Translations under genes and position numbers: made by a program
From: Glacieibacterium arshaanense
GTDB taxonomy: Bacteria > Pseudomonadota > Alphaproteobacteria > Sphingomonadales > Sphingomonadaceae
Direction: 5' to 3'
Assembly (NCBI RefSeq): GCF_004681125.1
Contig: NZ_SIHO01000002.1
Coordinates: forward strand, 372,001-436,000
DNA length: 64,000 bases
Part shown: piece by piece, positions 1 to 64,000 of the stretch
Layout: every line of letters starts with the position of its first letter
How positions within the stretch are numbered: the stretch's first letter is position 1
Notes under the pieces: model-generated
Database searches by the model: none
What the model saw: only the letters and a program-made list of their open reading frames with translations
Told to the model about the DNA's origin: nothing

Positions 1-809
1 AGGTGGCCGAGTCCCACGAGCGCCGTCAACCGCCCATCGCCGACGAGCGCCGCAGCGCTGCGCGCGCTCGAAATGGGGATCGCCGCATCCGCGCTGCCGT
101 GGACAAGCAGCATCCGCGTCTGCAGTAGCGGCAGGTCGCGCGCTAACGCGTCGAGATCCCAGTTGGCCATCATAGTGATCGCCCCCGCGCAATGGCCCGA
201 AGTCGCGAACAGGCGTTGATAAAATGCAACGCCCGCGTCATCGATGCGCGACCCCGTGCTGCGCAGCAAAAACTGCGCAGTTTCGCCGCGCGTCCGCGCC
301 AGACGGGCGAGGAAATGCGGCGCCAGCGGGTTGACGAACAACAGCCGGGCGAGCGACGGAAACAGCTTCGCGCCGAGCCCCGGAAACGGCAGCAGCGCAG
401 CACTCAGCCCGATGATCGCGTCGGGGGTCGCCTGTCCGTCGAGCACCATGCGACACGCGATTGCCGCACCCGCCGAATGACCGACAATGGCATCCGGCGC
501 GATCTCCAACCGACGCAGCAGGTTGCCGACCGTCCGCGCCATCGCCGGCATCGACATGCCGTCGGCAGGCCGCCACGAAGTGAAGCCGTGGCCGGGCAGG
601 TCGACCGCAACCACGGTGAAATGCTCGGCGAGCAACGGCGCCAGCGCGCGCCAGCTGTGCGTCGCGGCGCCGGTGCCATGCAGCAGCAGCAGCGCCGGCC
701 CCGCCCCCATGACCTGGACATGCCAGCGCAGCCTGCCGGACTCGACGAACCGACTATGCGCGCTGTTCGGCCAGCCTTTGCCTTCGACCGACCAGCGCGG
801 CGCCGTCAT
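1..809 (-). CDS. bchO: BchO, magnesium-chelatase-associated alpha/beta hydrolase (3' end outside window)
   Basis: Alpha/beta-hydrolase fold protein that accompanies the magnesium chelatase of bacteriochlorophyll synthesis; its exact biochemical role in the family is not established. 269 codons are visible and the frame runs open off the left edge. Seen: oxyanion-type HGTG at residues 44-47, VDLPGHG near 69-75 and the nucleophile elbow GHSAGA at 110-115 (Ser112). The ATG at 809 overlaps the bchD stop as ATGA, so translation is probably coupled to bchD. Position last in a bchI-bchD-bchO string is the classical order in purple-bacterial photosynthesis clusters and decides the call over a generic hydrolase. 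Confidence 0.9.
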   Translation of the reverse strand, partial: MTAPRWSVEGKGWPNSAHSRFVESGRLRWHVQVMGAGPALLLLHGTGAATHSWRALAPLLAEHFTVVAVDLPGHGFTSWRPADGMSMPAMARTVGNLLRRLEIAPDAIVGHSAGAAIACRMVLDGQATPDAIIGLSAALLPFPGLGAKLFPSLARLLFVNPLAPHFLARLARTRGETAQFLLRSTGSRIDDAGVAFYQRLFATSGHCAGAITMMANWDLDALARDLPLLQTRMLLVHGSADAAIPISSARSAAALVGDGRLTALVGLGH

Positions 810-2563
810 GCACGCTGCGCCGCACTGACTGCGGCATGCATCGTCGTCGCGTCGGCCCGCGGCAACGGCAGATAGCGCGCGCGCATAGCGGCCGCGAGCG
901 CCGCGCCCTCGGGACGGGGCCGCGCCGAAATATCGACGAACGCTGCGGCAATTCCGGCGGTGCCGATGGCCTTAGCCGCCTCTTTCGCGTCCGCCTCGGC
1001 GGCGGCGCGAACGCTACCGCCATCGGCGGCGATATTGGCGCGGCCGTCGGTCAATACGACAATGAACGGCGTCTGGCCGCGCGCGCGTGCCGCCTCGGCA
1101 AGCTCGCGCGCGGCGTTGAGCCCCGCCGCCAACGGCGTACCACCACCGCCCGGCAGCTCAGCCAGCGACCGCCGCGCGCGCGCCAGCGACCGCGTCGGCG
1201 GCAGCAGCACCTCGGCCAACGTGCCGCGAAACGCGATCAGCGCCACCTGCGCGCGCTTGACATAGGCCTCGGCAAGCAGCAGTTCGACCGCACCTTTGGC
1301 CTCGGCGAGCCGCGCCAGCGCCGACGATCCGGAAGCGTCGACGGCAAAAATCGTCAACGCCTCGGCGCGCGTCTCGAAGCGGCGGACGCGGAGATCGTCG
1401 CGGCGGACCGCAATGCGTCCGTCAGTGCCGCGCAATTTTTGCCAGGGTGCCGCGGAGCGCAACGTATCGATCAGACTCAGGCGCTGTCCACCGCCGGGCA
1501 TGCCGGCACGTGCCCCCATCGGCCGGCCGCGCACGCCGGACTTTTGGCGCGCACCGGCGCCGCGCACATTGTTTGGCCTCCCGCGCCGGACGGTGCCTGC
1601 GGCTATCCGGGCGAGAACATCCTTGGGCAGCGACGCCAGCGCGGCGGCAAGTACCAAATCCTCGAGCGGCGCTTGCTCGCCATTTTCGTCTTCGCCCGCG
1701 TCGCTGTCCTGCGGTGGCGGGGGCGTCGAGTCGGCCTCCGGCTCTGCCGGTGCCATCGGCAGGCGCGTCGCCCGCGGCGCCAGCACAAGTCGCGCGGCCA
1801 ACAAGACGTCTTCATCGGCGACCGTCGTGCGTCCGGCAAGCCGGGCACTCGCGCGCGCGGCGCGTAGCGCGAACAGCGGCGCACGCGCTGAGTCGATCCC
1901 CAGTGCCGCTGCGGTGGTGGCGAGCGCCGATACTATTTCGTCCGGGGCCTGGACCGCGGGCGTGCCGCCGTAAAATCGCTGTATCGCGAGCAGCGCTTCG
2001 GTCGCTGGTGGATCCAGTGCCCAATCACCGCCGTGCAGCGACAGCGCACGCGATGCCGTCAGGTCGATCCAGAACGCAACCCGCTCGATCAGTGCGGCCG
2101 GCGCGCGTTCCTCGGGTTCGATGCCATCATCGAACGCCACCGTTAGAAAGCGCGCGCCGTAGCGCGCGGCAACCCCGTCGCGCTCGGTAGCGGCCGTGCC
2201 GGCATCCATCACTGCCGTGATCCTGCCGACAGTCGCGTCGGACAGCCGCTCCGCCATCGGCACGATGATGATCCCGCCGTCGGCTTCGGCGAACAGCCCG
2301 GCCCGCGTCACCCGCTTGCCCTGCGCCAACGTCGCGGTCAGATCGATGCCGCCCAGCAGCCGCTCATCATCAATGTGTGACGGCAAGCGCCGTACCGGCG
2401 CCGACGTGGGCAACCCCGTGCGCAACTCTGCAATGACCGCGTCGCGCAACTCGCCGCCGCCACGTAGCACGATGCCGCCGAGTTCGGGATCGATGGCGCA
2501 CAGCCGCGCGGCAATCAGCGCATCCTGAAAGGCATCGGGCGCAACGTCGCCCGCGCTGTTCAC
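806..2563 (-). CDS. bchD: Magnesium chelatase subunit D
   Basis: BchD, 585 aa, forms the AAA+ double ring with BchI and presents the complex to BchH, which inserts Mg2+ into protoporphyrin IX. Layout: degenerate AAA-like N-terminal region (1-265) with no Walker A motif, acidic and proline-rich linker (about 270-300), then a von Willebrand A / integrin-I domain with MIDAS residues DASGS at 409-413, Thr in GGGTPLA near 476 and Asp in LTDGRAN near 506. Start chosen is the GTG at 2563, which overlaps the bchI stop as GTGA; the frame extends upstream to 2776 but that part lies inside bchI and is not BchD-like. Cotranscribed with bchI and bchO. Confidence 0.95.
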   Translation of the reverse strand: MNSAGDVAPDAFQDALIAARLCAIDPELGGIVLRGGGELRDAVIAELRTGLPTSAPVRRLPSHIDDERLLGGIDLTATLAQGKRVTRAGLFAEADGGIIIVPMAERLSDATVGRITAVMDAGTAATERDGVAARYGARFLTVAFDDGIEPEERAPAALIERVAFWIDLTASRALSLHGGDWALDPPATEALLAIQRFYGGTPAVQAPDEIVSALATTAAALGIDSARAPLFALRAARASARLAGRTTVADEDVLLAARLVLAPRATRLPMAPAEPEADSTPPPPQDSDAGEDENGEQAPLEDLVLAAALASLPKDVLARIAAGTVRRGRPNNVRGAGARQKSGVRGRPMGARAGMPGGGQRLSLIDTLRSAAPWQKLRGTDGRIAVRRDDLRVRRFETRAEALTIFAVDASGSSALARLAEAKGAVELLLAEAYVKRAQVALIAFRGTLAEVLLPPTRSLARARRSLAELPGGGGTPLAAGLNAARELAEAARARGQTPFIVVLTDGRANIAADGGSVRAAAEADAKEAAKAIGTAGIAAAFVDISARPRPEGAALAAAMRARYLPLPRADATTMHAAVSAAQRA

Positions 2564-3519
2564 GCCGCCAATTCCTCCAGCGCCCGCTCGATCCGCGCAG
2601 TCGACCCGGTCTCGTCGAGCACGTTGCGCCGCAGGCGGTGGCGCAGCGCCAGCGGCGCCACTTGCCGGACATGTACCGTGCCGACGTTCTCGACGCCGTC
2701 GAGCGCCGCAAGCGCCCGCGCCGATCGCATCAGTGTCAGCTCGCCGCGCAGGCCATCGGCCCCCACCGCCATGCACAGCCGCGAAGCGTACGCCAGCACC
2801 GCGTCGGGGATCGTCACGCCGGAAAGCATCGCCCGCCCGTGCGCGATGCGATTCTGTGTCTTGCGCTGCGACCGTCGCCAGATTTCGGTGAACGCAGCGG
2901 GATCGCGCTCGAAGGCATCGCAGCGCTTCAGAATCTCGACACGCTGCGTCAGGTCTTGCGGCGTCCTCACCTCGACCGAAAGCCCGAAGCGGTCGAGCAA
3001 CTGCGGGCGCAGCTCGCCTTCCTCGGGGTTGCCGCTGCCGACCAGCACAAAGCGGGCGGGGTGACGAATGCTCAGTCCCTCGCGCTCGACGACATTCTCG
3101 CCCGAAGCCGCAACATCGAGCAGCAGGTCAACGATATGATCCTCGAGGAGGTTGACTTCATCGATGTAGAGAAAGCCGCCATTGGCGCGCGCCAGCAACC
3201 CCGGCTCGAAGGCCTTGATCCCTGACCCCAGCGCTCGTTCGAGGTCGAGCGCGCCCACCACGCGGTCTTCGGTCGCGCCCAAGGGCAGGTCGACGAAAGG
3301 CACCGGCACCTGCCCCTTGCGCGCCGTGCCGTCCTGATAGCCGGCGTGAGCTGCCGGAACCGACGGCAGCAGCGCGGCAAGTGCCCGCACCGCGGTTGAT
3401 TTACCCGTGCCGCGGTCGCCGAACACCATGACGCCACCAATCCGTGCGTCCACCGCGGCAATTAGCAGCGCCAGTTTCATCTCGTCCTGGCCGACGATCG
3501 CGGAAAAGGGAAAGGACAT
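2560..3519 (-). CDS. bchI: Magnesium chelatase ATPase subunit I
   Basis: BchI, 319 aa, is the AAA+ ATPase motor of the magnesium chelatase at the branch from heme to bacteriochlorophyll. Seen: Walker A GDRGTGKS at 34-41, Walker B LYIDE at 117-121, the VGSGNPEEG sensor segment at 160-168 and the LLDRFGL arginine region near 174-180. The start is the ATG at 3519 giving the family-typical MSFPFSAIVGQDEMK N-terminus; the upstream extension of the frame to 3834 is antisense to the divergent TspO gene. First gene of the bchIDO operon, 54 bp from divergent tspO, with a PpsR-type box in the gap. Confidence 0.97.
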   Translation of the reverse strand: MSFPFSAIVGQDEMKLALLIAAVDARIGGVMVFGDRGTGKSTAVRALAALLPSVPAAHAGYQDGTARKGQVPVPFVDLPLGATEDRVVGALDLERALGSGIKAFEPGLLARANGGFLYIDEVNLLEDHIVDLLLDVAASGENVVEREGLSIRHPARFVLVGSGNPEEGELRPQLLDRFGLSVEVRTPQDLTQRVEILKRCDAFERDPAAFTEIWRRSQRKTQNRIAHGRAMLSGVTIPDAVLAYASRLCMAVGADGLRGELTLMRSARALAALDGVENVGTVHVRQVAPLALRHRLRRNVLDETGSTARIERALEELAA

Positions 3520-3533
3520 GCGCACGGATAATC

Positions 3534-3551
3534 TGTAACATGAGTTGGACA
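3534..3551. promoter_or_regulatory. PpsR/CrtJ-type operator TGT-N12-ACA
   Basis: Exact match to the TGT-N12-ACA palindrome bound by the photosynthesis repressor PpsR (CrtJ) of purple bacteria. It lies 15 bp upstream of the bchI start and 22 bp upstream of the tspO start, in the only gap between these divergent genes, so it could control both by oxygen and light. Only one exact box is visible; PpsR usually binds two, so the second may be degenerate. Confidence 0.6.
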
Positions 3552-3573
3552 CGCCACAAGATGGACATTTCAG

Positions 3574-4047
3574 TTGAACTGGCCCCCGATCATCATCGCC
3601 GCCGCTGTCGCGATATTTCTTGGCGGGTTTGGCGGACTGATGACGCCGATCGGCGACTGGTACCGGAATTTGCGCAAGCCGGCGCTGCAACCGCCGAACT
3701 GGCTGTTCGGGCCCGCCTGGACGATCATTCTCGGTCTCGCCGCTTGGTCGGCGGTTGTCGCCTGGGAGGCTGCGCCCGGTCCCGCGGCACGAACGACGGT
3801 CGTCATCCTGTTCGCGACCAACGCCGTATTCCATGCACTCTGGAGCCCGCTGTTCTTTCGCTTGCGCCGGCCGGACTGGGCGCTGATCGAAGTGGTTTTC
3901 TTATGGGCTTCGCTGGTCGCGCTGGTCGTGGGCCTATGGCCGATTTCGCAACAGGCCAGCCTGTTGATCATGCCGTACCTGCTATGGGTCAGCTTCGCCT
4001 CATGGCTCAACAGCGCAATTGTGCGCTTGAACCGCCCATTTGCCTGA
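3574..4047 (+). CDS. tspO: TspO/MBR family tryptophan-rich sensory protein
   Basis: Five-helix membrane protein of the TspO/CrtK/peripheral benzodiazepine receptor family, 157 aa as usual. In Rhodobacter TspO binds tetrapyrroles and modulates photosynthesis gene expression with oxygen. Seen: the signature segment NWLFGPAWTIILGLAAWSA near residues 43-61, many Trp residues and five hydrophobic stretches. The frame has a stop at 3541-3543 and no ATG, so TTG at 3574 is the only start that keeps the first helix. Divergent from bchIDO across a PpsR-type box, which fits a role connected to tetrapyrrole traffic. Confidence 0.88.
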   Translation: MNWPPIIIAAAVAIFLGGFGGLMTPIGDWYRNLRKPALQPPNWLFGPAWTIILGLAAWSAVVAWEAAPGPAARTTVVILFATNAVFHALWSPLFFRLRRPDWALIEVVFLWASLVALVVGLWPISQQASLLIMPYLLWVSFASWLNSAIVRLNRPFA

Positions 4048-4140
4048 CGAGAATTTGGCGCAGCGCGCTACCGCGGGGACTTGATCCGGGCGCAACTTTC
4101 CCCTCGATGGCTGCATTGTCCAACAATGTTTCGGGGGGAG

Positions 4141-4216
4141 TGGTGCCGCTTAGGTGACTCGAACACCTGACCCCATCATTACGAATGATGTGCTCTACCG
4201 GCTGAGCTAAAGCGGC
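4141..4216 (-). tRNA. tRNA-Thr, anticodon CGU
   Basis: Full cloverleaf on the minus strand, 76 nt with encoded CCA. Acceptor stem GCCGCTT / AAGCGGC, D-arm TAGCTCAGCCGGTAGAGC, anticodon stem CATCA/TGATG enclosing TT-CGT-AA, T-arm with GTTCGAGTC. The anticodon CGT reads ACG threonine codons. It lies 94 bp downstream of tspO on the opposite strand. Confidence 0.97.
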
Positions 4217-4323
4217 GGTGCGGGGGCAATAGCAGCGACTCCCGCGATATACAAGCGGCGTGCGGCGCAAGTGGGCTGTGGTCGTGTCGTTATTTGTGCG
4301 GGACGGTCAAAGGGACCAGCGAC

Positions 4324-4953
4324 ATGCGTCAGGACAGCGTCAATCGTGGCAAGGCGGTGCGCAGTGCTCGTGATGCGCTGCCTGCCGACGACGTGCGCTT
4401 CGATCTGCCGCCGGTGTTCGGCGGCGACGATGACCGTCGCATGGCACAGCGCGCCGAAGCGCAGTGGCGGTTGGCACGGGCGCCGCACGCCACGATGCCC
4501 GGTCACCACGACATGGCGACCGGCGCCGCAGGCGCATTTGCCGAGCATGCATTGCTGCTCGACCTGCGGCGCGGCGACCGCGTCGATGTGCTATTCGCCG
4601 GTGCCGCGGTGACAGCGGCGTTCGGCATTACGCCGGGCTATTTGGCGAGCAGCTGCGACGGTGGGTTGGCGGCACTGCTGCTCGATAGCTGCGAGCTGAT
4701 GCGGCTGTGGCGCGCCGTCGTGCCGGTCGATGCCGCGCTTGCCGGCAGTACCAGCGCCTGCCTGCTGACGCGCGGCGTGCTGCTGCCGCTGGCCGACGAC
4801 GCGGGCGGGCTCGGTTATGTCCATGGCGTGCTCAACTGGAAGCAGCTGCTTGACCGCGCGGCATCCGAAAGTCTGCGGCGCGAGGTCAATTTTGCACTGC
4901 GCGGTGACTCCAGGCATTTGTCGGCAATTCCGGAGTCTGTGCGCGAAAACTGA
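4324..4953 (+). CDS. Unknown protein, possibly a divergent PAS-like sensor
   Basis: 209 aa soluble protein that I do not recognise with confidence. The ATG at 4324 has AAAGGGA upstream; an in-frame start at 4294 lacks this. There is no signal peptide or membrane helix. The middle and C-terminal part (about 60-190) alternates hydrophobic strands and a late Gly-Tyr-Val-His-Gly segment, loosely like a PAS fold (LDLRRGDRVDVLFAG at about 80), but no cofactor residue can be assigned. It stands between the tRNA gene and the glutamate dehydrogenase, as a single gene. Confidence 0.55.
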   Translation: MRQDSVNRGKAVRSARDALPADDVRFDLPPVFGGDDDRRMAQRAEAQWRLARAPHATMPGHHDMATGAAGAFAEHALLLDLRRGDRVDVLFAGAAVTAAFGITPGYLASSCDGGLAALLLDSCELMRLWRAVVPVDAALAGSTSACLLTRGVLLPLADDAGGLGYVHGVLNWKQLLDRAASESLRREVNFALRGDSRHLSAIPESVREN

Positions 4954-5124
4954 CGAATTTTTCAAATCCACGGGCTGATTCCATGCGAAAATGTGGACAA
5001 ACCCTCCAAAATCGACACAAAATTCGCAGAATCCATCATTGCTTGCGCACAGCAATAGCATTGTCCTATTGCCGCGCCCGACGCATAAGCGGTGACGGAT
5101 CCGGCGAAAGCGAGGAGCAAGGCA

Positions 5125-8100
5125 ATGGCGGCACGAGCAGGCGACGATACGCCAGCCCCGGCAGGCGAGAACGCCAACCGACGGCTGTTTGCCGATCTGC
5201 TGTTTGCCACGGCGCTGCCCGGCGAGGCCGACAGTATCGATGCTGCCGCCGCCGACCGCATCGTCGCGCAGGTCGCGACGCTCGCCGCCAAGCGTAGCCC
5301 CGGCACGCCGGCTATCTCGCTCGACCCCATCGACAGCCAGGGTGGTCGCCGTCGCCTCGGGCTGGCGATCGTCAATGATGATATGCCGTTTCTCGTGGAT
5401 TCGGTGTCGGCGGCCATTACCAGCGCCGGCCTCGGCATCGACCGGCTGCTGCATCCGATCGTCACCGTACGTCGTGACGACAAGGGTCGGTTGCTCACCA
5501 TCTCCGCCGCCGATGCCAATGCGCCTGCCCTCGGCGAAGCGCGCGAGTCGCTGATCTACATCGAACTCGAACGCGTCAGCGCCAAGGCGCGGCTCGCGCT
5601 CGTTGAAACGCTGCACGGCGTGCTCGCCGATGTACGCGTTGCGGTCAACGATTGGGCCGACATGCTCGCGGCGCTCAAGGCGGCGACGCGGGCGCTGGCC
5701 GACAATCCGCCGCCCGTCGCGCCGCACGCTGCCGCCGAAACCACGGCGTTCCTCGATTGGCTCGCCGCCGACAACTTCACGCTGCTCGGCGTGTCGCGCA
5801 CCGATCTCGACGGCGGTGAAGTCGAAGGACTTGGCTTGCTGCGCAACCCGAAGTTCGCGGTGTGGGGCGATGACGCATTGCCGGCGCCGGTGCAGAAGTT
5901 CCTCGACTCACCCGAGCCGATGCTTGTCAGCAAGACCGGCGCAGTTTCGACGGTGCACCGCCACGTCAATTTCGACATGATTTCGGTCAAGGGCTATGAC
6001 CGCCAGGGCCGCGCGGTCACCGAGACGCGCTTTATCGGGCTGTTCACCAGCTCGGCGCTCGCCACCTCGCCGCGCATGGTGCCGCTGCTGCGCCGCAAGG
6101 TCGCCGAGGTCATCGACGCGCTGGGGTTCGATGCCAAGGGCCATACCGGCAAGGCGCTCGTCCATGTCCTCGAAGCCTTCCCGCGCGAGGAACTGTTCGA
6201 AGCCAGTCCCGAGCGATTGAAGTCGATGGCGCTCGGCCTGCTGTCGCTGCTCGACCGGCCGCGGCCCAAGCTGTTCGCGCGCGCCGATGCTTATGGGCGC
6301 TTTGTCTCGGTGCTCGTCTATGTGCCGCGCGATGCCTATACCAGCGGCGTCCGCGAACGCGTCGGCGCCATGCTCACCGAAACCTTCGGCGGCAAGCTGA
6401 CGCGCTATGAAGTCGAACTGCGCGCCGAGGGCCTGGCGCGCGTCCACTACATCATCGGCACGCCGGGCGGCGACGTCACGCTCGACGAGGCCGCATTGGA
6501 TGCCCGCCTCGATGCGATGGTGCGCGGCTGGGATGAACATATCGAAGCCGCGCTCGCCGAAGTCGCCGGTCCCGCGCGGGCGGCACGCCTGACGCTGACG
6601 CACGGCAAGGCGTTCTCGCCGAGCTACCGCGCGCAATATAGCGCGGCCGATGCGGCGACCGACCTGCTGGCGCTGTCGCGGCTCGAGGACAGCACCGGCC
6701 GCGAAGTGCTGCTTTATCGCCGTGCTGGTGACGCGCCGCGCGCGCTGCGGCTCAAGATCTACCGGCTCGGCCAGATCATCGCATTGTCGGACGCGGTGCC
6801 GGTGCTCGAAAACTTCGGGCTGCGTGTTATCGAGGAGTTCCCGTTCGACCTCGATGGCGGACGCCTCGGCTGGATCCACGACTTCCTGCTTGAAGTGCAG
6901 GGCGAGGCGGCGACGCTCGACCTCGACGTGTTGCGCGCCCGCGTCGAGCCGGCACTGCGCCATGTGCTGCTCGGCCAGCAGGAGAATGACGCGTTCAACG
7001 CGCTGGTCATCGGCTGCGGGCTCGGCGCCGAAACCGCGGGCTGGCTACGCGCCTATTTCCGCTACCTGCGCCAGACCGGCGTCGCCTACGGGCTGACCAC
7101 CGTCGTCGATGCGCTGCGCCGCTATCCGGCGGTCACCGATGACATCGTCGCGCTGTTCCGCGCCAAGTTCGAGCTCGATGTCGATGACCGCGCGACCGCA
7201 ATCGCCGCTGCCGCCGAACGCATCGACGCCGGGCTGGCCAATGTCACCGCAATCGACGACGACACGATCCTGCGCCTCTACCAGTCGGTCATCGATGCGA
7301 CGCTGCGCACCAATGCCTTCGTCCCCGGCGGTCCCGAAGCGCTGGCCTTCAAGCTCGACAGCCACGAAGTTCCCAACCTGCCGCCGCCGGTGCCGTACCG
7401 CGAAATCTGGGTCTATTCCCCGCGCGTCGAAGGCATCCACCTGCGCGGCGGGCCGATCGCGCGTGGCGGGCTACGCTGGTCCGACCGCCGCGACGACTTC
7501 CGCACCGAAGTGCTCGGGCTGGTCAAGGCGCAGAAGGTCAAGAACACCGTCATCGTGCCCACCGGCGCCAAGGGTGGCTTCTACCCCAAACAACTGCCGG
7601 CGCCGTCGAACCGCGAGGCCTATGCCGCCGAAGGCATCGAGGCCTATTCGATCTTCATCCGCGCCTTGCTGTCGCTGACCGACAACCTCGATGCCGCCGG
7701 CGCCAACATTCCGCCCGACGATGTCGTCTGCCATGACGCGCCCGACCCTTATCTGGTCGTCGCCGCCGACAAGGGCACCGCGACCTTCTCCGACACCGCC
7801 AATGCCATCAGCCTCGCGCATGATGACGGCCGCGGCTTCTGGCTCGGCGACGCCTTCGCCAGCGGCGGGCGCGTAGGCTATGACCACAAGGCGATGGCGA
7901 TCACCGCACGCGGCGCGTGGATTTCGGTGCAGCGCCACTTCCGCGAACTCGGTGTCGATGTGCAGACCGCACCGGTGCGTGTCGCCGGCTGCGGCGACAT
8001 GTCGGGCGACGTGTTCGGCAACGGCATGCTGCTGTCGAAATCGATGAAGCTGGTCGCGGCGTTCGACCACCGCCACTTCTTCTTCGATCCCGAACCCGAT

Positions 8101-9861
8101 GTGAAGAAGGCCTTTGCCGAACGCCAGCGGCTGTTCGCGCTGCCGCGCTCGTCATGGGACGACTATGACCGCAAGGTCATTTCAAAGGGTGGCGGCGTCT
8201 TCCCGCGCAGCCAGAAGTCGATCCCGCTGACCCCCGAAATCCGGCTCAGCCTCAACATCACCGCCGATGCGCTGTCACCGACCGAGCTGATCGTCGCCAT
8301 CCTCAAGGCCAAGGTCGACCTGTTCTGGTTCGGCGGCATCGGCACCTATGTCCGCGCCAATTTCGAAAGCAACGTCGATGTCGGCGATCGCGCCAATGAC
8401 GCGCATCGCGTCACCGGCGACCAGCTCGGCGCCAAGGTCGTTGGCGAAGGCGCCAACCTCGGGCTGACGCAGGCCGGGCGCATCGAGTTCGCCGAACACG
8501 GCGGCCGCATTAACACCGATTTCATCGACAACAGCGCCGGCGTCGATTGCTCGGACAACGAGGTCAACATCAAGATCGCGCTCGGCAGCGAGGTCGCCGC
8601 CGGCCGACTGACCGAGGAGGCGCGCAACGCGCTGCTCGTCGAGATGACCGACGAAGTCGCCGAACTCGTACTCCACGACAACATCATGCAGACGCAGGCG
8701 CTATCGATTGCCGAACGCGGCGGTGCAGCCGCGATTCCGCGCTACATCCGGCTGATCCAGACGCTCGAGACCAGCGCCGCCGAACTCAATCGCAGCCTCG
8801 AAGGCCTCGCCAGTGACGATGTCCTCGTCCAACGCGGCCGGGCCGGCGACGGCCTCGAACGCCCTGAGCTGGCGGTCATCATGGCCTATGCCAAGATGGC
8901 GGTTTACGACGCGCTGGTCGTCAGCCCGGTGTGCGACGATGCGCTGCTGCTGCCCGATCTGATGGGGGCCTTCCCAGATGCGATGGCGGCGCGGTTCCCG
9001 GCGGCAATCGAGACCCACCGGCTGCGCCGCGAACTCGTCGCCACCAAGCTGACCAACGAACTGATCAACCGCGGCGGGCTGACCTTGCCGTTCGAACTCG
9101 CCGAAGAACTCGGCGTCAGCCTGGCGGATGTCGGCGGCGCGTTCGTCGCCGGGCGCGAACTGTTCGACTTCCGCGATCTGTGGGACGCCATCGACAGCGC
9201 CGAAGTGCCCGGCCCGGTCCAGCTCGAACTCCACAGCTATGCGATCGAGGCCATGCGCGCGCAAATGGCCGACCTGCTGCGTGTCGGCGCCGGCGTCGGC
9301 GATCCGTCAGCACTGGTCAGCCGCCTCAAGCCCGGCCTCGACCGGCTCGGCGAACGCATCGCGCAGCTGCTGCGCCCCGAACCGCAGGCGCAGATCGACT
9401 GGTTCGCCGCGACGCTCAACCGCGCCGGCGCGCCGCGCGACGTCGCCGACCGGCTGGTGCGCATGCACGCGCTCGACGGCTCGGTCGGCATCGGCTTGCT
9501 CGCCGCCGACCTCGGCGGCGACGAGGCACAGGTCGCCATGGGCTATACGCACCTCGGTGAAACGCTCGGGCTCGACTGGGCCAAGGGTGCCGCGCTGCTG
9601 CTCGCCCCCAACGACCCGTGGGAACGGCTGCTCAAGGCCGGGCTGGTGCGCGACTTCGAACAGCTGCGGCTCGACCTGATGCGCCGCATCGTCAAGCCCG
9701 GCGGCGATCCGGTGGCAGAGGTCAACACCTGGCTCGCCGCCAACCACGCCCGCGCCAATCGCGTCTGTGCGCTGGTATCGCGCGCGCGCCATAGCGGTGC
9801 GGTGACGACGGCAATGCTCGCGCATGTCGCCAGTCAGGCACGCGCGGTGCTGGCGGGGTAG
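5125..9861 (+). CDS. gdhB: NAD-specific glutamate dehydrogenase, 180 kDa class
   Basis: Oxidative deamination of glutamate to 2-oxoglutarate and ammonia with NAD+. At 1578 aa it matches the large bacterial L_180 class with a long N-terminal regulatory region (about 1-700, ACT-like in the family), a central catalytic/NAD domain (about 710-1230) and a helical C-terminal region. Seen: RGGLRWSDRRDDFRTEVLGL before the catalytic core near 785-805, PTGAKGGFYPKQL near 812, and GVDCSDNEVNIK near 1140. ATG 5125 is chosen because GAGGAG precedes it by 8 nt; GTG 5092 is an alternative with no ribosome binding site. Single gene, followed by the repeat-rich gap. Confidence 0.95.
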   Translation: MAARAGDDTPAPAGENANRRLFADLLFATALPGEADSIDAAAADRIVAQVATLAAKRSPGTPAISLDPIDSQGGRRRLGLAIVNDDMPFLVDSVSAAITSAGLGIDRLLHPIVTVRRDDKGRLLTISAADANAPALGEARESLIYIELERVSAKARLALVETLHGVLADVRVAVNDWADMLAALKAATRALADNPPPVAPHAAAETTAFLDWLAADNFTLLGVSRTDLDGGEVEGLGLLRNPKFAVWGDDALPAPVQKFLDSPEPMLVSKTGAVSTVHRHVNFDMISVKGYDRQGRAVTETRFIGLFTSSALATSPRMVPLLRRKVAEVIDALGFDAKGHTGKALVHVLEAFPREELFEASPERLKSMALGLLSLLDRPRPKLFARADAYGRFVSVLVYVPRDAYTSGVRERVGAMLTETFGGKLTRYEVELRAEGLARVHYIIGTPGGDVTLDEAALDARLDAMVRGWDEHIEAALAEVAGPARAARLTLTHGKAFSPSYRAQYSAADAATDLLALSRLEDSTGREVLLYRRAGDAPRALRLKIYRLGQIIALSDAVPVLENFGLRVIEEFPFDLDGGRLGWIHDFLLEVQGEAATLDLDVLRARVEPALRHVLLGQQENDAFNALVIGCGLGAETAGWLRAYFRYLRQTGVAYGLTTVVDALRRYPAVTDDIVALFRAKFELDVDDRATAIAAAAERIDAGLANVTAIDDDTILRLYQSVIDATLRTNAFVPGGPEALAFKLDSHEVPNLPPPVPYREIWVYSPRVEGIHLRGGPIARGGLRWSDRRDDFRTEVLGLVKAQKVKNTVIVPTGAKGGFYPKQLPAPSNREAYAAEGIEAYSIFIRALLSLTDNLDAAGANIPPDDVVCHDAPDPYLVVAADKGTATFSDTANAISLAHDDGRGFWLGDAFASGGRVGYDHKAMAITARGAWISVQRHFRELGVDVQTAPVRVAGCGDMSGDVFGNGMLLSKSMKLVAAFDHRHFFFDPEPDVKKAFAERQRLFALPRSSWDDYDRKVISKGGGVFPRSQKSIPLTPEIRLSLNITADALSPTELIVAILKAKVDLFWFGGIGTYVRANFESNVDVGDRANDAHRVTGDQLGAKVVGEGANLGLTQAGRIEFAEHGGRINTDFIDNSAGVDCSDNEVNIKIALGSEVAAGRLTEEARNALLVEMTDEVAELVLHDNIMQTQALSIAERGGAAAIPRYIRLIQTLETSAAELNRSLEGLASDDVLVQRGRAGDGLERPELAVIMAYAKMAVYDALVVSPVCDDALLLPDLMGAFPDAMAARFPAAIETHRLRRELVATKLTNELINRGGLTLPFELAEELGVSLADVGGAFVAGRELFDFRDLWDAIDSAEVPGPVQLELHSYAIEAMRAQMADLLRVGAGVGDPSALVSRLKPGLDRLGERIAQLLRPEPQAQIDWFAATLNRAGAPRDVADRLVRMHALDGSVGIGLLAADLGGDEAQVAMGYTHLGETLGLDWAKGAALLLAPNDPWERLLKAGLVRDFEQLRLDLMRRIVKPGGDPVAEVNTWLAANHARANRVCALVSRARHSGAVTTAMLAHVASQARAVLAG

Positions 9862-9867
9862 GATAAA

Positions 9868-9914
9868 GGGCCTCCGGCGGGCAGGGCCTTGGCCCTGCAC
9901 CCGATTTTTGGGGT
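9868..9914. repeat. Half copy of the GCCTCCGGCGGGCAGG palindromic family
   Basis: Left half of the window's main repeat: GCCTCCGGCGGGCAGG followed by a small hairpin (GCAGGGCC-TT-GGCCCTGC) and CACCC. It starts 6 nt after the gdhB stop. The right half is missing and is replaced by the sequence leading to a different inverted repeat at 9956. Confidence 0.8.
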
Positions 9915-9955
9915 GCGCCTTCTCAACGCGTGCATCCTTGAACCAAACTCCACCG

Positions 9956-10027
9956 CGCTCATCCCGAGCGAAGTCGAGGGACACGCCCAGCGGTGGGTTT
10001 GTCCCTCGACTTCGCTCGGGATGAGCG
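9956..10027. repeat. Perfect 27-nt inverted repeat, 18-nt loop
   Basis: Arms 9956-9982 and 10001-10027 are exact reverse complements; the core is ATCCCGAGCGAAGTCGAGGG. A very strong hairpin is possible on either strand. The core resembles intergenic repeats I recall from other sphingomonads and related alphaproteobacteria, so it is likely a dispersed family, although only one copy lies here. Confidence 0.85.
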
Positions 10028-10154
10028 GGGTTTGGTGGTGTTGAACCGGTCTAAGGCAAGGCGCACAGACACGACGAATTTCCGGCCAGCGGATATCCCC
10101 GCCCCGGTCCATCGTCCTTGGGTACTGACCCCCACCGCCACGGTGGAGATTTAT

Positions 10155-10207
10155 CCTCTTCCCGATGACGGCGTCCTTGGGAGGGTTGCTGGGTCATCGG
10201 GAAGAGG
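10155..10207. repeat. Perfect 15-nt inverted repeat, 23-nt loop
   Basis: CCTCTTCCCGATGAC at 10155-10169 is exactly complementary to 10193-10207. It is in the gene-free stretch and is not followed by a T run, so it is not an obvious terminator. A smaller palindrome CCACCG-CCA-CGGTGG lies just upstream. Confidence 0.7.
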
Positions 10208-10272
10208 CAGGCTTTGTGACGCTGATCGGGATAGCCGGGGTCGGAGGACGTTTGTGCGGTATCTTAGGCCGC

Positions 10273-10320
10273 TAGCACTAGGGTCAGCACTGGTTTCAGT
10301 ACAAAGTTTAGCACTAGGGT
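10273..10320. repeat. 12-nt direct repeat TAGCACTAGGGT, 36-nt period
   Basis: TAGCACTAGGGT occurs at 10273-10284 and again at 10309-10320; a partial AGCACT lies between at 10286. The iterated sites could be a protein-binding array or a duplication scar; neither can be decided here. Confidence 0.6.
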
Positions 10321-10515
10321 AGAGGTGTCCTCCTTGGAACACTTGGAGCTGAAGTTCCCGATCTAACAGAGCGCGGGGCTAAAAAGCGCGGCGGTGATGC
10401 GTCACGTCCGGCCAAGCAAGTGGCGATCATGGTTCCGGACAGGTTGGACGAGGAACTCCCATTCCTCGCCGCCTTGAGAGTATCACTAACCGGTTCGGTT
10501 CGTTATGTCAAGTGA
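10318..10515 (+). pseudogene. Possible remnant of a small gene
   Basis: An open stretch of 65 codons from a stop at 10315 to TGA at 10513-10515 reads plausibly as protein near its end (for example RPAKQVAIMVPDRLDEELPF), with Lys/Arg-rich then amphipathic character that vaguely suggests a ribbon-helix-helix DNA binder. There is no ATG at its beginning and no ribosome binding site, so if it was a gene it is 5'-truncated. The surrounding stretch (9862-10543) otherwise contains only repeats. Low confidence. Confidence 0.25.
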
Positions 10516-10543
10516 AATCGCGCTTAGGGCGATTTCCTTATCC

Positions 10544-11482
10544 CTAGAACGTCCCGCGCAGGTTGATGCGGAAGCCGCTGCCTTCGGGCGCGCTGGCATT
10601 GCCGGTCACCGGGCCGCCATAGGTTGCGACCACGCCGAACGCCGGTGACAGGTTGAGCCCGACAGAGACGCCGAGCCCGAGCCATTGTTTGTTGTTGTTG
10701 TCGGCGACGCCGTCGGTGGTGGTGGCGCCGCCGCTGTTGACGCCGCCGTCGAGCGAGGCCCAGAGCGCGCGGTTGAAGTTGTGCGTCAGATGCCCCTCCA
10801 TGCGGAACAGCGCCGATTGCGTGCGCCGGCCGGCGCGGAACGGCGCGTCATTGGGAGTGTACATAATGACGCTCGGGACGACTTCGATCGTCGTCAGCTT
10901 CGGTGACAGATACGAGCCGCCGAGCATCCAGCCGAACGGCATGCCGAGCCGGAACGCCCAGCGGTTGGTACCGAGGTTGAGCAGCTTGGTGTCGTCATAT
11001 TCGCCCGTCGGCGCCGTCGCCTGCGCCAGCACGCCGAGCGAGAACCCCGGCTTGTACTGGACATATTGCGCCTTGGTCAGCGCCGGTGAACCGATAACGC
11101 CGAACACCCCCATCACCGTCAGGTCGCCGAGGCCGCTGCTTTCGCCCGAACGCACCAACGTGTTGCCGAACGGGCCGCCGAGCGTCACCTGGCCCTTAAC
11201 GCGGCCAAACGGCATCGCCACGACGAGGCCCGCGGCATTGCCGCCGATGGCGACGGTACGGGTGTATTGCAGCACGCCGACGTCGACGCTGCCGTCGAGG
11301 CCCTTGATCGCCGTCGACGGGTCGAGCGAGCTGTTCGAATCCTCGAAAATGCCGATCAGGTTGAAATTGTTGCTGCCGACCGGCAGCGGGAAATAGGCGC
11401 GCGGCCCGTCATCAATCGCCAGCGCCGGCACTGCGATACCCGCCAGCGTGGCGAGCGCCACCATCTTCATCCATCGACGCAT
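10544..11482 (-). CDS. Outer-membrane channel protein, phenol/MetA-degradation transporter type
   Basis: 312 aa. Signal peptide at residues 1-22 ending VPALA, then a mature region rich in alternating strands and Gly/Asn turns and a terminal Phe (RGTF), as in outer-membrane beta-barrels. The overall pattern matches the transporter family found in aromatic-degradation clusters (Phenol_MetA_deg), but no substrate can be inferred. ATG 11482 is preceded by AGGGGA; the longer frame to 11533 has no such site. Divergent from the Crp/Fnr gene at 11591, which may regulate it. A GAAATCGC/GCGATTTC hairpin at about 10514-10538 follows its stop. Confidence 0.72.
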   Translation of the reverse strand: MRRWMKMVALATLAGIAVPALAIDDGPRAYFPLPVGSNNFNLIGIFEDSNSSLDPSTAIKGLDGSVDVGVLQYTRTVAIGGNAAGLVVAMPFGRVKGQVTLGGPFGNTLVRSGESSGLGDLTVMGVFGVIGSPALTKAQYVQYKPGFSLGVLAQATAPTGEYDDTKLLNLGTNRWAFRLGMPFGWMLGGSYLSPKLTTIEVVPSVIMYTPNDAPFRAGRRTQSALFRMEGHLTHNFNRALWASLDGGVNSGGATTTDGVADNNNKQWLGLGVSVGLNLSPAFGVVATYGGPVTGNASAPEGSGFRINLRGTF

Positions 11483-11590
11483 TGCAGAATTCCCCTGAGT
11501 TTGTACGCGATTCCTAACGAGGTGCGGCGCCAACTACTGACAAGAATTGTTCAATTGTCGCGGCCACCGGACATTGCCATAAACCCTGAA

Positions 11591-12289
11591 ATGACGAGTC
11601 GCGAACAAGCCGCCAGCACCCTGATTTCCACTACCGGCTGGCTGGGCGGCTGCGCGCCGGCGTTCCGCGATTGGATGGTCGCCAACACCCAGTGGCGCGT
11701 CTATGCCCCGGGCGAGGGGCTGACACACGCCGGCGATGCCGATGGCGCCGTTTACTGCGTCGGCGACGGCCAGGTGCACTTCGTCACCGGAATCGGCATG
11801 GCCGATGTCGGCACGGCATTTTTCGGCCTGCCCGGTGGCTGGTGGGGCCATGCGCCGCTACTCGGCGGCGTCTACATCGGCTCGGCAGTTGCAACCACCG
11901 ATTCTTTGTGCGGCGCTGTGCGGCTGCAGGCGCTGCGCGCCCGGCTGGCAGCGCACCCCGGCGACTGGGAGCAGATCGCGCTGGTGATATCGGATCAGTT
12001 CGTCATGGCGGTCGGCGCGCATGCCGACATGCTGATCGGCGACAGCCGGCGCCGCGTTGCGGCGACAATCCTGCGCCTTGGCGGCTGGCGACACCGGCGC
12101 TACCGCCTTTCGCCGCCTGACGCCTTCATCTGCACGCAGGAGCACCTCGCCGGCGCCTGCGCCTTCAGCCGCAACACCGTCGGCAAGGTGGTGCGCGGGT
12201 TGGAGGCCGAGGGGCTGATCGATACACGCTACGGCCGCATCGCGATTCTCGACGCCAAGCGCCTGCGCAAGGCCGCCGAAGCCGACTGA
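11591..12289 (+). CDS. Crp/Fnr family transcriptional regulator
   Basis: 232 aa. N-terminal cyclic-nucleotide-binding-like beta-barrel (about 20-115), dimerisation helix, and a C-terminal winged helix with EHLAGACAFSRNTVGKVVRGLEAEGLI near 185-211 as the recognition segment. There is no cysteine set for an iron-sulfur cluster of the FNR type. ATG 11591 is chosen; the longer frame from 11267 is antisense to the outer-membrane gene. The 108-bp gap between these divergent genes probably holds its operator, but I see no clear CRP/FNR half-site pair. Confidence 0.85.
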   Translation: MTSREQAASTLISTTGWLGGCAPAFRDWMVANTQWRVYAPGEGLTHAGDADGAVYCVGDGQVHFVTGIGMADVGTAFFGLPGGWWGHAPLLGGVYIGSAVATTDSLCGAVRLQALRARLAAHPGDWEQIALVISDQFVMAVGAHADMLIGDSRRRVAATILRLGGWRHRRYRLSPPDAFICTQEHLAGACAFSRNTVGKVVRGLEAEGLIDTRYGRIAILDAKRLRKAAEAD

Positions 12290-12356
12290 GTCTTTGCAGG
12301 CACCGCCTGCGATGCGCTAGGGAGGCGGCGCGCCGTTGCTGGCGCTGGAGAAGATG

Positions 12357-12671
12357 ATGAGCGACCAGCCCGGCGATGATGATTTCGTCTATGACGAAGC
12401 CAGCGGCGAGTGGATCAGCGGTGCTGAAGCTGCGGCCAAGGCGTCGACCGCGGGCCAGGTCGAAGTGCGCGATTCGGTCGGCAATCTGCTGGCGGACGGT
12501 GACAGCGTGACGCTGATCAAGGACCTCACCGTCAAGGGCGCCGGGCAGACGCTGCGCCGCGGCACCGTCATCAAGTCGATCCGGCTGACCGGTGACGACC
12601 AGGAAATCGACTGCCGCTACGAAGGCATCAAGGGGTTGGTGCTGCGCGCCGAGTTCGTCAAGAAGCGCTAG
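12357..12671 (+). CDS. PhnA-domain protein
   Basis: 104 aa protein whose C-terminal two thirds (about 38-104: VEVRDSVGNLLADGDSVTLIKDL... IKGLVLRAEFVKKR) matches the PhnA/YjdM C-terminal domain. The usual N-terminal zinc ribbon is absent; instead there is an acidic leader ending FVYDEASGEW. Despite the historical name there is no good evidence that this family acts on phosphonates. Two tandem ATGs; 12357 has the better spacing from GGAG at 12347. Confidence 0.8.
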   Translation: MSDQPGDDDFVYDEASGEWISGAEAAAKASTAGQVEVRDSVGNLLADGDSVTLIKDLTVKGAGQTLRRGTVIKSIRLTGDDQEIDCRYEGIKGLVLRAEFVKKR

Positions 12672-12767
12672 TGACCCGAACGTTTTGGCAACTTTGCTGC
12701 AATGCAGCAGTTGCCGCGCGGGCCGCGCTTGCCTAGGAGTGACGCCAGTCATTCAGGAGAGCTAGGC

Positions 12768-13637
12768 GTGCAGACAATCGGCGTTATCGGTGCGGGTTTG
12801 ATGGGCAACGGCATCGCGCATGTCGCGGCTGCATCGGGCTACAAGGTCATTTTGTCGGATGTGTCGAGCGACCGCACCGAGGCCGCCAAGGCGACCATCG
12901 CCAAAAATCTGGCGCGGGGGCTGACCAAGGGCACCATCGACGAGGCGACGATTGCGGCGATTCTGGCGCGCATCACGTTGACCACCGACACCGCGGCGTT
13001 CGTCGCGGCCGATCTGGTCATCGAGGCGGCGACCGAGAACGAGGCCATCAAGGTCAAGATCTTCGCCGAACTGTCGCCCAAGCTGCGTGCCGAAACCTTG
13101 CTCGCCACCAACACCTCGTCGATTTCGATTACCCGGCTGGCGGCGGCGACCGACCGTCCCGACCGCTTCACCGGGCTGCACTTCTTCAACCCGGTGCCGG
13201 TGATGCAACTCATCGAAATCATCCCCGGCCTCGCCACCAGCGCCGAAACTACTGCCGCGATGCACCGTTTCGTGGCGGCGCTCGGCAAGACCGGCATCGA
13301 ATCCGAAGACCGGCCGGCGTTCATCGTCAACCGCATCCTGTGCCCGATGCTCAACGAGGCGATCTTCGCGCTTGGTGACGGGCTGGGCTCGGTTGTCGAT
13401 ATCGACATGGGCATGAAGCTCGGCGCCAACCACCCGATGGGACCGCTGGCGCTCGCCGATTTCGTCGGGCTCGATACGCTGTTCAGCATCCTGCAGGTCA
13501 TGCAGGCAACGACCGGCGATTCGAAGTATCGTCCGGCACCGCTGCTGGTGAAGTACGTCGAAGCCGGCTGGCTCGGCCGCAAATCGGGCCGCGGTTTCTA
13601 CGACTACAGCGGCGAAGCGCCGGTGCCGACGCGGTGA
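12768..13637 (+). CDS. hbd: 3-hydroxybutyryl-CoA dehydrogenase
   Basis: Reversible NAD(P)-dependent oxidation of 3-hydroxyacyl-CoA, in butyrate/PHB or beta-oxidation metabolism. 289 aa, the usual length for the stand-alone enzyme. Seen: dinucleotide motif GAGLMGNGIAH at 8-18, ATENEA near 85, NTSSISIT near 112, the HFFNPVPVMQLIEI active-site segment near 138-151 and a C-terminal domain with NHPMGPLALADFVGLD. GTG 12768 is chosen because AGGAGA precedes it by 7 nt and it gives the family N-terminus. Overlaps the next gene as GTGA. Confidence 0.93.
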   Translation: MQTIGVIGAGLMGNGIAHVAAASGYKVILSDVSSDRTEAAKATIAKNLARGLTKGTIDEATIAAILARITLTTDTAAFVAADLVIEAATENEAIKVKIFAELSPKLRAETLLATNTSSISITRLAAATDRPDRFTGLHFFNPVPVMQLIEIIPGLATSAETTAAMHRFVAALGKTGIESEDRPAFIVNRILCPMLNEAIFALGDGLGSVVDIDMGMKLGANHPMGPLALADFVGLDTLFSILQVMQATTGDSKYRPAPLLVKYVEAGWLGRKSGRGFYDYSGEAPVPTR

Positions 13638-14029
13638 ATTTTCGCCCGGCCACGGCGGGGACGATCGGCGCGGTGCTGGCGCTGGCGACGCTGCCGCTGC
13701 ACCTGCTGGTGACGCATGCAACATCGGTGGTGCTGGCGGCGCTGGCCGTATCGGCGGTCGGCGCGATCTATATCGGCTTTGCGCTGCGCGACGGTCGGGG
13801 GCGCAACATCGGTATCGAATGCGTCGTCGGCATGTTGTTTTTCGCGGCGGGCGCGCTCGGGCTGCTCGTCACGCCCTGGGCAATTCCGGCGGCGTTCGTC
13901 GCGCACGGGCTGTGGGACGCCGCGCACCACCGCCTTGTCGATACGCAGATGCCGCGCTGGTATATTCCGTTCTGCGCCGTCTATGACTTCGTGTTCACGG
14001 CCGGGCTGACGCTGATCTGGTGGCGCTGA
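13634..14029 (+). CDS. Small integral membrane protein, unknown function
   Basis: 131 aa with four hydrophobic helices (about 8-30, 33-52, 60-95, 108-130) and a conserved-looking AAFVAHGLWDAAHHR loop near 86-100, which recalls the DUF6010-type family. GTG start overlaps the hbd stop (GTGA) and its own stop overlaps the next start (TGATG), so it is translated as part of an hbd-led unit. No function can be inferred. Confidence 0.72.
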   Translation: MNFRPATAGTIGAVLALATLPLHLLVTHATSVVLAALAVSAVGAIYIGFALRDGRGRNIGIECVVGMLFFAAGALGLLVTPWAIPAAFVAHGLWDAAHHRLVDTQMPRWYIPFCAVYDFVFTAGLTLIWWR

Positions 14030-14493
14030 TGCAGCTGGTTTTCACCAAGGGCGCCGGCAAGTTCGACCGGCTTGAACTGCGCCGCGCCGACGGCACGACC
14101 GAAAGCATCGACTGCCCCAAGCAGGGCATCATCCCGCACGACATGGTGCATTTTGCCGTCGAGGCTGAAGTTGTCGGCGTGGGGTTCCTCGGCAATCTCG
14201 CGGCGGGCGGCGGTGCGGACTTCGGTGCCGCCGATGACCCGCACGCGCGTGCCGTCGAGCGGCTCGTCGAAACCGTGCAGGCCGAAGCCTGGGCGGGGGC
14301 GCCGACGCCCGATGCCGAATTTCTCGACCTGTACCGGCTGACCTGCGACGCGCGCGGCGACCAGCCGCTCGACCTTGACGCTGCGGCGCTGGCGGCCATA
14401 CGCGCCCGGTTGGCGGCGCTTACTGCAGCGTGGCAGGCGGTGGCGGTGGGCAACAGCCTGACGCTCAGCCTTGACGTTCCGACACGCGGATAA
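14029..14493 (+). CDS. Unknown soluble protein
   Basis: 154 aa, no signal peptide, no recognised domain. Seen: an N-terminal beta-rich half (FTKGAGKFDRLELRRADGTTESIDCPKQGIIPHDMVHFAVE) and a helical C-terminal half. ATG 14029 overlaps the preceding stop as TGATG; GTG 14020 is the alternative. Its last 29 bp overlap the convergent DUF3052 gene. Confidence 0.7.
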   Translation: MQLVFTKGAGKFDRLELRRADGTTESIDCPKQGIIPHDMVHFAVEAEVVGVGFLGNLAAGGGADFGAADDPHARAVERLVETVQAEAWAGAPTPDAEFLDLYRLTCDARGDQPLDLDAAALAAIRARLAALTAAWQAVAVGNSLTLSLDVPTRG

Positions 14494-14887
14494 CCAACTT
14501 CAGCCCCGACCACACGGCGTCGACCGCACAGACCTTCACGTCGACAAACCCCAGCGGCAGCGCGATCGCGCGGATGGTGTCTTCGGTGATGTCGGTCGGG
14601 ACTTTCGACGCCTTTTTGGGCCATGACACCCAGATCATGCCCTTGGGCGCGAGCTCGCCGCGCAGCCGCACCAGCAGCGTCTCAAGCTCGACGCGACGGT
14701 CGCAAAACAAATGCACCATGTCCCACGGCGGGGCGCCGTCAGGCGGCGGCGCGCCGTCGTCGATCTCCGCCGCGACGCCGGCGGGCATGGCATGGCGCAG
14801 CGTGCGCTGGCCCGACGCGACCCCGAGTTTGCGGCGCAGCGGCATGCCCGAATAGCCCGCGGGGGCGGGCGCGCTAGTGATTGCCAT
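14465..14887 (-). CDS. DUF3052 family protein
   Basis: 140 aa, with the compact pattern of DUF3052 proteins: [13 protein letters not shown] at 12-24, a middle [18 protein letters not shown] segment, and [39 protein letters not shown] near the end. The fold is methyltransferase-like in appearance but lacks a clear SAM glycine loop; function is unknown. ATG 14887, 27 bp from divergent argB. The frame continues far upstream as a shadow of argB and is not coding there. Confidence 0.85.
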
Positions 14888-14914
14888 CTCCGTCTCCCGC
14901 CCTATAGGGGGTGC

Positions 14915-15811
14915 ATGAGCAATGCCCCGCACCCCGACCTGCTGGTCAAGACCGAGACGCTGATCGAGGCGTTGCCGTATCTGCAACGCTATGCCGGCAA
15001 GACGTTTGTCGTCAAATACGGCGGCCATGCGATGGGCGACCCCGAACTGGCACGCGATTTCGCCGAAGATATCGTGCTGTTGAAGGCGGTCGGTATCAAC
15101 CCCGTCGTTGTGCACGGCGGCGGCCCGCAGATCGGTGCGATGCTCAAGCGCCTCGAGATCAAGAGCGAGTTCATCGACGGGCTGCGCGTCACCGACGCCG
15201 CGACTGCCGAAGTCGCCGAAATGGTGCTGTCGGGCGCGATCAACAAGGAACTCGTCGCCTGGATCAATGCAGCGGGCGGCAAGGCGGTTGGTATTTCGGG
15301 CAAGGACGCCAACCTCGTCACCGCCACCAAGGTGACGCGCACCAAGCGCGATCCTGACAGCCTGATCGAACAGGTCGTCGATCTGGGCTTTGTCGGCGAA
15401 CCCGAAACCATCGACCGCACCGTCATCGACGTGCTGACCGCCGCCAACATCGTGCCGGTCATTGCCCCCGTCGGCGTCGGCGCCGACGGCCACACCTACA
15501 ACATCAACGCCGACACGATGGCGGGCGCGATTGCCGCCGCGATCGGCGCGGCGCGGTTGTTCCTGCTCACCGATGTCGCCGGCGTGCTCGGCAAGGACGG
15601 TGTCTTGCTCACCGACCTGACGCCGCCGATGATCGAGACGCTGGTCGCCGACGGCACGATTTCCGGCGGCATGATCCCCAAGATCGAAACCTGCGTCGGC
15701 GCGGTGCAAGGCGGTGTCGACGCCGCGGTCATCCTCGATGGCCGCATCCCGCACGCCATGCTGCTCGAAATCTTCACCCGCGCGGGTGTGGGCACGCTTG
15801 TCCACGCGTAG
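14915..15811 (+). CDS. argB: Acetylglutamate kinase
   Basis: Second step of arginine synthesis: ATP-dependent phosphorylation of N-acetyl-L-glutamate. 298 aa, family length. Seen: KYGGHAMGD near 30-38, [17 protein letters not shown] near 64-80, [16 protein letters not shown] near 195-210 and the C-terminal [18 protein letters not shown] regulatory/ATP segment. ATG 14915 gives the normal N-terminus. It heads a dense unit whose next gene starts inside its 3' end, but those genes have no visible link to arginine synthesis. Confidence 0.97.
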
Positions 15812-16874
15812 CCGCGTAACACGGTTCCGCAGCCTCGACGCCATGCGCGGCGTGGCCGCGATCGGCGTCGCGCTGATGCACTGGGCGAAAGTTGCCGGGA
15901 CGAGCTGGCTGCCGAGCGGCTATCTTGCCGTCGACATGTTCTTCGCATTGAGTGGCTTCGTCATCGCCCACGCCTATGACCAGCGCATTGCCGCCGGGCT
16001 CGGCGCGAGGCGCTTCATGGCGATGCGCTTCATCCGGCTCTATCCGCTCTATCTGCTCGGCACCTTGGTGTCGGTGGCGATGGTGGCGACCGGCCTCGAT
16101 ACCAGCTGGAGCGCCGCCGGTTTCCGGCTGGCGCTGGTGTTCGCGCTGCTGATGCTGCCGATGCCGATGCCCGGCGGCGAGCCCGTCGATGACCATGGCA
16201 CGCTGTATCCGCTCAACGATCCGGCATGGTCGCTGCTGTTCGAACTGATCGCCAACCTTGGCTTCGTGCTGATCCACCGCTGGCTGTCGACACGCGTGCT
16301 GCTGCTGATTCTCGGCGTCGCCGCCGTGGCGCTGCTGGTATCGACGCAGCAGCAGCAGAGCATGGAGCGTGGTTGGGCCTGGGACGGTTTCGGCGTCGCC
16401 AGCGCGCGCGTGGCGTTCTCGTTCCCGCTCGGCGTACTGGTCTATCGGCGCTTCCGCGATGGCGTGCTGCTGCGCTGGCGCGTGCCGGTGTGGGTGATCC
16501 TGGCGGTCATCATCGCGGTGATGGCGATGCCGGCCGAAGGCCTGCCGTATGAGGCGGCACGCGATGTCGCCGTCGTGCTGCTGGTGTTGCCGGTGCTGCT
16601 GGTGCTCGGCGTCAATGCGGCCGAGGTGCCCGCGACGGCTCCGCTGTTCGACTGGCTGGGGGAGATTTCCTACCCGCTTTACGCTGTCCACGGCCCGTTG
16701 ATGGCGCTGGTCGCGGCGCTCGCTGCCAAGCACGGCCTCGACGGCGAGGCGGTGCCGTCAGCGCCGTTGCTCGTGCTGCTGGTGCTGCTGATTGCGCTGT
16801 GCCGGCCGCTCAGCCGCTGGTTCGACAGTCCGGCGCGGCGCTGGTTGACCGTCCGGCTGGGTCTGGGGAGATGA
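15798..16874 (+). CDS. Acyltransferase 3 family membrane protein (OafA/YrhL type)
   Basis: Integral membrane O-acyltransferase, about 358 aa, ten or so hydrophobic helices. The N-terminal signature [20 protein letters not shown] (about 10-29) with the conserved Arg and His is clear. The family acetylates surface sugars, lipids or peptidoglycan; the substrate here is unknown. Start uncertain: TTG 15798 or GTG 15786, both inside the argB 3' end; no ATG precedes the signature. Ends with ATGA into the GNAT gene. Confidence 0.85.
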
Positions 16875-17371
16875 TCCGCCTCGCACGTCGCGCCGACCTG
16901 CCGTTTCTTGCCGATATCCAACTGTCGGCGGGCGAGCTGTTTCGCGGCACGCACATGGATTTCGCCGCCGACCACCCGCCGACGCCGCTCGCCGATTTCG
17001 AAGCGGCTTGCGCCGATGCGACACTGTGGGTCAGCGACGACGCCGGGCGGTGCAACGGGCTGTTGCTCGCCGAAGCCAGCCGCGACGACCTCCACATTCT
17101 CGAGCTGTCGGTGGCGGCGATCGCACAACGGCGCGGCATCGGGAGCGCGCTGCTGGCGGCAGCGATTGCCGGCGCGCGCGGGCGCGGACTGGCGAGCCTG
17201 ACGCTGACCACCGACCGCACGCTGCCGTGGAACGCACCCTTCTATGCACGCAACGGCTTTGCCATGCTGACGCCGGAAACCACGCCGGCCTGGCTGCGCG
17301 CTATTTTGCGCCACGAGGCCCAGGCCGGGTTGAAACCTGAATGGCGTTGCGCCATGCGGCTCAACCTATGA
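16871..17371 (+). CDS. GNAT family N-acetyltransferase
   Basis: 166 aa acetyl-CoA-dependent acyltransferase. The acetyl-CoA loop QRRGIGSALL is at about 96-105, preceded by the LSV(A) strand and followed by the FYARNGF motif near 125-131. ATG overlaps the acyltransferase stop (ATGA), and its own stop overlaps the next start (ATGA). Substrate unknown. Confidence 0.85.
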   Translation: MIRLARRADLPFLADIQLSAGELFRGTHMDFAADHPPTPLADFEAACADATLWVSDDAGRCNGLLLAEASRDDLHILELSVAAIAQRRGIGSALLAAAIAGARGRGLASLTLTTDRTLPWNAPFYARNGFAMLTPETTPAWLRAILRHEAQAGLKPEWRCAMRLNL

Positions 17372-18396
17372 GTTTCCGTGATGCCACCATCCCGCAGGAT
17401 TGGCCGCGCCTGGCCGATTGGCTGGGTGCGGCGGGGCACCGGCTCGACCTTGATACGCCGCCGCGCCAGTTCGCCGGCGGGCTCGCCAACCTCAACTATC
17501 TGGTGAGCCTCGACGGTGCCCCCGCGGTGCTGCGCCGCCCGCCGCCGGGGCCGGCTGCCGAGGGCGCCAACGACATGGCACGCGAATGGCGCGTGCTGTC
17601 GCGACTCAACGCCGGCTTCCCCTTGGCACCGCGCGGCATCGCGTTCTGCGAGGATGTGGCGGTACTCGGCGCGCCGTTCCAGCTCATCGAATACCGCCCC
17701 GGCATCGCCATCGGTGGTAGCCTGCCTGCCGGACTGCCCGCCGACGCCCCCGCAAGGCTGACCAGCGCGCTGATCGCCGCGATGGCCGCGCTGCATGGGC
17801 TCGACCCGGCCAGCGTCGGACTCGAAGGGCTGGGCAAGCCGACGGGTTTCCTCGGCCGTCAGGTCGAAGGCTGGGCGCGCCGTGCCGCTGCCGTCTGGCC
17901 CGACGGCGATGCGCCCGCCAGCGTCGCGCACATCGTTGCATGGCTGCGCGCCAACCTGCCGGCCGATGCGCCTGCATCACTGATCCACAGTGACTTCAAG
18001 TTCGACAACATGCTCGTCGATTCGGCCACGCTCGAAGCGAAAGCCGTCATCGACTGGGACATGGCGACGCTCGGCGATCCACTGTTCGATCTCGGCGTGC
18101 TGCTGTCGTACTGGATCGAGCCCGGCGACCCGCAGGCGTTGCACGCGCTGGCGCAAGTCCCGTCGCTCGAACCCGGCTTCCCGACGCGCGCCGAAGTTGC
18201 CGCCGCCTATTTTGCCGCCAGCGGGCGGGCGCCGGTGCCGCTCGATTTTCATCTGGCGCTGGCACGTTTCCGGCTGGCGGTGGCGTGGATGCAGCTTTAT
18301 CGACGCTGGCAGGCGGGTGCCGTGCACGGCAACCGCTATTTGGATTTTGAAAAACTGGCGCTGGCGATTCTGGGCCATGTCGCTGCAACCTTGTGA
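17368..18396 (+). CDS. Phosphotransferase of the ACAD10/LvaA type (APH fold), likely acts on hydroxyacyl-CoA
   Basis: 342 aa kinase of the aminoglycoside phosphotransferase fold. Seen: FAGGLANLNYLV near 31-42 (P-loop-like), catalytic loop LIHSDFKFDNMLVD near 206-219 and metal-binding IDWDMATLGDPLFDLG near 227-242. In this subgroup (human ACAD10/11 kinase domain, Pseudomonas LvaA) the known reaction is phosphorylation of the hydroxyl of 4-hydroxyacyl-CoA. The acyl-CoA dehydrogenase that normally follows is 9 bp downstream. The call of substrate class is inference from that pairing, not from residues. Confidence 0.85.
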   Translation: MSFRDATIPQDWPRLADWLGAAGHRLDLDTPPRQFAGGLANLNYLVSLDGAPAVLRRPPPGPAAEGANDMAREWRVLSRLNAGFPLAPRGIAFCEDVAVLGAPFQLIEYRPGIAIGGSLPAGLPADAPARLTSALIAAMAALHGLDPASVGLEGLGKPTGFLGRQVEGWARRAAAVWPDGDAPASVAHIVAWLRANLPADAPASLIHSDFKFDNMLVDSATLEAKAVIDWDMATLGDPLFDLGVLLSYWIEPGDPQALHALAQVPSLEPGFPTRAEVAAAYFAASGRAPVPLDFHLALARFRLAVAWMQLYRRWQAGAVHGNRYLDFEKLALAILGHVAATL

Positions 18397-18405
18397 GGAC
18401 GAACG

Positions 18406-19611
18406 ATGATCGACTTTGAAATCCCCGCTGATCTGGCGGCTTTGCGCGACAAGATCCGCCAGTTCGTCATCGACGAAATCGTCCCCTATGAACGCGACCC
18501 GCGCCTGACGCAGCACGGTCCGACCGATGAGCTGCGCCAGGAAATGATCGCCAAGGCGCGCAAGGCCGGGCTGCTGTCGATCCAGGTGCCGCGTGAACTC
18601 GGCGGCATGGGGCTTGACCACATCGGCCACGCCGTGGCGCTCGAAGCCGCCGGCTGGTCGACGCTCGGCCCGGTAGCGATGAACTGCGCCGCGCCCGACG
18701 AAGGCAACATGCTGATCCTGTCGAAGATCGCGCGTCCCGACCAGATCAAGGAATTCCTGCAGCCGGTGGTCGACGGCCACCAGCGTTCGGTGTTCGCGAT
18801 GACCGAGCCCGACGGCGCCGGTTCCGACCCCGCGCAGCTCAGCACCGAAGCGGTGTTCAACGGCAACGACTATGTCATCAACGGCCGCAAGTGGCTGATC
18901 ACCGGGGCCAATGGCGCCAAGACCTGGATCATCATGGCGCGCGTTGCGCCGAACCCGCACGGCCCCGACGGCCCGACCTTGTTCCTGTGCGACGGCAACA
19001 CGCCGGGGATCGAGATCGAGCGCGTGATGAACTCGATGGACCGCAACTATGTCGAAGGCCATGCGGTGGTGAAGTTCAATAACCTGCGCCTCGGGCCCGA
19101 CCAGCTGCTCGGTGAAGTCGGCAACGCCTTCCAGTACGCGCAGATGCGCCTCGCGCCGGCACGGCTGACGCACTGCATGCGCTGGATCGGTGCCGCGACG
19201 CGCGCGCACAGCATCGCCATCGACCACGCCCGCACCCGCACCGCGTTCGGCAAGCCGCTCGGCGAGCACCAGGGCGTCGGCTTCATGCTGGCCGACAATG
19301 AAATCGCGCTGCAGACCTGCCGCCTCGCGGTGTGGAACGCCTGCTGGATGATGGACAAGGGTGAGGCGCCGAAGGGCTTCAGCGCCCGCCACCAGAGCTC
19401 GATCGTCAAGTGCTTCGTGTCGGAGGAGCTGTTCAAGGTCACCGACCGCTGCGTGCAGATCCTCGGCGGCATCGGCGTCACCGACGAGACGGTGGTGGAG
19501 ATGATCTTCCGCGATATGCGGCCGTTCCGCCTGTATGACGGCCCGACCGAAGTCCACAAATTCGCCATCGCGCGCACCTTGATGCGCCACGGCACGGCGA
19601 TGGTTGCATGA
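18406..19611 (+). CDS. Acyl-CoA dehydrogenase, ACAD10/11-LvaC-like
   Basis: 401 aa flavoenzyme. Seen: VFAMTEPDGAGSDPAQLST near 127-145 (FAD/substrate loop), HARTRTAFGKPLGEHQGV near 270-287, LGGIGVTDE near 354, and LYDGPTEVHK near 379-388. The position of the usual catalytic Glu (MCAD E376, motif YEG) is Asp here, which from memory is also the case in ACAD10/11. GAGGA lies before the ATG. Forms a pair with the upstream kinase gene; the two could remove a gamma-hydroxyl by a phosphorylated intermediate. Overlaps the NUDIX gene as ATGA. Confidence 0.9.
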   Translation: MIDFEIPADLAALRDKIRQFVIDEIVPYERDPRLTQHGPTDELRQEMIAKARKAGLLSIQVPRELGGMGLDHIGHAVALEAAGWSTLGPVAMNCAAPDEGNMLILSKIARPDQIKEFLQPVVDGHQRSVFAMTEPDGAGSDPAQLSTEAVFNGNDYVINGRKWLITGANGAKTWIIMARVAPNPHGPDGPTLFLCDGNTPGIEIERVMNSMDRNYVEGHAVVKFNNLRLGPDQLLGEVGNAFQYAQMRLAPARLTHCMRWIGAATRAHSIAIDHARTRTAFGKPLGEHQGVGFMLADNEIALQTCRLAVWNACWMMDKGEAPKGFSARHQSSIVKCFVSEELFKVTDRCVQILGGIGVTDETVVEMIFRDMRPFRLYDGPTEVHKFAIARTLMRHGTAMVA

Positions 19612-20105
19612 CGCTACAGTGGCGCGGCAAATTCCTTGAGGTGCACCGCGAGGGCACTTGGGAATATGCCGCGCGCACGCGCAGCATCGGCGCGGCGGTC
19701 ATCCTCGCAGTGACCGATGCACGCGAAATCGTGCTGGTCGAACAGTTTCGCGTGCCGTTCGGGCGTCCGTGCATCGAACTGCCCGCCGGGCTGGTCGGCG
19801 ATGAAGTCGCGGGCGAGGGCGAAGCTGCCAGCGCGGCGCGCGAGCTGCACGAGGAAACCGGGTTCGAGGCGGCGCACTGGGAAGACCTTGGCGAATTCGC
19901 CACGTCGCCGGGCATGTCGAGCGAGAGCTTCCGGCTGTTCCGCGCCACCGGCCTGACGCGCACTGGCACCGGCGGCGGCACGCCCGAAGAGGCCATATCC
20001 GTGCATGTCGTGGCCCTGTCCGACCTCCCCGATTGGCTCGCGGCGCAACGCCAGCGCGGCTGCGTCATCGATTGCCGGCTGGTTGTCGGGCTCGGACTGG
20101 TCTAG
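19608..20105 (+). CDS. NUDIX hydrolase, ADP-sugar pyrophosphatase-like
   Basis: 165 aa. NUDIX box G-x5-E-x7-REL-x-EE-x-GF is present at about 64-88 (GLVGDE... AARELHEETGF). ELPAGL before the box and an N-terminal strand pattern are typical of ADP-ribose/ADP-sugar pyrophosphatases. Start overlaps the acyl-CoA dehydrogenase stop; last gene of the argB-led unit. Probably housecleaning of nucleoside diphosphate derivatives. Confidence 0.85.
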   Translation: MTLQWRGKFLEVHREGTWEYAARTRSIGAAVILAVTDAREIVLVEQFRVPFGRPCIELPAGLVGDEVAGEGEAASAARELHEETGFEAAHWEDLGEFATSPGMSSESFRLFRATGLTRTGTGGGTPEEAISVHVVALSDLPDWLAAQRQRGCVIDCRLVVGLGLV

Positions 20106-20125
20106 CCTCGCGCCATGGGGGTGCC

Positions 20126-21196
20126 ATGGCGAAGACCATCGTCATTTGTATCGACGGGACGGGTGACCAGATCCAGGTCAACGCCACCAATGTGCTGCGG
20201 CTGGCGACGGTCGCGGTCGGCCGGGGCGACGCGCAGCATGTCTATTACGACCCCGGCGTCGGCACTCAGGGCAAGCCGACGCACAGTCTGCTCGGCGAAA
20301 GTGAAGTGCTCAAGCTGTTCGATCTCGGCATCGGGCTCGGCATCTATGACAAGATCGGCAACGCCTATTCATTGTTGATGGCGGCGTATCAGCCCGGCGA
20401 CCGGCTGATGCTGTTCGGCTTCAGCCGCGGCGCCTATATCGTGCGCGCACTCGCCGGGATGGTCGCCAAGATCGGCATCCTCGACCCGCTGCGCGCCAAC
20501 CTGCTGCCCTATGCCATCAAGCTCTATGCCGACCCCGACAATGCCGAACTGGCCGAATCGTTCGCGCAGACCTTCTGCCACCGCGACGCGCGGATCAATT
20601 TCCTCGGGCTGTGGGACACCGTCAAATCGGTGTTCGCCGTCGAGCTTTGGCCGCCGGAGGTCAGCGGCGTGTCGCTGCCCTTCACGTTGAACAACGACAA
20701 GGTCGATGTCGTTCGCCACGCGGTTTCCATCGATGAAAAGCGCCGGTTCTTCCGCACCAATTTGTGGCACGCATTGCCCGGGCAGGATGTTGCACAGGTC
20801 TGGTTTGCCGGCGGCCATTGCGACATCGGCGGCAGCTACCCGCCCGAGGCGTCGGGGTTGAGCCGGATTGCGCTCGATTGGATGCTCGACGAGGCGGTGG
20901 TGCATGGCCTGCTGGTCGATCCGGCGCGGCGCGCGGCGCTGCCGGGGCAGCCCGATCCGCTGGCACCGCTGCACAACCGCATCCACGGGCTGGTCAATCT
21001 GATTCCCGAAATCATCCCGAAATGGGGCCGGCGACCCCCCGACGGCCACAAGGCGCTGTTCCTGCCGCTCGGCGAGCCGCGCTACATCGCGCCGGGTGCG
21101 GTGGTGCATGCCAGCGTTGCGGCGCGGCTGAACGCCGGCATCGGCTATGCGCCGGTGAATTTGCCCGCCGATTACCGCGTCTATGGCGAAAATTGA
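20126..21196 (+). CDS. DUF2235 alpha/beta hydrolase
   Basis: 356 aa. N-terminal VICIDGTGDQ near 6-15, nucleophile motif FGFSRGAY near 97-104, LWDTVKSV near 164 and HAVSIDEKR near 195 are the hallmarks of the DUF2235 family, which includes type VI secretion lipase effectors (Tle1) and stand-alone cytosolic proteins. No secretion genes are nearby, so a stand-alone role is more likely. ATG 20126 fits the family N-terminus; the frame upstream to 20033 overlaps NUDIX. Confidence 0.85.
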   Translation: MAKTIVICIDGTGDQIQVNATNVLRLATVAVGRGDAQHVYYDPGVGTQGKPTHSLLGESEVLKLFDLGIGLGIYDKIGNAYSLLMAAYQPGDRLMLFGFSRGAYIVRALAGMVAKIGILDPLRANLLPYAIKLYADPDNAELAESFAQTFCHRDARINFLGLWDTVKSVFAVELWPPEVSGVSLPFTLNNDKVDVVRHAVSIDEKRRFFRTNLWHALPGQDVAQVWFAGGHCDIGGSYPPEASGLSRIALDWMLDEAVVHGLLVDPARRAALPGQPDPLAPLHNRIHGLVNLIPEIIPKWGRRPPDGHKALFLPLGEPRYIAPGAVVHASVAARLNAGIGYAPVNLPADYRVYGEN

Positions 21197-21250
21197 CCCC
21201 CAACGCGCGATACGCGCTACAATCGACAATCAACCGACAGGAGACGCGCG

Positions 21251-21361
21251 ATGGCCAAGGGTCAGATGAAAAGCAACAAGGAAACCAAAAAACCCAAGGC
21301 GAAGAAGGTCAAGACCATCGCCGCCAACCCGTCGACAAAGGGCATGATCAAGCCGAGCTGA
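21251..21361 (+). CDS. 36-residue lysine-rich conserved-type small protein
   Basis: Short gene: MAKGQMKSNKETKKPKAKK followed by VKTIAANPSTKGMIKPS. AGGAGA precedes the ATG by 6 nt. About a third of residues are Lys; no hydrophobic segment. Small proteins of this appearance occur as unannotated or hypothetical entries in many alphaproteobacteria in my recollection. It ends 7 bp before the convergent amidase stop. Function unknown; nucleic-acid contact is possible from charge alone. Confidence 0.75.
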   Translation: MAKGQMKSNKETKKPKAKKVKTIAANPSTKGMIKPS

Positions 21362-21368
21362 CCGGCTT

Positions 21369-22673
21369 TCAACTATAGGCGGGCGGCGGGCTGTAGCCGC
21401 GCAGCACCTGGTCAAGCTTCGCCGCCAGCGCGAGCAGACTGGCTTCTGAGCCGGCGCGGCCGACCAGTTGCACGCTGACCGGCATGCCCTCGGCGCTCCA
21501 GCCCGCCGGCAACGCCAGCGCCGGCAGGCCGGCAAGATTGGCAAGTCCGGTGAACAGCGCCTGGCCGACGGGTGCGGGGCCATGCGCAAACGCCGGCTGC
21601 GGCTCGGTAGGCATCAGGATGACGTCGGCCATCTGCAACACCGCGTGCAACCGCGCCGCCGCCTTTGCCATCGCGGCATTGCCGGCGGCCAGCGCGTCGG
21701 GCGTCGCCGCCCGACCCTGGGCAATATAGCCGCGAAGTTCGGGCGACAGGCCGCCATCATCCCGCGCATAATCTGCGGCGTAGAATTCCCCGACTTCGCG
21801 CGCCGATTCGATAAATCCGGCCGTTAGCGCAGTCCGAAGATCGACGTCGCTAGCATCATAACGCGTCACGCTCAGGCCCAGCCCTTCGATCAGGTCGTGC
21901 GCCAGCAAATAGGCCGACCGCACCGCTACGTCGGTCCGGGCGAAATCGTCGATCACCGACAGCGTCGCGACGCGGCTGAGCGGCGCTGCCTCACCGATCG
22001 GTGCCAGCACGCGCATCACCGCGCCGAGATCGGCAACCGAGCGCGCCAATGGCCCGACGCTGTCGAGCCGGCGGCACATCGGCACAACGCCGTCATCGGA
22101 CACCAACCCGTGCGTCGGCTTAAGCCCGTAGACGCCGTTGTACGCCGCCGGAATGCGGATCGATCCCAGCGTGTCGGTGCCCAGTGCGGCGAGGCACAGG
22201 CCCGCCGCCACCGCCGAACCCGAACCGCCGCTCGATCCGCCCGGCGTATGGCCCGGATTGTGCGGGTTGTTGACGCGCCCGAACGCGGCATTGTCGGACG
22301 TAGCGCCCATCGCCGCCTCGTGCATGTTGAGATGTCCGAGGATCACCGCGCCCGCTTCGCGCAGCCGCGTGACAACCGGCGCATCGGCCGTCGCTACGGC
22401 GCCCCGCCGCGCTTCGACACCGGCGGTGGTGGCGAAACCGGCAATATCGATATTGGCCTTGATGCCGATCGGCACGCCTTCGAGTGCGCGCGCATCGCCC
22501 GCCGCAATCCGCCGCGCCGATTGCGCTGCGGCGGCACGCGCCCCCGCCGCATCGACCATGGTGAACGCGTTGAGTTCGCCGTTGAACCGCGCGATGCGGC
22601 CGAGGTAGGCCTCGGTGACCGCGACGGCATCGGCCCCGCGCACGCCGGCGACCGAAAGCGTGTGCAGCGCCAT
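21369..22673 (-). CDS. Amidase (amidase signature family)
   Basis: 434 aa amide hydrolase with Ser-cisSer-Lys catalysis. Seen: catalytic Lys in GVPIGIKANIDIAG near 65-78, TPGGSSGGSGSAVAAG near 139-154 with the cis-Ser and GTDTLGSIRIPAAYNGVYG near 160-178 carrying the nucleophilic region. ATG 22673; the frame to 22850 lies inside the upstream gene. It begins 1 nt after the MmgE/PrpD stop, so both are one transcript. Substrate unknown. Confidence 0.92.
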   Translation of the reverse strand: MALHTLSVAGVRGADAVAVTEAYLGRIARFNGELNAFTMVDAAGARAAAAQSARRIAAGDARALEGVPIGIKANIDIAGFATTAGVEARRGAVATADAPVVTRLREAGAVILGHLNMHEAAMGATSDNAAFGRVNNPHNPGHTPGGSSGGSGSAVAAGLCLAALGTDTLGSIRIPAAYNGVYGLKPTHGLVSDDGVVPMCRRLDSVGPLARSVADLGAVMRVLAPIGEAAPLSRVATLSVIDDFARTDVAVRSAYLLAHDLIEGLGLSVTRYDASDVDLRTALTAGFIESAREVGEFYAADYARDDGGLSPELRGYIAQGRAATPDALAAGNAAMAKAAARLHAVLQMADVILMPTEPQPAFAHGPAPVGQALFTGLANLAGLPALALPAGWSAEGMPVSVQLVGRAGSEASLLALAAKLDQVLRGYSPPPAYS

Positions 22674-22674
22674 G

Positions 22675-23997
22675 CTATCGTTCCCCCTGGTCGACCAGCC
22701 ACGCCAGCGGGTTGTCGCGGATGCGCGGATCGACCGGGCCGACCGCCAGCGACAGCGCGAACCGCAGCTTCGCCGCCTGGTCGGCGGCGGGCAGCGGGTT
22801 GGCGGGGTGGCCCGGCGTTGCCGGCACCTGGCGGTCGAGCACGCGGCCATCGCTGAGCATCACGACGATGCGTTGCGGTGACAGCGCATTGGCGTCGCCC
22901 GCGACTTCGATGACGCGCACGCGGTCGCCGATGGCGCGCAGATTGGCGTCGGTGAAGGTCGCGGCCTCGAAGCGCCGCGGATCGATGCGGCCTTCGCTCA
23001 GCATCAGCGCCGCCAGCAGCGGCAGGCACAGCCGCGCATAGGCCGGCGTCATTTGCGGCACCCACGGCCGGCCGATCATCCGGCCCACCAGCGGCGGCAC
23101 ATGCGCCTGCACCTCGTGGACCTGCGCTGCCGTCACCCCGGCATCGCGGATCATCGCTGCCAGCACGCCGAGCGTCGCATGCGCGGCGCGCCCTGACGGC
23201 CAGGGCTTGATGCTGACTTCGCCGATGCGCCAGCCGCTGCCGATGCTGGCGCTGTAGCGTTCGATGACACCGCCTTCGAACAGCTTGAAATAGCCGAACG
23301 GCCCCTCGAGCGCGTCGTGCGGCCCGGTCAGCCCGGCGTTTGCCAGATCAACGGCGGTCACTGCCGCACGTGCGGCGGCGGCAATCTGCAACGGCAGCGC
23401 CTGCGAGCCTTCGACATGCGCCTGCATCGTGCCGCTCGCCTGCGAAACCGCCAGCCCGAGCACATCGGCGAACGCCGCGGGCGGCGTGCCGGCGACGCGC
23501 GCGCACGCCAGCGCCGCGCCGATCAGCCCCGCGGTCGCCGGGCGGAAAAACCGCATGCCCTCGGTCGCGGCGAGCCCGAGCCCGCAGGCGATATCGACAC
23601 CCACCGCCAGCGCCACCAACGCGCGGTCAGGTGCCACCGGCGCGCCGCGCGCCGCAGCCCGCGCGCACACCGCGTGCAGGGCCGCGGTCACCACCGACAT
23701 CGCGTGCACCACCGCGACTTCGTGGACCGCATCCCATTCGAGGCTGTGGATCTGGAAGCCGTTGGCGAACGCCGCCGCCGGCGCGGGCAGCCGGCCGGCG
23801 CGGCCGAGCAGCGGCGCGTCATCACCCGCCCCCCACAGCTGTGCGGCAGCATAAACCCCGTCGGCCCCCGGCGCGCTTGACCCGGCAGCACCGACCGCCA
23901 GCGTGTCGCCGAGCAGCGCCGTCGCGGCAGCGGCGATTTCGGGGGGCAGCGTGTGTGCTGCGGCGGCAAAGGCGAGGATCGACTGCGTTGGTGTCAT
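22675..23997 (-). CDS. MmgE/PrpD family protein
   Basis: 440 aa, 2-methylcitrate dehydratase-like fold. Seen: GLAATEGMRFFRPATAGLIGAAL near 142-164 and KPWPSGRAAHATLGVLAA near 255-272. No methylcitrate cycle genes lie near, and the partner is an amidase, so a hydratase/isomerase acting on another dicarboxylate-like substrate is more likely than PrpD itself. ATG 23997; 159 bp from the divergent secreted protein gene. Confidence 0.88.
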   Translation of the reverse strand: MTPTQSILAFAAAAHTLPPEIAAAATALLGDTLAVGAAGSSAPGADGVYAAAQLWGAGDDAPLLGRAGRLPAPAAAFANGFQIHSLEWDAVHEVAVVHAMSVVTAALHAVCARAAARGAPVAPDRALVALAVGVDIACGLGLAATEGMRFFRPATAGLIGAALACARVAGTPPAAFADVLGLAVSQASGTMQAHVEGSQALPLQIAAAARAAVTAVDLANAGLTGPHDALEGPFGYFKLFEGGVIERYSASIGSGWRIGEVSIKPWPSGRAAHATLGVLAAMIRDAGVTAAQVHEVQAHVPPLVGRMIGRPWVPQMTPAYARLCLPLLAALMLSEGRIDPRRFEAATFTDANLRAIGDRVRVIEVAGDANALSPQRIVVMLSDGRVLDRQVPATPGHPANPLPAADQAAKLRFALSLAVGPVDPRIRDNPLAWLVDQGER

Positions 23998-24156
23998 GGC
24001 GGCAATTTGTCCGACAGCGGCACGCCGTCGGTCAAGCCGCGAATGCCGACAGTGGCAGCTGCGCTGCGGATTCTGGCGGACAGTGGCGAATTATCCACTG
24101 ACCCCGGCGCTATGTCTCTGCTAGGGTGCGCCAAAGCAAGCGGCTGGAGTGGTGCG

Positions 24157-24639
24157 ATGCGTCGAGTTTTATTGGGTTTGTGGCTGCTGGCGGCACTGCC
24201 GGTGCCCGTCGCCGCGCAGCCGGCGCCGCCGCCGAGCCCGTCGGATCTGGCGGCGCAGCCGCTCGACCGCGCGCCCGCCAGCGCGACACCGGCATCCACC
24301 GCGCCGACCATGCTCAAGCCTGCACCCACCGACACGACGCAGCCGCGCGTGCGTTCGGTCATCGTGTTCGGCAATGACCCGTGCCCCAAGGCGACCAGCA
24401 GCGATGAAATCGTCGTCTGCGCGCGCCAGCCCGACGAAGATCGCTACCGCATCCCGCCGGGCCTGCGCACCGCCAACTCGGGTGTGCAGGTCAGCCCGTT
24501 CGTCCAGGATCGCTCGCTGATGCTCGGCAGCGGTGCCGGCGGCGCCGGCGGCGGAATCGGCCAGTGCTCGTCGATCGGGCCGGGCGGCTACACCGGCTGC
24601 ATGCAGCAGGAAATCAACAACTGGGCGAACCCGAACTAG
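24157..24639 (+). CDS. Secreted small protein, unknown function
   Basis: 160 aa. Signal peptide 1-20 (MRRVLLGLWLLAALPVPVAA), a Pro/Ala/Thr-rich linker to about 60, then VIVFGNDPCPKATSSDEIVVCARQPDEDRYRIPPGLR with two conserved-looking cysteines near 76 and 88, and a Gly-rich tail with two further Cys. Proteins with this cysteine-DEIVVCAR pattern recur in sphingomonad genomes as hypothetical periplasmic proteins from memory. ATG 24157 is the only start preserving the signal peptide. Confidence 0.75.
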   Translation: MRRVLLGLWLLAALPVPVAAQPAPPPSPSDLAAQPLDRAPASATPASTAPTMLKPAPTDTTQPRVRSVIVFGNDPCPKATSSDEIVVCARQPDEDRYRIPPGLRTANSGVQVSPFVQDRSLMLGSGAGGAGGGIGQCSSIGPGGYTGCMQQEINNWANPN

Positions 24640-24660
24640 GATTCGGGTTTAGCGGTTCCC

Positions 24661-25527
24661 GTGTCACGTCCAGGCGCATTCGCCTTTCCCGCGATGCTGG
24701 CGGGCAGCACCGCGCTGGCGTTCGGCGGCTGGCTGGTGCGTGAAGCCGATGTCGGCCCCGTCGATGCAGCGTTCTGGCGGCTCAGCCTCGCGGTGCTGCC
24801 GCTGATGCTGATCGCGAGGCTAGTGCGCCAGCCGATGCCGCCACTATCGCGGTCGCTGCTGCTGCCCGCCGCGCTCGCCGGGCTGTTTTTCGCAATCGAT
24901 CTGGCGCTCTGGCACCTCGGGCTGGTGCGCACGACGCTGGCGAACGCCACGCTGATCCCCAATGCCGCGAGCTTCCTGCTGCCGCTCTATGGCTTCGTCG
25001 CCACGCGCACGCGGCCGACGCCGCGGATGTGGTCGGCGATGGCGCTGGCCGCGGCGGGCACGCTGCTGCTGCTCGGCACCAGCTTCGAACTGTCGGCGCG
25101 GCACTTCGCCGGGGACTTGCTGTGCATCGGCGCGGCGATTTTCTACACCGGCTACCTCATCGTCATCGACCGCATGCGTGGGCAGGTCGCGGCGGTCCCG
25201 ACGCTCATCCTCGCCAGCAGCTTCGGCGCGCTCGCGCTGTTCGCCTTCGCGCAAGCCGGGCCGGGGCCGTTCTGGCCGACCGACTGGCGCCCGGTGGTGG
25301 CACTCGCCTTCACCAGCCAGGTGCTCGGCCAGGGGCTGATCGTCTACGCCGTCGGCCACCTCAAACCGCTCGTCGTCGGCCTCACGCTGCTCGTCCAACC
25401 CGCCATCGCCGCCGCCATCGGCGTCGTCCGCTTCGGCGAGGTGCTCGGGCCAACCGTCATCATCGGCGGCGTGCTGGTGCTGTCGGCGCTGGTGCTAGTG
25501 CGGTTGCCGGCGCGGCGGGCCTCCTGA
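24661..25527 (+). CDS. EamA/DMT family membrane transporter
   Basis: 288 aa with ten hydrophobic helices in two EamA repeats, the first ending near residue 135 and the second from about 145. Typical drug/metabolite transporter features such as PVDAAFWRLSLAVLPL in repeat one and GLTLLVQPAIAAAIGVVRFGEVLGP in repeat two. GTG start 21 bp after the preceding stop; ribosome binding site weak. Substrate not predictable. Confidence 0.87.
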   Translation: MSRPGAFAFPAMLAGSTALAFGGWLVREADVGPVDAAFWRLSLAVLPLMLIARLVRQPMPPLSRSLLLPAALAGLFFAIDLALWHLGLVRTTLANATLIPNAASFLLPLYGFVATRTRPTPRMWSAMALAAAGTLLLLGTSFELSARHFAGDLLCIGAAIFYTGYLIVIDRMRGQVAAVPTLILASSFGALALFAFAQAGPGPFWPTDWRPVVALAFTSQVLGQGLIVYAVGHLKPLVVGLTLLVQPAIAAAIGVVRFGEVLGPTVIIGGVLVLSALVLVRLPARRAS

Positions 25528-25620
25528 GGCGTGCACCGACGATTTGGCGCCATGACGGCGCGTGCAAAGGCGGTATTGTGTCTGCTTCGCGGCGCGTTGC
25601 CGTCATCTTGGCGCGGTAGC

Positions 25621-26646
25621 CTAGCTGAAATTGCCGGGCAGGAACTGGCGCCGCCATGCCGACGGGCTGGTGCCGCTCCAGCGCCGGAAGGCCTGGTCGA
25701 ACGCCGAGTGGCTGGCAAACGCCAGCGCGGCACTGACATCGCCGACCGGCAGCCGCGTCATCTCAAGCAATTCGCGCGCGACCGCAAACCGCACATCGTC
25801 GCGCACCGCTTCGAAGGTCAGGCCTTCGGCGAGCAAGCGTCGCCGCAACGTCCGCGGCGCAATCCCCATTACCGACGCTGCGGCCGGCATGGAGGCGTCT
25901 TCGCCGAGCAACTGCGGGCGCAGCAGGTGCCGCAGCTTGCGCGACGTCGCCCCTGGGCCGGCATCAAAACTGCTGTCCATCGTCGCGATCAGCCGGGCGC
26001 GTTCGACCGGGTTGGCAGCCGGTCGCGGCACGCCGAGCGTCGCTGCCGAAAGCACAAGGCAGGACTGCAGCTGGTTGAATCTCGGCGTCGCATGCAGAAT
26101 CTGCCGGTACGGCGCAATGTCGGCCGGCTTATCATAGGCAAATTGAATCTCGGCCGGCGCCACCTCGCCATTCGAGAGTTCGCGGATCATCGCGCAGCCG
26201 ATCGCCACGCAGACCTGATAAAGCTGGCGGCTGCCGGGCGAGTTGCCACCATAGATCCCGTAGCCGAACGCCACATCGTCACCCATCGGCAACAGATAGA
26301 CCACTGCGCCGCTGCAATACCCCAGCTGCCAGGTGACGAAATCGAGCATCGCCTGCCGCAGCGTCGGGGCATGGCTTGCCAGATCGTGGATCAGCCCGTG
26401 CGCGCGCCACGGATAGCGCGCGCCGAGCAATAGCCCGAAGTGTGCGCAGCCGGTTAGTTCGGCAGCACGTTCGAGCAGCGTCAGGCAATCGGCGAAAACC
26501 AGCCGGCTATCTGCGGTGACGGCATCAAGGTCGATGTCCAGCCCGCGACTGACGTCGGCCGGATCGGTGCCAAGGTCGCGCAAAAGCCCGGCCATCCACG
26601 CGAACGCGCCGGCACGTTGATATGACACTTCAAGGCGGGCGGACAC
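25621..26646 (-). CDS. AraC family regulator with Arabinose_bd-type N-terminal domain
   Basis: 341 aa. N-terminal ligand region of the OruR/arabinose_bd type (about 15-200) and C-terminal double helix-turn-helix: ASVMGIAPRTLRRRLLAEGLTFEAVRDDVR near 257-286 and GDVSAALAFASHSAFDQAFRRWSGTSPSAWRR near 303-334. GTG 26646 is preceded by GGAGG. It is divergent from the DUF1254/DUF1214 gene across 89 bp with a 13-nt palindrome, so it likely controls that gene. Confidence 0.88.
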   Translation of the reverse strand: MSARLEVSYQRAGAFAWMAGLLRDLGTDPADVSRGLDIDLDAVTADSRLVFADCLTLLERAAELTGCAHFGLLLGARYPWRAHGLIHDLASHAPTLRQAMLDFVTWQLGYCSGAVVYLLPMGDDVAFGYGIYGGNSPGSRQLYQVCVAIGCAMIRELSNGEVAPAEIQFAYDKPADIAPYRQILHATPRFNQLQSCLVLSAATLGVPRPAANPVERARLIATMDSSFDAGPGATSRKLRHLLRPQLLGEDASMPAAASVMGIAPRTLRRRLLAEGLTFEAVRDDVRFAVARELLEMTRLPVGDVSAALAFASHSAFDQAFRRWSGTSPSAWRRQFLPGNFS

Positions 26647-26695
26647 AGTGCGATGTCCTCCAAACTAAAACTGAACGCTGGCAAATCTGTTAGCT

Positions 26696-26708
26696 ATTGC
26701 GACGCAAT
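26696..26708. promoter_or_regulatory. Palindrome ATTGCG-A-CGCAAT, candidate operator
   Basis: Perfect 6+1+6 palindrome in the gap between the divergent AraC regulator and the DUF1254/DUF1214 gene, 28 bp before the latter's start. AraC proteins usually bind direct repeats, so the link is tentative. Confidence 0.35.
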
Positions 26709-26735
26709 CCAACAACCCTGTTAGGAGTTCCTGTC

Positions 26736-28280
26736 ATGGGCAAGCCGGTTCAATTCATCGTCCGTGCCTCGCGGTTGGCAGTCACCGCGACACTGCTATC
26801 AGTCCCCGCCGTCGCACAGGTGCTGACCGGCCCGCCGGCCGATCCCAAGGTCAAATATTCGACGCCGACCCCGCCGGGTGTCGGCACGCCCGACCGCGTT
26901 GAAACCAGCCTCGGTACGCTGCGCTTCACCGGCGGCTTCCCCGACAAGGACACCGCCACCAAGCTGTGGGACAATCTTGATTTCCAGCGCGCGGTGCAGG
27001 CCTATCTGCTGGCGCTGCCGCCGGTCAACCAGGCGGCAAACCGCAATGCGGTGCGCGCGCTCGGCCCGGTCAACGCCACCATCCCGATCTTCGAGAACCT
27101 TGTCGACAGCCGCTCGATCTTCCTGACCGCCAACGACAATACCGTCTATTCCTGGGTCTGGGTCGACCTGACCAACGGCCCGCTGGTGGTCGAGATTCCG
27201 CCCAAGTCGCTCGGCACCGTCAACGACATGTGGTACCGCTGGGTCGTCGATGTCGGCATCACCGGTGCCGACAAGGGCGCCGGCGGCAAATATCTGTTCG
27301 TGCCGCCGGGCTACACCGGCGCGATCCCCGACGGCTACACCGTCGTCCGCCCGCGCACCTTCAACAACTGGATCGTCTGGCGCAATTTCCTCGTCGACGG
27401 ATCGACGGCGCCCGCCGTTGATCTGGTCCGGAAATACGCCAAGATCTACCCGCTGGCGTCGGCCGCGACGCCGCCGGCATCGATGAACATGGTCAATTTG
27501 TCGGGCATGCCGCTCAACAGCGTCGGCCCGGGTTCAAACGGCTATTGGGACCTGCTCAACCAGGTCGTGCAGGCCGAGCCCGCAGACTCGCTCGACCCCG
27601 TCACCAGCGGGCTGTTCCAGTCGATCGGCATCGTCAAGGGCCAGCCGTTCGCGCCGGATGCGCGCATGAAGAAGATCCTCGATGACGCCGCCAAGGTCGG
27701 CGACGCGACGGCGCGGACGATTTCGTTCCATGCCCGCGACCGCATCGGCTTCTACTATGAGGGCAGCAACTGGCAGCTGCCGTTCGTCGGCGGCTACACC
27801 TTCCAGACCGCGCCGGGCGCACTCAACCTCGACGGTGCGGCCTTCTACTACTTCATGGCCACCGGCGTGACGCCGGCGATGGAAGAAAAGATGGTCGGCA
27901 AGGGCTCGCAATACGCCTGGACGGCGCGCGACGCGAAGGGCGAGTCGCTCGACGGCGGCAAGTCCTATCGCCTCCACCTGCCGCCCAACGTGCCAGTCAA
28001 GGATTTCTGGTCGGTCATCGTCTACAGCGACCAGACGCGGTCGATGATCCAGACCGACCAGCGCCAGCCCAGCGTCAGCAGCCAGACCAAGGGTCTACTG
28101 GTCAACAAGGACGGCTCGGTCGACGTCTGGTTCGGCCCCAAGGCGCCCGCCGGCAAGTCGATCAACTGGGTCCAGACGATGCCGGGTACGTCGTGGAACA
28201 CCATCCTGCGCCTCTACGGCCCGCTTGAACCCTGGTTCGCCAAGACCTGGCGGCCGAGCGAAATCGAGCGGATCGACTAG
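26736..28280 (+). CDS. DUF1254/DUF1214 domain secreted protein
   Basis: 514 aa. Signal peptide about 1-29 (ends PAVAQ). DUF1254 follows (about 75-210, with NDNTVYSWVWVDLTNGPLVVEIP) and DUF1214 at the C-terminus (about 395-505, LDGGKSYRLHLPPNVPVKDFWSVIVYSDQTRSMIQ). The family is periplasmic and of unknown function. ATG 26736 is chosen because TTAGGAG precedes it. A single gene, likely under the divergent AraC regulator. Confidence 0.88.
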   Translation: MGKPVQFIVRASRLAVTATLLSVPAVAQVLTGPPADPKVKYSTPTPPGVGTPDRVETSLGTLRFTGGFPDKDTATKLWDNLDFQRAVQAYLLALPPVNQAANRNAVRALGPVNATIPIFENLVDSRSIFLTANDNTVYSWVWVDLTNGPLVVEIPPKSLGTVNDMWYRWVVDVGITGADKGAGGKYLFVPPGYTGAIPDGYTVVRPRTFNNWIVWRNFLVDGSTAPAVDLVRKYAKIYPLASAATPPASMNMVNLSGMPLNSVGPGSNGYWDLLNQVVQAEPADSLDPVTSGLFQSIGIVKGQPFAPDARMKKILDDAAKVGDATARTISFHARDRIGFYYEGSNWQLPFVGGYTFQTAPGALNLDGAAFYYFMATGVTPAMEEKMVGKGSQYAWTARDAKGESLDGGKSYRLHLPPNVPVKDFWSVIVYSDQTRSMIQTDQRQPSVSSQTKGLLVNKDGSVDVWFGPKAPAGKSINWVQTMPGTSWNTILRLYGPLEPWFAKTWRPSEIERID

Positions 28281-28352
28281 CGCCATGGCCTTGTTTCGGG
28301 CTTGGCAGCGGGATATGCCAAACCCCAAGACAGGGACTTTGCGCCGCCGCCG

Positions 28353-28865
28353 ATGCTGAACGACTGGAGCAATTTCTTCGGCCTGACCGGCGCGGCGGCG
28401 GCGACCCTCGTCGGCCTGCTGTTCGTCGTCGTGACGCTGAGCAACGGCCTGTCGACATCGCGCACGCGGGAAATTGCCGATGCGTCGATGACACCGGCGC
28501 TGTACAGCTTTGCGTCGGTGCTGCTGCAAAGCATGATCGCACTGGTGCCATGGCATTCGGACCATCTCAGCGGCCTGATCCTCGTGCTGCTGGGCGTTGC
28601 CGGCACGATCTACCGCATCGGTGGCATCCGCATGCGCCGCCGCGTCCAGCTCAGCGCCATTGATGGCGCGGTCGATTGGGTCACCTATAACCTGATACCC
28701 GTTGCCGCGAGCCTTTGCCTCGCCGCCGGCGGCGGCGGACTGCTCACCAGCGCCCGATATGGCCCATTTGCCGTTGCGGTATCGAGCACGCTGTTCCTGT
28801 TCTGCGGCATCTACCAGGCATGGACCGAAACGCTGGCGCTGATCGCGCTGCGCGACAAGCCATAG
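28353..28865 (+). CDS. Membrane protein of unknown function
   Basis: 170 aa with four predicted helices (about 8-30, 47-68, 75-92, 120-165). WSNFFGLTGAAAATLVGLLFVVVTLS at the N-terminus is a common hypothetical-protein pattern. ATG 28353 is chosen, TTG 28302 is the alternative with 17 extra residues. 21-73 bp after the DUF1254 gene, could be cotranscribed. Confidence 0.68.
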   Translation: MLNDWSNFFGLTGAAAATLVGLLFVVVTLSNGLSTSRTREIADASMTPALYSFASVLLQSMIALVPWHSDHLSGLILVLLGVAGTIYRIGGIRMRRRVQLSAIDGAVDWVTYNLIPVAASLCLAAGGGGLLTSARYGPFAVAVSSTLFLFCGIYQAWTETLALIALRDKP

Positions 28866-28878
28866 TTGCCCACCAACC

Positions 28879-28905
28879 GGGTGCAGGGCCTGCGGCCCTG
28901 CCCGC
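28879..28905. repeat. Degenerate fragment of the GCCTCCGGCGGGCAGG family
   Basis: GGGTGCAGGGCCTGCGGCCC followed by TGCCCGC matches the right half of the main repeat family but loses similarity where the CCGGAGGC arm should follow. It lies between two convergent gene ends. Confidence 0.6.
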
Positions 28906-28922
28906 GCGGCGCGCCCTACACC

Positions 28923-29468
28923 TCAGTAAGCCCGCGTCGGCTTGCTGAAAATCTTCTGCACCAAAGGTTCGAAGCTTTCGAGGCTGTCGGCTTTGAAGTC
29001 GGGGTCGAAGGCGGGGGCATCCCAGCGGTCGACGAGCTTTTCGGCGGTGGCGAACCACGGCTCGTCCTTGAAGCGGTCGCGGGCGTTGCCTTCCTTGCCG
29101 AGGAATTCGTAATAGTAGCGGCCCTGGAAATCCTGGTGCCATTTGATCGTGTGGTACAGGTCGTCCGACACGTAGGGCTTGAGGATTTCGGCGGCGATGG
29201 CGCCGTGGTTGGGGATGCTCATCAGCTTGCCGATGTCGTGGCACAGCGCGGCGACGATTTCCTCGTCGGTGGCGCCGTCCTGGCGGGCGAGTGTTGCGGT
29301 CATCAAGCTGTGCGCGAGCTGGTTGGCGCCGAAGCCGACTTCGATAGCTTCGAGACGACGCAGCGAGTCCATGATCTGCGTAGCGGCAGTGGTCTTCTGG
29401 TGCTTGGCGTGTTCCTGCGCGATATGGCTCCAGTCTTCTTGGGTGCCTTCAAGCATGGTGGTGAACAT
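28923..29468 (-). CDS. HD-domain protein (phosphohydrolase or diiron oxygenase type)
   Basis: 181 aa. HD-superfamily ligands: His53 (AHSLMTATLA), His77-Asp78 in LCHDIGK, His88, His106/His111 and Asp near 147-155. The spacing recalls small HD enzymes, including the diiron oxygenases PhnZ and MIOX, but HDIGK with a lysine is also normal for phosphohydrolases, so the reaction is undecided. Its ATG overlaps the ligase stop (TGATG) and it is last in an acyl-CoA catabolic operon, so it probably acts in that pathway. Confidence 0.8.
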   Translation of the reverse strand: MFTTMLEGTQEDWSHIAQEHAKHQKTTAATQIMDSLRRLEAIEVGFGANQLAHSLMTATLARQDGATDEEIVAALCHDIGKLMSIPNHGAIAAEILKPYVSDDLYHTIKWHQDFQGRYYYEFLGKEGNARDRFKDEPWFATAEKLVDRWDAPAFDPDFKADSLESFEPLVQKIFSKPTRAY

Positions 29469-31183
29469 CAGTGGTTCCCTTCGGCGGCGTAGATTTCACG
29501 ATAATGCTTGCGCAAGGCGACCTTGTCGATCTTGGCGCTGCCCAAGCGCGGAAGCTGTTCTTTTGACAGCCAGATCTTCGCCGGCACCTTGAACGCGGCG
29601 AGGTCGCGTTTGACGAATTCTAGCAGCGACTCGATCTCGAGCGTCTCGCCGGGCTTGGGGTAGACGACGGCACCGACGAGTTCGCCCATGCGTTCGTCGG
29701 GCAGGCCGAAGACGCTGGCTTCGGCGACGGCGGGGTGGCTGTAGATCGCCGCTTCGACTTCGACGCAGCTGATGTTCTCGCCGCCGCGGATGATGATGTC
29801 TTTCTTGCGGTCGACGATGAACAGATAGCCTTCGTCATCGAGATAGCCGATGTCGCCGGTGAGGAACCAGCCCGACGGCAGGAACGCCGCGGCGGTGGCG
29901 GTCGGGTTGTTCCAGTAACCGCGGACGTTGGCGACCGAGCGGATGCAGACTTCGCCGCGTTCGCCGGTCGGCATCGGCTTCATGTCATCGTCAAAGATGC
30001 CGATTTCGACGAGCGGCTTCGACGCGCGGCCGGTCGAATTGGGCTTGCGGCGGTAGCTGTCGCGCAGGTTGCCGGCACCGACGCCGTTGGTTTCAGTGAG
30101 GCCGTAGCCCAAAGCCGGGCGGGCGTTGGGGAAGCTGGTGGCGAGGCGCTCGACATGTTCGGGCGGGCGCGGCGCGCCGCCGCCGGCGATGTCCATCAGG
30201 CTCGACAGGTCGTATTTGTCATGGTCGGGGTGCTGCATGAGTTCGAGGCTCATTGTCGGCACGCCGACGAAATAGGTCGCACGCTCCTTTTCGATCAGCC
30301 GCAGCGCATCGCCGGCGTCCCATTTGTGCATGATGACCATCTTGCGGCCGATGGCTATCGACACCAGCATGACGGGTACCGAGCCGGTGATGTGGAACAG
30401 CGGCACGTTGAGCAGCATGACCTGCTGTTCGGGCAGCGTGACGCCAGCAGCCTGGCTCATCTGCAGCATCGCGAGGCCGGCCACCAAATAGTTGAGCGCG
30501 CCGGTCACCACCGAGCGCTGCGTCGCGACGGCGCCCTTGGGATTGCCCGTCGAGCCGCTGGTGTACATGATCGTCGCATCGTCTTCGGGGCCGATCGGCG
30601 GCAGATACCATGGCGTTTTGGGCGCGACGTCGAGTTCGTCCTCCAGCCGGACGCGGCCGAGTTCGTCGGCGACGGCCTTGCTGGTGCGCACTGTCAGCAC
30701 CTTGACGGGATTGCCCGCCAGCCGCCGCGCGCGTTCTTCATCGGCGATAACCAGCCGCGTGCCCGAGTCGGCGATGCCGTAGTTGAGTTCCTCGGCGGTC
30801 CACCAGGCGTTAATCGGCACGACGACGGCGCCGAGGATGCAGCCGGCGACGAATGCGGAGACCCATTCGGGATAGTTGCGCATGGCCACCGCAACGCGGT
30901 CGCCCTTGGCGATGCCATGGCGGTGCTGGAGCACGGCGGCGATGTGCAGCGCCTGTTGGTAGACCTGCGCGAAGGTCGTGCGCTCGTCGCGGTAGACGAG
31001 GAATTCCTTGTCGCCCTGCGACATGAAGAAGAACGCCAGATAGTCGCGCAGGCTGTCGGGGGCCATCTTGAACGTCGGGTACTCGGCGCCGCGCACGGTG
31101 GCGGTGACCAGCTCGAACTGGCCGCCGGGCGCGGTCAGTGCGGCGATGGTCTTGTCGAGCAGGACGTCGGCTTCGAACGCCAT
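29468..31183 (-). CDS. AMP-dependent acyl-CoA ligase
   Basis: 571 aa adenylate-forming enzyme converting a carboxylic acid to acyl-CoA with ATP. Seen: P-loop-like YTSGSTGNPKGAV near 207-219, LGYGLTETNG near 359-368, GWFLTGDIGYLDDEGYLFIVDRKKDIIIRGGENIS near 436-470 and a C-terminal lysine region GSAKIDKVALRKHY near 549-562. Length and motifs fit long-chain/steroid-type FadD ligases. ATG 31183, 1 nt after the acyl-CoA dehydrogenase stop. The substrate cannot be read. Confidence 0.93.
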   Translation of the reverse strand: MAFEADVLLDKTIAALTAPGGQFELVTATVRGAEYPTFKMAPDSLRDYLAFFFMSQGDKEFLVYRDERTTFAQVYQQALHIAAVLQHRHGIAKGDRVAVAMRNYPEWVSAFVAGCILGAVVVPINAWWTAEELNYGIADSGTRLVIADEERARRLAGNPVKVLTVRTSKAVADELGRVRLEDELDVAPKTPWYLPPIGPEDDATIMYTSGSTGNPKGAVATQRSVVTGALNYLVAGLAMLQMSQAAGVTLPEQQVMLLNVPLFHITGSVPVMLVSIAIGRKMVIMHKWDAGDALRLIEKERATYFVGVPTMSLELMQHPDHDKYDLSSLMDIAGGGAPRPPEHVERLATSFPNARPALGYGLTETNGVGAGNLRDSYRRKPNSTGRASKPLVEIGIFDDDMKPMPTGERGEVCIRSVANVRGYWNNPTATAAAFLPSGWFLTGDIGYLDDEGYLFIVDRKKDIIIRGGENISCVEVEAAIYSHPAVAEASVFGLPDERMGELVGAVVYPKPGETLEIESLLEFVKRDLAAFKVPAKIWLSKEQLPRLGSAKIDKVALRKHYREIYAAEGNH

Positions 31184-31184
31184 T

Positions 31185-32324
31185 TCAGTACCCCATCAGC
31201 TTGGCGAGGCGGTCGCCGTTGAACGCGATGTCGCCGAAGGTTTCGCGCGCCGCACGGGCGCGCTTCATGTAGAGGCCGATATCGAATTCGTCGGTCATGC
31301 CGATGCCGCCGTGGAGCTGGACGCCCTCGTTGGTGGCGAGCTTGGCGACTTCGCCGCCCTTGGCCTTCGCCAGCGACGCGAAGATGCTGGCGCGGTCATC
31401 GCCTTCGTCGAGCGCCTGCAACGCGCGCAGCGTGACCGAGCGCGCCAGCTCGACTTCGCAGAACAGGTGCGCGGCGCGGTGCTGGAGCGCCTGGAAGCTG
31501 CCGATCTTGACGCCGAACTGGTCGCGCGTCTTGAGGTAGTCGACGGTGGTCTCGAAGCTCTGGGCGCTGACGCCGAGCATTTCGGCCGCGAGGCACGCCC
31601 GCCCGGCATCGAGCGCGCGTTCGAGGATGGCCCAGCCGTTGCCGACCTCGCCCAGCACATCGGCGCCGTCGACCTGCACGTCGTTCAGCACGACCTTGGC
31701 GGCGTTGCGGCTGTCGACCATCGGCTGGCGCGCGATGCTGACGCCGGCGGCCTTGGGGTCGACGAGGAACAGCGTGATGCCGTCGGTGTCGCCGTCGGCG
31801 CCCGAGGTGCGCGCCGCGACGATCAGCTTGTCGGCGACATGGCCGTCGAGCACGAAGCTCTTGGTGCCGTTCAACTTGAAGCCGTTACCCGAGGCGGCGG
31901 CGGTGGTCGCGACATGGTTGGGGGTGTGGCGCGATTTTTCATCGCTGGCGAGCGCCATCAGCAGGTCGCCGCTGGCGATTTTCGGCAGATACGCGGCCTT
32001 TTGCTCGTCGGTGCCGCCGACCAGCAGCGCGGTGGCGGCGAGGATTGCTGTCGACAGCATGGGCGACAGCGACAGGTTGCGGCCGATGGCTTCCTGGATC
32101 AGCCCGGCGCCGACATAACCGAAGCCCGACCCGCCATGGCCTTCGGGCACCAGCACGCCGGCAAAGCCCATCTCGGCCATCTTCTTCCACAGCGCGCGGT
32201 CAAAGCCGGTGGCGTCCTTGCTGTCGCGCAGCTTGCGGAACGCCGTGGTCGGTGCCTCCGCCTTGAAGAAACCTTCCGCAGAGTCGCGGATCATCGCCTG
32301 ATCTTCGTTGAGTACCAATGCCAC
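31185..32324 (-). CDS. Acyl-CoA dehydrogenase, non-catalytic-base subunit type
   Basis: 379 aa. FAD-binding and dimer segments are recognisable (ALASDEKSRHTPNHV near 135, DAGRACLAAEMLGVSAQSFETTVDYLKTRDQFGVKIGSFQALQHRAA near 246-292), but the C-terminal YEG/EGG motif with the catalytic base is replaced by GMTDEFDIGLYMKRARAARETFGD. This is the pattern of one subunit of alpha2-beta2 dehydrogenases (FadE28/29-like) in steroid side-chain oxidation. GTG 32324 is preceded by GGGAG. Paired with the next upstream gene. Confidence 0.88.
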   Translation of the reverse strand: MALVLNEDQAMIRDSAEGFFKAEAPTTAFRKLRDSKDATGFDRALWKKMAEMGFAGVLVPEGHGGSGFGYVGAGLIQEAIGRNLSLSPMLSTAILAATALLVGGTDEQKAAYLPKIASGDLLMALASDEKSRHTPNHVATTAAASGNGFKLNGTKSFVLDGHVADKLIVAARTSGADGDTDGITLFLVDPKAAGVSIARQPMVDSRNAAKVVLNDVQVDGADVLGEVGNGWAILERALDAGRACLAAEMLGVSAQSFETTVDYLKTRDQFGVKIGSFQALQHRAAHLFCEVELARSVTLRALQALDEGDDRASIFASLAKAKGGEVAKLATNEGVQLHGGIGMTDEFDIGLYMKRARAARETFGDIAFNGDRLAKLMGY

Positions 32325-32347
32325 GTTTAAAACTCCCGTTGTCTGTT

Positions 32348-32461
32348 CCCCTCCCTGCAAGGGAGGGGTCGGGGGTGGGCGCGAGCTTCGCGAGCCCTTC
32401 GTCACCAACCGCCCCAAATCGAAGAAAATCCCACCCCCGGCCCCTCCCGTTCCGGGAGGGG
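32348..32461. repeat. Paired GC-rich hairpins between the two acyl-CoA dehydrogenase genes
   Basis: Two short hairpins, CCCCTCCC-TGCAA-GGGAGGGG (32348-32368) and CCCCTCCCGTTCCGGGAGGG(G) (32441-32461), flank an imperfect inverted pair GGTCGGGGGTGGG / CCCACCCCCGG. A smaller GCGAGCTTCGCGAGC hairpin lies between. It resembles an insertion of a palindromic repeat of a family different from the main one, dividing an otherwise compact operon. Confidence 0.75.
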
Positions 32462-32477
32462 AGCAGAGGCGGCGGCC

Positions 32478-33662
32478 TTACGCGCCCGGCAATTCCAGCA
32501 CGCGCTTGGCGATGATGTTGAGGTTGATCTCCGACGTGCCGCCTTCGATCGAGTTGGCGCGGCTGCGCAGCCATCCGCGCGACAGGTCGCCGTCGCCCTT
32601 GTTGTCACCTTCCCACAGCAGGCCGTCGCTGCCGCCGATCGACATCAGCAGCTCCATGCGCTGCTTGTTGAGCTCGGTGCCATAGTATTTGAGCATCGAC
32701 GACAGCGCGCCCACACCTTGCCCGGCCTTGGCGGTGTCCTTGACGCGTTCCATCGTCAGCGCGAACGCCCAGGCATCGATTTCGTGGCGGATGATGTCGG
32801 TGCGCAGCGCGGCGTCGGCGATCGTGCCGTTTTCAAGGCCGATCTTGCGCGCCGCGACCTGCGCCATCGTCTCGCGTGCATCGCCGGTATCCATCGCGCC
32901 GATCATTTCGCGCTCGTGCGTCAGCAGATATTTGGCGATGTCCCAGCCCTTGCCGGGGACGCCGACGAGGTTTTCCTTGGGCACCTTCACATTGTCGAAG
33001 AACGTCTGGCAGAACGGCGAGGCGCCCGAAATCAGCTTGATCGGTGCGGTGCTGACGCCCGGCGACGCCATGTCGAACAGCAGGAAGCTGATGCCGTGGT
33101 GCTTGGCGACCGTCGGATCGGTGCGGACGAGGCAGAAAATCCAGTCGGCCTTGTCGGCATAGCTCGTCCACACCTTCTGGCCGTTGACGAGGTAATGGTC
33201 GCCCTTGTCTTCGGCCGAAGTGCGCAAGCTCGCGAGGTCGGACCCCGAGCCCGGCTCCGAATAGCCCTGGCACCAGCGGATTTCACCGCGGGCGATCTGC
33301 GGCAGATAATGCTTCTTCTGTTCCTCGCTGCCGAACTTGAGCAGCGCCGGCCCGAGCATCCAGATACCGAACGAATTGAGCGGCGAGCGTGCCTTGATGC
33401 GGCGCAGCTCGCTCGACAGCACCTTGGCTTCTTCCTTGCTCAGCCCGCCGCCGCCGTAGGCCTTGGGCCATTCGGGCACTGTCCAGCCCTTGGCGCCCAT
33501 GCGGTCCATCCAGTCCTTCTGGGCCTGGCTGGTGAATTTGAAATTACGGCCACCCCAGCAGGTTTCATCTTCGCTGGTCTGCGGCGTGCGCATTTCGGCG
33601 GGGCAATTCGCCTCCAGCCAGGCGCGCGTTTCGCTGCGGAATTGTTCAAGTGCGTCGGACAC
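32478..33662 (-). CDS. Acyl-CoA dehydrogenase, catalytic-base subunit
   Basis: 394 aa. Seen: WCQGYSEPGSGSDLASLRT near 130-148, HYLVNGQKVWTSYADKADW near 155-173 and the C-terminal RANSIEGGTSEINLNIIAKRVL near 367-388 with the Glu expected as catalytic base. First gene of the operon acyl-CoA dehydrogenase x2 - ligase - HD protein. GTG 33662 is preceded by GGGAGAT; the frame to 33764 is only shadow. Likely partners the next gene as a heterotetramer, by analogy with steroid FadE pairs. Confidence 0.92.
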   Translation of the reverse strand: MSDALEQFRSETRAWLEANCPAEMRTPQTSEDETCWGGRNFKFTSQAQKDWMDRMGAKGWTVPEWPKAYGGGGLSKEEAKVLSSELRRIKARSPLNSFGIWMLGPALLKFGSEEQKKHYLPQIARGEIRWCQGYSEPGSGSDLASLRTSAEDKGDHYLVNGQKVWTSYADKADWIFCLVRTDPTVAKHHGISFLLFDMASPGVSTAPIKLISGASPFCQTFFDNVKVPKENLVGVPGKGWDIAKYLLTHEREMIGAMDTGDARETMAQVAARKIGLENGTIADAALRTDIIRHEIDAWAFALTMERVKDTAKAGQGVGALSSMLKYYGTELNKQRMELLMSIGGSDGLLWEGDNKGDGDLSRGWLRSRANSIEGGTSEINLNIIAKRVLELPGA

Positions 33663-33757
33663 GCGGGATCTCCCAAGGTCAAGTTGAAGCCATGTGGCAA
33701 TTGTGTTCTGCCTTGGGGCGACTATGGTGCGGCCATCGCCTGCGGGCAAAGGGAAAA

Positions 33758-34591
33758 ATGCCACACATGCTCGAATTCATGCGCGTTTCGCTCGACTATA
33801 CCGCGCTGGGGCTGTCGCCGGTGGCGCTCGAGGCCGGGCCGGTGGTGCTCCGCTGGTACAGCCTCGCCTATATCGCCGGCATCCTGTTTTCGTGGTGGTA
33901 TCTGATCCGCATGATCGCGAAGGGCGACGCGCCGTACACCAAGCCGCAAGTCGATGACTTCATCACCTGGGCGACGCTCGGCGTCATCCTCGGCGGCCGC
34001 ATCGCCTATGTGCTGTTCTACGACCTGCCGAAGTTCGCCGCCGATCCGCTGTCGATTTTCTACCTGTGGCAGGGCGGCATGAGCTTCCACGGCGGCACCG
34101 CCGGCGTCATCATCGCGGTGATGCTGTATGCCAACAGCCAGAAAATCAGCAAGCTGCGACTGCTCGACTATGTTGCCGTCACCGCGCCGGTCGGCCTGTT
34201 CTTCGGGCGCCTCGCCAACTTCGTCAACGGCGAGCTGTGGGGCCGCGTCACCACCGTATCCTGGGGCATGACCTTCCCCGGCGCCGGCCCGCTGCCGCGC
34301 CACCCGAGCCAGCTCTACGAAGCGGTGCTGGAAGGGCTGCTACTGTTCATCATCCTCAGCCTGATGTTCTGGAAGACCCGCGCGCGGCTGTATCCGGGGC
34401 TGCTCGCCGGGGTGTTCGGCATCGGCTACGGCGCGATGCGGCTGATCGTCGAGCTGTTCCGCGAACCCGATGCGCAGTTGGGCACGCTGTCGACCGGCCT
34501 GACGATGGGCCAGACTTTGAGCCTGCCGCTGTTTCTGGCCGGTGCGTGGTTGATTGCCACGTCGCGCGGTCGCGCGATCAATGAGAAATAA
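33758..34591 (+). CDS. lgt: Prolipoprotein diacylglyceryl transferase
   Basis: Inner-membrane enzyme that attaches diacylglycerol to the lipobox Cys of prolipoproteins. 277 aa, seven or so hydrophobic helices. Seen: GGMSFHGGTAG near 107-117 (catalytic His), GRLANFVNGELWGR near 149-162 (essential Arg/Asn/Glu) and RHPSQLYEAVLEG near 180-192. ATG 33758 after AAAGGGA. Its TAA stop is the first three bases of a palindromic repeat. Confidence 0.96.
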   Translation: MPHMLEFMRVSLDYTALGLSPVALEAGPVVLRWYSLAYIAGILFSWWYLIRMIAKGDAPYTKPQVDDFITWATLGVILGGRIAYVLFYDLPKFAADPLSIFYLWQGGMSFHGGTAGVIIAVMLYANSQKISKLRLLDYVAVTAPVGLFFGRLANFVNGELWGRVTTVSWGMTFPGAGPLPRHPSQLYEAVLEGLLLFIILSLMFWKTRARLYPGLLAGVFGIGYGAMRLIVELFREPDAQLGTLSTGLTMGQTLSLPLFLAGAWLIATSRGRAINEK

Positions 34592-34701
34592 GAGCCTCCG
34601 GCGGGCAGGGGTGACCCCTGCACCCGATTGTTTGGCGCGCTTCAAATGGATGCAGGCCCCCCATTTGCTTACAAAAACTGGCCTGCCCGCCGGAGGCTCT
34701 T
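34589..34701. repeat. GCCTCCGGCGGGCAGG-family nested palindrome, copy b
   Basis: Full element: left arm TAAGAGCCTCCGGCGGGCAG(G), small hairpin GCAGGGG-TGA-CCCCTGC, centre, then right half with an enlarged inner loop and CCTGCCCGCCGGAGGCTCTT. The left TAA is the lgt stop; the right GGAGG and the terminal TTG-forming bases abut the start of the MidA-type gene. Confidence 0.9.
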
Positions 34702-35761
34702 GAACACTCTCGCCGAACAGCTCGCGCGCGAAATTGCCACCACCGGCCCGATGCCGGTGGCGCAATGGATGGCGCGCGCGCTGGGCGATCCGCAGCACGG
34801 ATATTACGTCACGCGTGACCCGCTGGGGGCGGCGGGGGATTTCACCACCGCGCCCGAAATCAGCCAGATGTTCGGCGAACTGATCGGGCTTTGGGCCGCC
34901 GATTTGTGGCTGCGCGCTGGCAGCCCGCGTGTCCGGCTGGTCGAACTCGGTCCCGGGCGCGGCACGCTGATGGCCGACTTCTGGCGCGCCACGGCGAAGG
35001 TGCCGGGGTTTCATGCGGCGACGAGCCTGCATTTGGTTGAAACCAGCCCAGTGCTGCGCGCGGCGCAGGCGCGGTTGCTGCCGGATGCGGTATGGCACGA
35101 CAGTCTGGCGCAGGTGCCAGATGACTTGCCACTGCTGGTCATCGCCAATGAATTTTTTGACGCGCTGCCGGTGCGGCAGTTGCAGCGCACCGCCGCCGGC
35201 TGGCGCGAGCGCATGGTGACGCATGACGGCACGCGCTTTGTCGCCGGTGCCGGGGCGCTGCCGCTCGATGCGCTGGTGCCGCCGGCTTTGGCCGATGCGC
35301 CGGTGGGGTCGGTGTGGGAAACCAGCCCAGCCGCCACCGCAATCGCCGCTGAAATCGGCGCGCGGCTGGCGGCAAGCGGCGGTGCGGCGCTGTTCATCGA
35401 CTATGGCTATACTGGCCCCGCCACCGGCGACACGCTGCAAGCGGTGCGCGCGCACGGCTATGTCGATCCGTTCGCCGATCCGGGTGAGGTCGACCTGACT
35501 GCGCATGTCGATTTCGCGGCACTCGCGGAGGCGGCGGGCACGACCGCGCACGGGCCGGTCGGGCAGGGTGACTTCCTGCTGGCGCTGGGCCTCGCGCAGC
35601 GCGCCGAGGCGCTCAAGGCGCGTGCCGACACACGTGGCCGTGCGCATATCGAAGCCGCGACAGTGCGGCTGACGGTGACGATGGGCGCGCTGTTCAAGGC
35701 GCTGGCGCTGACCGGCCGCGACTGGCCAACGCCGGCGGGATTTGGCACAGGGGCGCCATGA
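34700..35761 (+). CDS. SAM-dependent methyltransferase, MidA/NDUFAF7 family
   Basis: About 353 aa. Family members methylate an arginine on the complex I NDUFS2 subunit in mitochondria; the bacterial role is less clear. Seen: PMPVAQWMARALGDPQHGYYVTRDPLGAAGDFTTAPEISQMFGE near 15-58 and the SAM loop VELGPGRGTLMADFWR near 75-90. There is no ATG before the conserved region; TTG 34700 has GGAGG 4 nt upstream, both the site and probably the start being supplied by the adjoining repeat. ATG 34751 is the fallback but would cut into the conserved start. Overlaps GNAT as ATGA. Confidence 0.87.
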   Translation: MNTLAEQLAREIATTGPMPVAQWMARALGDPQHGYYVTRDPLGAAGDFTTAPEISQMFGELIGLWAADLWLRAGSPRVRLVELGPGRGTLMADFWRATAKVPGFHAATSLHLVETSPVLRAAQARLLPDAVWHDSLAQVPDDLPLLVIANEFFDALPVRQLQRTAAGWRERMVTHDGTRFVAGAGALPLDALVPPALADAPVGSVWETSPAATAIAAEIGARLAASGGAALFIDYGYTGPATGDTLQAVRAHGYVDPFADPGEVDLTAHVDFAALAEAAGTTAHGPVGQGDFLLALGLAQRAEALKARADTRGRAHIEAATVRLTVTMGALFKALALTGRDWPTPAGFGTGAP

Positions 35762-36279
35762 CTATCAGCTACCGCACCGCCACCACCAATGACGCCGCAA
35801 CAATGTCGGCGCTCGGTGCCACGACGTTCGTCGAGACCTTCGGGCACCTTTACAGCGCCGCCAACCTCGAAAAATTCCTCGAAAACCACAGTGCCGCCAA
35901 CTGGGCGACCGAACTTGCCGACCCGGCGTATGCGGTGCGGCTGGCGTTCGATGGCGACCGCGCCATCGGCTACACCAAATTCGGTCCGCCACATTTGCCG
36001 TTCGAGCCTGACGCTGGCCGTGTCGCCGGCGAGTTGCGCCAGCTCTATGTGCTTTCCGGCTTTCACGGCAGCGGCATTGCCGTCCAGCTTACCGATTGGC
36101 TTATCGCCGAAGCCCGCGCCCGCGGCGTGCAGGACCTGTACCTGTCGGTATTCACCGAAAACCCGCGCGCGCAGGCGTTCTACCGGCGCTACGGCTTCTA
36201 CGAGGTCGGCCGCTATGCATTCATGGTCGGCGACCATGCCGACGAGGATCTGGTGATGCGGTGCAAGCTCGATGACTAA
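35758..36279 (+). CDS. GNAT family N-acetyltransferase
   Basis: 173 aa. Acetyl-CoA loop region LYVLSGFHGSGIAVQL near 94-109 and FYRRYGFYEVGR near 140-151 are typical, as is the VETFGHLYS N-terminal segment seen in spermidine/protein acetyltransferase-like members. Start overlaps the methyltransferase stop and its end overlaps pgeF by 8 bp. Confidence 0.87.
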   Translation: MTISYRTATTNDAATMSALGATTFVETFGHLYSAANLEKFLENHSAANWATELADPAYAVRLAFDGDRAIGYTKFGPPHLPFEPDAGRVAGELRQLYVLSGFHGSGIAVQLTDWLIAEARARGVQDLYLSVFTENPRAQAFYRRYGFYEVGRYAFMVGDHADEDLVMRCKLDD

Positions 36280-37036
36280 TCCGCCGTTCCTGACCAGCGC
36301 CGCACTCGCCGGCACCCGCCACGGCTTTCTGGGGCGCGAGGGCGGGGTCTCGACCGGCATCTTCGCATCGCTCAACGTCGGCCTCGGCTCGGGCGATGAC
36401 CGCGCCGCGCTTGCAGAAAACCGCCGCCGCGCCGTCGAAGCCGTGGCACCCGGCGCAACGCTTGTGACGCTGCACCAGGTCCACAGCAATATCGCCGTAC
36501 CGGTCACTGGCGCGTTCGCCGATGATGCGCGCCCGCACGCCGACGCGCTGGTCACCGCGACGCCGGGGCTGGTGCTCGGCATCCTCACCGCCGATTGCGT
36601 GCCGATCCTGTTCGCCGACACGCATGCCGGCGTGATCGGCGCGGCACATTCGGGGTGGAAGGGCACGTTGACCGGCGTCGCTGCCGCCGCCGTCGCCGCG
36701 ATGGAAGCGCTCGGTGCCGACCGCGCCAACATTGCCGCCGCCGTCGGGCCGTGTATTGCGCAACGCAGCTACGAGGTCGATTCGGGCTTCCGCGACCGCT
36801 TTCTCGCCGATGATCCCGAACACGACCGCTTCTTCATCCCCGGCAAGCCCGGCCATTTCCAGTTCGACATCGAAGCCATGGTCGCCAGCCGCCTCGCCGC
36901 CGAGGGCCTGCGCCATATCGAATTGCTTGGACAGGACACCTACGCCCAGCCCGACCGCTATTTCAGCTTCCGCCGCACGACGCATGCAGGCGAGGGCGAC
37001 TATGGGCGGCAATTGTCTGTGATTGCATTGGGTTAA
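36272..37036 (+). CDS. pgeF: Peptidoglycan editing factor / polyphenol oxidase family (YfiH)
   Basis: 254 aa. Multicopper-oxidase-like DUF152 family; PgeF prevents misincorporation of L-Ser in place of L-Ala in peptidoglycan precursors, and related enzymes show purine nucleoside phosphorylase activity. Metal ligands His-Cys-His are visible: LHQVHSN near 67-73, TADCVPILFAD near 108-118, AAHSGWKGT near 126-134. Third gene of a methyltransferase-GNAT-pgeF chain. Its stop TAA is the first three bases of the next repeat. Confidence 0.93.
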   Translation: MTNPPFLTSAALAGTRHGFLGREGGVSTGIFASLNVGLGSGDDRAALAENRRRAVEAVAPGATLVTLHQVHSNIAVPVTGAFADDARPHADALVTATPGLVLGILTADCVPILFADTHAGVIGAAHSGWKGTLTGVAAAAVAAMEALGADRANIAAAVGPCIAQRSYEVDSGFRDRFLADDPEHDRFFIPGKPGHFQFDIEAMVASRLAAEGLRHIELLGQDTYAQPDRYFSFRRTTHAGEGDYGRQLSVIALG

Positions 37037-37170
37037 GGGCCTCCGGCGGGCAGGGCCTTGGGCCCTGCACCCGGGATTTTGCGCCGGTGCATGCAAAGCA
37101 GCGCTGGCCGCAGTGGCACGTCACCAATATTCGGGTGCAGGGCCCAAGGCCCTGCCCGCCGGAGGCTCTA
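37034..37170. repeat. GCCTCCGGCGGGCAGG-family nested palindrome, copy c
   Basis: Full-length copy, 137 bp. Left half TAAGGGCCTCCGGCGGGCAG(G) with hairpin GCAGGGCC-TTG-GGCCCTGC and CACCCGGG; right half begins CGGGTGCAGGGCCCAAGGCC and ends CCGCCGGAGGCTCTA. The left TAA is the pgeF stop. The prs gene begins 90 bp beyond the right end. Confidence 0.92.
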
Positions 37171-37259
37171 CAATTTTGCCCGTTTCAAGCGCGCACCTTG
37201 TTGCCGTTCCATGACAGCGCGGCTATGACGCCCCCATCGGCGGGTCGGGGACACAATCC

Positions 37260-38195
37260 ATGAAAATCTTGGCGGGCAACAGCAATCCCGAGCTTGCTTC
37301 GGCGGTCGCGGCGTATCTCGAACTGCCGCTCACCAAGGCGGCCGTCCGGCGCTTCGCCGATGAAGAAGTTTTCGTCGAAATTCACGAGAATGTCCGCGGC
37401 GAGGACGTCTTCGTCATCCAGCCGACATCGGCACCGTCGAACGACAATCTGATGGAGCTGCTGATTTGCATCGATGCGCTGAAGCGCGCCTCGGCGAAGC
37501 GCATCACCGCCGTCGTTCCCTATTTCGGTTATGCCCGCCAGGACCGCAAAATGGGCCCGCGCACGCCGATTTCTGCCAAGCTCGTCGCCAATCTGATTAC
37601 CGTCGCCGGCGCCGACCGCGTGCTGTCGGTCGACCTGCATGCCGGACAGATCCAGGGCTTTTTCGATATCCCGACCGACAATCTCTACGCCGCACCGGTG
37701 ATGAGTGCCGATATCGAGGCGCGATATGGCGGCAAGCCGTTGACCGTGGTGTCGCCCGACGTCGGCGGTGTGGTGCGCGCCCGCGCGCTCGCCAAGCGCC
37801 TCGGCAACGCCCCGCTCGCCATCGTCGACAAGCGCCGTGAAAAGGCCGGCGAATCCGAAGTGATGAACATCATCGGTGACGTCCGCGGCCGCTTCTGCGT
37901 GCTCGTCGATGACATCGTCGATTCGGCCGGCACGCTGTGCAACGCCGCCGTCGCGCTGACCGCCGCCGGCGCCATCGGCGTCACCGCCTATGTCAGCCAC
38001 GGCGTGTTGTCGGGCGGCGCTGTCGCCCGCGTCGAAGCCAGCGAGCTTACCGAACTCGTCATCACCGATTCGATCGGCGCCGTCGAAGCCGTCCGCGCCG
38101 CGAAGAAAATCCGCACGATGACGATTGCGCCGCTGCTGGCGGAGGCGATGCGCCGGATTTCGGACGAGGCGTCGGTTTCGAGCCTGTTCGACTAA
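37260..38195 (+). CDS. prs: Ribose-phosphate pyrophosphokinase
   Basis: Synthesises PRPP from ribose 5-phosphate and ATP for nucleotide, His and Trp synthesis. 311 aa, family length. Seen: [22 protein letters not shown] near 24-45, [24 protein letters not shown] near 88-111, [14 protein letters not shown] near 127-140 and PRPP loop [16 protein letters not shown] near 214-229. Also a supplier for the DprE/UbiA-type pathway at the right edge, which needs PRPP. GGGGAC precedes ATG 37260. Confidence 0.97.
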
Positions 38196-38265
38196 GGCGC
38201 GCGCGGCAAGCGCTTCGAAGCCCGCGCGGGCTATGCTAGCCTCCTCCGAAAAAAGGGGAGTCCAT

Positions 38266-39144
38266 ATGGCAAGCACGACACGCATACTGGCCGATGGCAT
38301 CTATTTCGGCGAAGGCCCGCGCTGGCATGACGGCCGGCTGTGGTTCAGCGACTTTTACGCGCACGCGGTCAAATCGGTATCGCTGGCGGGCGACCTGCGC
38401 ACCGAATTCACCATCGACGACCAGCCGTCGGGGCTGGGCTGGATGCCCGATGGCTCGATGCTCATCGTCAGCATGACCAAGCGCCAGCTACTGCGGCGCA
38501 CCGCGGACGGCGTCGTCAGTGTTCACGCCGACCTTTCAGGTATTGCGACCTTCCACTGCAACGACATGGTCGTCGACAGCCAGGGCCGCGCGTATGTCGG
38601 CAACTTCGGTTTCAACCTCGATCACGAACTCGAAACGCGCGGTACCGAAAGCGTGTTCGGCGACCACGTCACTGCCAAGCTGGCGCTGGTGGCACCCGAC
38701 GGCAGCGTGTCCGTCGCCGCCACCGACATGCATTTCCCCAACGGCAGCGTCATCACCACCGATGGCCGCACGCTCATCATCGGCGAAACGCTCGCCGGCG
38801 TCCTCACCGCGTTCGACACCGCCCCTGACGGAAGCCTGTCGAACCGCCGCATCTGGGCCCCGACCACACCCGCCATTCCCGACGGCATCGCGCTCGACGC
38901 CGACGGCGCCATCTGGATCGCCAACCCGGTCGCACCGCAGTGCCTGCGCATCGCCCAGGGCGGCAAAGTGCTCGAAATCATCGACACCGGCGACCCGTGC
39001 TACGCCTGCATGCTCGGCGGCGACGACGGCAAGACGCTGTTCATGCTGACCGCCAAGACCTCGGTCGGGCATCATGCGGCCGATGCGCCGCTGGGGCGGT
39101 TGCTGGTGGCGACAGTGAATAGTTCACGGGCTGGAAGGCCGTAA
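38266..39144 (+). CDS. SMP-30/gluconolactonase-like beta-propeller protein
   Basis: 292 aa. Six-bladed propeller of the SMP-30/gluconolaconase/LRE family. Seen: GEGPRWHDGRLWFSDF near 11-26 with the first metal Glu, FHCNDMVVDSQGRAYVGNFGF near 94-114 with the metal Asn, and PDGIALDADGAIWIA near 202-216 with the metal Asp. Lactonase substrate unknown. RBS AGGGGAG. Its stop TAA is the terminal TAA of the following repeat. Confidence 0.88.
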   Translation: MASTTRILADGIYFGEGPRWHDGRLWFSDFYAHAVKSVSLAGDLRTEFTIDDQPSGLGWMPDGSMLIVSMTKRQLLRRTADGVVSVHADLSGIATFHCNDMVVDSQGRAYVGNFGFNLDHELETRGTESVFGDHVTAKLALVAPDGSVSVAATDMHFPNGSVITTDGRTLIIGETLAGVLTAFDTAPDGSLSNRRIWAPTTPAIPDGIALDADGAIWIANPVAPQCLRIAQGGKVLEIIDTGDPCYACMLGGDDGKTLFMLTAKTSVGHHAADAPLGRLLVATVNSSRAGRP

Positions 39145-39190
39145 GAGCCTCCGGCGGGCAGGCCTCAGGCCTGCCCGCCGGAGGCTCTTA
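39142..39190. repeat. GCCTCCGGCGGGCAGG-family perfect palindrome, copy d (minimal form)
   Basis: 49-bp element reduced to the two outer arms, joined as GCAGGCCTCAGGCCTGC. It starts with TAAGAGCC and ends GGCTCTTA. The left TAA is the stop codon of the plus-strand SMP-30 gene, and the right TTA is the TAA stop of the minus-strand astB gene, so the element exactly fills the space between two convergent genes. Confidence 0.95.
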
Positions 39191-40465
39191 GACCAATTCT
39201 TTCAAATCCAGTTCGCCCAACAACGCCGCCCGCGCCGCGCGACACTGCGCCCACAGCGCCGGATTGCCGAGGTCGGCGGGCGCGATAGCTTCGGGCCAAT
39301 GCGTAGCGACCAGCGCCTCCAGCCGGTCGGCCTTGGCGGGCGACATCAGGAAGCGCGGATCGACGGTGGCGGGGTCGGCGACGACGCGCAGTCGCAGGCA
39401 CGCCGGGCCGCCGCCGTTCTTCATCGATTCGCGCACCGCGACGAAGTGCACGCTGCGGATCGGGCCGTTGCCGGCGACCAGGCCGTCGAGATACGCCGCG
39501 ACGCGGGGGTTTTCCTGCGCCTCGGTCGGCAGGATTAGCGCCATGCTGCCGTCGGGCAGCGTCAGCAGTTGCGAGTTGAACAGATATGACGTGATCGCGT
39601 CGTTGAGGCTGACGGCGCTTGCCGGCACTTCGACGATGATGGCGCCGGGCAGCGCTACGGTCAGCGCGGCATAGAAGTCGGCGGGATTTTCGAACGCCTG
39701 TTCGTGGCAGAACAGCACATGGCCGTTGGCCACCGCCACGACGTCATTGTGGAACGCGCCGGCTTCGATCGCCGCGACCGCCTGCTGGACGAACAGCGTG
39801 CGTGCCGGGTCGAGCTGGTTGAGCCGCGCCACGGCTTCGGACGCGCGGCGGCTCTGGCGGGCAGGAAACCGCCCGCCTGGTTCGCCGTAGACGAAGATTT
39901 CGATGCCGGCGGCATCGTGCGCGCTGCCCATGCGCATGTGGTTTGCCGCGCCCTCGTCGCCGAAGACGGCGGGGACGGCGGCGTGTACCGCGAACGCTTC
40001 GCCGCCGAACGCGACGCGCAGTTGAGCTTCGGTGTGGCGGTGCTCGATGCTCCGGTGCGGCATGGTCGACAGGTTGGCGACGGTCAGGTGGCAGCGCCCG
40101 TCGGCGGTGTCGGGGCCGGGCGACACTGTGGCGGCGTTTGCGGTCCACATGGATGACGCCGAAAACACCTGCGCGAATAGCGCCGGATCGGCGGCCCAGG
40201 CGGCGGCGCAGACGGCATCGTCATCTCCTGCAAAGCCCAGTGTCCGCAGCACGGATGCGTCGGGGCGCGGCAGTGGCAGCAACAGCCCCTGCGTCAGCCC
40301 AAGTCCCATCGCGGTGCGCATCTTGCCCAGCCCCTGCAGCGCGGCGGCACGCGGTTTCGACACGCCGCCGGCATTCTTCGCGCTCGCGACATTGCCGAGG
40401 CTGAGCCCGGCATAGTTATGGCTCGGCCCGATCAGCCCGTCGAAGTTAATTTCGACGAGACTCAC
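39188..40465 (-). CDS. astB: N-succinylarginine dihydrolase
   Basis: Second step of the AST pathway: hydrolyses N2-succinylarginine to N2-succinylornithine, CO2 and NH3. 425 aa. Seen: NFDGLIGPSHNYAGLSLGN near 7-25, FGDEGAANHMRM near 167-178, HNDVVAVANG near 240-249, and the catalytic Cys in MKNGGGPACLRLRV near 356-369. GTG start overlaps the astD stop (GTGA). Last gene of the operon; its stop lies in the repeat. Confidence 0.96.
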   Translation of the reverse strand: MSLVEINFDGLIGPSHNYAGLSLGNVASAKNAGGVSKPRAAALQGLGKMRTAMGLGLTQGLLLPLPRPDASVLRTLGFAGDDDAVCAAAWAADPALFAQVFSASSMWTANAATVSPGPDTADGRCHLTVANLSTMPHRSIEHRHTEAQLRVAFGGEAFAVHAAVPAVFGDEGAANHMRMGSAHDAAGIEIFVYGEPGGRFPARQSRRASEAVARLNQLDPARTLFVQQAVAAIEAGAFHNDVVAVANGHVLFCHEQAFENPADFYAALTVALPGAIIVEVPASAVSLNDAITSYLFNSQLLTLPDGSMALILPTEAQENPRVAAYLDGLVAGNGPIRSVHFVAVRESMKNGGGPACLRLRVVADPATVDPRFLMSPAKADRLEALVATHWPEAIAPADLGNPALWAQCRAARAALLGELDLKELV

Positions 40466-41877
40466 GCGCGCAGGCCCGTGGCGATCGACCCTTCGATGGC
40501 GTCGGCCTCGAGGCTGGCGACGGGCCAGGCGACATAGTCGGCGGCGTAGTAGGCACTCGGGCGATGGTTGCCCGACAGCCCGATGCCGCCGAACGGCGCG
40601 TTAGAGGCGGCGCCGTTGGTCGGGCGGTTCCAGTTGACGACGCCGGCGCGGCTGGCCTGCCAGAAGCGGTCGTACAGTGCCGCATCGCCGCCGATCAGCC
40701 CCGCCGACAGCCCGAAGCGCGTGTTGTTCGCCTCCGCCAGCGCGGCGTCGAAATCGGGTACACGAATCATCTGCAGCACCGGCCCGAACATTTCGCTGTC
40801 GGGGCGGTCGGCAACATCGGTGACGTCGATGAGGCCGGGGCTGAGCAGCGGCTTGGTCATGTCGCGGCGCGCCAGCATGCGGATGACATCGCCGCCGCGC
40901 GACGCCAGTCCAGCGAACCCGGCCTGCAGCGCATCGGCGGCGCGGTTGTCGATCACCGGGCCCATGAACGGCTGTGGCTGGTCGAACGGCGCGCCGACGA
41001 TGATGCGGTCAATGAGGCCGGTAACGCGGTCGATCAGCGGCTCCCACGCGCCGTCCTTGACGACCAGCCGCCGCGCGCAGGTGCAGCGCTGCCCCGCCGA
41101 CAGATAGGCGGATTGCACGACCAGCGCGGCCGCCGCATCGAGTGCCGCGTCGTCGACATCCCAGACGATCAGCGGGTTGTTGCCGCCCATTTCGAGCGCC
41201 AGCATCTTCCACGGCGTTTCGGCAAACTGCCGCGCCAGATGTGCGCCGGTGGTCGCCGAGCCGGTGAACAGCAGCCCGTCCAAACCGTCATGCCCGGCGA
41301 GCGCGCGGCCAGTGTCGCCGGCGCCCTGCACGACATTGATGACGCCGTCGGGCAGGCCCGCGGTCGTCCAGCATTGCGCCATGAACTCACCCACAGCGGG
41401 CGTCAGTTCCGACGGCTTGAAGACGATAGTGTTGCCCGCGAGCAGCGCCGGCACGATATGGCCGTTGGGCAGATGCGCCGGGAAGTTATACGGCCCGAGC
41501 ACACCCATCACGCCGTGCGGCTTATGGCGCAGCGCCTGCCGCACGCCGGCGACTTCGCCGCTGCGCGACCCCGCGCGCTCGGCCTGTGCGGTAATCGAAA
41601 TATCGACCTTGGCGATGACGCTGGCGACTTCGGTTTTCGTCTCCCACAGCGGCTTGCCGGTTTCGGTGGCAATCAGCGCTGCGAACTGGTCGGCTTGGTC
41701 GCGCACCACTTCCTGAAAGCTGCGCGCCTGCGCGATGCGTGCGTCGAGCCCCGCCGCGGCCCAGTCCGGCAGCGCCGCGCGCGCGCTGGCAACCGCCGCA
41801 TCGACATTGCCCGCCGCGCCGCGCCAGACGGTTTCGCCGGTGCAGGGATCGATCGATTCGAGTTCAGAAGCCGACAT
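40462..41877 (-). CDS. astD: Succinylglutamate-semialdehyde dehydrogenase
   Basis: NAD-dependent oxidation of succinylglutamate semialdehyde, fourth step of the AST pathway. 471 aa. Seen: LGPYNFPAHLPNGHIVPALLAGN near 130-152, ALEMGGNNPLIVWD near 236-249 with catalytic Glu, SAGQRCTCARR near 268-278 with catalytic Cys. Overlaps astA by 14 bp and astB by 4 bp, so it is firmly in the operon. Confidence 0.95.
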   Translation of the reverse strand: MSASELESIDPCTGETVWRGAAGNVDAAVASARAALPDWAAAGLDARIAQARSFQEVVRDQADQFAALIATETGKPLWETKTEVASVIAKVDISITAQAERAGSRSGEVAGVRQALRHKPHGVMGVLGPYNFPAHLPNGHIVPALLAGNTIVFKPSELTPAVGEFMAQCWTTAGLPDGVINVVQGAGDTGRALAGHDGLDGLLFTGSATTGAHLARQFAETPWKMLALEMGGNNPLIVWDVDDAALDAAAALVVQSAYLSAGQRCTCARRLVVKDGAWEPLIDRVTGLIDRIIVGAPFDQPQPFMGPVIDNRAADALQAGFAGLASRGGDVIRMLARRDMTKPLLSPGLIDVTDVADRPDSEMFGPVLQMIRVPDFDAALAEANNTRFGLSAGLIGGDAALYDRFWQASRAGVVNWNRPTNGAASNAPFGGIGLSGNHRPSAYYAADYVAWPVASLEADAIEGSIATGLRA

Positions 41878-42895
41878 GACGCACCTTGTCTCCCATTTTC
41901 ACGCCAACCGCCTCGGCCTCGCCGCGCGGCAGGAACAGCCCGGCGGCCTCGGCGCCGTCAACCCATTGTGCGTGGCCGATCCAGGCGCGGAACCCCGACA
42001 ATTGGCCGCTCGCCAGCAGCGCGCGGCCCATCGTGCCATGGTCATCGACCAGCGCCATGACATCGCCGCGCCGGCTGTCACGGATGCTGCGGACATTGTC
42101 GGTGCGCACCGTCATCGTCGGGCCGCCGTCGAAGATGTCGACATAGCCGTCATAGCTGAAGCCCTCCGCCTCGAGCATCGCCATCGCCGGCCGGCCATTG
42201 GGGTGCGGCAGGCCGATGACGGCGCGCGCGGTTTCGGGCAGCAGCGCGACATAGACCGGGTGCTTGGGCATCAGGTCGGCGATGAACTGGTTGCCGTGGA
42301 TGGCGTTGAAGCTGTCGGCGTCCTGGAAGCTCATGCCGAAGAACGCGCGGCCCAGCCCGTCCCAGAACGGCGAGCCGCCATCGGGGTCGATGACGCCGCG
42401 CAGTTCGGCGAGCAGCCGTTCAGCAAAGCGTTGCCTATGGCACGCGATGAAGAGGTAGCGGCTTCTGGCGAGCAAGCGTCCCAGCCCGCCGGTGCGCAAT
42501 TCGGGATGCAGGAACAGCCCGCCGACTTCGCTGGCGCCGTCGTGATCGCTGGTCAGGTTGAGCGACTGGATCGCAAAGGTCTTGTTCAGCTCCTTCGAAT
42601 TCTGCTGGAGCAGGTTGAGCTTGTACGAATAGAACGGCCATTCGACGCCGATGCGGCTGAACACCACTGCGGTGCCGCCGATGCGCCCCGTCGCGCTGTT
42701 TTCGAGCACGAGCATATACAGCTCGTCATCGGGCGCGCTGATGTCCTTGGCATACGCCGCGTCGGAGCGCGCCAGCCGCGCTGCCATCGCGTCGCGGTCC
42801 TGCGGCAGGTTGGTGAAACCGCCGCCGGTCATCATCGCCAGTTCGTACAGCGCATCAAGGTCGCTGCCGCGCGCGGGACGGACACGCCAGCTCAT
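41864..42895 (-). CDS. astA: Arginine N-succinyltransferase
   Basis: First step: succinyl-CoA + L-arginine. 343 aa, family length. Seen: RPARGSDLDALYELA near 6-20, ASEVGGLFLHPELRTGGLGRLLARSRYLFIA near 130-160, and HPVYVALLPETARAVIG near 213-229. ATG 42895 overlaps the stop of the M20 hydrolase gene (ATGA). Upstream frame to 42973 is a shadow. Confidence 0.96.
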   Translation of the reverse strand: MSWRVRPARGSDLDALYELAMMTGGGFTNLPQDRDAMAARLARSDAAYAKDISAPDDELYMLVLENSATGRIGGTAVVFSRIGVEWPFYSYKLNLLQQNSKELNKTFAIQSLNLTSDHDGASEVGGLFLHPELRTGGLGRLLARSRYLFIACHRQRFAERLLAELRGVIDPDGGSPFWDGLGRAFFGMSFQDADSFNAIHGNQFIADLMPKHPVYVALLPETARAVIGLPHPNGRPAMAMLEAEGFSYDGYVDIFDGGPTMTVRTDNVRSIRDSRRGDVMALVDDHGTMGRALLASGQLSGFRAWIGHAQWVDGAEAAGLFLPRGEAEAVGVKMGDKVRHVGF

Positions 42896-44139
42896 CGCAC
42901 CCAGCCGTTCTGCGCGACGCGCATCAAAATCAGCGCCGACAGTTTGGCGCGCTCGACAAGGCTGTCGGCACACAGAAATTCGTCGGCCGAATGGATCGAG
43001 CCGCCGCGCGGCCCCAGCGTGTCGACGACCGCAAGTCCGGTGGCAGCCAGGTTGTTGCCGTCGCAGACGCCGCCGGTGTCGCGCCAGCCGATGCTGAGGC
43101 CGATGTCGTGGCCGCAGGCTTTGACCAGTTCGAACAGCCGCCGCTGGTTGGCATCCATCGGCTTGGGCGGCCGCGCGAAGCTGCCGTCGAGGTGGATGTG
43201 AACGTCATGGTCGGCGCTGACCGCAGCGATCGCCGCAGCAATCGCGACCTGCGCCTCCTGCTGCATTTCGGGGCTGGCGGGGCGGACGTTGAAGCGCAGC
43301 ACTGCCATTTCGGGTACGATGTTGTTCGGCCCGCCGCCGTCGATTTTCGCCGGATTGCACGACAGCCCGGGAATCGATTTGACCAGCGCCGCGAGCCGCA
43401 GCGCGAGGTCGCTTGCCGCGACGATGGCGTTGCGGCCCTTTTCGGGTTCGCGGCCGGCGTGTGCGGCGCGACCATGCACGACCGCAGCGAAATTGCCGCT
43501 GCCCTTGCGCGCGCCGGCCAGCGTGCCGTCGGGCAATGCCGGTTCATAGGTCAGCCCGAGGTGGCAGCGCTTGGCGGCATCGGCGAGCAGCGCGCCGGAA
43601 CCCAGCGAGGATACTTCCTCGTCCGAATTGATGACGACTTCATAGCCGAGCTGTCCGGCAAACGGCGAGGCTTCGAGCACCTGTAGCGCCGCCAGCATGA
43701 CAGCAATGCCGCCCTTCATGTCGGCGGTGCCGGGGCCGTTCAACGTGTCGGCATCGAGCCACTTCGAGGTCTGGAACGCGTGGTCGACGGCAAACACCGT
43801 GTCCATGTGCCCGGTCAGCAGCACCCGCACCGGCGCATCGGGACGTTTGACCAGATGGAAGTTCTGGCCGTGGAACAGCGGCTTCGCCGTGCCGGTCGCA
43901 TCGACGGCATTCACCGGCGTCGGATCGAGCAACTGCATCGCCCCGTCCAGCACGCCAAACGCACCGACCAGTTCGCTCGCCATCGTCGCCAGCCCGGCCT
44001 TGTTGCGGCTCCCCGAATTGATCGCTGCCCAGGCTTCGATGCGCGCCACCAAAGGTTCGCGCGCGGCGTCGAGCGTGGCGAGGCAATCAGCCTCGACCGG
44101 CGACAGCTTCGGGGTGGGCAAGGCAGTGGATTCGATCAT
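42892..44139 (-). CDS. M20 family zinc hydrolase in the AST operon
   Basis: 415 aa amidohydrolase of the ArgE/DapE/CPG2 group. Metal ligands: GHMDTVF near 113-119, GTADMKGG near 138-145, NSDEEVSSLGS near 172-182 and TYEPALPDGTLAGARKG near 198-214. It is the first gene of the operon; AstC and AstE are not encoded here. A role in hydrolysing a succinylated intermediate, in place of AstE, is inference. No signal peptide. Confidence 0.88.
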   Translation of the reverse strand: MIESTALPTPKLSPVEADCLATLDAAREPLVARIEAWAAINSGSRNKAGLATMASELVGAFGVLDGAMQLLDPTPVNAVDATGTAKPLFHGQNFHLVKRPDAPVRVLLTGHMDTVFAVDHAFQTSKWLDADTLNGPGTADMKGGIAVMLAALQVLEASPFAGQLGYEVVINSDEEVSSLGSGALLADAAKRCHLGLTYEPALPDGTLAGARKGSGNFAAVVHGRAAHAGREPEKGRNAIVAASDLALRLAALVKSIPGLSCNPAKIDGGGPNNIVPEMAVLRFNVRPASPEMQQEAQVAIAAAIAAVSADHDVHIHLDGSFARPPKPMDANQRRLFELVKACGHDIGLSIGWRDTGGVCDGNNLAATGLAVVDTLGPRGGSIHSADEFLCADSLVERAKLSALILMRVAQNGWVR

Positions 44140-44179
44140 GCCGCAGCCTTACCGCGCAGCCCGGCAAAACGCCACACGC

Positions 44180-44214
44180 ATTGTGATATTTCTATCAGCC
44201 TGATGTTATTGTGA
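44180..44214. promoter_or_regulatory. ATTGTGA direct repeat upstream of the AST operon
   Basis: ATTGTGA at 44180-44186 and again at 44208-44214 (28-bp period) frame an ATCA-GCC-TGAT palindrome in the 77-bp gap between selO and the M20 gene. The AST operon promoter must be here. No sigma-70 core motif stands out, and the binding protein is unknown. Confidence 0.3.
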
Positions 44215-44216
44215 GT

Positions 44217-45602
44217 TTAGGGCTGTGTGTCCATGGCTTCGCCCATGCGGCGGATCGCGGCGACCTTGGCATCGAGCGGTGCCCAGTCGTCGCGTTCGGC
44301 AATCGCCGCCCAGATGCTCTCGATCTCGTCGATCAGCAGGCTACACGGCGCGGCATCGGCCCAGTAAGGGTGCGCCAGATTATCGGCGGCAACGTGGTTT
44401 TCCAGCGCCTCTGCGAGCGCCGCAAAGCCCGGGTAGACGTAAGTGCCCGCGTTGCGCCGCAGCTTGCCGCCGCGCCAGTCGAACCAGAAGCTGTCGAGAC
44501 CAACGCCCGAAGCTTCGAGTGCGGTCATCAGCGCCACCGCCACCGCGCTGTCCGCCGCAGCATTCAATGGCGCGACGCCCAGCCGTTTGAGCAGCGCCGC
44601 GGTCAGCGCCGCATCATAGCGCGCGCCGAAATCCTTGAGCGCCGGGGTCAGCGTTTCAACGTTGGCCAGCAATCGCAACGCACCCGCGAGCTGGAAGACG
44701 TTCCATTGCAACGCCTCCGCTTGCCGCCCGAAACTGTATAGCCCGTGATGGTCGAAATAGGCGGCAGTGAAGTCCGGGTCCCACACCGGCGCAAAGCGGT
44801 AGGGCCCGTAATCGAAGCACTCGCCGGTGATGTTGATATTGTCGGTGTTGAGCACGCCGTGGACGAACCCCGCCGCCATCATGCCGGCGGCTTGGGTCGC
44901 CGCACCGGTCACCGCATGGTCGATCAGCGCCGCGACCTGCGAGTCGGTATCGGCGATGTCGGGCGCGCCGCCAAAATAGTGGCGCAGCACATAGTCGATC
45001 AGCCGCCGCATATCTTCTGGCAAGTCGAGCGCTGCGAGGCGCTGGAACGTCCCGTAGCGGATATGGCTGTGGCTCAGCCGCACCATCACCGCGCTGCGCG
45101 TCGGTGAGGGTTCATCGCTGCGCGCCAGGTCCTCGCCGGTTTCGATCAGCGAGAAGGTCCGCGACGTGTTCAGCCCGAGCGCCTGCAGCATTTCGGTCGC
45201 CAGCATCTCGCGCACGCCGCCCTTGAGCGTCAGCCGGCCATCGCCCGACCGGCTCCACGGTGTCTGCCCCGAACCCTTGGTGCCAAGGTCGAGCAAGCGA
45301 CCGCGCGTGTCTTCGATTTGCGCGAACAGAAACCCGCGGCCGTCGCCGAGTTCGGGGTTGTAGGTGCGGAACTGGTGGCCGTGATAGCGCAGCGCCAGCG
45401 GCTGCGGCAGACTGCCGGGCAACGGCATGAAGCGCCCGAAATGCGTGCACCATTGCGCATCGTCCAGACCCTCCAGCCCGACTTCGGCCGCGGCACGGTC
45501 GTTGCGGAATCGCAGGATGGTTTGCGGGAAATCGGCGGGTGCCACTGCGTCGTAAAAGCCGTCACCCAGTTCGTGGATGGCGACGCGCGATGTCAGATAC
45601 AC
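44217..45602 (-). CDS. selO: SelO family protein adenylyltransferase
   Basis: Pseudokinase-fold enzyme (YdiU/SelO) that transfers AMP to proteins in the redox stress response. 461 aa. Seen: LALRYHGHQFRTYNPELGDGRG near 69-90, DLGTKGSGQTPWSRSGDGRLTLKGGVREML near 105-134 and FVHGVLNTDNINITGECFDYGP near 246-267 with the active-site Asp. No C-terminal Sec/Cys-x-x-Cys is seen. GTG 45602 overlaps the TetR 3' end by 10 bp, so the two genes are co-expressed. Confidence 0.92.
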   Translation of the reverse strand: MYLTSRVAIHELGDGFYDAVAPADFPQTILRFRNDRAAAEVGLEGLDDAQWCTHFGRFMPLPGSLPQPLALRYHGHQFRTYNPELGDGRGFLFAQIEDTRGRLLDLGTKGSGQTPWSRSGDGRLTLKGGVREMLATEMLQALGLNTSRTFSLIETGEDLARSDEPSPTRSAVMVRLSHSHIRYGTFQRLAALDLPEDMRRLIDYVLRHYFGGAPDIADTDSQVAALIDHAVTGAATQAAGMMAAGFVHGVLNTDNINITGECFDYGPYRFAPVWDPDFTAAYFDHHGLYSFGRQAEALQWNVFQLAGALRLLANVETLTPALKDFGARYDAALTAALLKRLGVAPLNAAADSAVAVALMTALEASGVGLDSFWFDWRGGKLRRNAGTYVYPGFAALAEALENHVAADNLAHPYWADAAPCSLLIDEIESIWAAIAERDDWAPLDAKVAAIRRMGEAMDTQP

Positions 45603-46345
45603 GACAGCATGCGGCCGTTGTCGTCATAGCCATAGGCAGCGCGGACAAAGCGGATGGTTTCGTCGATGATAGCCTGGCGCGCGGCTTCATCGGTGGTCGA
45701 CATGACGGCTTCGATGGCGTTGCCGACGACTGCATAGGTCAGTGCCGAAGCGATCGGAATGTTGAGGTTGGCCGGGCCGCCGTGCTTGGCATAGGCGGCT
45801 TCGTGCTGCTTGGTCGTCCAGGCGCAGACGGTGTCGCGCGAGCTGAGGTAAAAGGGTTCGGCTTCGGGGTTGCCGTGGATGCCGGCGGGTTTGCCCATCT
45901 TGGCGCCAGTGTCGCAGCCGGTGTCGGTGTATTTTTCCCACTCGCGGTGCTGGAACATGAATTCAAAGGCGCGGCGCAGGATGATGCCGGGTTCAAGGTC
46001 TTCGAGCGGGTCGCCCTGCCACATGACCTCGATCATCGATTCGCCGTACATGCGGCCAATGTCGGCGAGCAAATTGCGCTTCGAACCGAAATGATAAAAA
46101 ATCGAGCCTTCCGAAACATCGGCCTCGCGCGCGATATCGGCGGTACCGGTGGCGCCGTAGCCCTTGGTGGCAAACAGCATGTTGGCAGCGGCGAGCACGC
46201 GCTGGCGCGTTTCGGCCGGATCATAACGACGCGCGCGGCTATCCGCCTTCGCGGCGTCGACCTTTACAGCATCGACTACGATGGTCGTTGCACGGCGCTT
46301 GGCCGGCGTCTCTAGTGCACGCGTTGCCACAATGATTCTTCTCAC
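45593..46345 (-). CDS. TetR family transcriptional regulator
   Basis: 250 aa. A 38-residue basic leader, then the DNA-binding domain RQRVLAAANMLFATKGYGATGTADIAREADVSEGSIFYHFGSKRNLLADI near 47-96, and an all-helical ligand domain. Start GTG 46345 or GTG 46327; both are preceded by weak sites. Divergent from an alpha/beta hydrolase and an oxidoreductase, with a palindrome in the gap, so it probably regulates itself, selO and those genes. Confidence 0.88.
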   Translation of the reverse strand: MRRIIVATRALETPAKRRATTIVVDAVKVDAAKADSRARRYDPAETRQRVLAAANMLFATKGYGATGTADIAREADVSEGSIFYHFGSKRNLLADIGRMYGESMIEVMWQGDPLEDLEPGIILRRAFEFMFQHREWEKYTDTGCDTGAKMGKPAGIHGNPEAEPFYLSSRDTVCAWTTKQHEAAYAKHGGPANLNIPIASALTYAVVGNAIEAVMSTTDEAARQAIIDETIRFVRAAYGYDDNGRMLSCI

Positions 46346-46368
46346 CTATCCCCAATCGCGGAGCATAT

Positions 46369-46382
46369 ACTCATAACTGAGT
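46369..46382. promoter_or_regulatory. ACTCA-TAAC-TGAGT palindrome, likely TetR operator
   Basis: Perfect 5+4+5 palindrome in the 92-bp gap between divergent TetR and hydrolase genes. It overlaps an AT-rich CATATAC/TCATAA stretch that could be a -10 region. Size and place fit a TetR-family operator. Confidence 0.5.
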
Positions 46383-46437
46383 CATAGTCAAAAGTTTCTG
46401 AACAGGGCCTTGACCGGCCTCCAACCGGACCAAAACC

Positions 46438-47307
46438 ATGCGCGCCGACACTCCTTATACCGATGGCTGGTACTGGTCGCTCGACGGCCTGCGCCTGCAC
46501 TACCGCGACTATGCCGGCGATTCGAAACGGCCCGCCATCCTGTGCCTGCCGGGACTCACGCGCAACGCCCGCGACTTTGACCGGCTGGCCGAACGACTCG
46601 CGCCCGACTGGCGGGTACTTTGCGCCGACCTGCGCGGCCGTGGCGAATCGGCCTATGCCAAGGATTCGCTGACCTATGTGCCGCTGTCCTACCTGCAGGA
46701 CATCGGCCAGCTGCTCGATTCGGCAGGTGTCGACAAGGTCGTCGTCATTGGCACATCGCTCGGCGGGCTGCTGGCGATGCTGCTGCCGAGCACGCAGCCC
46801 GGCCGCATGGCGGCCGCCGTCATTAACGACATCGGCCCGGTGATCGAAGAAAAGGGGCTGGCGCGAGTCCGTGCCAGTGTCGGCCACGGCGGCCCGTGGC
46901 CGACCTGGGTCCATGCCGCGCGCGACCTCGCCGATCGCAACCCCGGCATCTATCCCAAATGGGGCCTCGAGGAGTGGCTGGTGTTCGCGCACCGCGTCGC
47001 CCGCGCCTCGAGCAGCGGCCGCATCGTGCTCGATTATGACGCGCACATCGCCGACCCGATGCGCTTGCCCGGCGGCGATGCCGGCCATGACATGTGGGCG
47101 GCGCTCGATGCGCTCGCCGACATGCCGGTGCTGTCGCTGCGCGGCGCGCTGTCGGACATTTTTAGCGCCGCGACGCAAAAGGCGATGGCGGCGCGGCTGC
47201 CGCGCCTTAAGACCGCGACGATCGCCAACGTCGGCCATGCACCTACGCTCGACGAAACCGCCAGCACCAAGGCCATCGACGCGTTTCTGGCCGAGCTTGC
47301 AGGCTGA
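46438..47307 (+). CDS. Alpha/beta hydrolase
   Basis: 289 aa. LCLPGLTRNARDFD near 36-49 (oxyanion), CADLRGRGESAY near 61-72, nucleophile GTSLGG near 104-109, catalytic His near VGHAPTLDE in 264-272. No signal peptide. Divergent from the TetR gene and 44 bp before the oxidoreductase. Substrate unknown; could be an ester/lactone made or used in that pathway. Confidence 0.88.
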   Translation: MRADTPYTDGWYWSLDGLRLHYRDYAGDSKRPAILCLPGLTRNARDFDRLAERLAPDWRVLCADLRGRGESAYAKDSLTYVPLSYLQDIGQLLDSAGVDKVVVIGTSLGGLLAMLLPSTQPGRMAAAVINDIGPVIEEKGLARVRASVGHGGPWPTWVHAARDLADRNPGIYPKWGLEEWLVFAHRVARASSSGRIVLDYDAHIADPMRLPGGDAGHDMWAALDALADMPVLSLRGALSDIFSAATQKAMAARLPRLKTATIANVGHAPTLDETASTKAIDAFLAELAG

Positions 47308-47351
47308 CCGTTCCACCGCCAAAGTGCGGCAAATTTTCTGGGGAGATGAAC

Positions 47352-48362
47352 ATGACTGACCGCCACGTCTGGAAACTCGCACGCCGCCCCGTCGGTGACA
47401 TCGCCGACGGCGACCTCGTCTACACTACCGAAGCCATGCCCGTACCCGGCCCCGGCCAGTTCGTACTGCGCGTCATCTACCTGTCGCTCGACCCGACCAA
47501 CCGCATCTGGATGAGCGACCAGGAACAATACATGCCGCCCGTCGAAATCGGCGCCGGCATGCGCGGCGGCGTCTGCGGCCGCGTCGCGGCGTCGAACAAG
47601 GACGGCGTCAACGTCGGCGACCTCTACGCCGGGCTCGGCGAATGGGCGGACTATATCCTGACTGACGGCACCGGCCTCGCGCGCCTGCCCGAACTGCCCG
47701 GCATCACCCTGGCTGAAAGCTTCGGCACGCTCGGACTTGTCGGCCCGACCGCCTATTTCGGCCTGCTCGATATCGGCAAGCCGCAGCCCGGCGAAACCAT
47801 CGTCGTGTCGGCCGCTGCCGGCGGCGTCGGGCAAGTCGTCGGCCAGATTGGCAAGATCAAGGGCTGCAAGGTCATCGGCATCGCCGGCGGCAAGGCCAAG
47901 TGCGACTATGTGGTGAACGAACTCGGCTTCGACGCCTGCATCGACTACAAGTCGCAGGACGTCGGCAAGGAACTCGACCGCCTCGCCCCCGAAGGCGTCG
48001 ACATCAATTTCGAACAGGTCGGCGGCAAGATCATGGAAACCGTGCTGGCGCGGATGAAGCTGTTCGGGCGCATCCCGCTGTGCGGCATGATCTCGCAATA
48101 TAACGACATCGATGGCACCGAGCCGCCGGGCATCTGGACGATGATGCTGATGCGCCGCCTGACCGTGCGCGGCTTCATCGTCACCGACTTCATGCCGCGC
48201 TTCGGCGAGGCCGCGATGGAAATGGCAGGCTGGATGATGACCGGCAAGCTGAAGACGCGCCAGGACATCCGCAAGGGCCTCGAACACGCCGCCGAAACCG
48301 TCAAGGACCTCTACAGCGGCGGCAATTTCGGCAAGCTGCTCGTCGAAGTCACGCCGCCGTAA
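47352..48362 (+). CDS. NADP-dependent medium-chain oxidoreductase (zinc-independent)
   Basis: 336 aa, similar to prostaglandin/leukotriene reductases and curcumin-reductase-type enzymes. Seen: LDPTNRIWMSD near 43-53, GPTAYFGLLDIGKPQPGETIVVSAAAGGVGQVVGQIGKIKG near 131-171 with NADP motif AAGGVG, and the DACIDYKSQ segment. No zinc ligands. ATG 47352 chosen since GGGGAG is spaced 7 nt from it; ATG 47346 is too close. Confidence 0.88.
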   Translation: MTDRHVWKLARRPVGDIADGDLVYTTEAMPVPGPGQFVLRVIYLSLDPTNRIWMSDQEQYMPPVEIGAGMRGGVCGRVAASNKDGVNVGDLYAGLGEWADYILTDGTGLARLPELPGITLAESFGTLGLVGPTAYFGLLDIGKPQPGETIVVSAAAGGVGQVVGQIGKIKGCKVIGIAGGKAKCDYVVNELGFDACIDYKSQDVGKELDRLAPEGVDINFEQVGGKIMETVLARMKLFGRIPLCGMISQYNDIDGTEPPGIWTMMLMRRLTVRGFIVTDFMPRFGEAAMEMAGWMMTGKLKTRQDIRKGLEHAAETVKDLYSGGNFGKLLVEVTPP

Positions 48363-48370
48363 GGGACAAC

Positions 48371-48420
48371 AGCGCCTCCGGCGGGCAGGGGCTAGCCGCT
48401 GCCCGCCGGCGGCCCTTTAA
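48371..48420. repeat. GCCTCCGGCGGGCAGG-family palindrome, copy e (diverged)
   Basis: 50-bp short form. The arms AGCGCCTCCGGCGGGCAGGG and CTGCCCGCCGGCGGCCC have lost perfect symmetry by a few substitutions. Unlike other copies it runs into the coding end of the minus-strand HPP-family gene. Confidence 0.85.
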
Positions 48421-49105
48421 CCCGTTCCGCCGCATGATGCTCGGCGAGTTGCAACAGCGCATCAAGGTCGTCGCGGCTGATGTCGAAGCTGTCGTGCATG
48501 TCGGCGAGTGCGGCATCGATATCGGCGCGCGCCAGCACCCGTTCGCCGGCGACCGGCGGCGGCATCGGCATCGCACGGTGCGGATAGTTGCGGCGCGACA
48601 GCCGGTGGAAGGCGATGCCGGTCGCCACCAGCACCACGGCGTTGAGCCCAACGGGGACCAATGCGAAGCTGTAGCCGGCCGCATGGATCGCCGGGCCGCC
48701 GATGACGGCAATCAGCGCGGTGGCACCGCCGGGCGGGTGCAGACAGCGCAGCAGCGACATGCCGGCGATGGCGGCGGCTACCGCCAGCCCGTCGGCGAAC
48801 GCTGACGGGGCGAGGAACTTGGCGACGGTGATGCCGACCAGCGCGGACACCACCTGACCGCCAATGATCGACCAGGGTTGCGCGAGCGGGCTGGCGGGCA
48901 GCGCGAACAGTAGAACGGTGGAGGCCCCCATCGGTGCAATCAGCAACGGCAGCGCCACGTCGCCCAGGTGCAGCGCGCTGCACAGCGCCGAGGTCGCGGC
49001 AATGCCGATCAGCGCACCTAGGCAGGCAATGGCGCGGTCGCGCGCGTTGGCGCCCGCCAGAATCGGCTGGAACATTTGCCACTGCCGGGCTGTGCGCGCC
49101 TTCAT
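48392..49105 (-). CDS. HPP family integral membrane protein
   Basis: 237 aa with four hydrophobic helices in the first 150 residues, PMGASTVLLFALPASPLAQPW near 52-72 and the family's namesake CLHPPGGATALIAVIGGP near 113-130, followed by a soluble tail with a coiled pattern. HPP proteins are linked to nitrite transport in plants and cyanobacteria. ATG 49105 has GAGGA before it. The last residues GPPAGSG and the stop codon come from the adjoining repeat. Confidence 0.85.
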   Translation of the reverse strand: MKARTARQWQMFQPILAGANARDRAIACLGALIGIAATSALCSALHLGDVALPLLIAPMGASTVLLFALPASPLAQPWSIIGGQVVSALVGITVAKFLAPSAFADGLAVAAAIAGMSLLRCLHPPGGATALIAVIGGPAIHAAGYSFALVPVGLNAVVLVATGIAFHRLSRRNYPHRAMPMPPPVAGERVLARADIDAALADMHDSFDISRDDLDALLQLAEHHAAERVKGPPAGSG

Positions 49106-49175
49106 GCCGTCCTCGAAGCTTGCATCGTCACCGGCGTTGTAGCGCGGTGGCGCCACGTGTCGCGCGAAATGCGCG

Positions 49176-49706
49176 TCAGCTTGCCGGCGGCAGGTCCGAA
49201 ATCACCCCGAGCGAGATTTTGCGCGCGCCGTCGGGCCGTGTCTTGAACACCAGTACCCAATTGCCGGTTTCGGTGGTCGGTGCCTTGGTCTTGGCATCGG
49301 TGAAGGTATAGGCATAGGTGGCGCGGTATACCGCCAGATCGCCTGATGCCGCGATGTCGACGCTTTCGTCGCTGACCGCCAGCTTGGCGTTGGGGTCGGA
49401 GACCTGCGCCTTGGTGGCGATCAGGTCGGCTTCGGGGCCGACGACATTGGGCACGCCGTGCATCATGCTGACATATTCGGGCGCGTCATAGCTGACGGCC
49501 TTGGCAGCATCGCGGGCGTTGAATGCCGCGACCAACCCGGCGACATCGGCCTTTACCGACTCGGCGACGGCGGCGGTATCGACTTTTGCGGTATCGGTCG
49601 CTGCTGCCGCGACAGGCGCGCTGGTTTCGGCCGGCTTGTTGCATGCACTCAGGGCCAGCATCAGCGCCATCGCTGCAACTGTGCCGGCCAGTTTCATCGT
49701 CTTCAT
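49176..49706 (-). CDS. Lipoprotein with SnoaL/DUF4440-like domain
   Basis: 176 aa. Signal peptide with lipobox LSAC near 19-22, an Ala-rich linker, then an NTF2-like domain (about 58-176): VKADVAGLVAAFNARDAAKAVSYDAPEYVSMMHG and WVLVFKTRPDGARKISLGV. Small-ligand isomerase or binding fold, no function known. Starts at 49706 or 49697 both keep the lipobox. Confidence 0.8.
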   Translation of the reverse strand: MKTMKLAGTVAAMALMLALSACNKPAETSAPVAAAATDTAKVDTAAVAESVKADVAGLVAAFNARDAAKAVSYDAPEYVSMMHGVPNVVGPEADLIATKAQVSDPNAKLAVSDESVDIAASGDLAVYRATYAYTFTDAKTKAPTTETGNWVLVFKTRPDGARKISLGVISDLPPAS

Positions 49707-49830
49707 CGGTTTGGCCCCCATGGCTGATGCCTGGAGTGTTTGCTCAATTGACGTAAACGTCAAGCGGGCGTGACAAGCGCGTCGCGACATGCTTCAACGC
49801 CATCAAATCATAACCACCGGGGAATCAGCC

Positions 49831-50604
49831 ATGACCTTTCCACTACCCAATGTTTCGAATGATCTGACCGGCCGCGTTGCGCTGGTGACCGGTGCCTCGT
49901 CGGGGCTTGGCCTGCGGTTCGCGCATGTGCTTGCTGCTTGCGGTGCCAAGGTCGCGCTGACCGGCCGTCGTGTCGACCGGCTTGACGCCGCTGTCGCCGA
50001 AATCACTGCCGCCGGCGGCACTGCCGCAGCGTTCGCGCTCGATGTCACCGATGCCGATGCACTCGTCGGCGTCGTCGCCGCGGTCGAAGCCAAGTTCGGG
50101 CTGATCGATATCCTGATCAATAACGCCGGCATCCCCGACGCCCAGCGCGCCCACAAGATGCCGCTCGACCTCATCGACCGCGTCCTCGATACCAACGTCC
50201 GCGCGCCCTACATCCTGTCGTGCGAAGTCGCCAAGCGGCTGATCGCCGCTGAAAAGCCCGGCCGCATGATCAACATCGCCTCGGTCGCGGCGTTCGATTA
50301 TTCGGGCGGCGGCGCGGCGCTCTATTCGATTTCCAAGGCCGCCGTCATCCGCATGACCGAGGCGCTCGCGGTCGAATGGGCGCGCTTCGACATCAACGTC
50401 AACGCCATCGCCCCGGGCGCCTTCTCGACCGAAATGCTCGACGGCATGCTGGCGCGCATCGGCGACATCAGCGAACATTTCCCGCGCAAGCGCATCGGCC
50501 AGCCGGCGCAGATGGACAGCACCTTGCTGTACTTCCTGTCACCGGCCTCGGAGGCCGTGACCGGCACCTATATCAAGATCGACGACGGGCAGGGCCGGCG
50601 CTGA
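49831..50604 (+). CDS. Short-chain dehydrogenase/reductase
   Basis: 257 aa classical SDR. TGASSGLGLRFA near 17-28, NNAG near 93-96, catalytic Ser near SVA in IASVAAFDYSGGGAALYSISKAA with Tyr-x3-Lys near 162-166. ATG 49831 is preceded by GGGGAATC. Substrate unknown; no neighbour gives a pathway. Confidence 0.9.
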   Translation: MTFPLPNVSNDLTGRVALVTGASSGLGLRFAHVLAACGAKVALTGRRVDRLDAAVAEITAAGGTAAAFALDVTDADALVGVVAAVEAKFGLIDILINNAGIPDAQRAHKMPLDLIDRVLDTNVRAPYILSCEVAKRLIAAEKPGRMINIASVAAFDYSGGGAALYSISKAAVIRMTEALAVEWARFDINVNAIAPGAFSTEMLDGMLARIGDISEHFPRKRIGQPAQMDSTLLYFLSPASEAVTGTYIKIDDGQGRR

Positions 50605-50610
50605 GGTAGA

Positions 50611-50742
50611 TAAGGGCCTCCGGCGGGCAGGCCTTGGGCCTGCACCAATTTGTTGGCGGCGCGGACAACAGCCCGCGCTGCAAATGATAGCAACGACCCG
50701 AACTATTGGTGCAGGCCCAAGGCCTGCCCGCCGGAGGCTCTA
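50611..50742. repeat. GCCTCCGGCGGGCAGG-family nested palindrome, copy f
   Basis: Full copy, about 132 bp. Left half TAAGGGCCTCCGGCGGGCAG(G) with GCAGGCC-TTG-GGCCTGC; right half GGTGCAGGCCCAAGGCCTGC followed by CCGCCGGAGGCTCTA. Starts 6 nt after the SDR stop; its right-end CTA gives the TAG stop of the minus-strand DUF3313 gene. Confidence 0.92.
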
Positions 50743-51441
50743 CTTAAGCCGCTGCCCTTGCTTGAGCGTTTCGGGCACCGGCGACGCGTCCTTGAGCGCC
50801 ACCACCCCGCTGGCGGCAGTCCGCGCCCAGCGGCTCGCGAGTGAATTGAACTCGGCGGTGTTCGAGACAGTCGTCGCCTGGCCGCCCGGGCCCTGTGTCT
50901 GGCGCCGGTCGGCGACGCTGGCGAGCAGCGCCTTGGTCTGCGAATCGCGCACTTCCATGATCAGCGTCGCTTCACCCGCGTTGGTGGTGAAGCTGCGCGA
51001 GCGGCCGGCGCTCAGCGTGTCGGGGGCGTTGACGAACAGGTTGACCACGCCGATGCGCACCCGCAGCACGTCGGGGCCGGCGGCGGTCACTACCTTGAAG
51101 CCGGCGCGTTCGAACTCGCGCGCGAAAATGTCGGTGGTGTTGGTTGACACAGTGGCGAGGATGCGCTCGGCATCGGCTTCAGTGACGCGGGTGCGGGCCC
51201 GCGACCCGCTGCCGCTGTTGACGCTGCGCAGCCAGTTGTCGCGGAAAGCCACCTGCGGCTCGTCGAGCATGACCTTGGTATAGGGGCGGAAATCGGCACC
51301 GGGCAGCAGGAACGCCGAATCGAACTGGCGGGCGTTGACCTCGACCAGTCCCGACCAGCTTTCGGGTGAGTTTGCCGCCTGGGCGGTGATGGCGGCGCTG
51401 CCGATCAGCAACGCCGCTGCAATCGTCGGAAACATGCGCAT
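50740..51441 (-). CDS. DUF3313-like exported protein
   Basis: 233 aa. Signal peptide 1-23 (ends AAITAQA). Mature region with FDSAFLLPGADFRPYTKVMLDEPQVAF near 41-67 and an RVRIGVVNLF strand near 127 matches DUF3313 proteins, whose function is unknown. No lipobox Cys. The TAG stop is in the repeat terminus. Confidence 0.8.
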   Translation of the reverse strand: MRMFPTIAAALLIGSAAITAQAANSPESWSGLVEVNARQFDSAFLLPGADFRPYTKVMLDEPQVAFRDNWLRSVNSGSGSRARTRVTEADAERILATVSTNTTDIFAREFERAGFKVVTAAGPDVLRVRIGVVNLFVNAPDTLSAGRSRSFTTNAGEATLIMEVRDSQTKALLASVADRRQTQGPGGQATTVSNTAEFNSLASRWARTAASGVVALKDASPVPETLKQGQRLK

Positions 51442-51498
51442 GGGGTTATCCTCGAGCCAAGTCTGTTGGGCTCAGGAGGCCATGCGCCCGCGGCGATG

Positions 51499-52023
51499 TC
51501 AATTGCCGAGCGGTCGCACCAGCGGCGCCAGATACGTCATGTAATCGAACTTGCCGATGTTGACCCCCTCGCGGCGCAGGATGGCGTAGGCGGTGACGAG
51601 GTGGAAATAGAAGTTCGGCAGCAGCCAGTCATCGACATAGGCGGCGCCGTCGAGCTTGATGCCCATGTTGCCCGGCAGGCTGATGACCTTCTCGCTTTCG
51701 AGCAGCGCATCGGCGCCATCGAACGCCGCCAGCCGCGCGCGCGTCGCGGCGATAAGCGTCGCACCCTCGGCGAGCGTCGCCGGCAGTTCGGTCGGCACCG
51801 CTACGCCGGTCGCCCAGTCGAGGAAGTTGTTCGGCTGGTGGCAGGTAAACAGGATCTGGTTGGCCAGCGGCAGCATGTCATCGGCCAGCTTGCAGCCGAT
51901 CAGCGCGCCGGCGTCCTTGCCCGCGTCCGCCCATTGCGCCTGCGCCTTGTCGAGCAGGCCCTGCAGCGTGGCGAGGCGTGAATCGAAGCGACTGATGATG
52001 GCAGCGATGCGCGGACCGGACAT
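51499..52023 (-). CDS. DUF1993 family protein
   Basis: 174 aa soluble helical protein. ADDMLPLANQILFTCHQPNN near 47-66, VISLPGNMGIKLDGAAYVDDWLLPNFYFHLVTAYAILR near 113-150 follow the DUF1993 (DinB-superfamily-like) pattern. ATG 52023 after TTGGGGAA. Function unknown. Confidence 0.87.
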   Translation of the reverse strand: MSGPRIAAIISRFDSRLATLQGLLDKAQAQWADAGKDAGALIGCKLADDMLPLANQILFTCHQPNNFLDWATGVAVPTELPATLAEGATLIAATRARLAAFDGADALLESEKVISLPGNMGIKLDGAAYVDDWLLPNFYFHLVTAYAILRREGVNIGKFDYMTYLAPLVRPLGN

Positions 52024-52091
52024 GATGAATTCCCCAATTTGGTGTTGCGCGCTTCAACTGGGGGTGGGCGCTTTGCTTGTCAATGCAAGCG

Positions 52092-52187
52092 AAGAGCCTC
52101 CGGCGGGCAGGGGCTTGCCCCTGCACCCATAATTTGGCGCGCTTCAATCGGGTGCAGGGGCTAGCCCCTGCCCGCCGGAGGCCCTTA
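52092..52187. repeat. GCCTCCGGCGGGCAGG-family nested palindrome, copy g
   Basis: Full copy, 96 bp: left arm with GCAGGGGC-TT-GCCCCTGC and CACCC; right GGGTGCAGGGGCTAGCCCCT and CCGCCGGAGGCCCTTA. The right terminal TTA is the TAA stop of the 70-residue membrane protein. The left end lies 69 bp upstream of the DUF1993 start, the only copy with an end in a 5' region. Confidence 0.92.
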
Positions 52188-52397
52188 AACCGTCGGCCCC
52201 GCCGCGCGGCGCTTCTCGATGACCTTGGTCAGTGCATAGCCGCCGATGGCCGCGGCGATCATGCCGACCGGCCCGAGCCGGCGCAGCACCCCCGGCAAGA
52301 CCGCGCCCGCGACCATGCCGACGGGTCCGGCCGCGACGCCGCCGACCTGCTTGGCGATGGCGCCGCCGGCGGCGGCGGTAATGATGCGTCCCAACAT
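52185..52397 (-). CDS. Small glycine-rich membrane protein, 70 aa
   Basis: Alternating Gly/Ala/Val residues with two hydrophobic stretches (about 17-36 and 42-58) and a basic C-terminus. ATG preceded by AAGGAG at 7 nt, a strong site. Unrecognised. The stop is the terminal TAA of the repeat. Confidence 0.68.
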   Translation of the reverse strand: MLGRIITAAAGGAIAKQVGGVAAGPVGMVAGAVLPGVLRRLGPVGMIAAAIGGYALTKVIEKRRAAGPTV

Positions 52398-52468
52398 GAT
52401 GTTACTCCTTGTTAACGCATGTTTGCACCGCGCGGCTGAATGTCAACTGAAGCCGCTGTCGCAGCAGG

Positions 52469-54262
52469 TCAACCTGCCGCCGGCAACGCCTTTTGCGCGG
52501 CGATCCAACTGTCGATGTGGGCCTCGAGCAAATCCATCGGCAGCGCGCCGTTTTCGAGCACCGCGTCGTGGAACTTGCGCAAGTCGAAGCGCGTGCCGAG
52601 CTCGGTTTCGGCCTTGGTGCGCAGCCGGCGGATCGTCAACTCGCCGATCTTGTAGGCGAGCGCCTGGCCCGGCCCGGTGATGTAGCGGTTGACCTCGGCG
52701 TCGATGTTGGTCTTCGACAAGGCGGTGTTCGCCAGCATGTAATCGACGGCCTGCTGGCGCGTCCAACCCTTGGCGTGGATGCCGGTATCGACCACCAGGC
52801 GATTGGCGCGCCAGGCCTCGTAGCTCAGCCGCCCCATATTCTTTTCGGGCGTGTCGTACAGCCCCATCTCGATGCCGAGCCGCTCAGAATACAGTCCCCA
52901 GCCTTCGACGAACGCGGTGAAGAATGTCGCGTAGCGCCGGAAATCGGGCAGCGGCGCTTCCTGCGCGATCGAAATCTGCTGGTGGTGGCCCGGCACCGCC
53001 TCATGCACCGACAGCACCGGAATTTCGTACAGCGGCCGCTGGTCGAGGTGCGTGGTGTTGACGAAATAGACGCCGGGCGTGCCGGTCAGATAGGAACCTT
53101 CATTGTAATAGGCGGTGGTGTTGCCGTCGGCGGTCGCGGCGGGGATCTCGCGGATCGTGTAGGGCAGCCGCGGCAGCGTGCCGAACAGCTTGGGCATCCA
53201 GCCGTCGACGGTCTTGTTGACCAGCGCGGTCTTTTCCATCAGCTCCTGCGGCGTCTTGGCATAATATTTGGGGTTGGTGCGCAGCATCTGCACATAGGCC
53301 GCACGGTCGCCGTTGAAGCCGCTCTGCTTGACCACCGCGTCCATTTCGGCGGTGATGCGCGCGACTTCCTTGAGCCCCAGCGCATGCACCTGCTCGGCAG
53401 TCATGTTGGTAGTGGTGAAGCTGCGGACGAGGAAGTCATAATATTCGCCGCCCTGCGGCAACGCGGAGGTGCCGACGGTCCTGCGGCAGTTGGGGGCGTA
53501 ATCCTTGACATAGAAGTCGAGCAGTTCGCGATACGCCGGCATCACCCCGCCCGAAATCGCCTTCGCCGCACGCGCCTTCAATGCCGCCCAGTCGGCGTCG
53601 CTGATCGTCGTCGGCTGCTTGCCGAACGGCGCCCAGAACACCGATTTTTCGGGGGTGTCGGTAATCGTCCCCGAAATCGATTTCTCGAAGCCGATCATCG
53701 ACTCGCACGGCTGCACCTGGCCGCCCTTCAATGCCGTGCGCGTCACCGCGATCGACGCGGCGTTGTACGCCGGATAGACCTCGAGCCGTTCGATATAGCT
53801 CAGGTAATCGGCCTTTGTGAAAAACGGCGTCAGGTCGGGCAGCACTGCGAAGAAGGTGTGCCAGCCGTCGCGGTTCGAGAACAATATCGCCCGCTGCGGG
53901 AATTTGTTGCCCTCGACCTGATCGGCCAGTGACCGCCGCAGCACCAGCCGGTTGAGTCGGTCGGCTTCGCTCAGGCCCGCCGGATCGATGGCGTCGAGGC
54001 GCTTGATGAACACCTCGGCCTCGGCAGCCTGGCGGTCGGCGGCGGCGAGCGACGGATCGCCGAGCTTGCCGTCGCCGGACCGCACGCCGAGAATGCTCGC
54101 CTGCACCGGGTTGTTCGCCAGATACCAGGCCCAATGTTCTTTGATCAGCGCCGCCAGTTGCGCCGTTGCCGGTGTCACGGCTGCTGCCGTCGTTTGAGCC
54201 GCCACCGGTGCCGCGCAGGTCGCCGCACTCGCCAGCAACGCCGCCAAAATCAAATTACGCAT
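52469..54262 (-). CDS. DUF885 family secreted metallopeptidase-like protein
   Basis: 597 aa. Signal peptide 1-23 (MRNLILAALLASAATCAAPVAAQ region). Family-typical HEAVPGHHQQI near 427-437 (zinc-binding HExxxH-like) and a downstream AFVEGWGLYSERLG near 455-468 with the third-ligand Glu. DUF885 proteins resemble M32/M3-like peptidases in fold; substrate unknown. ATG 54262 with GGGGAT upstream; the frame to 54301 has no site. Confidence 0.87.
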   Translation of the reverse strand: MRNLILAALLASAATCAAPVAAQTTAAAVTPATAQLAALIKEHWAWYLANNPVQASILGVRSGDGKLGDPSLAAADRQAAEAEVFIKRLDAIDPAGLSEADRLNRLVLRRSLADQVEGNKFPQRAILFSNRDGWHTFFAVLPDLTPFFTKADYLSYIERLEVYPAYNAASIAVTRTALKGGQVQPCESMIGFEKSISGTITDTPEKSVFWAPFGKQPTTISDADWAALKARAAKAISGGVMPAYRELLDFYVKDYAPNCRRTVGTSALPQGGEYYDFLVRSFTTTNMTAEQVHALGLKEVARITAEMDAVVKQSGFNGDRAAYVQMLRTNPKYYAKTPQELMEKTALVNKTVDGWMPKLFGTLPRLPYTIREIPAATADGNTTAYYNEGSYLTGTPGVYFVNTTHLDQRPLYEIPVLSVHEAVPGHHQQISIAQEAPLPDFRRYATFFTAFVEGWGLYSERLGIEMGLYDTPEKNMGRLSYEAWRANRLVVDTGIHAKGWTRQQAVDYMLANTALSKTNIDAEVNRYITGPGQALAYKIGELTIRRLRTKAETELGTRFDLRKFHDAVLENGALPMDLLEAHIDSWIAAQKALPAAG

Positions 54263-54353
54263 TGGCCAATCCCCTGTCATCAATGGTCTTGCCGCGAGCA
54301 TGCGCGCCGTGGCAGCTAATGTCCCACTATCAACGCGCGCGCGGAGAATGCCA

Positions 54354-54860
54354 ATGGCCAGTGTAGCACCTCCGGTGCGTCCGTCGCTGCTTGACCGCCT
54401 TCTCCCCGACCGGCTGCTTGGCGCCTTGGCATGGGCGCTGCTCGCCGTCGTGATTGTCGCCGTGGCGCGCGGTCATGCCGACTGGGCCAAGGTGCCGCGC
54501 ACCATCTGGTTCCACCTCGCCACCACCGCCGTCGTGCTGGTGCTGACGCCGGTGATGCTGACGCGGCGCAAGGGTGACCGGCGCCACCGCCAGCTCGGCT
54601 GGATTTGGGCGGGTGCGATGTGGGCAACGGCGCTGTTCAGCCTGACCATCCCACCCGCCGGCGGCCGGCTGGTCAGCCCGATCGCGCTGCTGTCGGTGTT
54701 CGTGCTGGTCATGGTGCCGCGGCTGATCCTGCAGGCCCGCGCGCACAATGTCGTTGGCCACCGTGCGACTGTGCGCGGGCTGGTCATCGGCGCGCTGCTG
54801 ATTGCCGGATTTTTCACCTTCCCGTTCAACCGCCTGCTCGGGCAGTGGCTGTTCGGTTAG
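54354..54860 (+). CDS. Four-helix membrane protein, DUF2306-like
   Basis: 168 aa with four hydrophobic helices (about 24-40, 57-76, 84-100, 104-125 and a final one to 165). HRQLGWIWAGAMWATALFSL near 81-100 carries the conserved-looking His and Trp of DUF2306-type proteins. ATG 54354 is chosen since GGAG is spaced 8 nt from it. Unknown function. Confidence 0.68.
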   Translation: MASVAPPVRPSLLDRLLPDRLLGALAWALLAVVIVAVARGHADWAKVPRTIWFHLATTAVVLVLTPVMLTRRKGDRRHRQLGWIWAGAMWATALFSLTIPPAGGRLVSPIALLSVFVLVMVPRLILQARAHNVVGHRATVRGLVIGALLIAGFFTFPFNRLLGQWLFG

Positions 54861-54866
54861 AGCTTT

Positions 54867-54959
54867 AGAGACTCCGGCGGGCAGGGGTGACCCCTGCACC
54901 CGGTTGAAGAGCGCCAAACAAATGGGTGCAGGCCTCAGGCCTGCCCGCCGGAGACTCTT
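54867..54959. repeat. GCCTCCGGCGGGCAGG-family nested palindrome, copy h
   Basis: Full copy with both arms carrying the compensating pair GACTCC / GGAGTC in place of GCCTCC / GGAGGC (GAGACTCCGGCGGGCAGG and CCTGCCCGCCGGAGACTC). The matched change on both arms suggests the stem is under constraint or copied from one arm. Starts 6 nt after the preceding stop. Confidence 0.92.
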
Positions 54960-54976
54960 CTACTGTGTGCGACAAA

Positions 54977-55013
54977 ATCAATCAGTGAGGCCAATAAAAT
55001 CGATTGGATTGAT
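54977..55013. promoter_or_regulatory. CCAAT-N7-ATTGG palindrome upstream of katG
   Basis: CCAAT (54991-54995) and ATTGG (55003-55007) form a palindrome with an outer ATCAAT (54977) and ATTGAT (55008) pair. The gap before katG is AT-rich compared with neighbours, with CATAAT near 55038 as a possible -10. The site could be for OxyR or another peroxide-sensing regulator; not provable here. Confidence 0.4.
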
Positions 55014-55042
55014 GAGTGATAACCCTGCATCCTGTGGCATAA

Positions 55043-57241
<2,199 letters not shown>

Positions 57242-57247
57242 GGCTTT

Positions 57248-57279
57248 GCCGCCGCTCCCTCATCAGCCGGAGCGGCGGC
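57248..57279. terminator. Bidirectional hairpin between convergent katG and lipocalin genes
   Basis: GCCGCCGCTCC (57248-57258) and GGAGCGGCGGC (57269-57279) form an 11-bp stem with a 10-nt loop. No T run follows on either strand, so it may only stabilise 3' ends. Confidence 0.6.
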
Positions 57280-57284
57280 GGACT

Positions 57285-57794
57285 TCAACGCAGCCGGTGC
57301 AACTCGCGGTAGGTTTTCGAACCGTCGGTATTGGTCTTGCCGATGATCAGGACGTCGCCGGTCAGTTTGAACGGCCGCGGCTGGTCGGTGCCGGTGTAGC
57401 TCGGCTTCAGGCTGCCTTCGACGACGTGAATCACCGCATTGTTCGCGGTGTCCACGCGATAGGTGCCGAAATAGGCGACATAGCCATCGTAAGCAGCGCG
57501 CACCTCGGCGTCGGTGCCGGCGTCGTCGCCCTTGGCGAACGGCGGCGTTGCCGGGTTGCGCGTGATGTTGATGCTCAGATGGCCGGTGTTGTCATAGACG
57601 AACAGCCCGCGCGGATGCTCGCCGAACGGCTTCTCGACCTTACCCTTCGCATCGGTATTTTCGAACCGCACCAACTGCCAGCTTCCGGCAAGCCCGATGG
57701 CGGCGGCCTTGGCGGCCTCCTCGGCCGGTGTGGCGTGGGCGCCGCCCGCGAGCAGCAGTGCGATAAGCATGCCGCCGGCAAGTGTTCGGATCAT
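57285..57794 (-). CDS. Secreted lipocalin-like domain protein
   Basis: 169 aa. Signal peptide 1-22 (ends GGAHA). Lipocalin-like (Lipocalin_5) mature domain: LAGSWQLVRFENTDAKGK near 35-52, GLFVYDNTGHLSINITRNP near 63-81, YFGTYRVDT near 108. Ligand unknown. ATG 57794. The 209 bp to the next gene contain no ORF beyond a hairpin. Confidence 0.82.
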   Translation of the reverse strand: MIRTLAGGMLIALLLAGGAHATPAEEAAKAAAIGLAGSWQLVRFENTDAKGKVEKPFGEHPRGLFVYDNTGHLSINITRNPATPPFAKGDDAGTDAEVRAAYDGYVAYFGTYRVDTANNAVIHVVEGSLKPSYTGTDQPRPFKLTGDVLIIGKTNTDGSKTYRELHRLR

Positions 57795-57976
57795 AGGCCC
57801 CCCTGATGTGAACGTACTACACCAATAGCGTTAAATGTGTACGCCTTGCACGACCAGCGCATTTCCAGCATTGCCGGTTGTATCTGGCACTGGTGCGGCG
57901 AAGATTGCACGTCGCGCCAGCCGCGTAAATCCAGCCGCATTGCGAATGGGCCACAAAAGTCCCTGCACCCGTAAAG

Positions 57977-58008
57977 ACTGACCAGATTGCCCTCGGCAAC
58001 CGGTCAGT
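57977..58008 (-). terminator. Hairpin at the end of the six-gene GtrA-to-oxidoreductase operon
   Basis: ACTGACC / GGTCAGT outer arms and TTGCC / GGCAA inner arms fold into a stem over the GtrA stop codon. A short CTTTAC follows on the minus strand, so termination is possible but weak. Confidence 0.5.
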
Positions 58009-58399
58009 TTCGCCGGGCAAAAGAGAAGTGTTTGTGCGCGTAAAAGCTCAGCACAATCGGCGAAAGCACGCCGCTCAGGTGCGCCACGTCATGTGGGTGC
58101 CAGGTCATGTTCATCGCCGGAAATGCGTAGTCCGCCAGCCCGACCGACACGCCGAGCACGACCAGAAAGCTCATCACATTGACCATGGCAAAGCGGCCGT
58201 ACTCGCCGATCCAGCTGCCGCCGCTGCCGTCGAACACGAAACGCCGCGCCAGCACGAACGCCGTCGTCATCCCCGCCAGATAGCCGAGCGCAACCGCGAA
58301 CTCGAAGCGCATGAACCAGTTGAGCCCCCAGCGTGACGCGAGGTTGACCCCGGCGGCAATCCCGCCGGTCACGATGAAGCTGGCGAACTGCTTCGACAC
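58004..58399 (-). CDS. GtrA family membrane protein
   Basis: 131 aa, four hydrophobic helices. Start KQFASFIVTGGIAAGVNL and the late VLARRFVF and HKHFSFAR basic anchors are typical of GtrA, a putative flippase for polyprenyl-phosphate sugars in many systems. GTG 58399, 2 bp after the epimerase stop. Last gene of the operon; could translocate the product made by the UbiA/DprE enzymes. Confidence 0.88.
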   Translation of the reverse strand: MSKQFASFIVTGGIAAGVNLASRWGLNWFMRFEFAVALGYLAGMTTAFVLARRFVFDGSGGSWIGEYGRFAMVNVMSFLVVLGVSVGLADYAFPAMNMTWHPHDVAHLSGVLSPIVLSFYAHKHFSFARRN

Positions 58400-58401
58400 G
58401 G

Positions 58402-59340
58402 TCAGAACTGCAGCGCGATTTTCGAATAGACCGGGTGGCGGAAGGTCTCGTCGAGTGCGGTCTGCAGCGGCGTCGCCTTGACGCCGAAGATGCCCGGCCA
58501 GTCGATGACCTCGAACACGTCGGGCGTCACCAGCGCCGCGAGCTGCTTTTCGGTGAACGGCGGGTTGCTATCGACCAGCGCATAGGTCCGCAGCAACAGC
58601 GCGAACAGGCCGTAGGGGATGCGGACGATGACCGCCTTGGCGCCGGTGGCGCGCTTCATCGCGCGCACCAGATCGATATAGTCGATGCGTTCCTGGCCGG
58701 TAATGTTGTAGGCGCCGGTAATGCGCTGTTCGATGGCGGCGACGATGACGTTGCAGAAGTCGGCGGCATACAGCGGCTGGCGCAGGAACCGCCCCGTGCC
58801 AGGCACCGGGAACACCGGCACGCGCTCCATGAAGCGCGCCAGCCAGCCGACATGCTTGCGGTCGAACCAGCCGAACATCAGCGTCGGTCGCAGGATGACC
58901 TGCGGGATGCCAGTCGCGGCGACGATGGCCTCCTGCACTTTCTTGGTTTCGGTGTAGTCGTCGCGCGCCGCCGAATTGACCACCGACGACGATATGTTGA
59001 CGACATAAGGCACCGCGTTTGCCACCGCCGCCGCCATGACGCGCTCGCTCGCGGTCTGGTTGTTGCGGACGAATTCGGCCGGGTCGAGCCCGCCGATCTG
59101 GGCATGCGCATGGACCAGCGCGGCGGCGCCGGCCAGCGCGCCCTGCCAGCCGTTGTCGGTGGCGAGGTCGGCGGCGATGACTTCGATATCAGGGTGGTGC
59201 TCGCGCAGGATGCCGGCGTTGGTCGCTGCCTTGTCAATGACTGTGATCCGTCTGAAGCCACGGTCCTTCAGCCGCGCGACAAGATTCTGCCCGACCAGCC
59301 CAGCGCCGCCGGTGATGACGATTTTGTCGGATTTGCTCAC
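58402..59340 (-). CDS. NAD-dependent epimerase/dehydratase
   Basis: 312 aa extended SDR. GGAGLVGQNLVARL near 11-24, SSSVVNSAARDDYTETKK near 117-134 with Tyr-x3-Lys, ILRPTLMFGW near 149. The rest matches sugar-nucleotide epimerases. Its GTG start overlaps the DprE2-like stop (GTGA). Probably acts on a sugar linked to the pathway; substrate unknown. Confidence 0.88.
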   Translation of the reverse strand: MSKSDKIVITGGAGLVGQNLVARLKDRGFRRITVIDKAATNAGILREHHPDIEVIAADLATDNGWQGALAGAAALVHAHAQIGGLDPAEFVRNNQTASERVMAAAVANAVPYVVNISSSVVNSAARDDYTETKKVQEAIVAATGIPQVILRPTLMFGWFDRKHVGWLARFMERVPVFPVPGTGRFLRQPLYAADFCNVIVAAIEQRITGAYNITGQERIDYIDLVRAMKRATGAKAVIVRIPYGLFALLLRTYALVDSNPPFTEKQLAALVTPDVFEVIDWPGIFGVKATPLQTALDETFRHPVYSKIALQF

Positions 59341-60068
59341 AGTGACAGCCGCTTGAAAATGGCTTCGGGAATGTGGCGGATAATCGTCATGATCAGCCAC
59401 CACAGCGACTTGGTGTAGATGACATTGCGGCCGCCCAGTTGCGCCTTGATGATGGCCTCGGCGACATCGCGCGGCTGCGCGGTCAGCAGCGGCGGCAGGT
59501 CCATGCCGGCGGTCATCTTGGTCGCGACGAACCCCGGCTTGACGGTCAGCACGTGCAGCCCGGCCTTGAAGTGCGCGTTGCGCAACCCCGATAGGAAGGC
59601 ACTGAACCCGGCCTTCGCCGAGCCATAGACGAAGTTCGACGCGCGCCCGCGGTCGCCCGCCACCGAGCTGATGCCGATGATCGTGCCGCTCGTCATCCGC
59701 CGCGCTGCCGCCAGCAGCAACCGCGCCGGACCGTTATAGTTGGTCGCCATGATCGCATTGGCCTGCGCGGTGTCGACGGCGGCCTGCGCCTGGTCACCCA
59801 GCAGTCCGGCGACCATCACCACCGTGCCGGGCACGACGCCGAGGCTGTCGAAGAATGCGTCGGGGTCGGTGGTAACGACATCGCATGCCACCAGCTTCAC
59901 CCCGACGCGGTGGCGCAGTTCGAGGTCGCTGCTCAACGTCGCCAAGGTCGCCGGATCGCGCGCCGTCAGAATCAGCTCGCAGCCACGCGAAGCATAGCCT
60001 TGCGCCAGCGCCGCACCGATATCCGAGCCGGCGGCGATGATCAGCACGGGGTGTTTGATTTCGTTCAT
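59337..60068 (-). CDS. DprE2-like short-chain dehydrogenase
   Basis: 243 aa SDR. GSDIGAALAQGYASRG near 14-29, catalytic ISSVAGDRGRASNFVYGSAKAGF near 134-156 with Ser and Tyr-x3-Lys. Mycobacterial DprE2 reduces the 2-keto intermediate made by DprE1 to decaprenylphosphoryl-arabinose; the immediate downstream place after a DprE1-like oxidase decides the call over a generic SDR. ATG 60068 overlaps the oxidase stop by 1 nt; GTG 60071 is possible. Confidence 0.85.
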   Translation of the reverse strand: MNEIKHPVLIIAAGSDIGAALAQGYASRGCELILTARDPATLATLSSDLELRHRVGVKLVACDVVTTDPDAFFDSLGVVPGTVVMVAGLLGDQAQAAVDTAQANAIMATNYNGPARLLLAAARRMTSGTIIGISSVAGDRGRASNFVYGSAKAGFSAFLSGLRNAHFKAGLHVLTVKPGFVATKMTAGMDLPPLLTAQPRDVAEAIIKAQLGGRNVIYTKSLWWLIMTIIRHIPEAIFKRLSL

Positions 60069-61396
60069 CACAGCTCCAAACGGCGCGATTGCAGCGATTC
60101 GATGCGTCCGGCAAGTCCGTAGCGCCGCCGCACCTCGCGAAACGCTTCGAGCCTGGGATAGCCGCGCGCCACCGCCGCCGGCGTCGTGCAGGCATCTTTG
60201 GTCAAATAGATGCGCCCGCCATGCTCAGCGGTAATCGCGTCGAGCCGCGCCAGCAGTGCCAGATTGGCGGGTGTCGCGGGGAAGTCCATCGCCAGCGTAT
60301 AGCCCTCCATCGGGAAGCTCAGCATCCCGAACGACGCCGGCCCCATGCGCTTGAGTACCGCGAGGAACGACGCACCGCCGCCCGCGGCAATCGCTTCAAG
60401 CAGCCGCCGCAGCCCCAACGGACTTTCGGCTACCGGCAGCACGCACTGGTACTGCACGAAGCCGCGCGCGCCATAGATGCGGTTCCAGCCGAACACGGCA
60501 TCGAGCGGGTAGAAATAGGGGTCAAGGTCGACCATCCGATCGCCGGTCGCGGGCAGGTGATAGGCCAATTCGTTGAACGCCTTGACCGTGGGCCATGACA
60601 GCGCGAACCCCGGGAAGTCGATCGGCACCGTCAGCGGTCGCCGCGCGGCGCGGGCGAACGGCGTCGCACGGTCGGCCGCCGGGAGTTCATCCAATCGCGC
60701 ATGCTCGCCCAGATGCACCACCGACCGCCCGAGCCGCGCGCCGCCAGCCAGCCCGTCGATCCAAGCGACGGAGTATGTCGACGCCGCCGACGCCTCGAAA
60801 ATCTCGAGCGCCGCCGCCAGATCGGGTGCGCGCAATGTCCGCTGGCGGATGCGCGAGGTTTCGACGCGCTGCAGCCGGAATGCGGCGCGGACGATGACGC
60901 CGGTCAGCCCCATGCCGCCGCAGGTCGCGGCGAACAACTCGGGCTCGCTGTCGCGTGAGGCGCGCAACGTGCGCCCGTCGGGCAGCACCAGGTCGACCCA
61001 GTCGAGATGGTCGCCGAATGACCCGGCGCCGTGATGGTTCTTGCCGTGAACGTCCGATGCCACCATGCCACCGACCGTCACGAACCGCGTGCCCGGCGTG
61101 ACCGGCGCGAACCAGCCGCGCGGTAGCAGCGCATCGGTAATGTCGCCAAGCAGCACCCCGGCCTCGCAGGTCAGCGTGCCGGTGGCGTCGTCAAAGGACA
61201 GCAGGTGCGACAGCCGCGCCGATGAAATAACGCCATCGGGGTTGAGCGCGGAATCGCCGTAAGCGCGACCGTTGCCGCGCGCGATGCTGTCGGGCAGCGC
61301 CGCCAGCGTTGCCGACACCGCATCGGGGGTGTCGGGGGTGGTGACCGCGCAGCTGGCGCGCGGATAGCGCCCCCAGCCGCCGAGCTGGATGTTCAA
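60068..61396 (-). CDS. DprE1-like FAD-dependent oxidase (decaprenylphosphoryl-ribose 2'-epimerase, oxidising half)
   Basis: 442 aa VAO/PCMH-type flavoprotein. GNGRAYGDSALN near 41-52, TVGGMVASDVHGKNHHGAGSFGDHLDW near 105-131, matching the FAD-binding signature of DprE1. The catalytic Lys equivalent to Mtb Lys418 is Lys400 (LTKDA). The residue equivalent to Mtb Cys387, the covalent site of benzothiazinones, is Ala369. TTG start overlaps the UbiA stop (TTGA). The substrate, polyprenyl-phosphoryl ribose, is inference from family and neighbours. Confidence 0.88.
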   Translation of the reverse strand: MNIQLGGWGRYPRASCAVTTPDTPDAVSATLAALPDSIARGNGRAYGDSALNPDGVISSARLSHLLSFDDATGTLTCEAGVLLGDITDALLPRGWFAPVTPGTRFVTVGGMVASDVHGKNHHGAGSFGDHLDWVDLVLPDGRTLRASRDSEPELFAATCGGMGLTGVIVRAAFRLQRVETSRIRQRTLRAPDLAAALEIFEASAASTYSVAWIDGLAGGARLGRSVVHLGEHARLDELPAADRATPFARAARRPLTVPIDFPGFALSWPTVKAFNELAYHLPATGDRMVDLDPYFYPLDAVFGWNRIYGARGFVQYQCVLPVAESPLGLRRLLEAIAAGGGASFLAVLKRMGPASFGMLSFPMEGYTLAMDFPATPANLALLARLDAITAEHGGRIYLTKDACTTPAAVARGYPRLEAFREVRRRYGLAGRIESLQSRRLEL

Positions 61397-62811
61397 GCCG
61401 ACACCAGCACGACCGCGACAACCGCCGCCGCAGTCAGCCAGCTCAGCCGGTCGGTGATCGCGAAGAGGACCGGGTCATCGTGCAACTCGCCGCGCCCCGA
61501 CAGCACCATAACCCGGCTGATCCAGTAGAGGATGAACGGGCAGATCAGCCAAAGCCACTTGGGATGTTCGTACAGCCGCGCCACCTTGGAGCTCGACACA
61601 TAAAGCGCCGACAGCAGCACGGCGCCATACCCGGCTGCCGCCGCCATCGGCTGCAGCACCGCCAGGTCGCTGACGCGGTAGCCGCGCCCCGGCGTGTCGG
61701 CGATGCCGCGTTCGCGCAGCTGCACCAGTTCCGAACAGCGCTTGATGATCGCCAGGCTGAGGAACAGGAACAGGCTGAACATCAACAGCCATTGCGCGTC
61801 GCTGCTGCGGATCACCACGACGCCGCCGACGACGCGGATCGTGTAGAGCCCGCCGAGCACGATGACGTCGATGACGGCATAGCGCTTGAACACCATCGAA
61901 TAGCCCAGCGTCGTCGCGACATAGACGGCCAGTACCAGCATGAACGGCGGTGGCAGGAATGACACGACCCCGATTGTCAGCGCCATCATCGCCGCTGCCA
62001 GCACCACCCCGTCCAGCACCGGCAGCGCCCCTGATGCGAACGGCCGCCTGGCCTTGCGCGGGTGTGCGCGGTCACCGGGCAGGTCGAGCAGGTCGTTGAC
62101 GACATAGGCGCTCGATGCCGCGGTGCAGAAGCAGACGAACGCCAGCGTCGACAGAATGAGGTTTTCGATGCTGAGCTTGTGGCCGGCGAACATCGCCAGG
62201 AACACCAGGCTGTTCTTCGCCCATTGGTGCGGGCGGATGGCGCGCACATAGTCCTTAAGCCGGCGGTGCGGCGTCGCCACCACCTGTGTATCGGCCGCGA
62301 CCTGCGCCGCAAGCGCCGCCAGCCGCGGGCTGCGCGCCACCACCAGCGCCTGGCGCGCCGCCGCCCAAACCGGCAGATCGACGGCGGTGTCACCGACATA
62401 GTCGAAGCCGCCGCGCCCGAAGCGCGCCACCAGTTGCGCCGCCTTGGCTTCGCCAGCCATATTTGTTGTGCCGTCGCTGCCGATGACGCCGGCAATGCCG
62501 CCGATATGGTCGGCCAACGCCTCGACCAGTCGCGAGTCTGACGCCGAGGCGAGATAGACCGGCCGGCCTTCGGCCTGTGCGGTGCGGATCAGCGCGACGA
62601 CTTCAGGGCGCAATGGCAAGGCGGCGACACCGGGGTCGACACGGTCGGCGAGCTGTGCCTTGAGCGCGGCCTTCCCTTGCGTCAGCCAGCCGAACAGCCG
62701 CGGCGTCTGGAACGGATGCCGCGCAACGAACTGCAGCGCGCTTTCGTGAAGCAGGTCGGTCATCAGCAGCGTGCCATCGACATCGACAGCGAGTGGAACG
62801 GGGGCGTTCAT
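61393..62811 (-). CDS. HAD-UbiA fusion, DPPR-synthase-like prenyltransferase
   Basis: 472 aa. N-terminal HAD phosphatase domain (about 1-190) with DVDGTLLMTD near 9-18 and FDYVGDTAVDL near 136; C-terminal UbiA domain (about 195-472) with NDLLDLPGDRAHPRKARR near 239-256 carrying the Asp-rich motif. In mycobacteria the UbiA enzyme Rv3806c links 5-phosphoribose from PRPP to decaprenyl phosphate and a phosphatase then removes the 5'-phosphate; a fused HAD domain could supply the second step. Overlaps neighbours by 4 bp on both sides. Confidence 0.87.
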   Translation of the reverse strand: MNAPVPLAVDVDGTLLMTDLLHESALQFVARHPFQTPRLFGWLTQGKAALKAQLADRVDPGVAALPLRPEVVALIRTAQAEGRPVYLASASDSRLVEALADHIGGIAGVIGSDGTTNMAGEAKAAQLVARFGRGGFDYVGDTAVDLPVWAAARQALVVARSPRLAALAAQVAADTQVVATPHRRLKDYVRAIRPHQWAKNSLVFLAMFAGHKLSIENLILSTLAFVCFCTAASSAYVVNDLLDLPGDRAHPRKARRPFASGALPVLDGVVLAAAMMALTIGVVSFLPPPFMLVLAVYVATTLGYSMVFKRYAVIDVIVLGGLYTIRVVGGVVVIRSSDAQWLLMFSLFLFLSLAIIKRCSELVQLRERGIADTPGRGYRVSDLAVLQPMAAAAGYGAVLLSALYVSSSKVARLYEHPKWLWLICPFILYWISRVMVLSGRGELHDDPVLFAITDRLSWLTAAAVVAVVLVSA

Positions 62812-64000
62812 GCCTGGCCCAGCCTTGCCGCCATTTCGCGCCCCAGCCGGACGCTTTCCGAAATGCCGCGATCTTCGGGGTAATAAAAACAGGTGTCGGC
62901 GATTTGCAGCCCGGCAATCGGCGTTTCGACCGGCGGGATCTTCGCGGCAAACCCCGGCTCGCAGATCGGCTGGGCATGGCGCAACCGTGCGACGCGGCGG
63001 CCGAGCACATCGGCTTGCGTCACCGCCGGATTGACGCGGCGGATCGCGGCGAACGCCTCGTCGAGCAGCGCGTCGTCGCTCCAGCCGAACTTTTCGTGGG
63101 TGACCGGCATGTAGTAGGGGACATAGACGATGGTGTCGCCGCCGGGCGTATCGCCGCCGAGGGGGCGCAGGTTCGAGAATTCAATGATGCCCGGAACCGG
63201 CACGCCGGGTTCGGTTATGTTGACCCAGAAGTGCGGCGTCACCGAGCGGCTGAGTTTGAAGATCAGGCAACACACGCCGATATTGGCGATGGCATCATAG
63301 CGCGCCTTCCAGTCCGCGGGCAGGTCGGGCACCAGCTTTGACACCAATGGCGTCGGCATCGTCGAAATGACTGCATCGGCGGCGATGGTGCTTTCGGGCG
63401 TCACGACACCGGTAACGTGGCCATCGGTGGTTTCGACGCGCAGCGCCGGGGTCGATAGCCGCAATTTGCCGCCGGCCTTGGCGAAACCATTGGCCAGCGC
63501 AGTGACCAGCGTTTCGCTGCCGCCTTCGAGATAACCGAGCTTTTCCTCGAACAGCGACTTGCGCGACCGGCCGATGCGCTTGACGCGCGTCCAGATCCAC
63601 GCCGCCGAAATCGGGTCGGCATAGTCGTAAAACTTCAGGTCAAACAGCGGCTTCCACATCTTGTCATAGACTTCGGCACCGCCCCAGCGCGTGATCCACT
63701 CGCGCGCCGATTGCGTTTCGAGCGCGTCCCAGCGGTCGCGGCGCGTCGATACGAACGCCAGCACGCCGTAGCGCAGCCGTGCCCACAGGCTCAGCCCCGG
63801 ATAGCGCAGCAGGGCGACCGGATTGCCCCATTCGTGCAGCCTTCCGCCCGAAAAATGCCCCATGGTGGTGGCGCGCCAGCGCAGCCGGTCGGCGATGCCG
63901 AGTTCTTCGAGCAACTTGAAGGTGGCGAAATCAGTGGTGCAGATGAAGTGGTAGAAGCGTTCGATCGACAGCCCGTCGAAATCGAAATGCGCGGCCATGC
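62808..64000 (-). CDS. FAD/NAD(P)-binding amine-oxidase-like flavoprotein (N-terminus outside window)
   Basis: Partial: about 397 codons are visible, and the dinucleotide GxGxxG start lies beyond the right edge; the in-frame Met at 63998 is internal. Seen: a substrate domain starting AAHFDFDGLSIERFYHF, ADAVISTMPTPLVSKL near the middle, and a C-terminal FAD segment QIADTCFYYPEDRGISESVRLGREMA. It resembles UDP-galactopyranose-mutase/protoporphyrinogen-oxidase-like proteins. Stop overlaps the UbiA start (ATGA). Role in the cluster is unknown. Confidence 0.85.
   Translation of the reverse strand, partial: MAAHFDFDGLSIERFYHFICTTDFATFKLLEELGIADRLRWRATTMGHFSGGRLHEWGNPVALLRYPGLSLWARLRYGVLAFVSTRRDRWDALETQSAREWITRWGGAEVYDKMWKPLFDLKFYDYADPISAAWIWTRVKRIGRSRKSLFEEKLGYLEGGSETLVTALANGFAKAGGKLRLSTPALRVETTDGHVTGVVTPESTIAADAVISTMPTPLVSKLVPDLPADWKARYDAIANIGVCCLIFKLSRSVTPHFWVNITEPGVPVPGIIEFSNLRPLGGDTPGGDTIVYVPYYMPVTHEKFGWSDDALLDEAFAAIRRVNPAVTQADVLGRRVARLRHAQPICEPGFAAKIPPVETPIAGLQIADTCFYYPEDRGISESVRLGREMAARLGQA

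Follow-up and report, generated by a model that had tools for sequence, protein, structure and literature searches.

REPINs consist of two inverted REPs, i.e. hairpin units, around a short loop, and bacterial MITEs are short, non-coding elements with terminal inverted repeats, which occur in many copies. GTAG-tagged REPs, as described in one REP survey (PMC3733652), are palindromes of high copy number, which lie outside genes close to their 3' ends and whose termini often supply a TAG stop codon to the flanking ORFs. According to the same source, most convergent copies of the CGTC-tagged REPs (e.g. CGTC-1 of S. wittichii) lie less than 20 bp from both 3' ends, and unidirectional copies are found near the 3' end of the upstream gene. 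Since the use of repeat termini as stop codons has thus been published for the GTAG REPs (PMC3733652), the case described here is less surprising.

The 64,000-nucleotide stretch of DNA analysed here (the window) originates from Glacieibacterium arshaanense (genome G000, 3.26 Mb) and carries several copies of a palindromic repeat. The outer arms of each full unit (AARGCC... and its mirror image, ending in TT) enclose a variable loop, and each end has its own self-paired inner hairpin. We consider it about an even chance (roughly 0.5) that this element is a high-copy palindromic family, amplified in one genus and REPIN- or MITE-like in build, which inserts, or survives, at stop codons by healing ends, these being parts of one joint explanation.

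The terminal sequences of the element read AARGCCTCCGG or AAGRGCCTCCGG and form terminal inverted repeats. Of the 121 parsed arms, 114 had an inner hairpin with 6 or more pairs, and these hairpins fell into 31 sequence types. A CGTCATCCCGGC-type repeat, which is a separate thing, was found nested in the loop of the element in a relative (L240). The element resembles REPINs in having two inverted hairpin units and a short loop, but differs from them in its long paired outer arms, its variable inner hairpins and the lack of a RAYT gene (PF01797) in the genome. It shares with MITEs its short length, non-coding nature, terminal inverted repeats and many copies, although no clear target duplication was present and a non-systematic look revealed no parent transposon. 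In being of high copy number, extragenic and hairpin-forming it resembles REPs, and like the GTAG-tagged type it lies near gene 3' ends; however, it has no positioned GTAG tag (15 of 138 ends contain GTAG in the interval -8 to +3, without a logo column), its stop is mostly T^AA (the caret marks the gene/repeat junction) and its full units span 45–187 bp. The location of both convergent and unidirectional copies recalls the CGTC-tagged REPs, but CGTC was found at none of the 138 ends; a CGTC-type repeat used as a control in the sample described below gave 2 matches, at distances of 61 and 62 nt to a stop, which are too few for comparison.

Exact arm matches numbered 459 in G000, with none for a reversed-pattern control. 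The two genomes of the same genus, G001 and G002, contained 242 and 280 matches, genome G021 contained 33, and the other 55 of the 59 genomes 0–2. Scaling of the 69 complete units of our sample by 459/142 arm matches gives about 220 complete units in G000. An arm 14-mer, used as a text string, had no match in a paper text search, and an Rfam search of window positions 34000-56000 returned 6 matches, all to microRNA hairpins and each under its gathering score. A DNA uptake signal was set aside because no copies in the sample lie inside genes, and attC-like integron sites because the arm sequence hardly varies and copies occur throughout the genome.

In the initial annotation, six neighbouring genes were described as taking their stop codon from the TAA or TAG at the end of the repeat. 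All six stop positions were confirmed in the sequence and with our own gene caller, and five of the six genes have Pfam matches (the 70-aa gene is without one); the stops indeed lie at the junction, but the repeat gives only A, AA or AG, the T being that of the gene. The TAA of lgt (34589-34591, plus strand, Pfam match) combines T of the gene with AA read as repeat. It is followed by copy a (34590-34701, core 34591-34700, 112 bp, AAGAGCC...GGCTCTT), whose final TT, together with a G, forms the TTG start (34700-34702, plus strand) of a methyltransferase gene (34700-35761); this start was chosen on the basis of N-terminal alignments with relatives. The TAA of pgeF (37034-37036, plus strand, Pfam Cu-oxidase_4) adjoins a 134-bp copy (37036-37169), for which the RNA fold of 37030-37178 has an energy of -119.6 kcal/mol (z -12.3). 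Copy d (39144-39188), a compact palindrome, is common to two convergent genes, as had been noted, and occupies the entire space between the TAA stops of the SMP-30 gene (39142-39144, plus strand) and astB (39188-39190, minus strand), both with Pfam matches. In the DUF3313 gene (50740-50742, minus strand, Pfam match) the stop is TAG, with T from the gene and AG from the repeat (50613-50741), whereas the opposite end of this copy lies 8 nt past the SDR stop at 50604. The TAA of the 70-aa gene (52185-52187, minus strand) adjoins a 93-bp copy (52093-52185).

Other copies had been placed 6–10 bp past a stop, and this agrees with three copies at 8, 8 and 6 nt, namely the compact copy 48371-48416 (stop at 48362), the above-mentioned 50613-50741 and the copy 54867-54958 (stop at 54860). 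A minus-strand gene (48392-49075) stops at a TAG inside the compact copy, and a single repeat arm (9867-9902, plus strand) is located 5 nt past a gene stop. Six of the seven two-armed window copies were folded, and all gave very stable structures (z -5.7 to -13.6).

Placement was analysed in a 780-kb sample of G000, i.e. 36 stretches of contig C1 around the first arm matches listed plus the window, which covers 142 of the 459 exact arms; gene ends were those of our gene caller, trained on the sample, and not those of the annotation. The 69 complete repeats comprised 36 convergent, 32 tandem and 1 divergent case, with none intragenic. In G001 and G002 (7 copies at contig edges dropped) the contexts were 14 convergent, 20 tandem, 1 divergent and 0 intragenic, these copies being partly orthologues of those in G000 and so not wholly independent. 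Of 104 adjoining gene 3' ends, 95 were either inside the repeat or no further than 13 nt from it, and in 26 of the 32 tandem cases the upstream stop was nearer than the downstream start. The 19 one-armed copies were kept out of the context counts; 5 of them are directed towards a gene start and 14 towards a gene 3' end, which in 12 cases is no more than 13 nt away. With the element removed, the convergent gaps had a median of 4.5 nt, as compared to 10 for element-free convergent gaps.

Altogether, 64 of the 69 repeats were near a stop. Gaps free of the repeat offer 60238 insertion points, 4872 of which (8.1%) are no more than 13 nt away from a stop; when the 69 occupied gaps are added with their repeats removed, the figure is 5611 of 63753 (8.8%). 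The corresponding p values are ~1e-63 and 2e-61, respectively. Divergent gaps hold 34.8% or 33.0% of these points and only one repeat (p ~1e-11 and 6e-11). Tabulation of the stop-to-element distances thus revealed an enrichment far beyond the general scarcity of intergenic space, and this supports the pair of alternatives proposed in the initial annotation, i.e. that the element prefers stop codons as targets or is selected for at gene ends. Both alternatives are compatible with the location at 3' ends and with the almost complete lack of divergent copies.

The junction bases are more specific. A stop codon falls exactly at the junction at 38 of the 104 gene 3' ends, and T^AA is the commonest form (23), followed by TA^AA or TG^AA (6) and stop^AA (2); the corresponding numbers for 48 gene 3' ends of G001 and G002 were 13, 2 and 2. 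A sequence logo of 156 ends showed A at position 0 in 97% and A at -1 in 79%, with only weak preference further out. TAA was present at the junction in 22 of 37 ends with a junction stop (one more, containing N, was dropped), compared with 12 of 47 ends whose stop lies at a distance of 4–13 nt and 3 of 34 ends on the side of a gene start, and therefore the T comes from the gene. In single cases the origin of the A at -1, from repeat or gene, is ambiguous; if it belongs to the gene, the main junction class is TA^A instead of T^AA. Of the 88 ends at distances from -2 to 13, 26 are at -1 alone, which departs from an even distribution with p ~2e-11. Although every class keeps a stop, T^AA is in excess, which points to a preferred junction, whose exact base hinges on the A at -1 being repeat.

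Copy a allows one comparison of a filled with an empty site. Among 71 relatives, 57 have the start of the following gene no more than 16 nt past the lgt stop (median +1), and in L069, L075 and L085 the two genes share a 4-nt ATGA or GTGA stop/start overlap, the starts being partly extrapolated in both counts. Joining of the window flanks without copy a yields AAATGAAC, with an ATGA overlap in which lgt ends ...INEK-TGA and the next gene begins ATG-AAC. Judged from this comparison, in which the empty state is taken from other genera, the stop (TAA) and the start (TTG) appear to have been rebuilt with the AA and TT ends of copy a. For pgeF, 36 relatives were matched, and loci were returned for 29, of which 28 end within -1 to +4 residues. 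The stops of these 29 are TGA (14), TAG (11) and TAA (4), and an arm (exact 11-mer) is absent from the 150 nt around each of them.

The initial annotation had proposed a check for changes of the stop codon and last residues at orthologous loci. Of 21 resolved pairs, 18 have an unchanged protein end and 3 a different one, and clean same-genus empty sites were not found. For each of the 17 complete units that could be aligned on both flanks, the relative has an element as well, so no recent insertion was caught. G001 lacks an arm beside the compared flank at L040:3484 (a single arm), L040:17468 and L050:14090, yet each carries other DNA there, so none is a clean empty site; the SMP-30/astB site of G001, read by eye, is rearranged and may contain decayed arms. 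Element positions are common to the species, while interiors differ between them in a comparison that favoured the best paralogue, as the best of 68 in two orientations, over the single orthologue. The stop-to-element distance differs in 12 of the 21 pairs, and this, together with the 3 changed protein ends, indicates that some junctions were formed by later change and not by insertion.

In the mechanism that we propose, the element would have spread by insertion, presumably a transposition-like event, and would be found at gene 3' ends since its ends heal them. Entry after the T of any stop codon (TAA, TAG or TGA) would let its own AA rebuild TAA; in an ATGA stop/start overlap, the TT end would rebuild a TTG start; and at a junction inside a gene, the TGA or TAG of the inner hairpin could end translation 7 codons on. 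The A at -1 would then belong to the element, the cut after T would reflect a preference of the moving machinery, and the stable RNA hairpin may be tolerated, or useful, only past the last codon. Whether such a mobile palindrome, with AA/TT termini, a cut after the stop T and spare hairpin stops, gains cost-free entry into the tightest junctions is a tentative proposal, on which we would not bet at even odds. No target duplication of 2–8 bp beyond chance was found among direct repeats of 1–8 bp at several offsets. TNA is present on both sides of 15 of 104 units, 7 of which match, against 3.5 expected (p 0.03, in a test chosen after seeing the logo). Mobilisation by RAYT was rejected, since PF01797 (Y1/RAYT transposase) has 0 matches in G000, as compared to 5 positives among 14 control genomes. 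No parent element was found either: the widest arm pair (L034:14653-15437) is an AT-rich stretch with an ORF of ~125 codons, in which no recognised transposase was seen by eye.

It is possible, with the odds against it, that the element terminates transcription in both directions or stabilises mRNA 3' ends, in which case its insertion would be indifferent to stops and selection would keep only the copies located where transcription units end. The stability of the folds, the 36 convergent against 1 divergent repeats and the nearness of upstream stops in tandem cases agree with this, as does the T count in the 8 nt past the stem (2.6 vs 1.4); a stable GC-rich hairpin past the stop is also what intrinsic terminators have. 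Zymomonas mobilis belongs to the same order as G. arshaanense. In that species, convergent sites make up 34% of termini at predicted intrinsic terminators and 7.5% of others (PMC7566282). However, a U tract directly past the stem (at least 5 T in 8 nt) was found at only 8 of 138 ends, and a simple terminator scan placed just one site within a window copy (34609-34625), its total of 8 being below the shuffle mean of 14.9. In E. coli, moreover, the ribosome almost fully represses a terminator a few bp from a stop codon (PMC4824070). Selection alone also makes no prediction of T^AA over TA^AA, TG^AA or stop^AA.

A rather unlikely alternative is that elements landed downstream and deletions of the spacer drew them to the last position preserving a stop. 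This would account for the protein of G000 at L042:18340, which ends RASGGQT inside the element while the relative uses a TGA of its own, located 7 nt ahead of the element, for the stop distances of -1 against +8 at L058:12274 (right) and L058:4428, and for the observed distance classes (-24/-25, -2, -1, 0 and at least 4), which are junctions still giving a stop. Yet nothing is lost at lgt, where the joined flanks form a complete ATGA overlap, and T^AA outnumbers the equally viable TA^AA and TG^AA. Control of protein output per mRNA, modelled on E. coli REPs, is improbable: the 95 of 104 gene 3' ends at the element would suit it, as compared to 446 of 4072 E. coli REPs within 15 nt in one study and 260 of 496 proposed regulators in an earlier one (PMC12306157), but such wide use at unrelated genes would seem costly. 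Mere scarcity of intergenic space, despite a coding density of 0.90 in the sample, is practically eliminated by the excess near stops and the deficit in divergent gaps under both nulls.

Healing of gene ends by a REPIN- or MITE-like element, our preferred reading, would mean that a repeat, whether selfish or domesticated, occupies the stop codon itself in a case now put into numbers, and T^AA offers a simple, testable rule for the safety of that site. The lgt comparison of filled and empty states adds an example in which stop and start codon were both apparently rebuilt, and the family as a whole represents a repeat whose position is common to species while its interior changes.

Exact matches to the outer arm of the palindrome numbered 459 in the 3.26-Mb genome of G. 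arshaanense (none for the reversed-pattern control). The 780-kb sample analysed in detail, which includes the window and 142 of these matches, yielded 69 complete units with both arms and 19 single arms, i.e. about 220 complete units genome-wide when scaled up. The context of the 69 units was convergent in 36 cases, tandem in 32 and divergent in one, and none was intragenic. Of the 104 gene 3' ends adjoining them, 95 were at most 13 nt away or inside the element, the most frequent distance being −1 (26 ends). This enrichment exceeds the effect of scarce intergenic space: 64 of the 69 units were within 13 nt of a stop, compared with 4872 of 60238 insertion points in the repeat-free gaps of the same sample (p about 1e-63) or 5611 of 63753 when occupied gaps were added with the element removed (p about 2e-61). 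Divergent placement was depleted against both backgrounds (20935 and 21035 divergent points; p about 1e-11 and 6e-11, respectively). Single arms conformed less strictly to this pattern: 14 of the 19 faced a gene 3' end, 12 of them within 13 nt. The two same-genus genomes gave a similar distribution (35 units: 14 convergent, 20 tandem, one divergent, none intragenic); of their 48 gene 3' ends, 43 lay inside the element or no more than 13 nt from it, and 14 were at −1.

The six stop codons previously assigned to repeat termini (those of lgt, pgeF, the SMP-30 gene, astB, the DUF3313 gene and the 70-aa gene) were all confirmed by sequence and gene calling, with Pfam support for five of the six genes. 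Contrary to what had been assumed, the repeat does not supply the entire TAA or TAG, since the T belongs to the gene: in a logo of 156 ends the conserved sequence begins with A (97%) followed by G, the preceding position is A in 79%, and farther out there is only a weak preference. Taking AA as the end of the element (^ marks the gene/element border), the G. arshaanense junctions were T^AA (23), T^AG (6), TA^AA (3), TG^AA (3), a complete stop before AA (2) and other forms at −1 (3); the remaining ends were inside the element (7), at 2–13 nt (48) or farther (9). If the A at −1 is assigned to the gene, the same 23 ends read TA^A, which preserves the peak and shifts the exact base. In the two relatives we observed T^AA (13), T^AG (3), TA^AA (1), TG^AA (1), a complete stop before AA (2), another form at −1 (1) and a stop followed by N^A (1), besides ends inside the element (2), at 2–13 nt (19) or farther (5). 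T^AA outnumbers alternative junctions that would equally preserve a stop, which points to a preferred junction. Stop usage was shifted beside elements (TAA 42, TAG 34 and TGA 28) relative to elsewhere (TAA 114, TAG 146 and TGA 350). Genes running into the element terminate within the inner hairpin, at one of its TGA or TAG codons, and gain short tails (RASGGQT, KASGGQA and KGPPAGSG; sampled loci L042:18340–18433 and L056:13692–13768, and window 48392–48416).

A complete unit consists of the outer arm (A)AGRGCCTCCGGCGGGC, a self-paired inner stretch (e.g. AGGCCTGAGGCCTGC or AGGGGTGACCCCTGC), ACCC, a loop and the mirror image, with lengths clustering near 45, 78, 92 and 125–134 bp. At least six uninterrupted pairs were present in 114 of 121 parsed inner stretches (31 sequence types); of the 53 units in which both sides could be parsed, 17 had identical left and right stretches, so each arm can form its own hairpin. 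Of the seven window copies with both arms, six were folded as RNA, giving z-scores of −5.7 to −13.6; a lone arm folded by itself was unremarkable (−0.8). The placement is also compatible with a role of the element as a terminator or mRNA end: inverted repeats just past stop codons are reported to be common in E. coli, mostly as part of intrinsic terminators (PMC6060812). However, a U tract (simple rule) was detected at only 8 of 138 ends, and E. coli terminators a few bp from the stop are repressed by the ribosome (PMC4824070). Hairpins of E. coli REPs less than 16 nt from the stop have been reported to control translation (PMC12306157). At L034:14653–15437, two arms 785 bp apart border an AT-rich stretch in GC-rich surroundings; an ORF of ~125 codons (about 14895–15272, by eye) is perhaps a cargo gene between them.

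All 17 units with both flanks alignable to a contig of either same-genus genome had the element in the relative as well. By contrast, at L040:3484 (single arm), L040:17468 and L050:14090 one relative (G001) had no arm next to the flank under comparison, and other DNA took its place. Among 22 adjoining gene 3' ends, 21 were resolved, and in 18 of these the protein terminated at the same residue (the exceptions being L042:18340 left, L064:2664 left and window 48371 right); the stop-to-element distance differed in 12 of the 21 pairs. In 12 of 17 cases the interior in the relative was closer to a G. arshaanense copy elsewhere than to its own orthologue, a comparison of the best of 68 paralogues with one orthologue and thus biased toward the paralogue; the flanks of these units showed 83–96% identity. 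Common positions with divergent interiors indicate that the places persist while the contents change, from which we infer that copies exchange sequence, either by gene conversion or through re-insertion. Several draft contigs of the relatives terminate at or in repeat copies, and these assemblies therefore often lack the gene ends beside copies. Second palindromic repeats (GTCATCCCGGCGAAGGCCGGGACCC and CATTCCCGCGCAGGCGGGATTCC types) were nested in the element loop of some relatives (L203, L240 and L260), where the G. arshaanense loop is shorter.

Matches of Lgt in other genomes were sphingomonads (Sandaracinobacter neustonicus first at 61%; an uncultured Sphingomonadaceae bin at 66%). In the window, a 112-bp element separates lgt from a Methyltransf_28 gene (Pfam). 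The two genes occur together in 71 of 80 loci of relatives; with extrapolated starts, the second gene begins no farther than 16 nt beyond the end of lgt in 57 of the 71 (median +1) and overlaps lgt by 4 nt in three. Removal of AAGAGCC...GGCTCTT from the window gives AAAT^GAAC, in which lgt ends ...INEK-TGA and ATG-AAC opens the next gene; this ATGA overlap is like that in those three relatives. On this reading, the AA of the element turned the stop into TAA, and its TT turned the start into TTG; the empty state would be ancestral, as judged from sequences of other genera rather than of a strain. At pgeF, the proteins of 28 of 29 relatives with loci compared terminate between −1 and +4 residues from where the window protein does, and none of the 29 has an arm, which indicates that the element neither cut nor noticeably lengthened the product.

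Arm matches numbered 242 and 280 in the two same-genus genomes and 33 in a genome of another genus (G021), and the remaining 55 of the 59 genomes searched had 0–2 each. In a hand tally of G021 using the G. arshaanense gene model (33 matches, 30 with loci, three duplicates, three loci with two arms), 28 of 30 distinct arms faced a gene 3' end and 22 were within 30 nt of one. The G021 arms (L297–L326) share the core and differ in their inner hairpins (AGGGGCGAGGCCCCTGC), and their ACCCG is often followed by a T-rich stretch; they lie mostly downstream of stop codons, and both arms were present in only three of the loci retrieved.

Repeat termini serving as stop codons are an already known kind of phenomenon, described for GTAG REPs (PMC3733652). 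The present family differs from GTAG and CGTC REPs in having neither tag, from REPs in that no Y1/RAYT gene was found in G. arshaanense, and from GTAG REPs in building stops mainly as T^AA. The arm 14-mer, as a text string, had no match in the literature searched, and no clear case of a duplicated target was seen beside the element. The best-supported explanation is that the element would enter, or survive at, stop codons because its own ends rebuild them.
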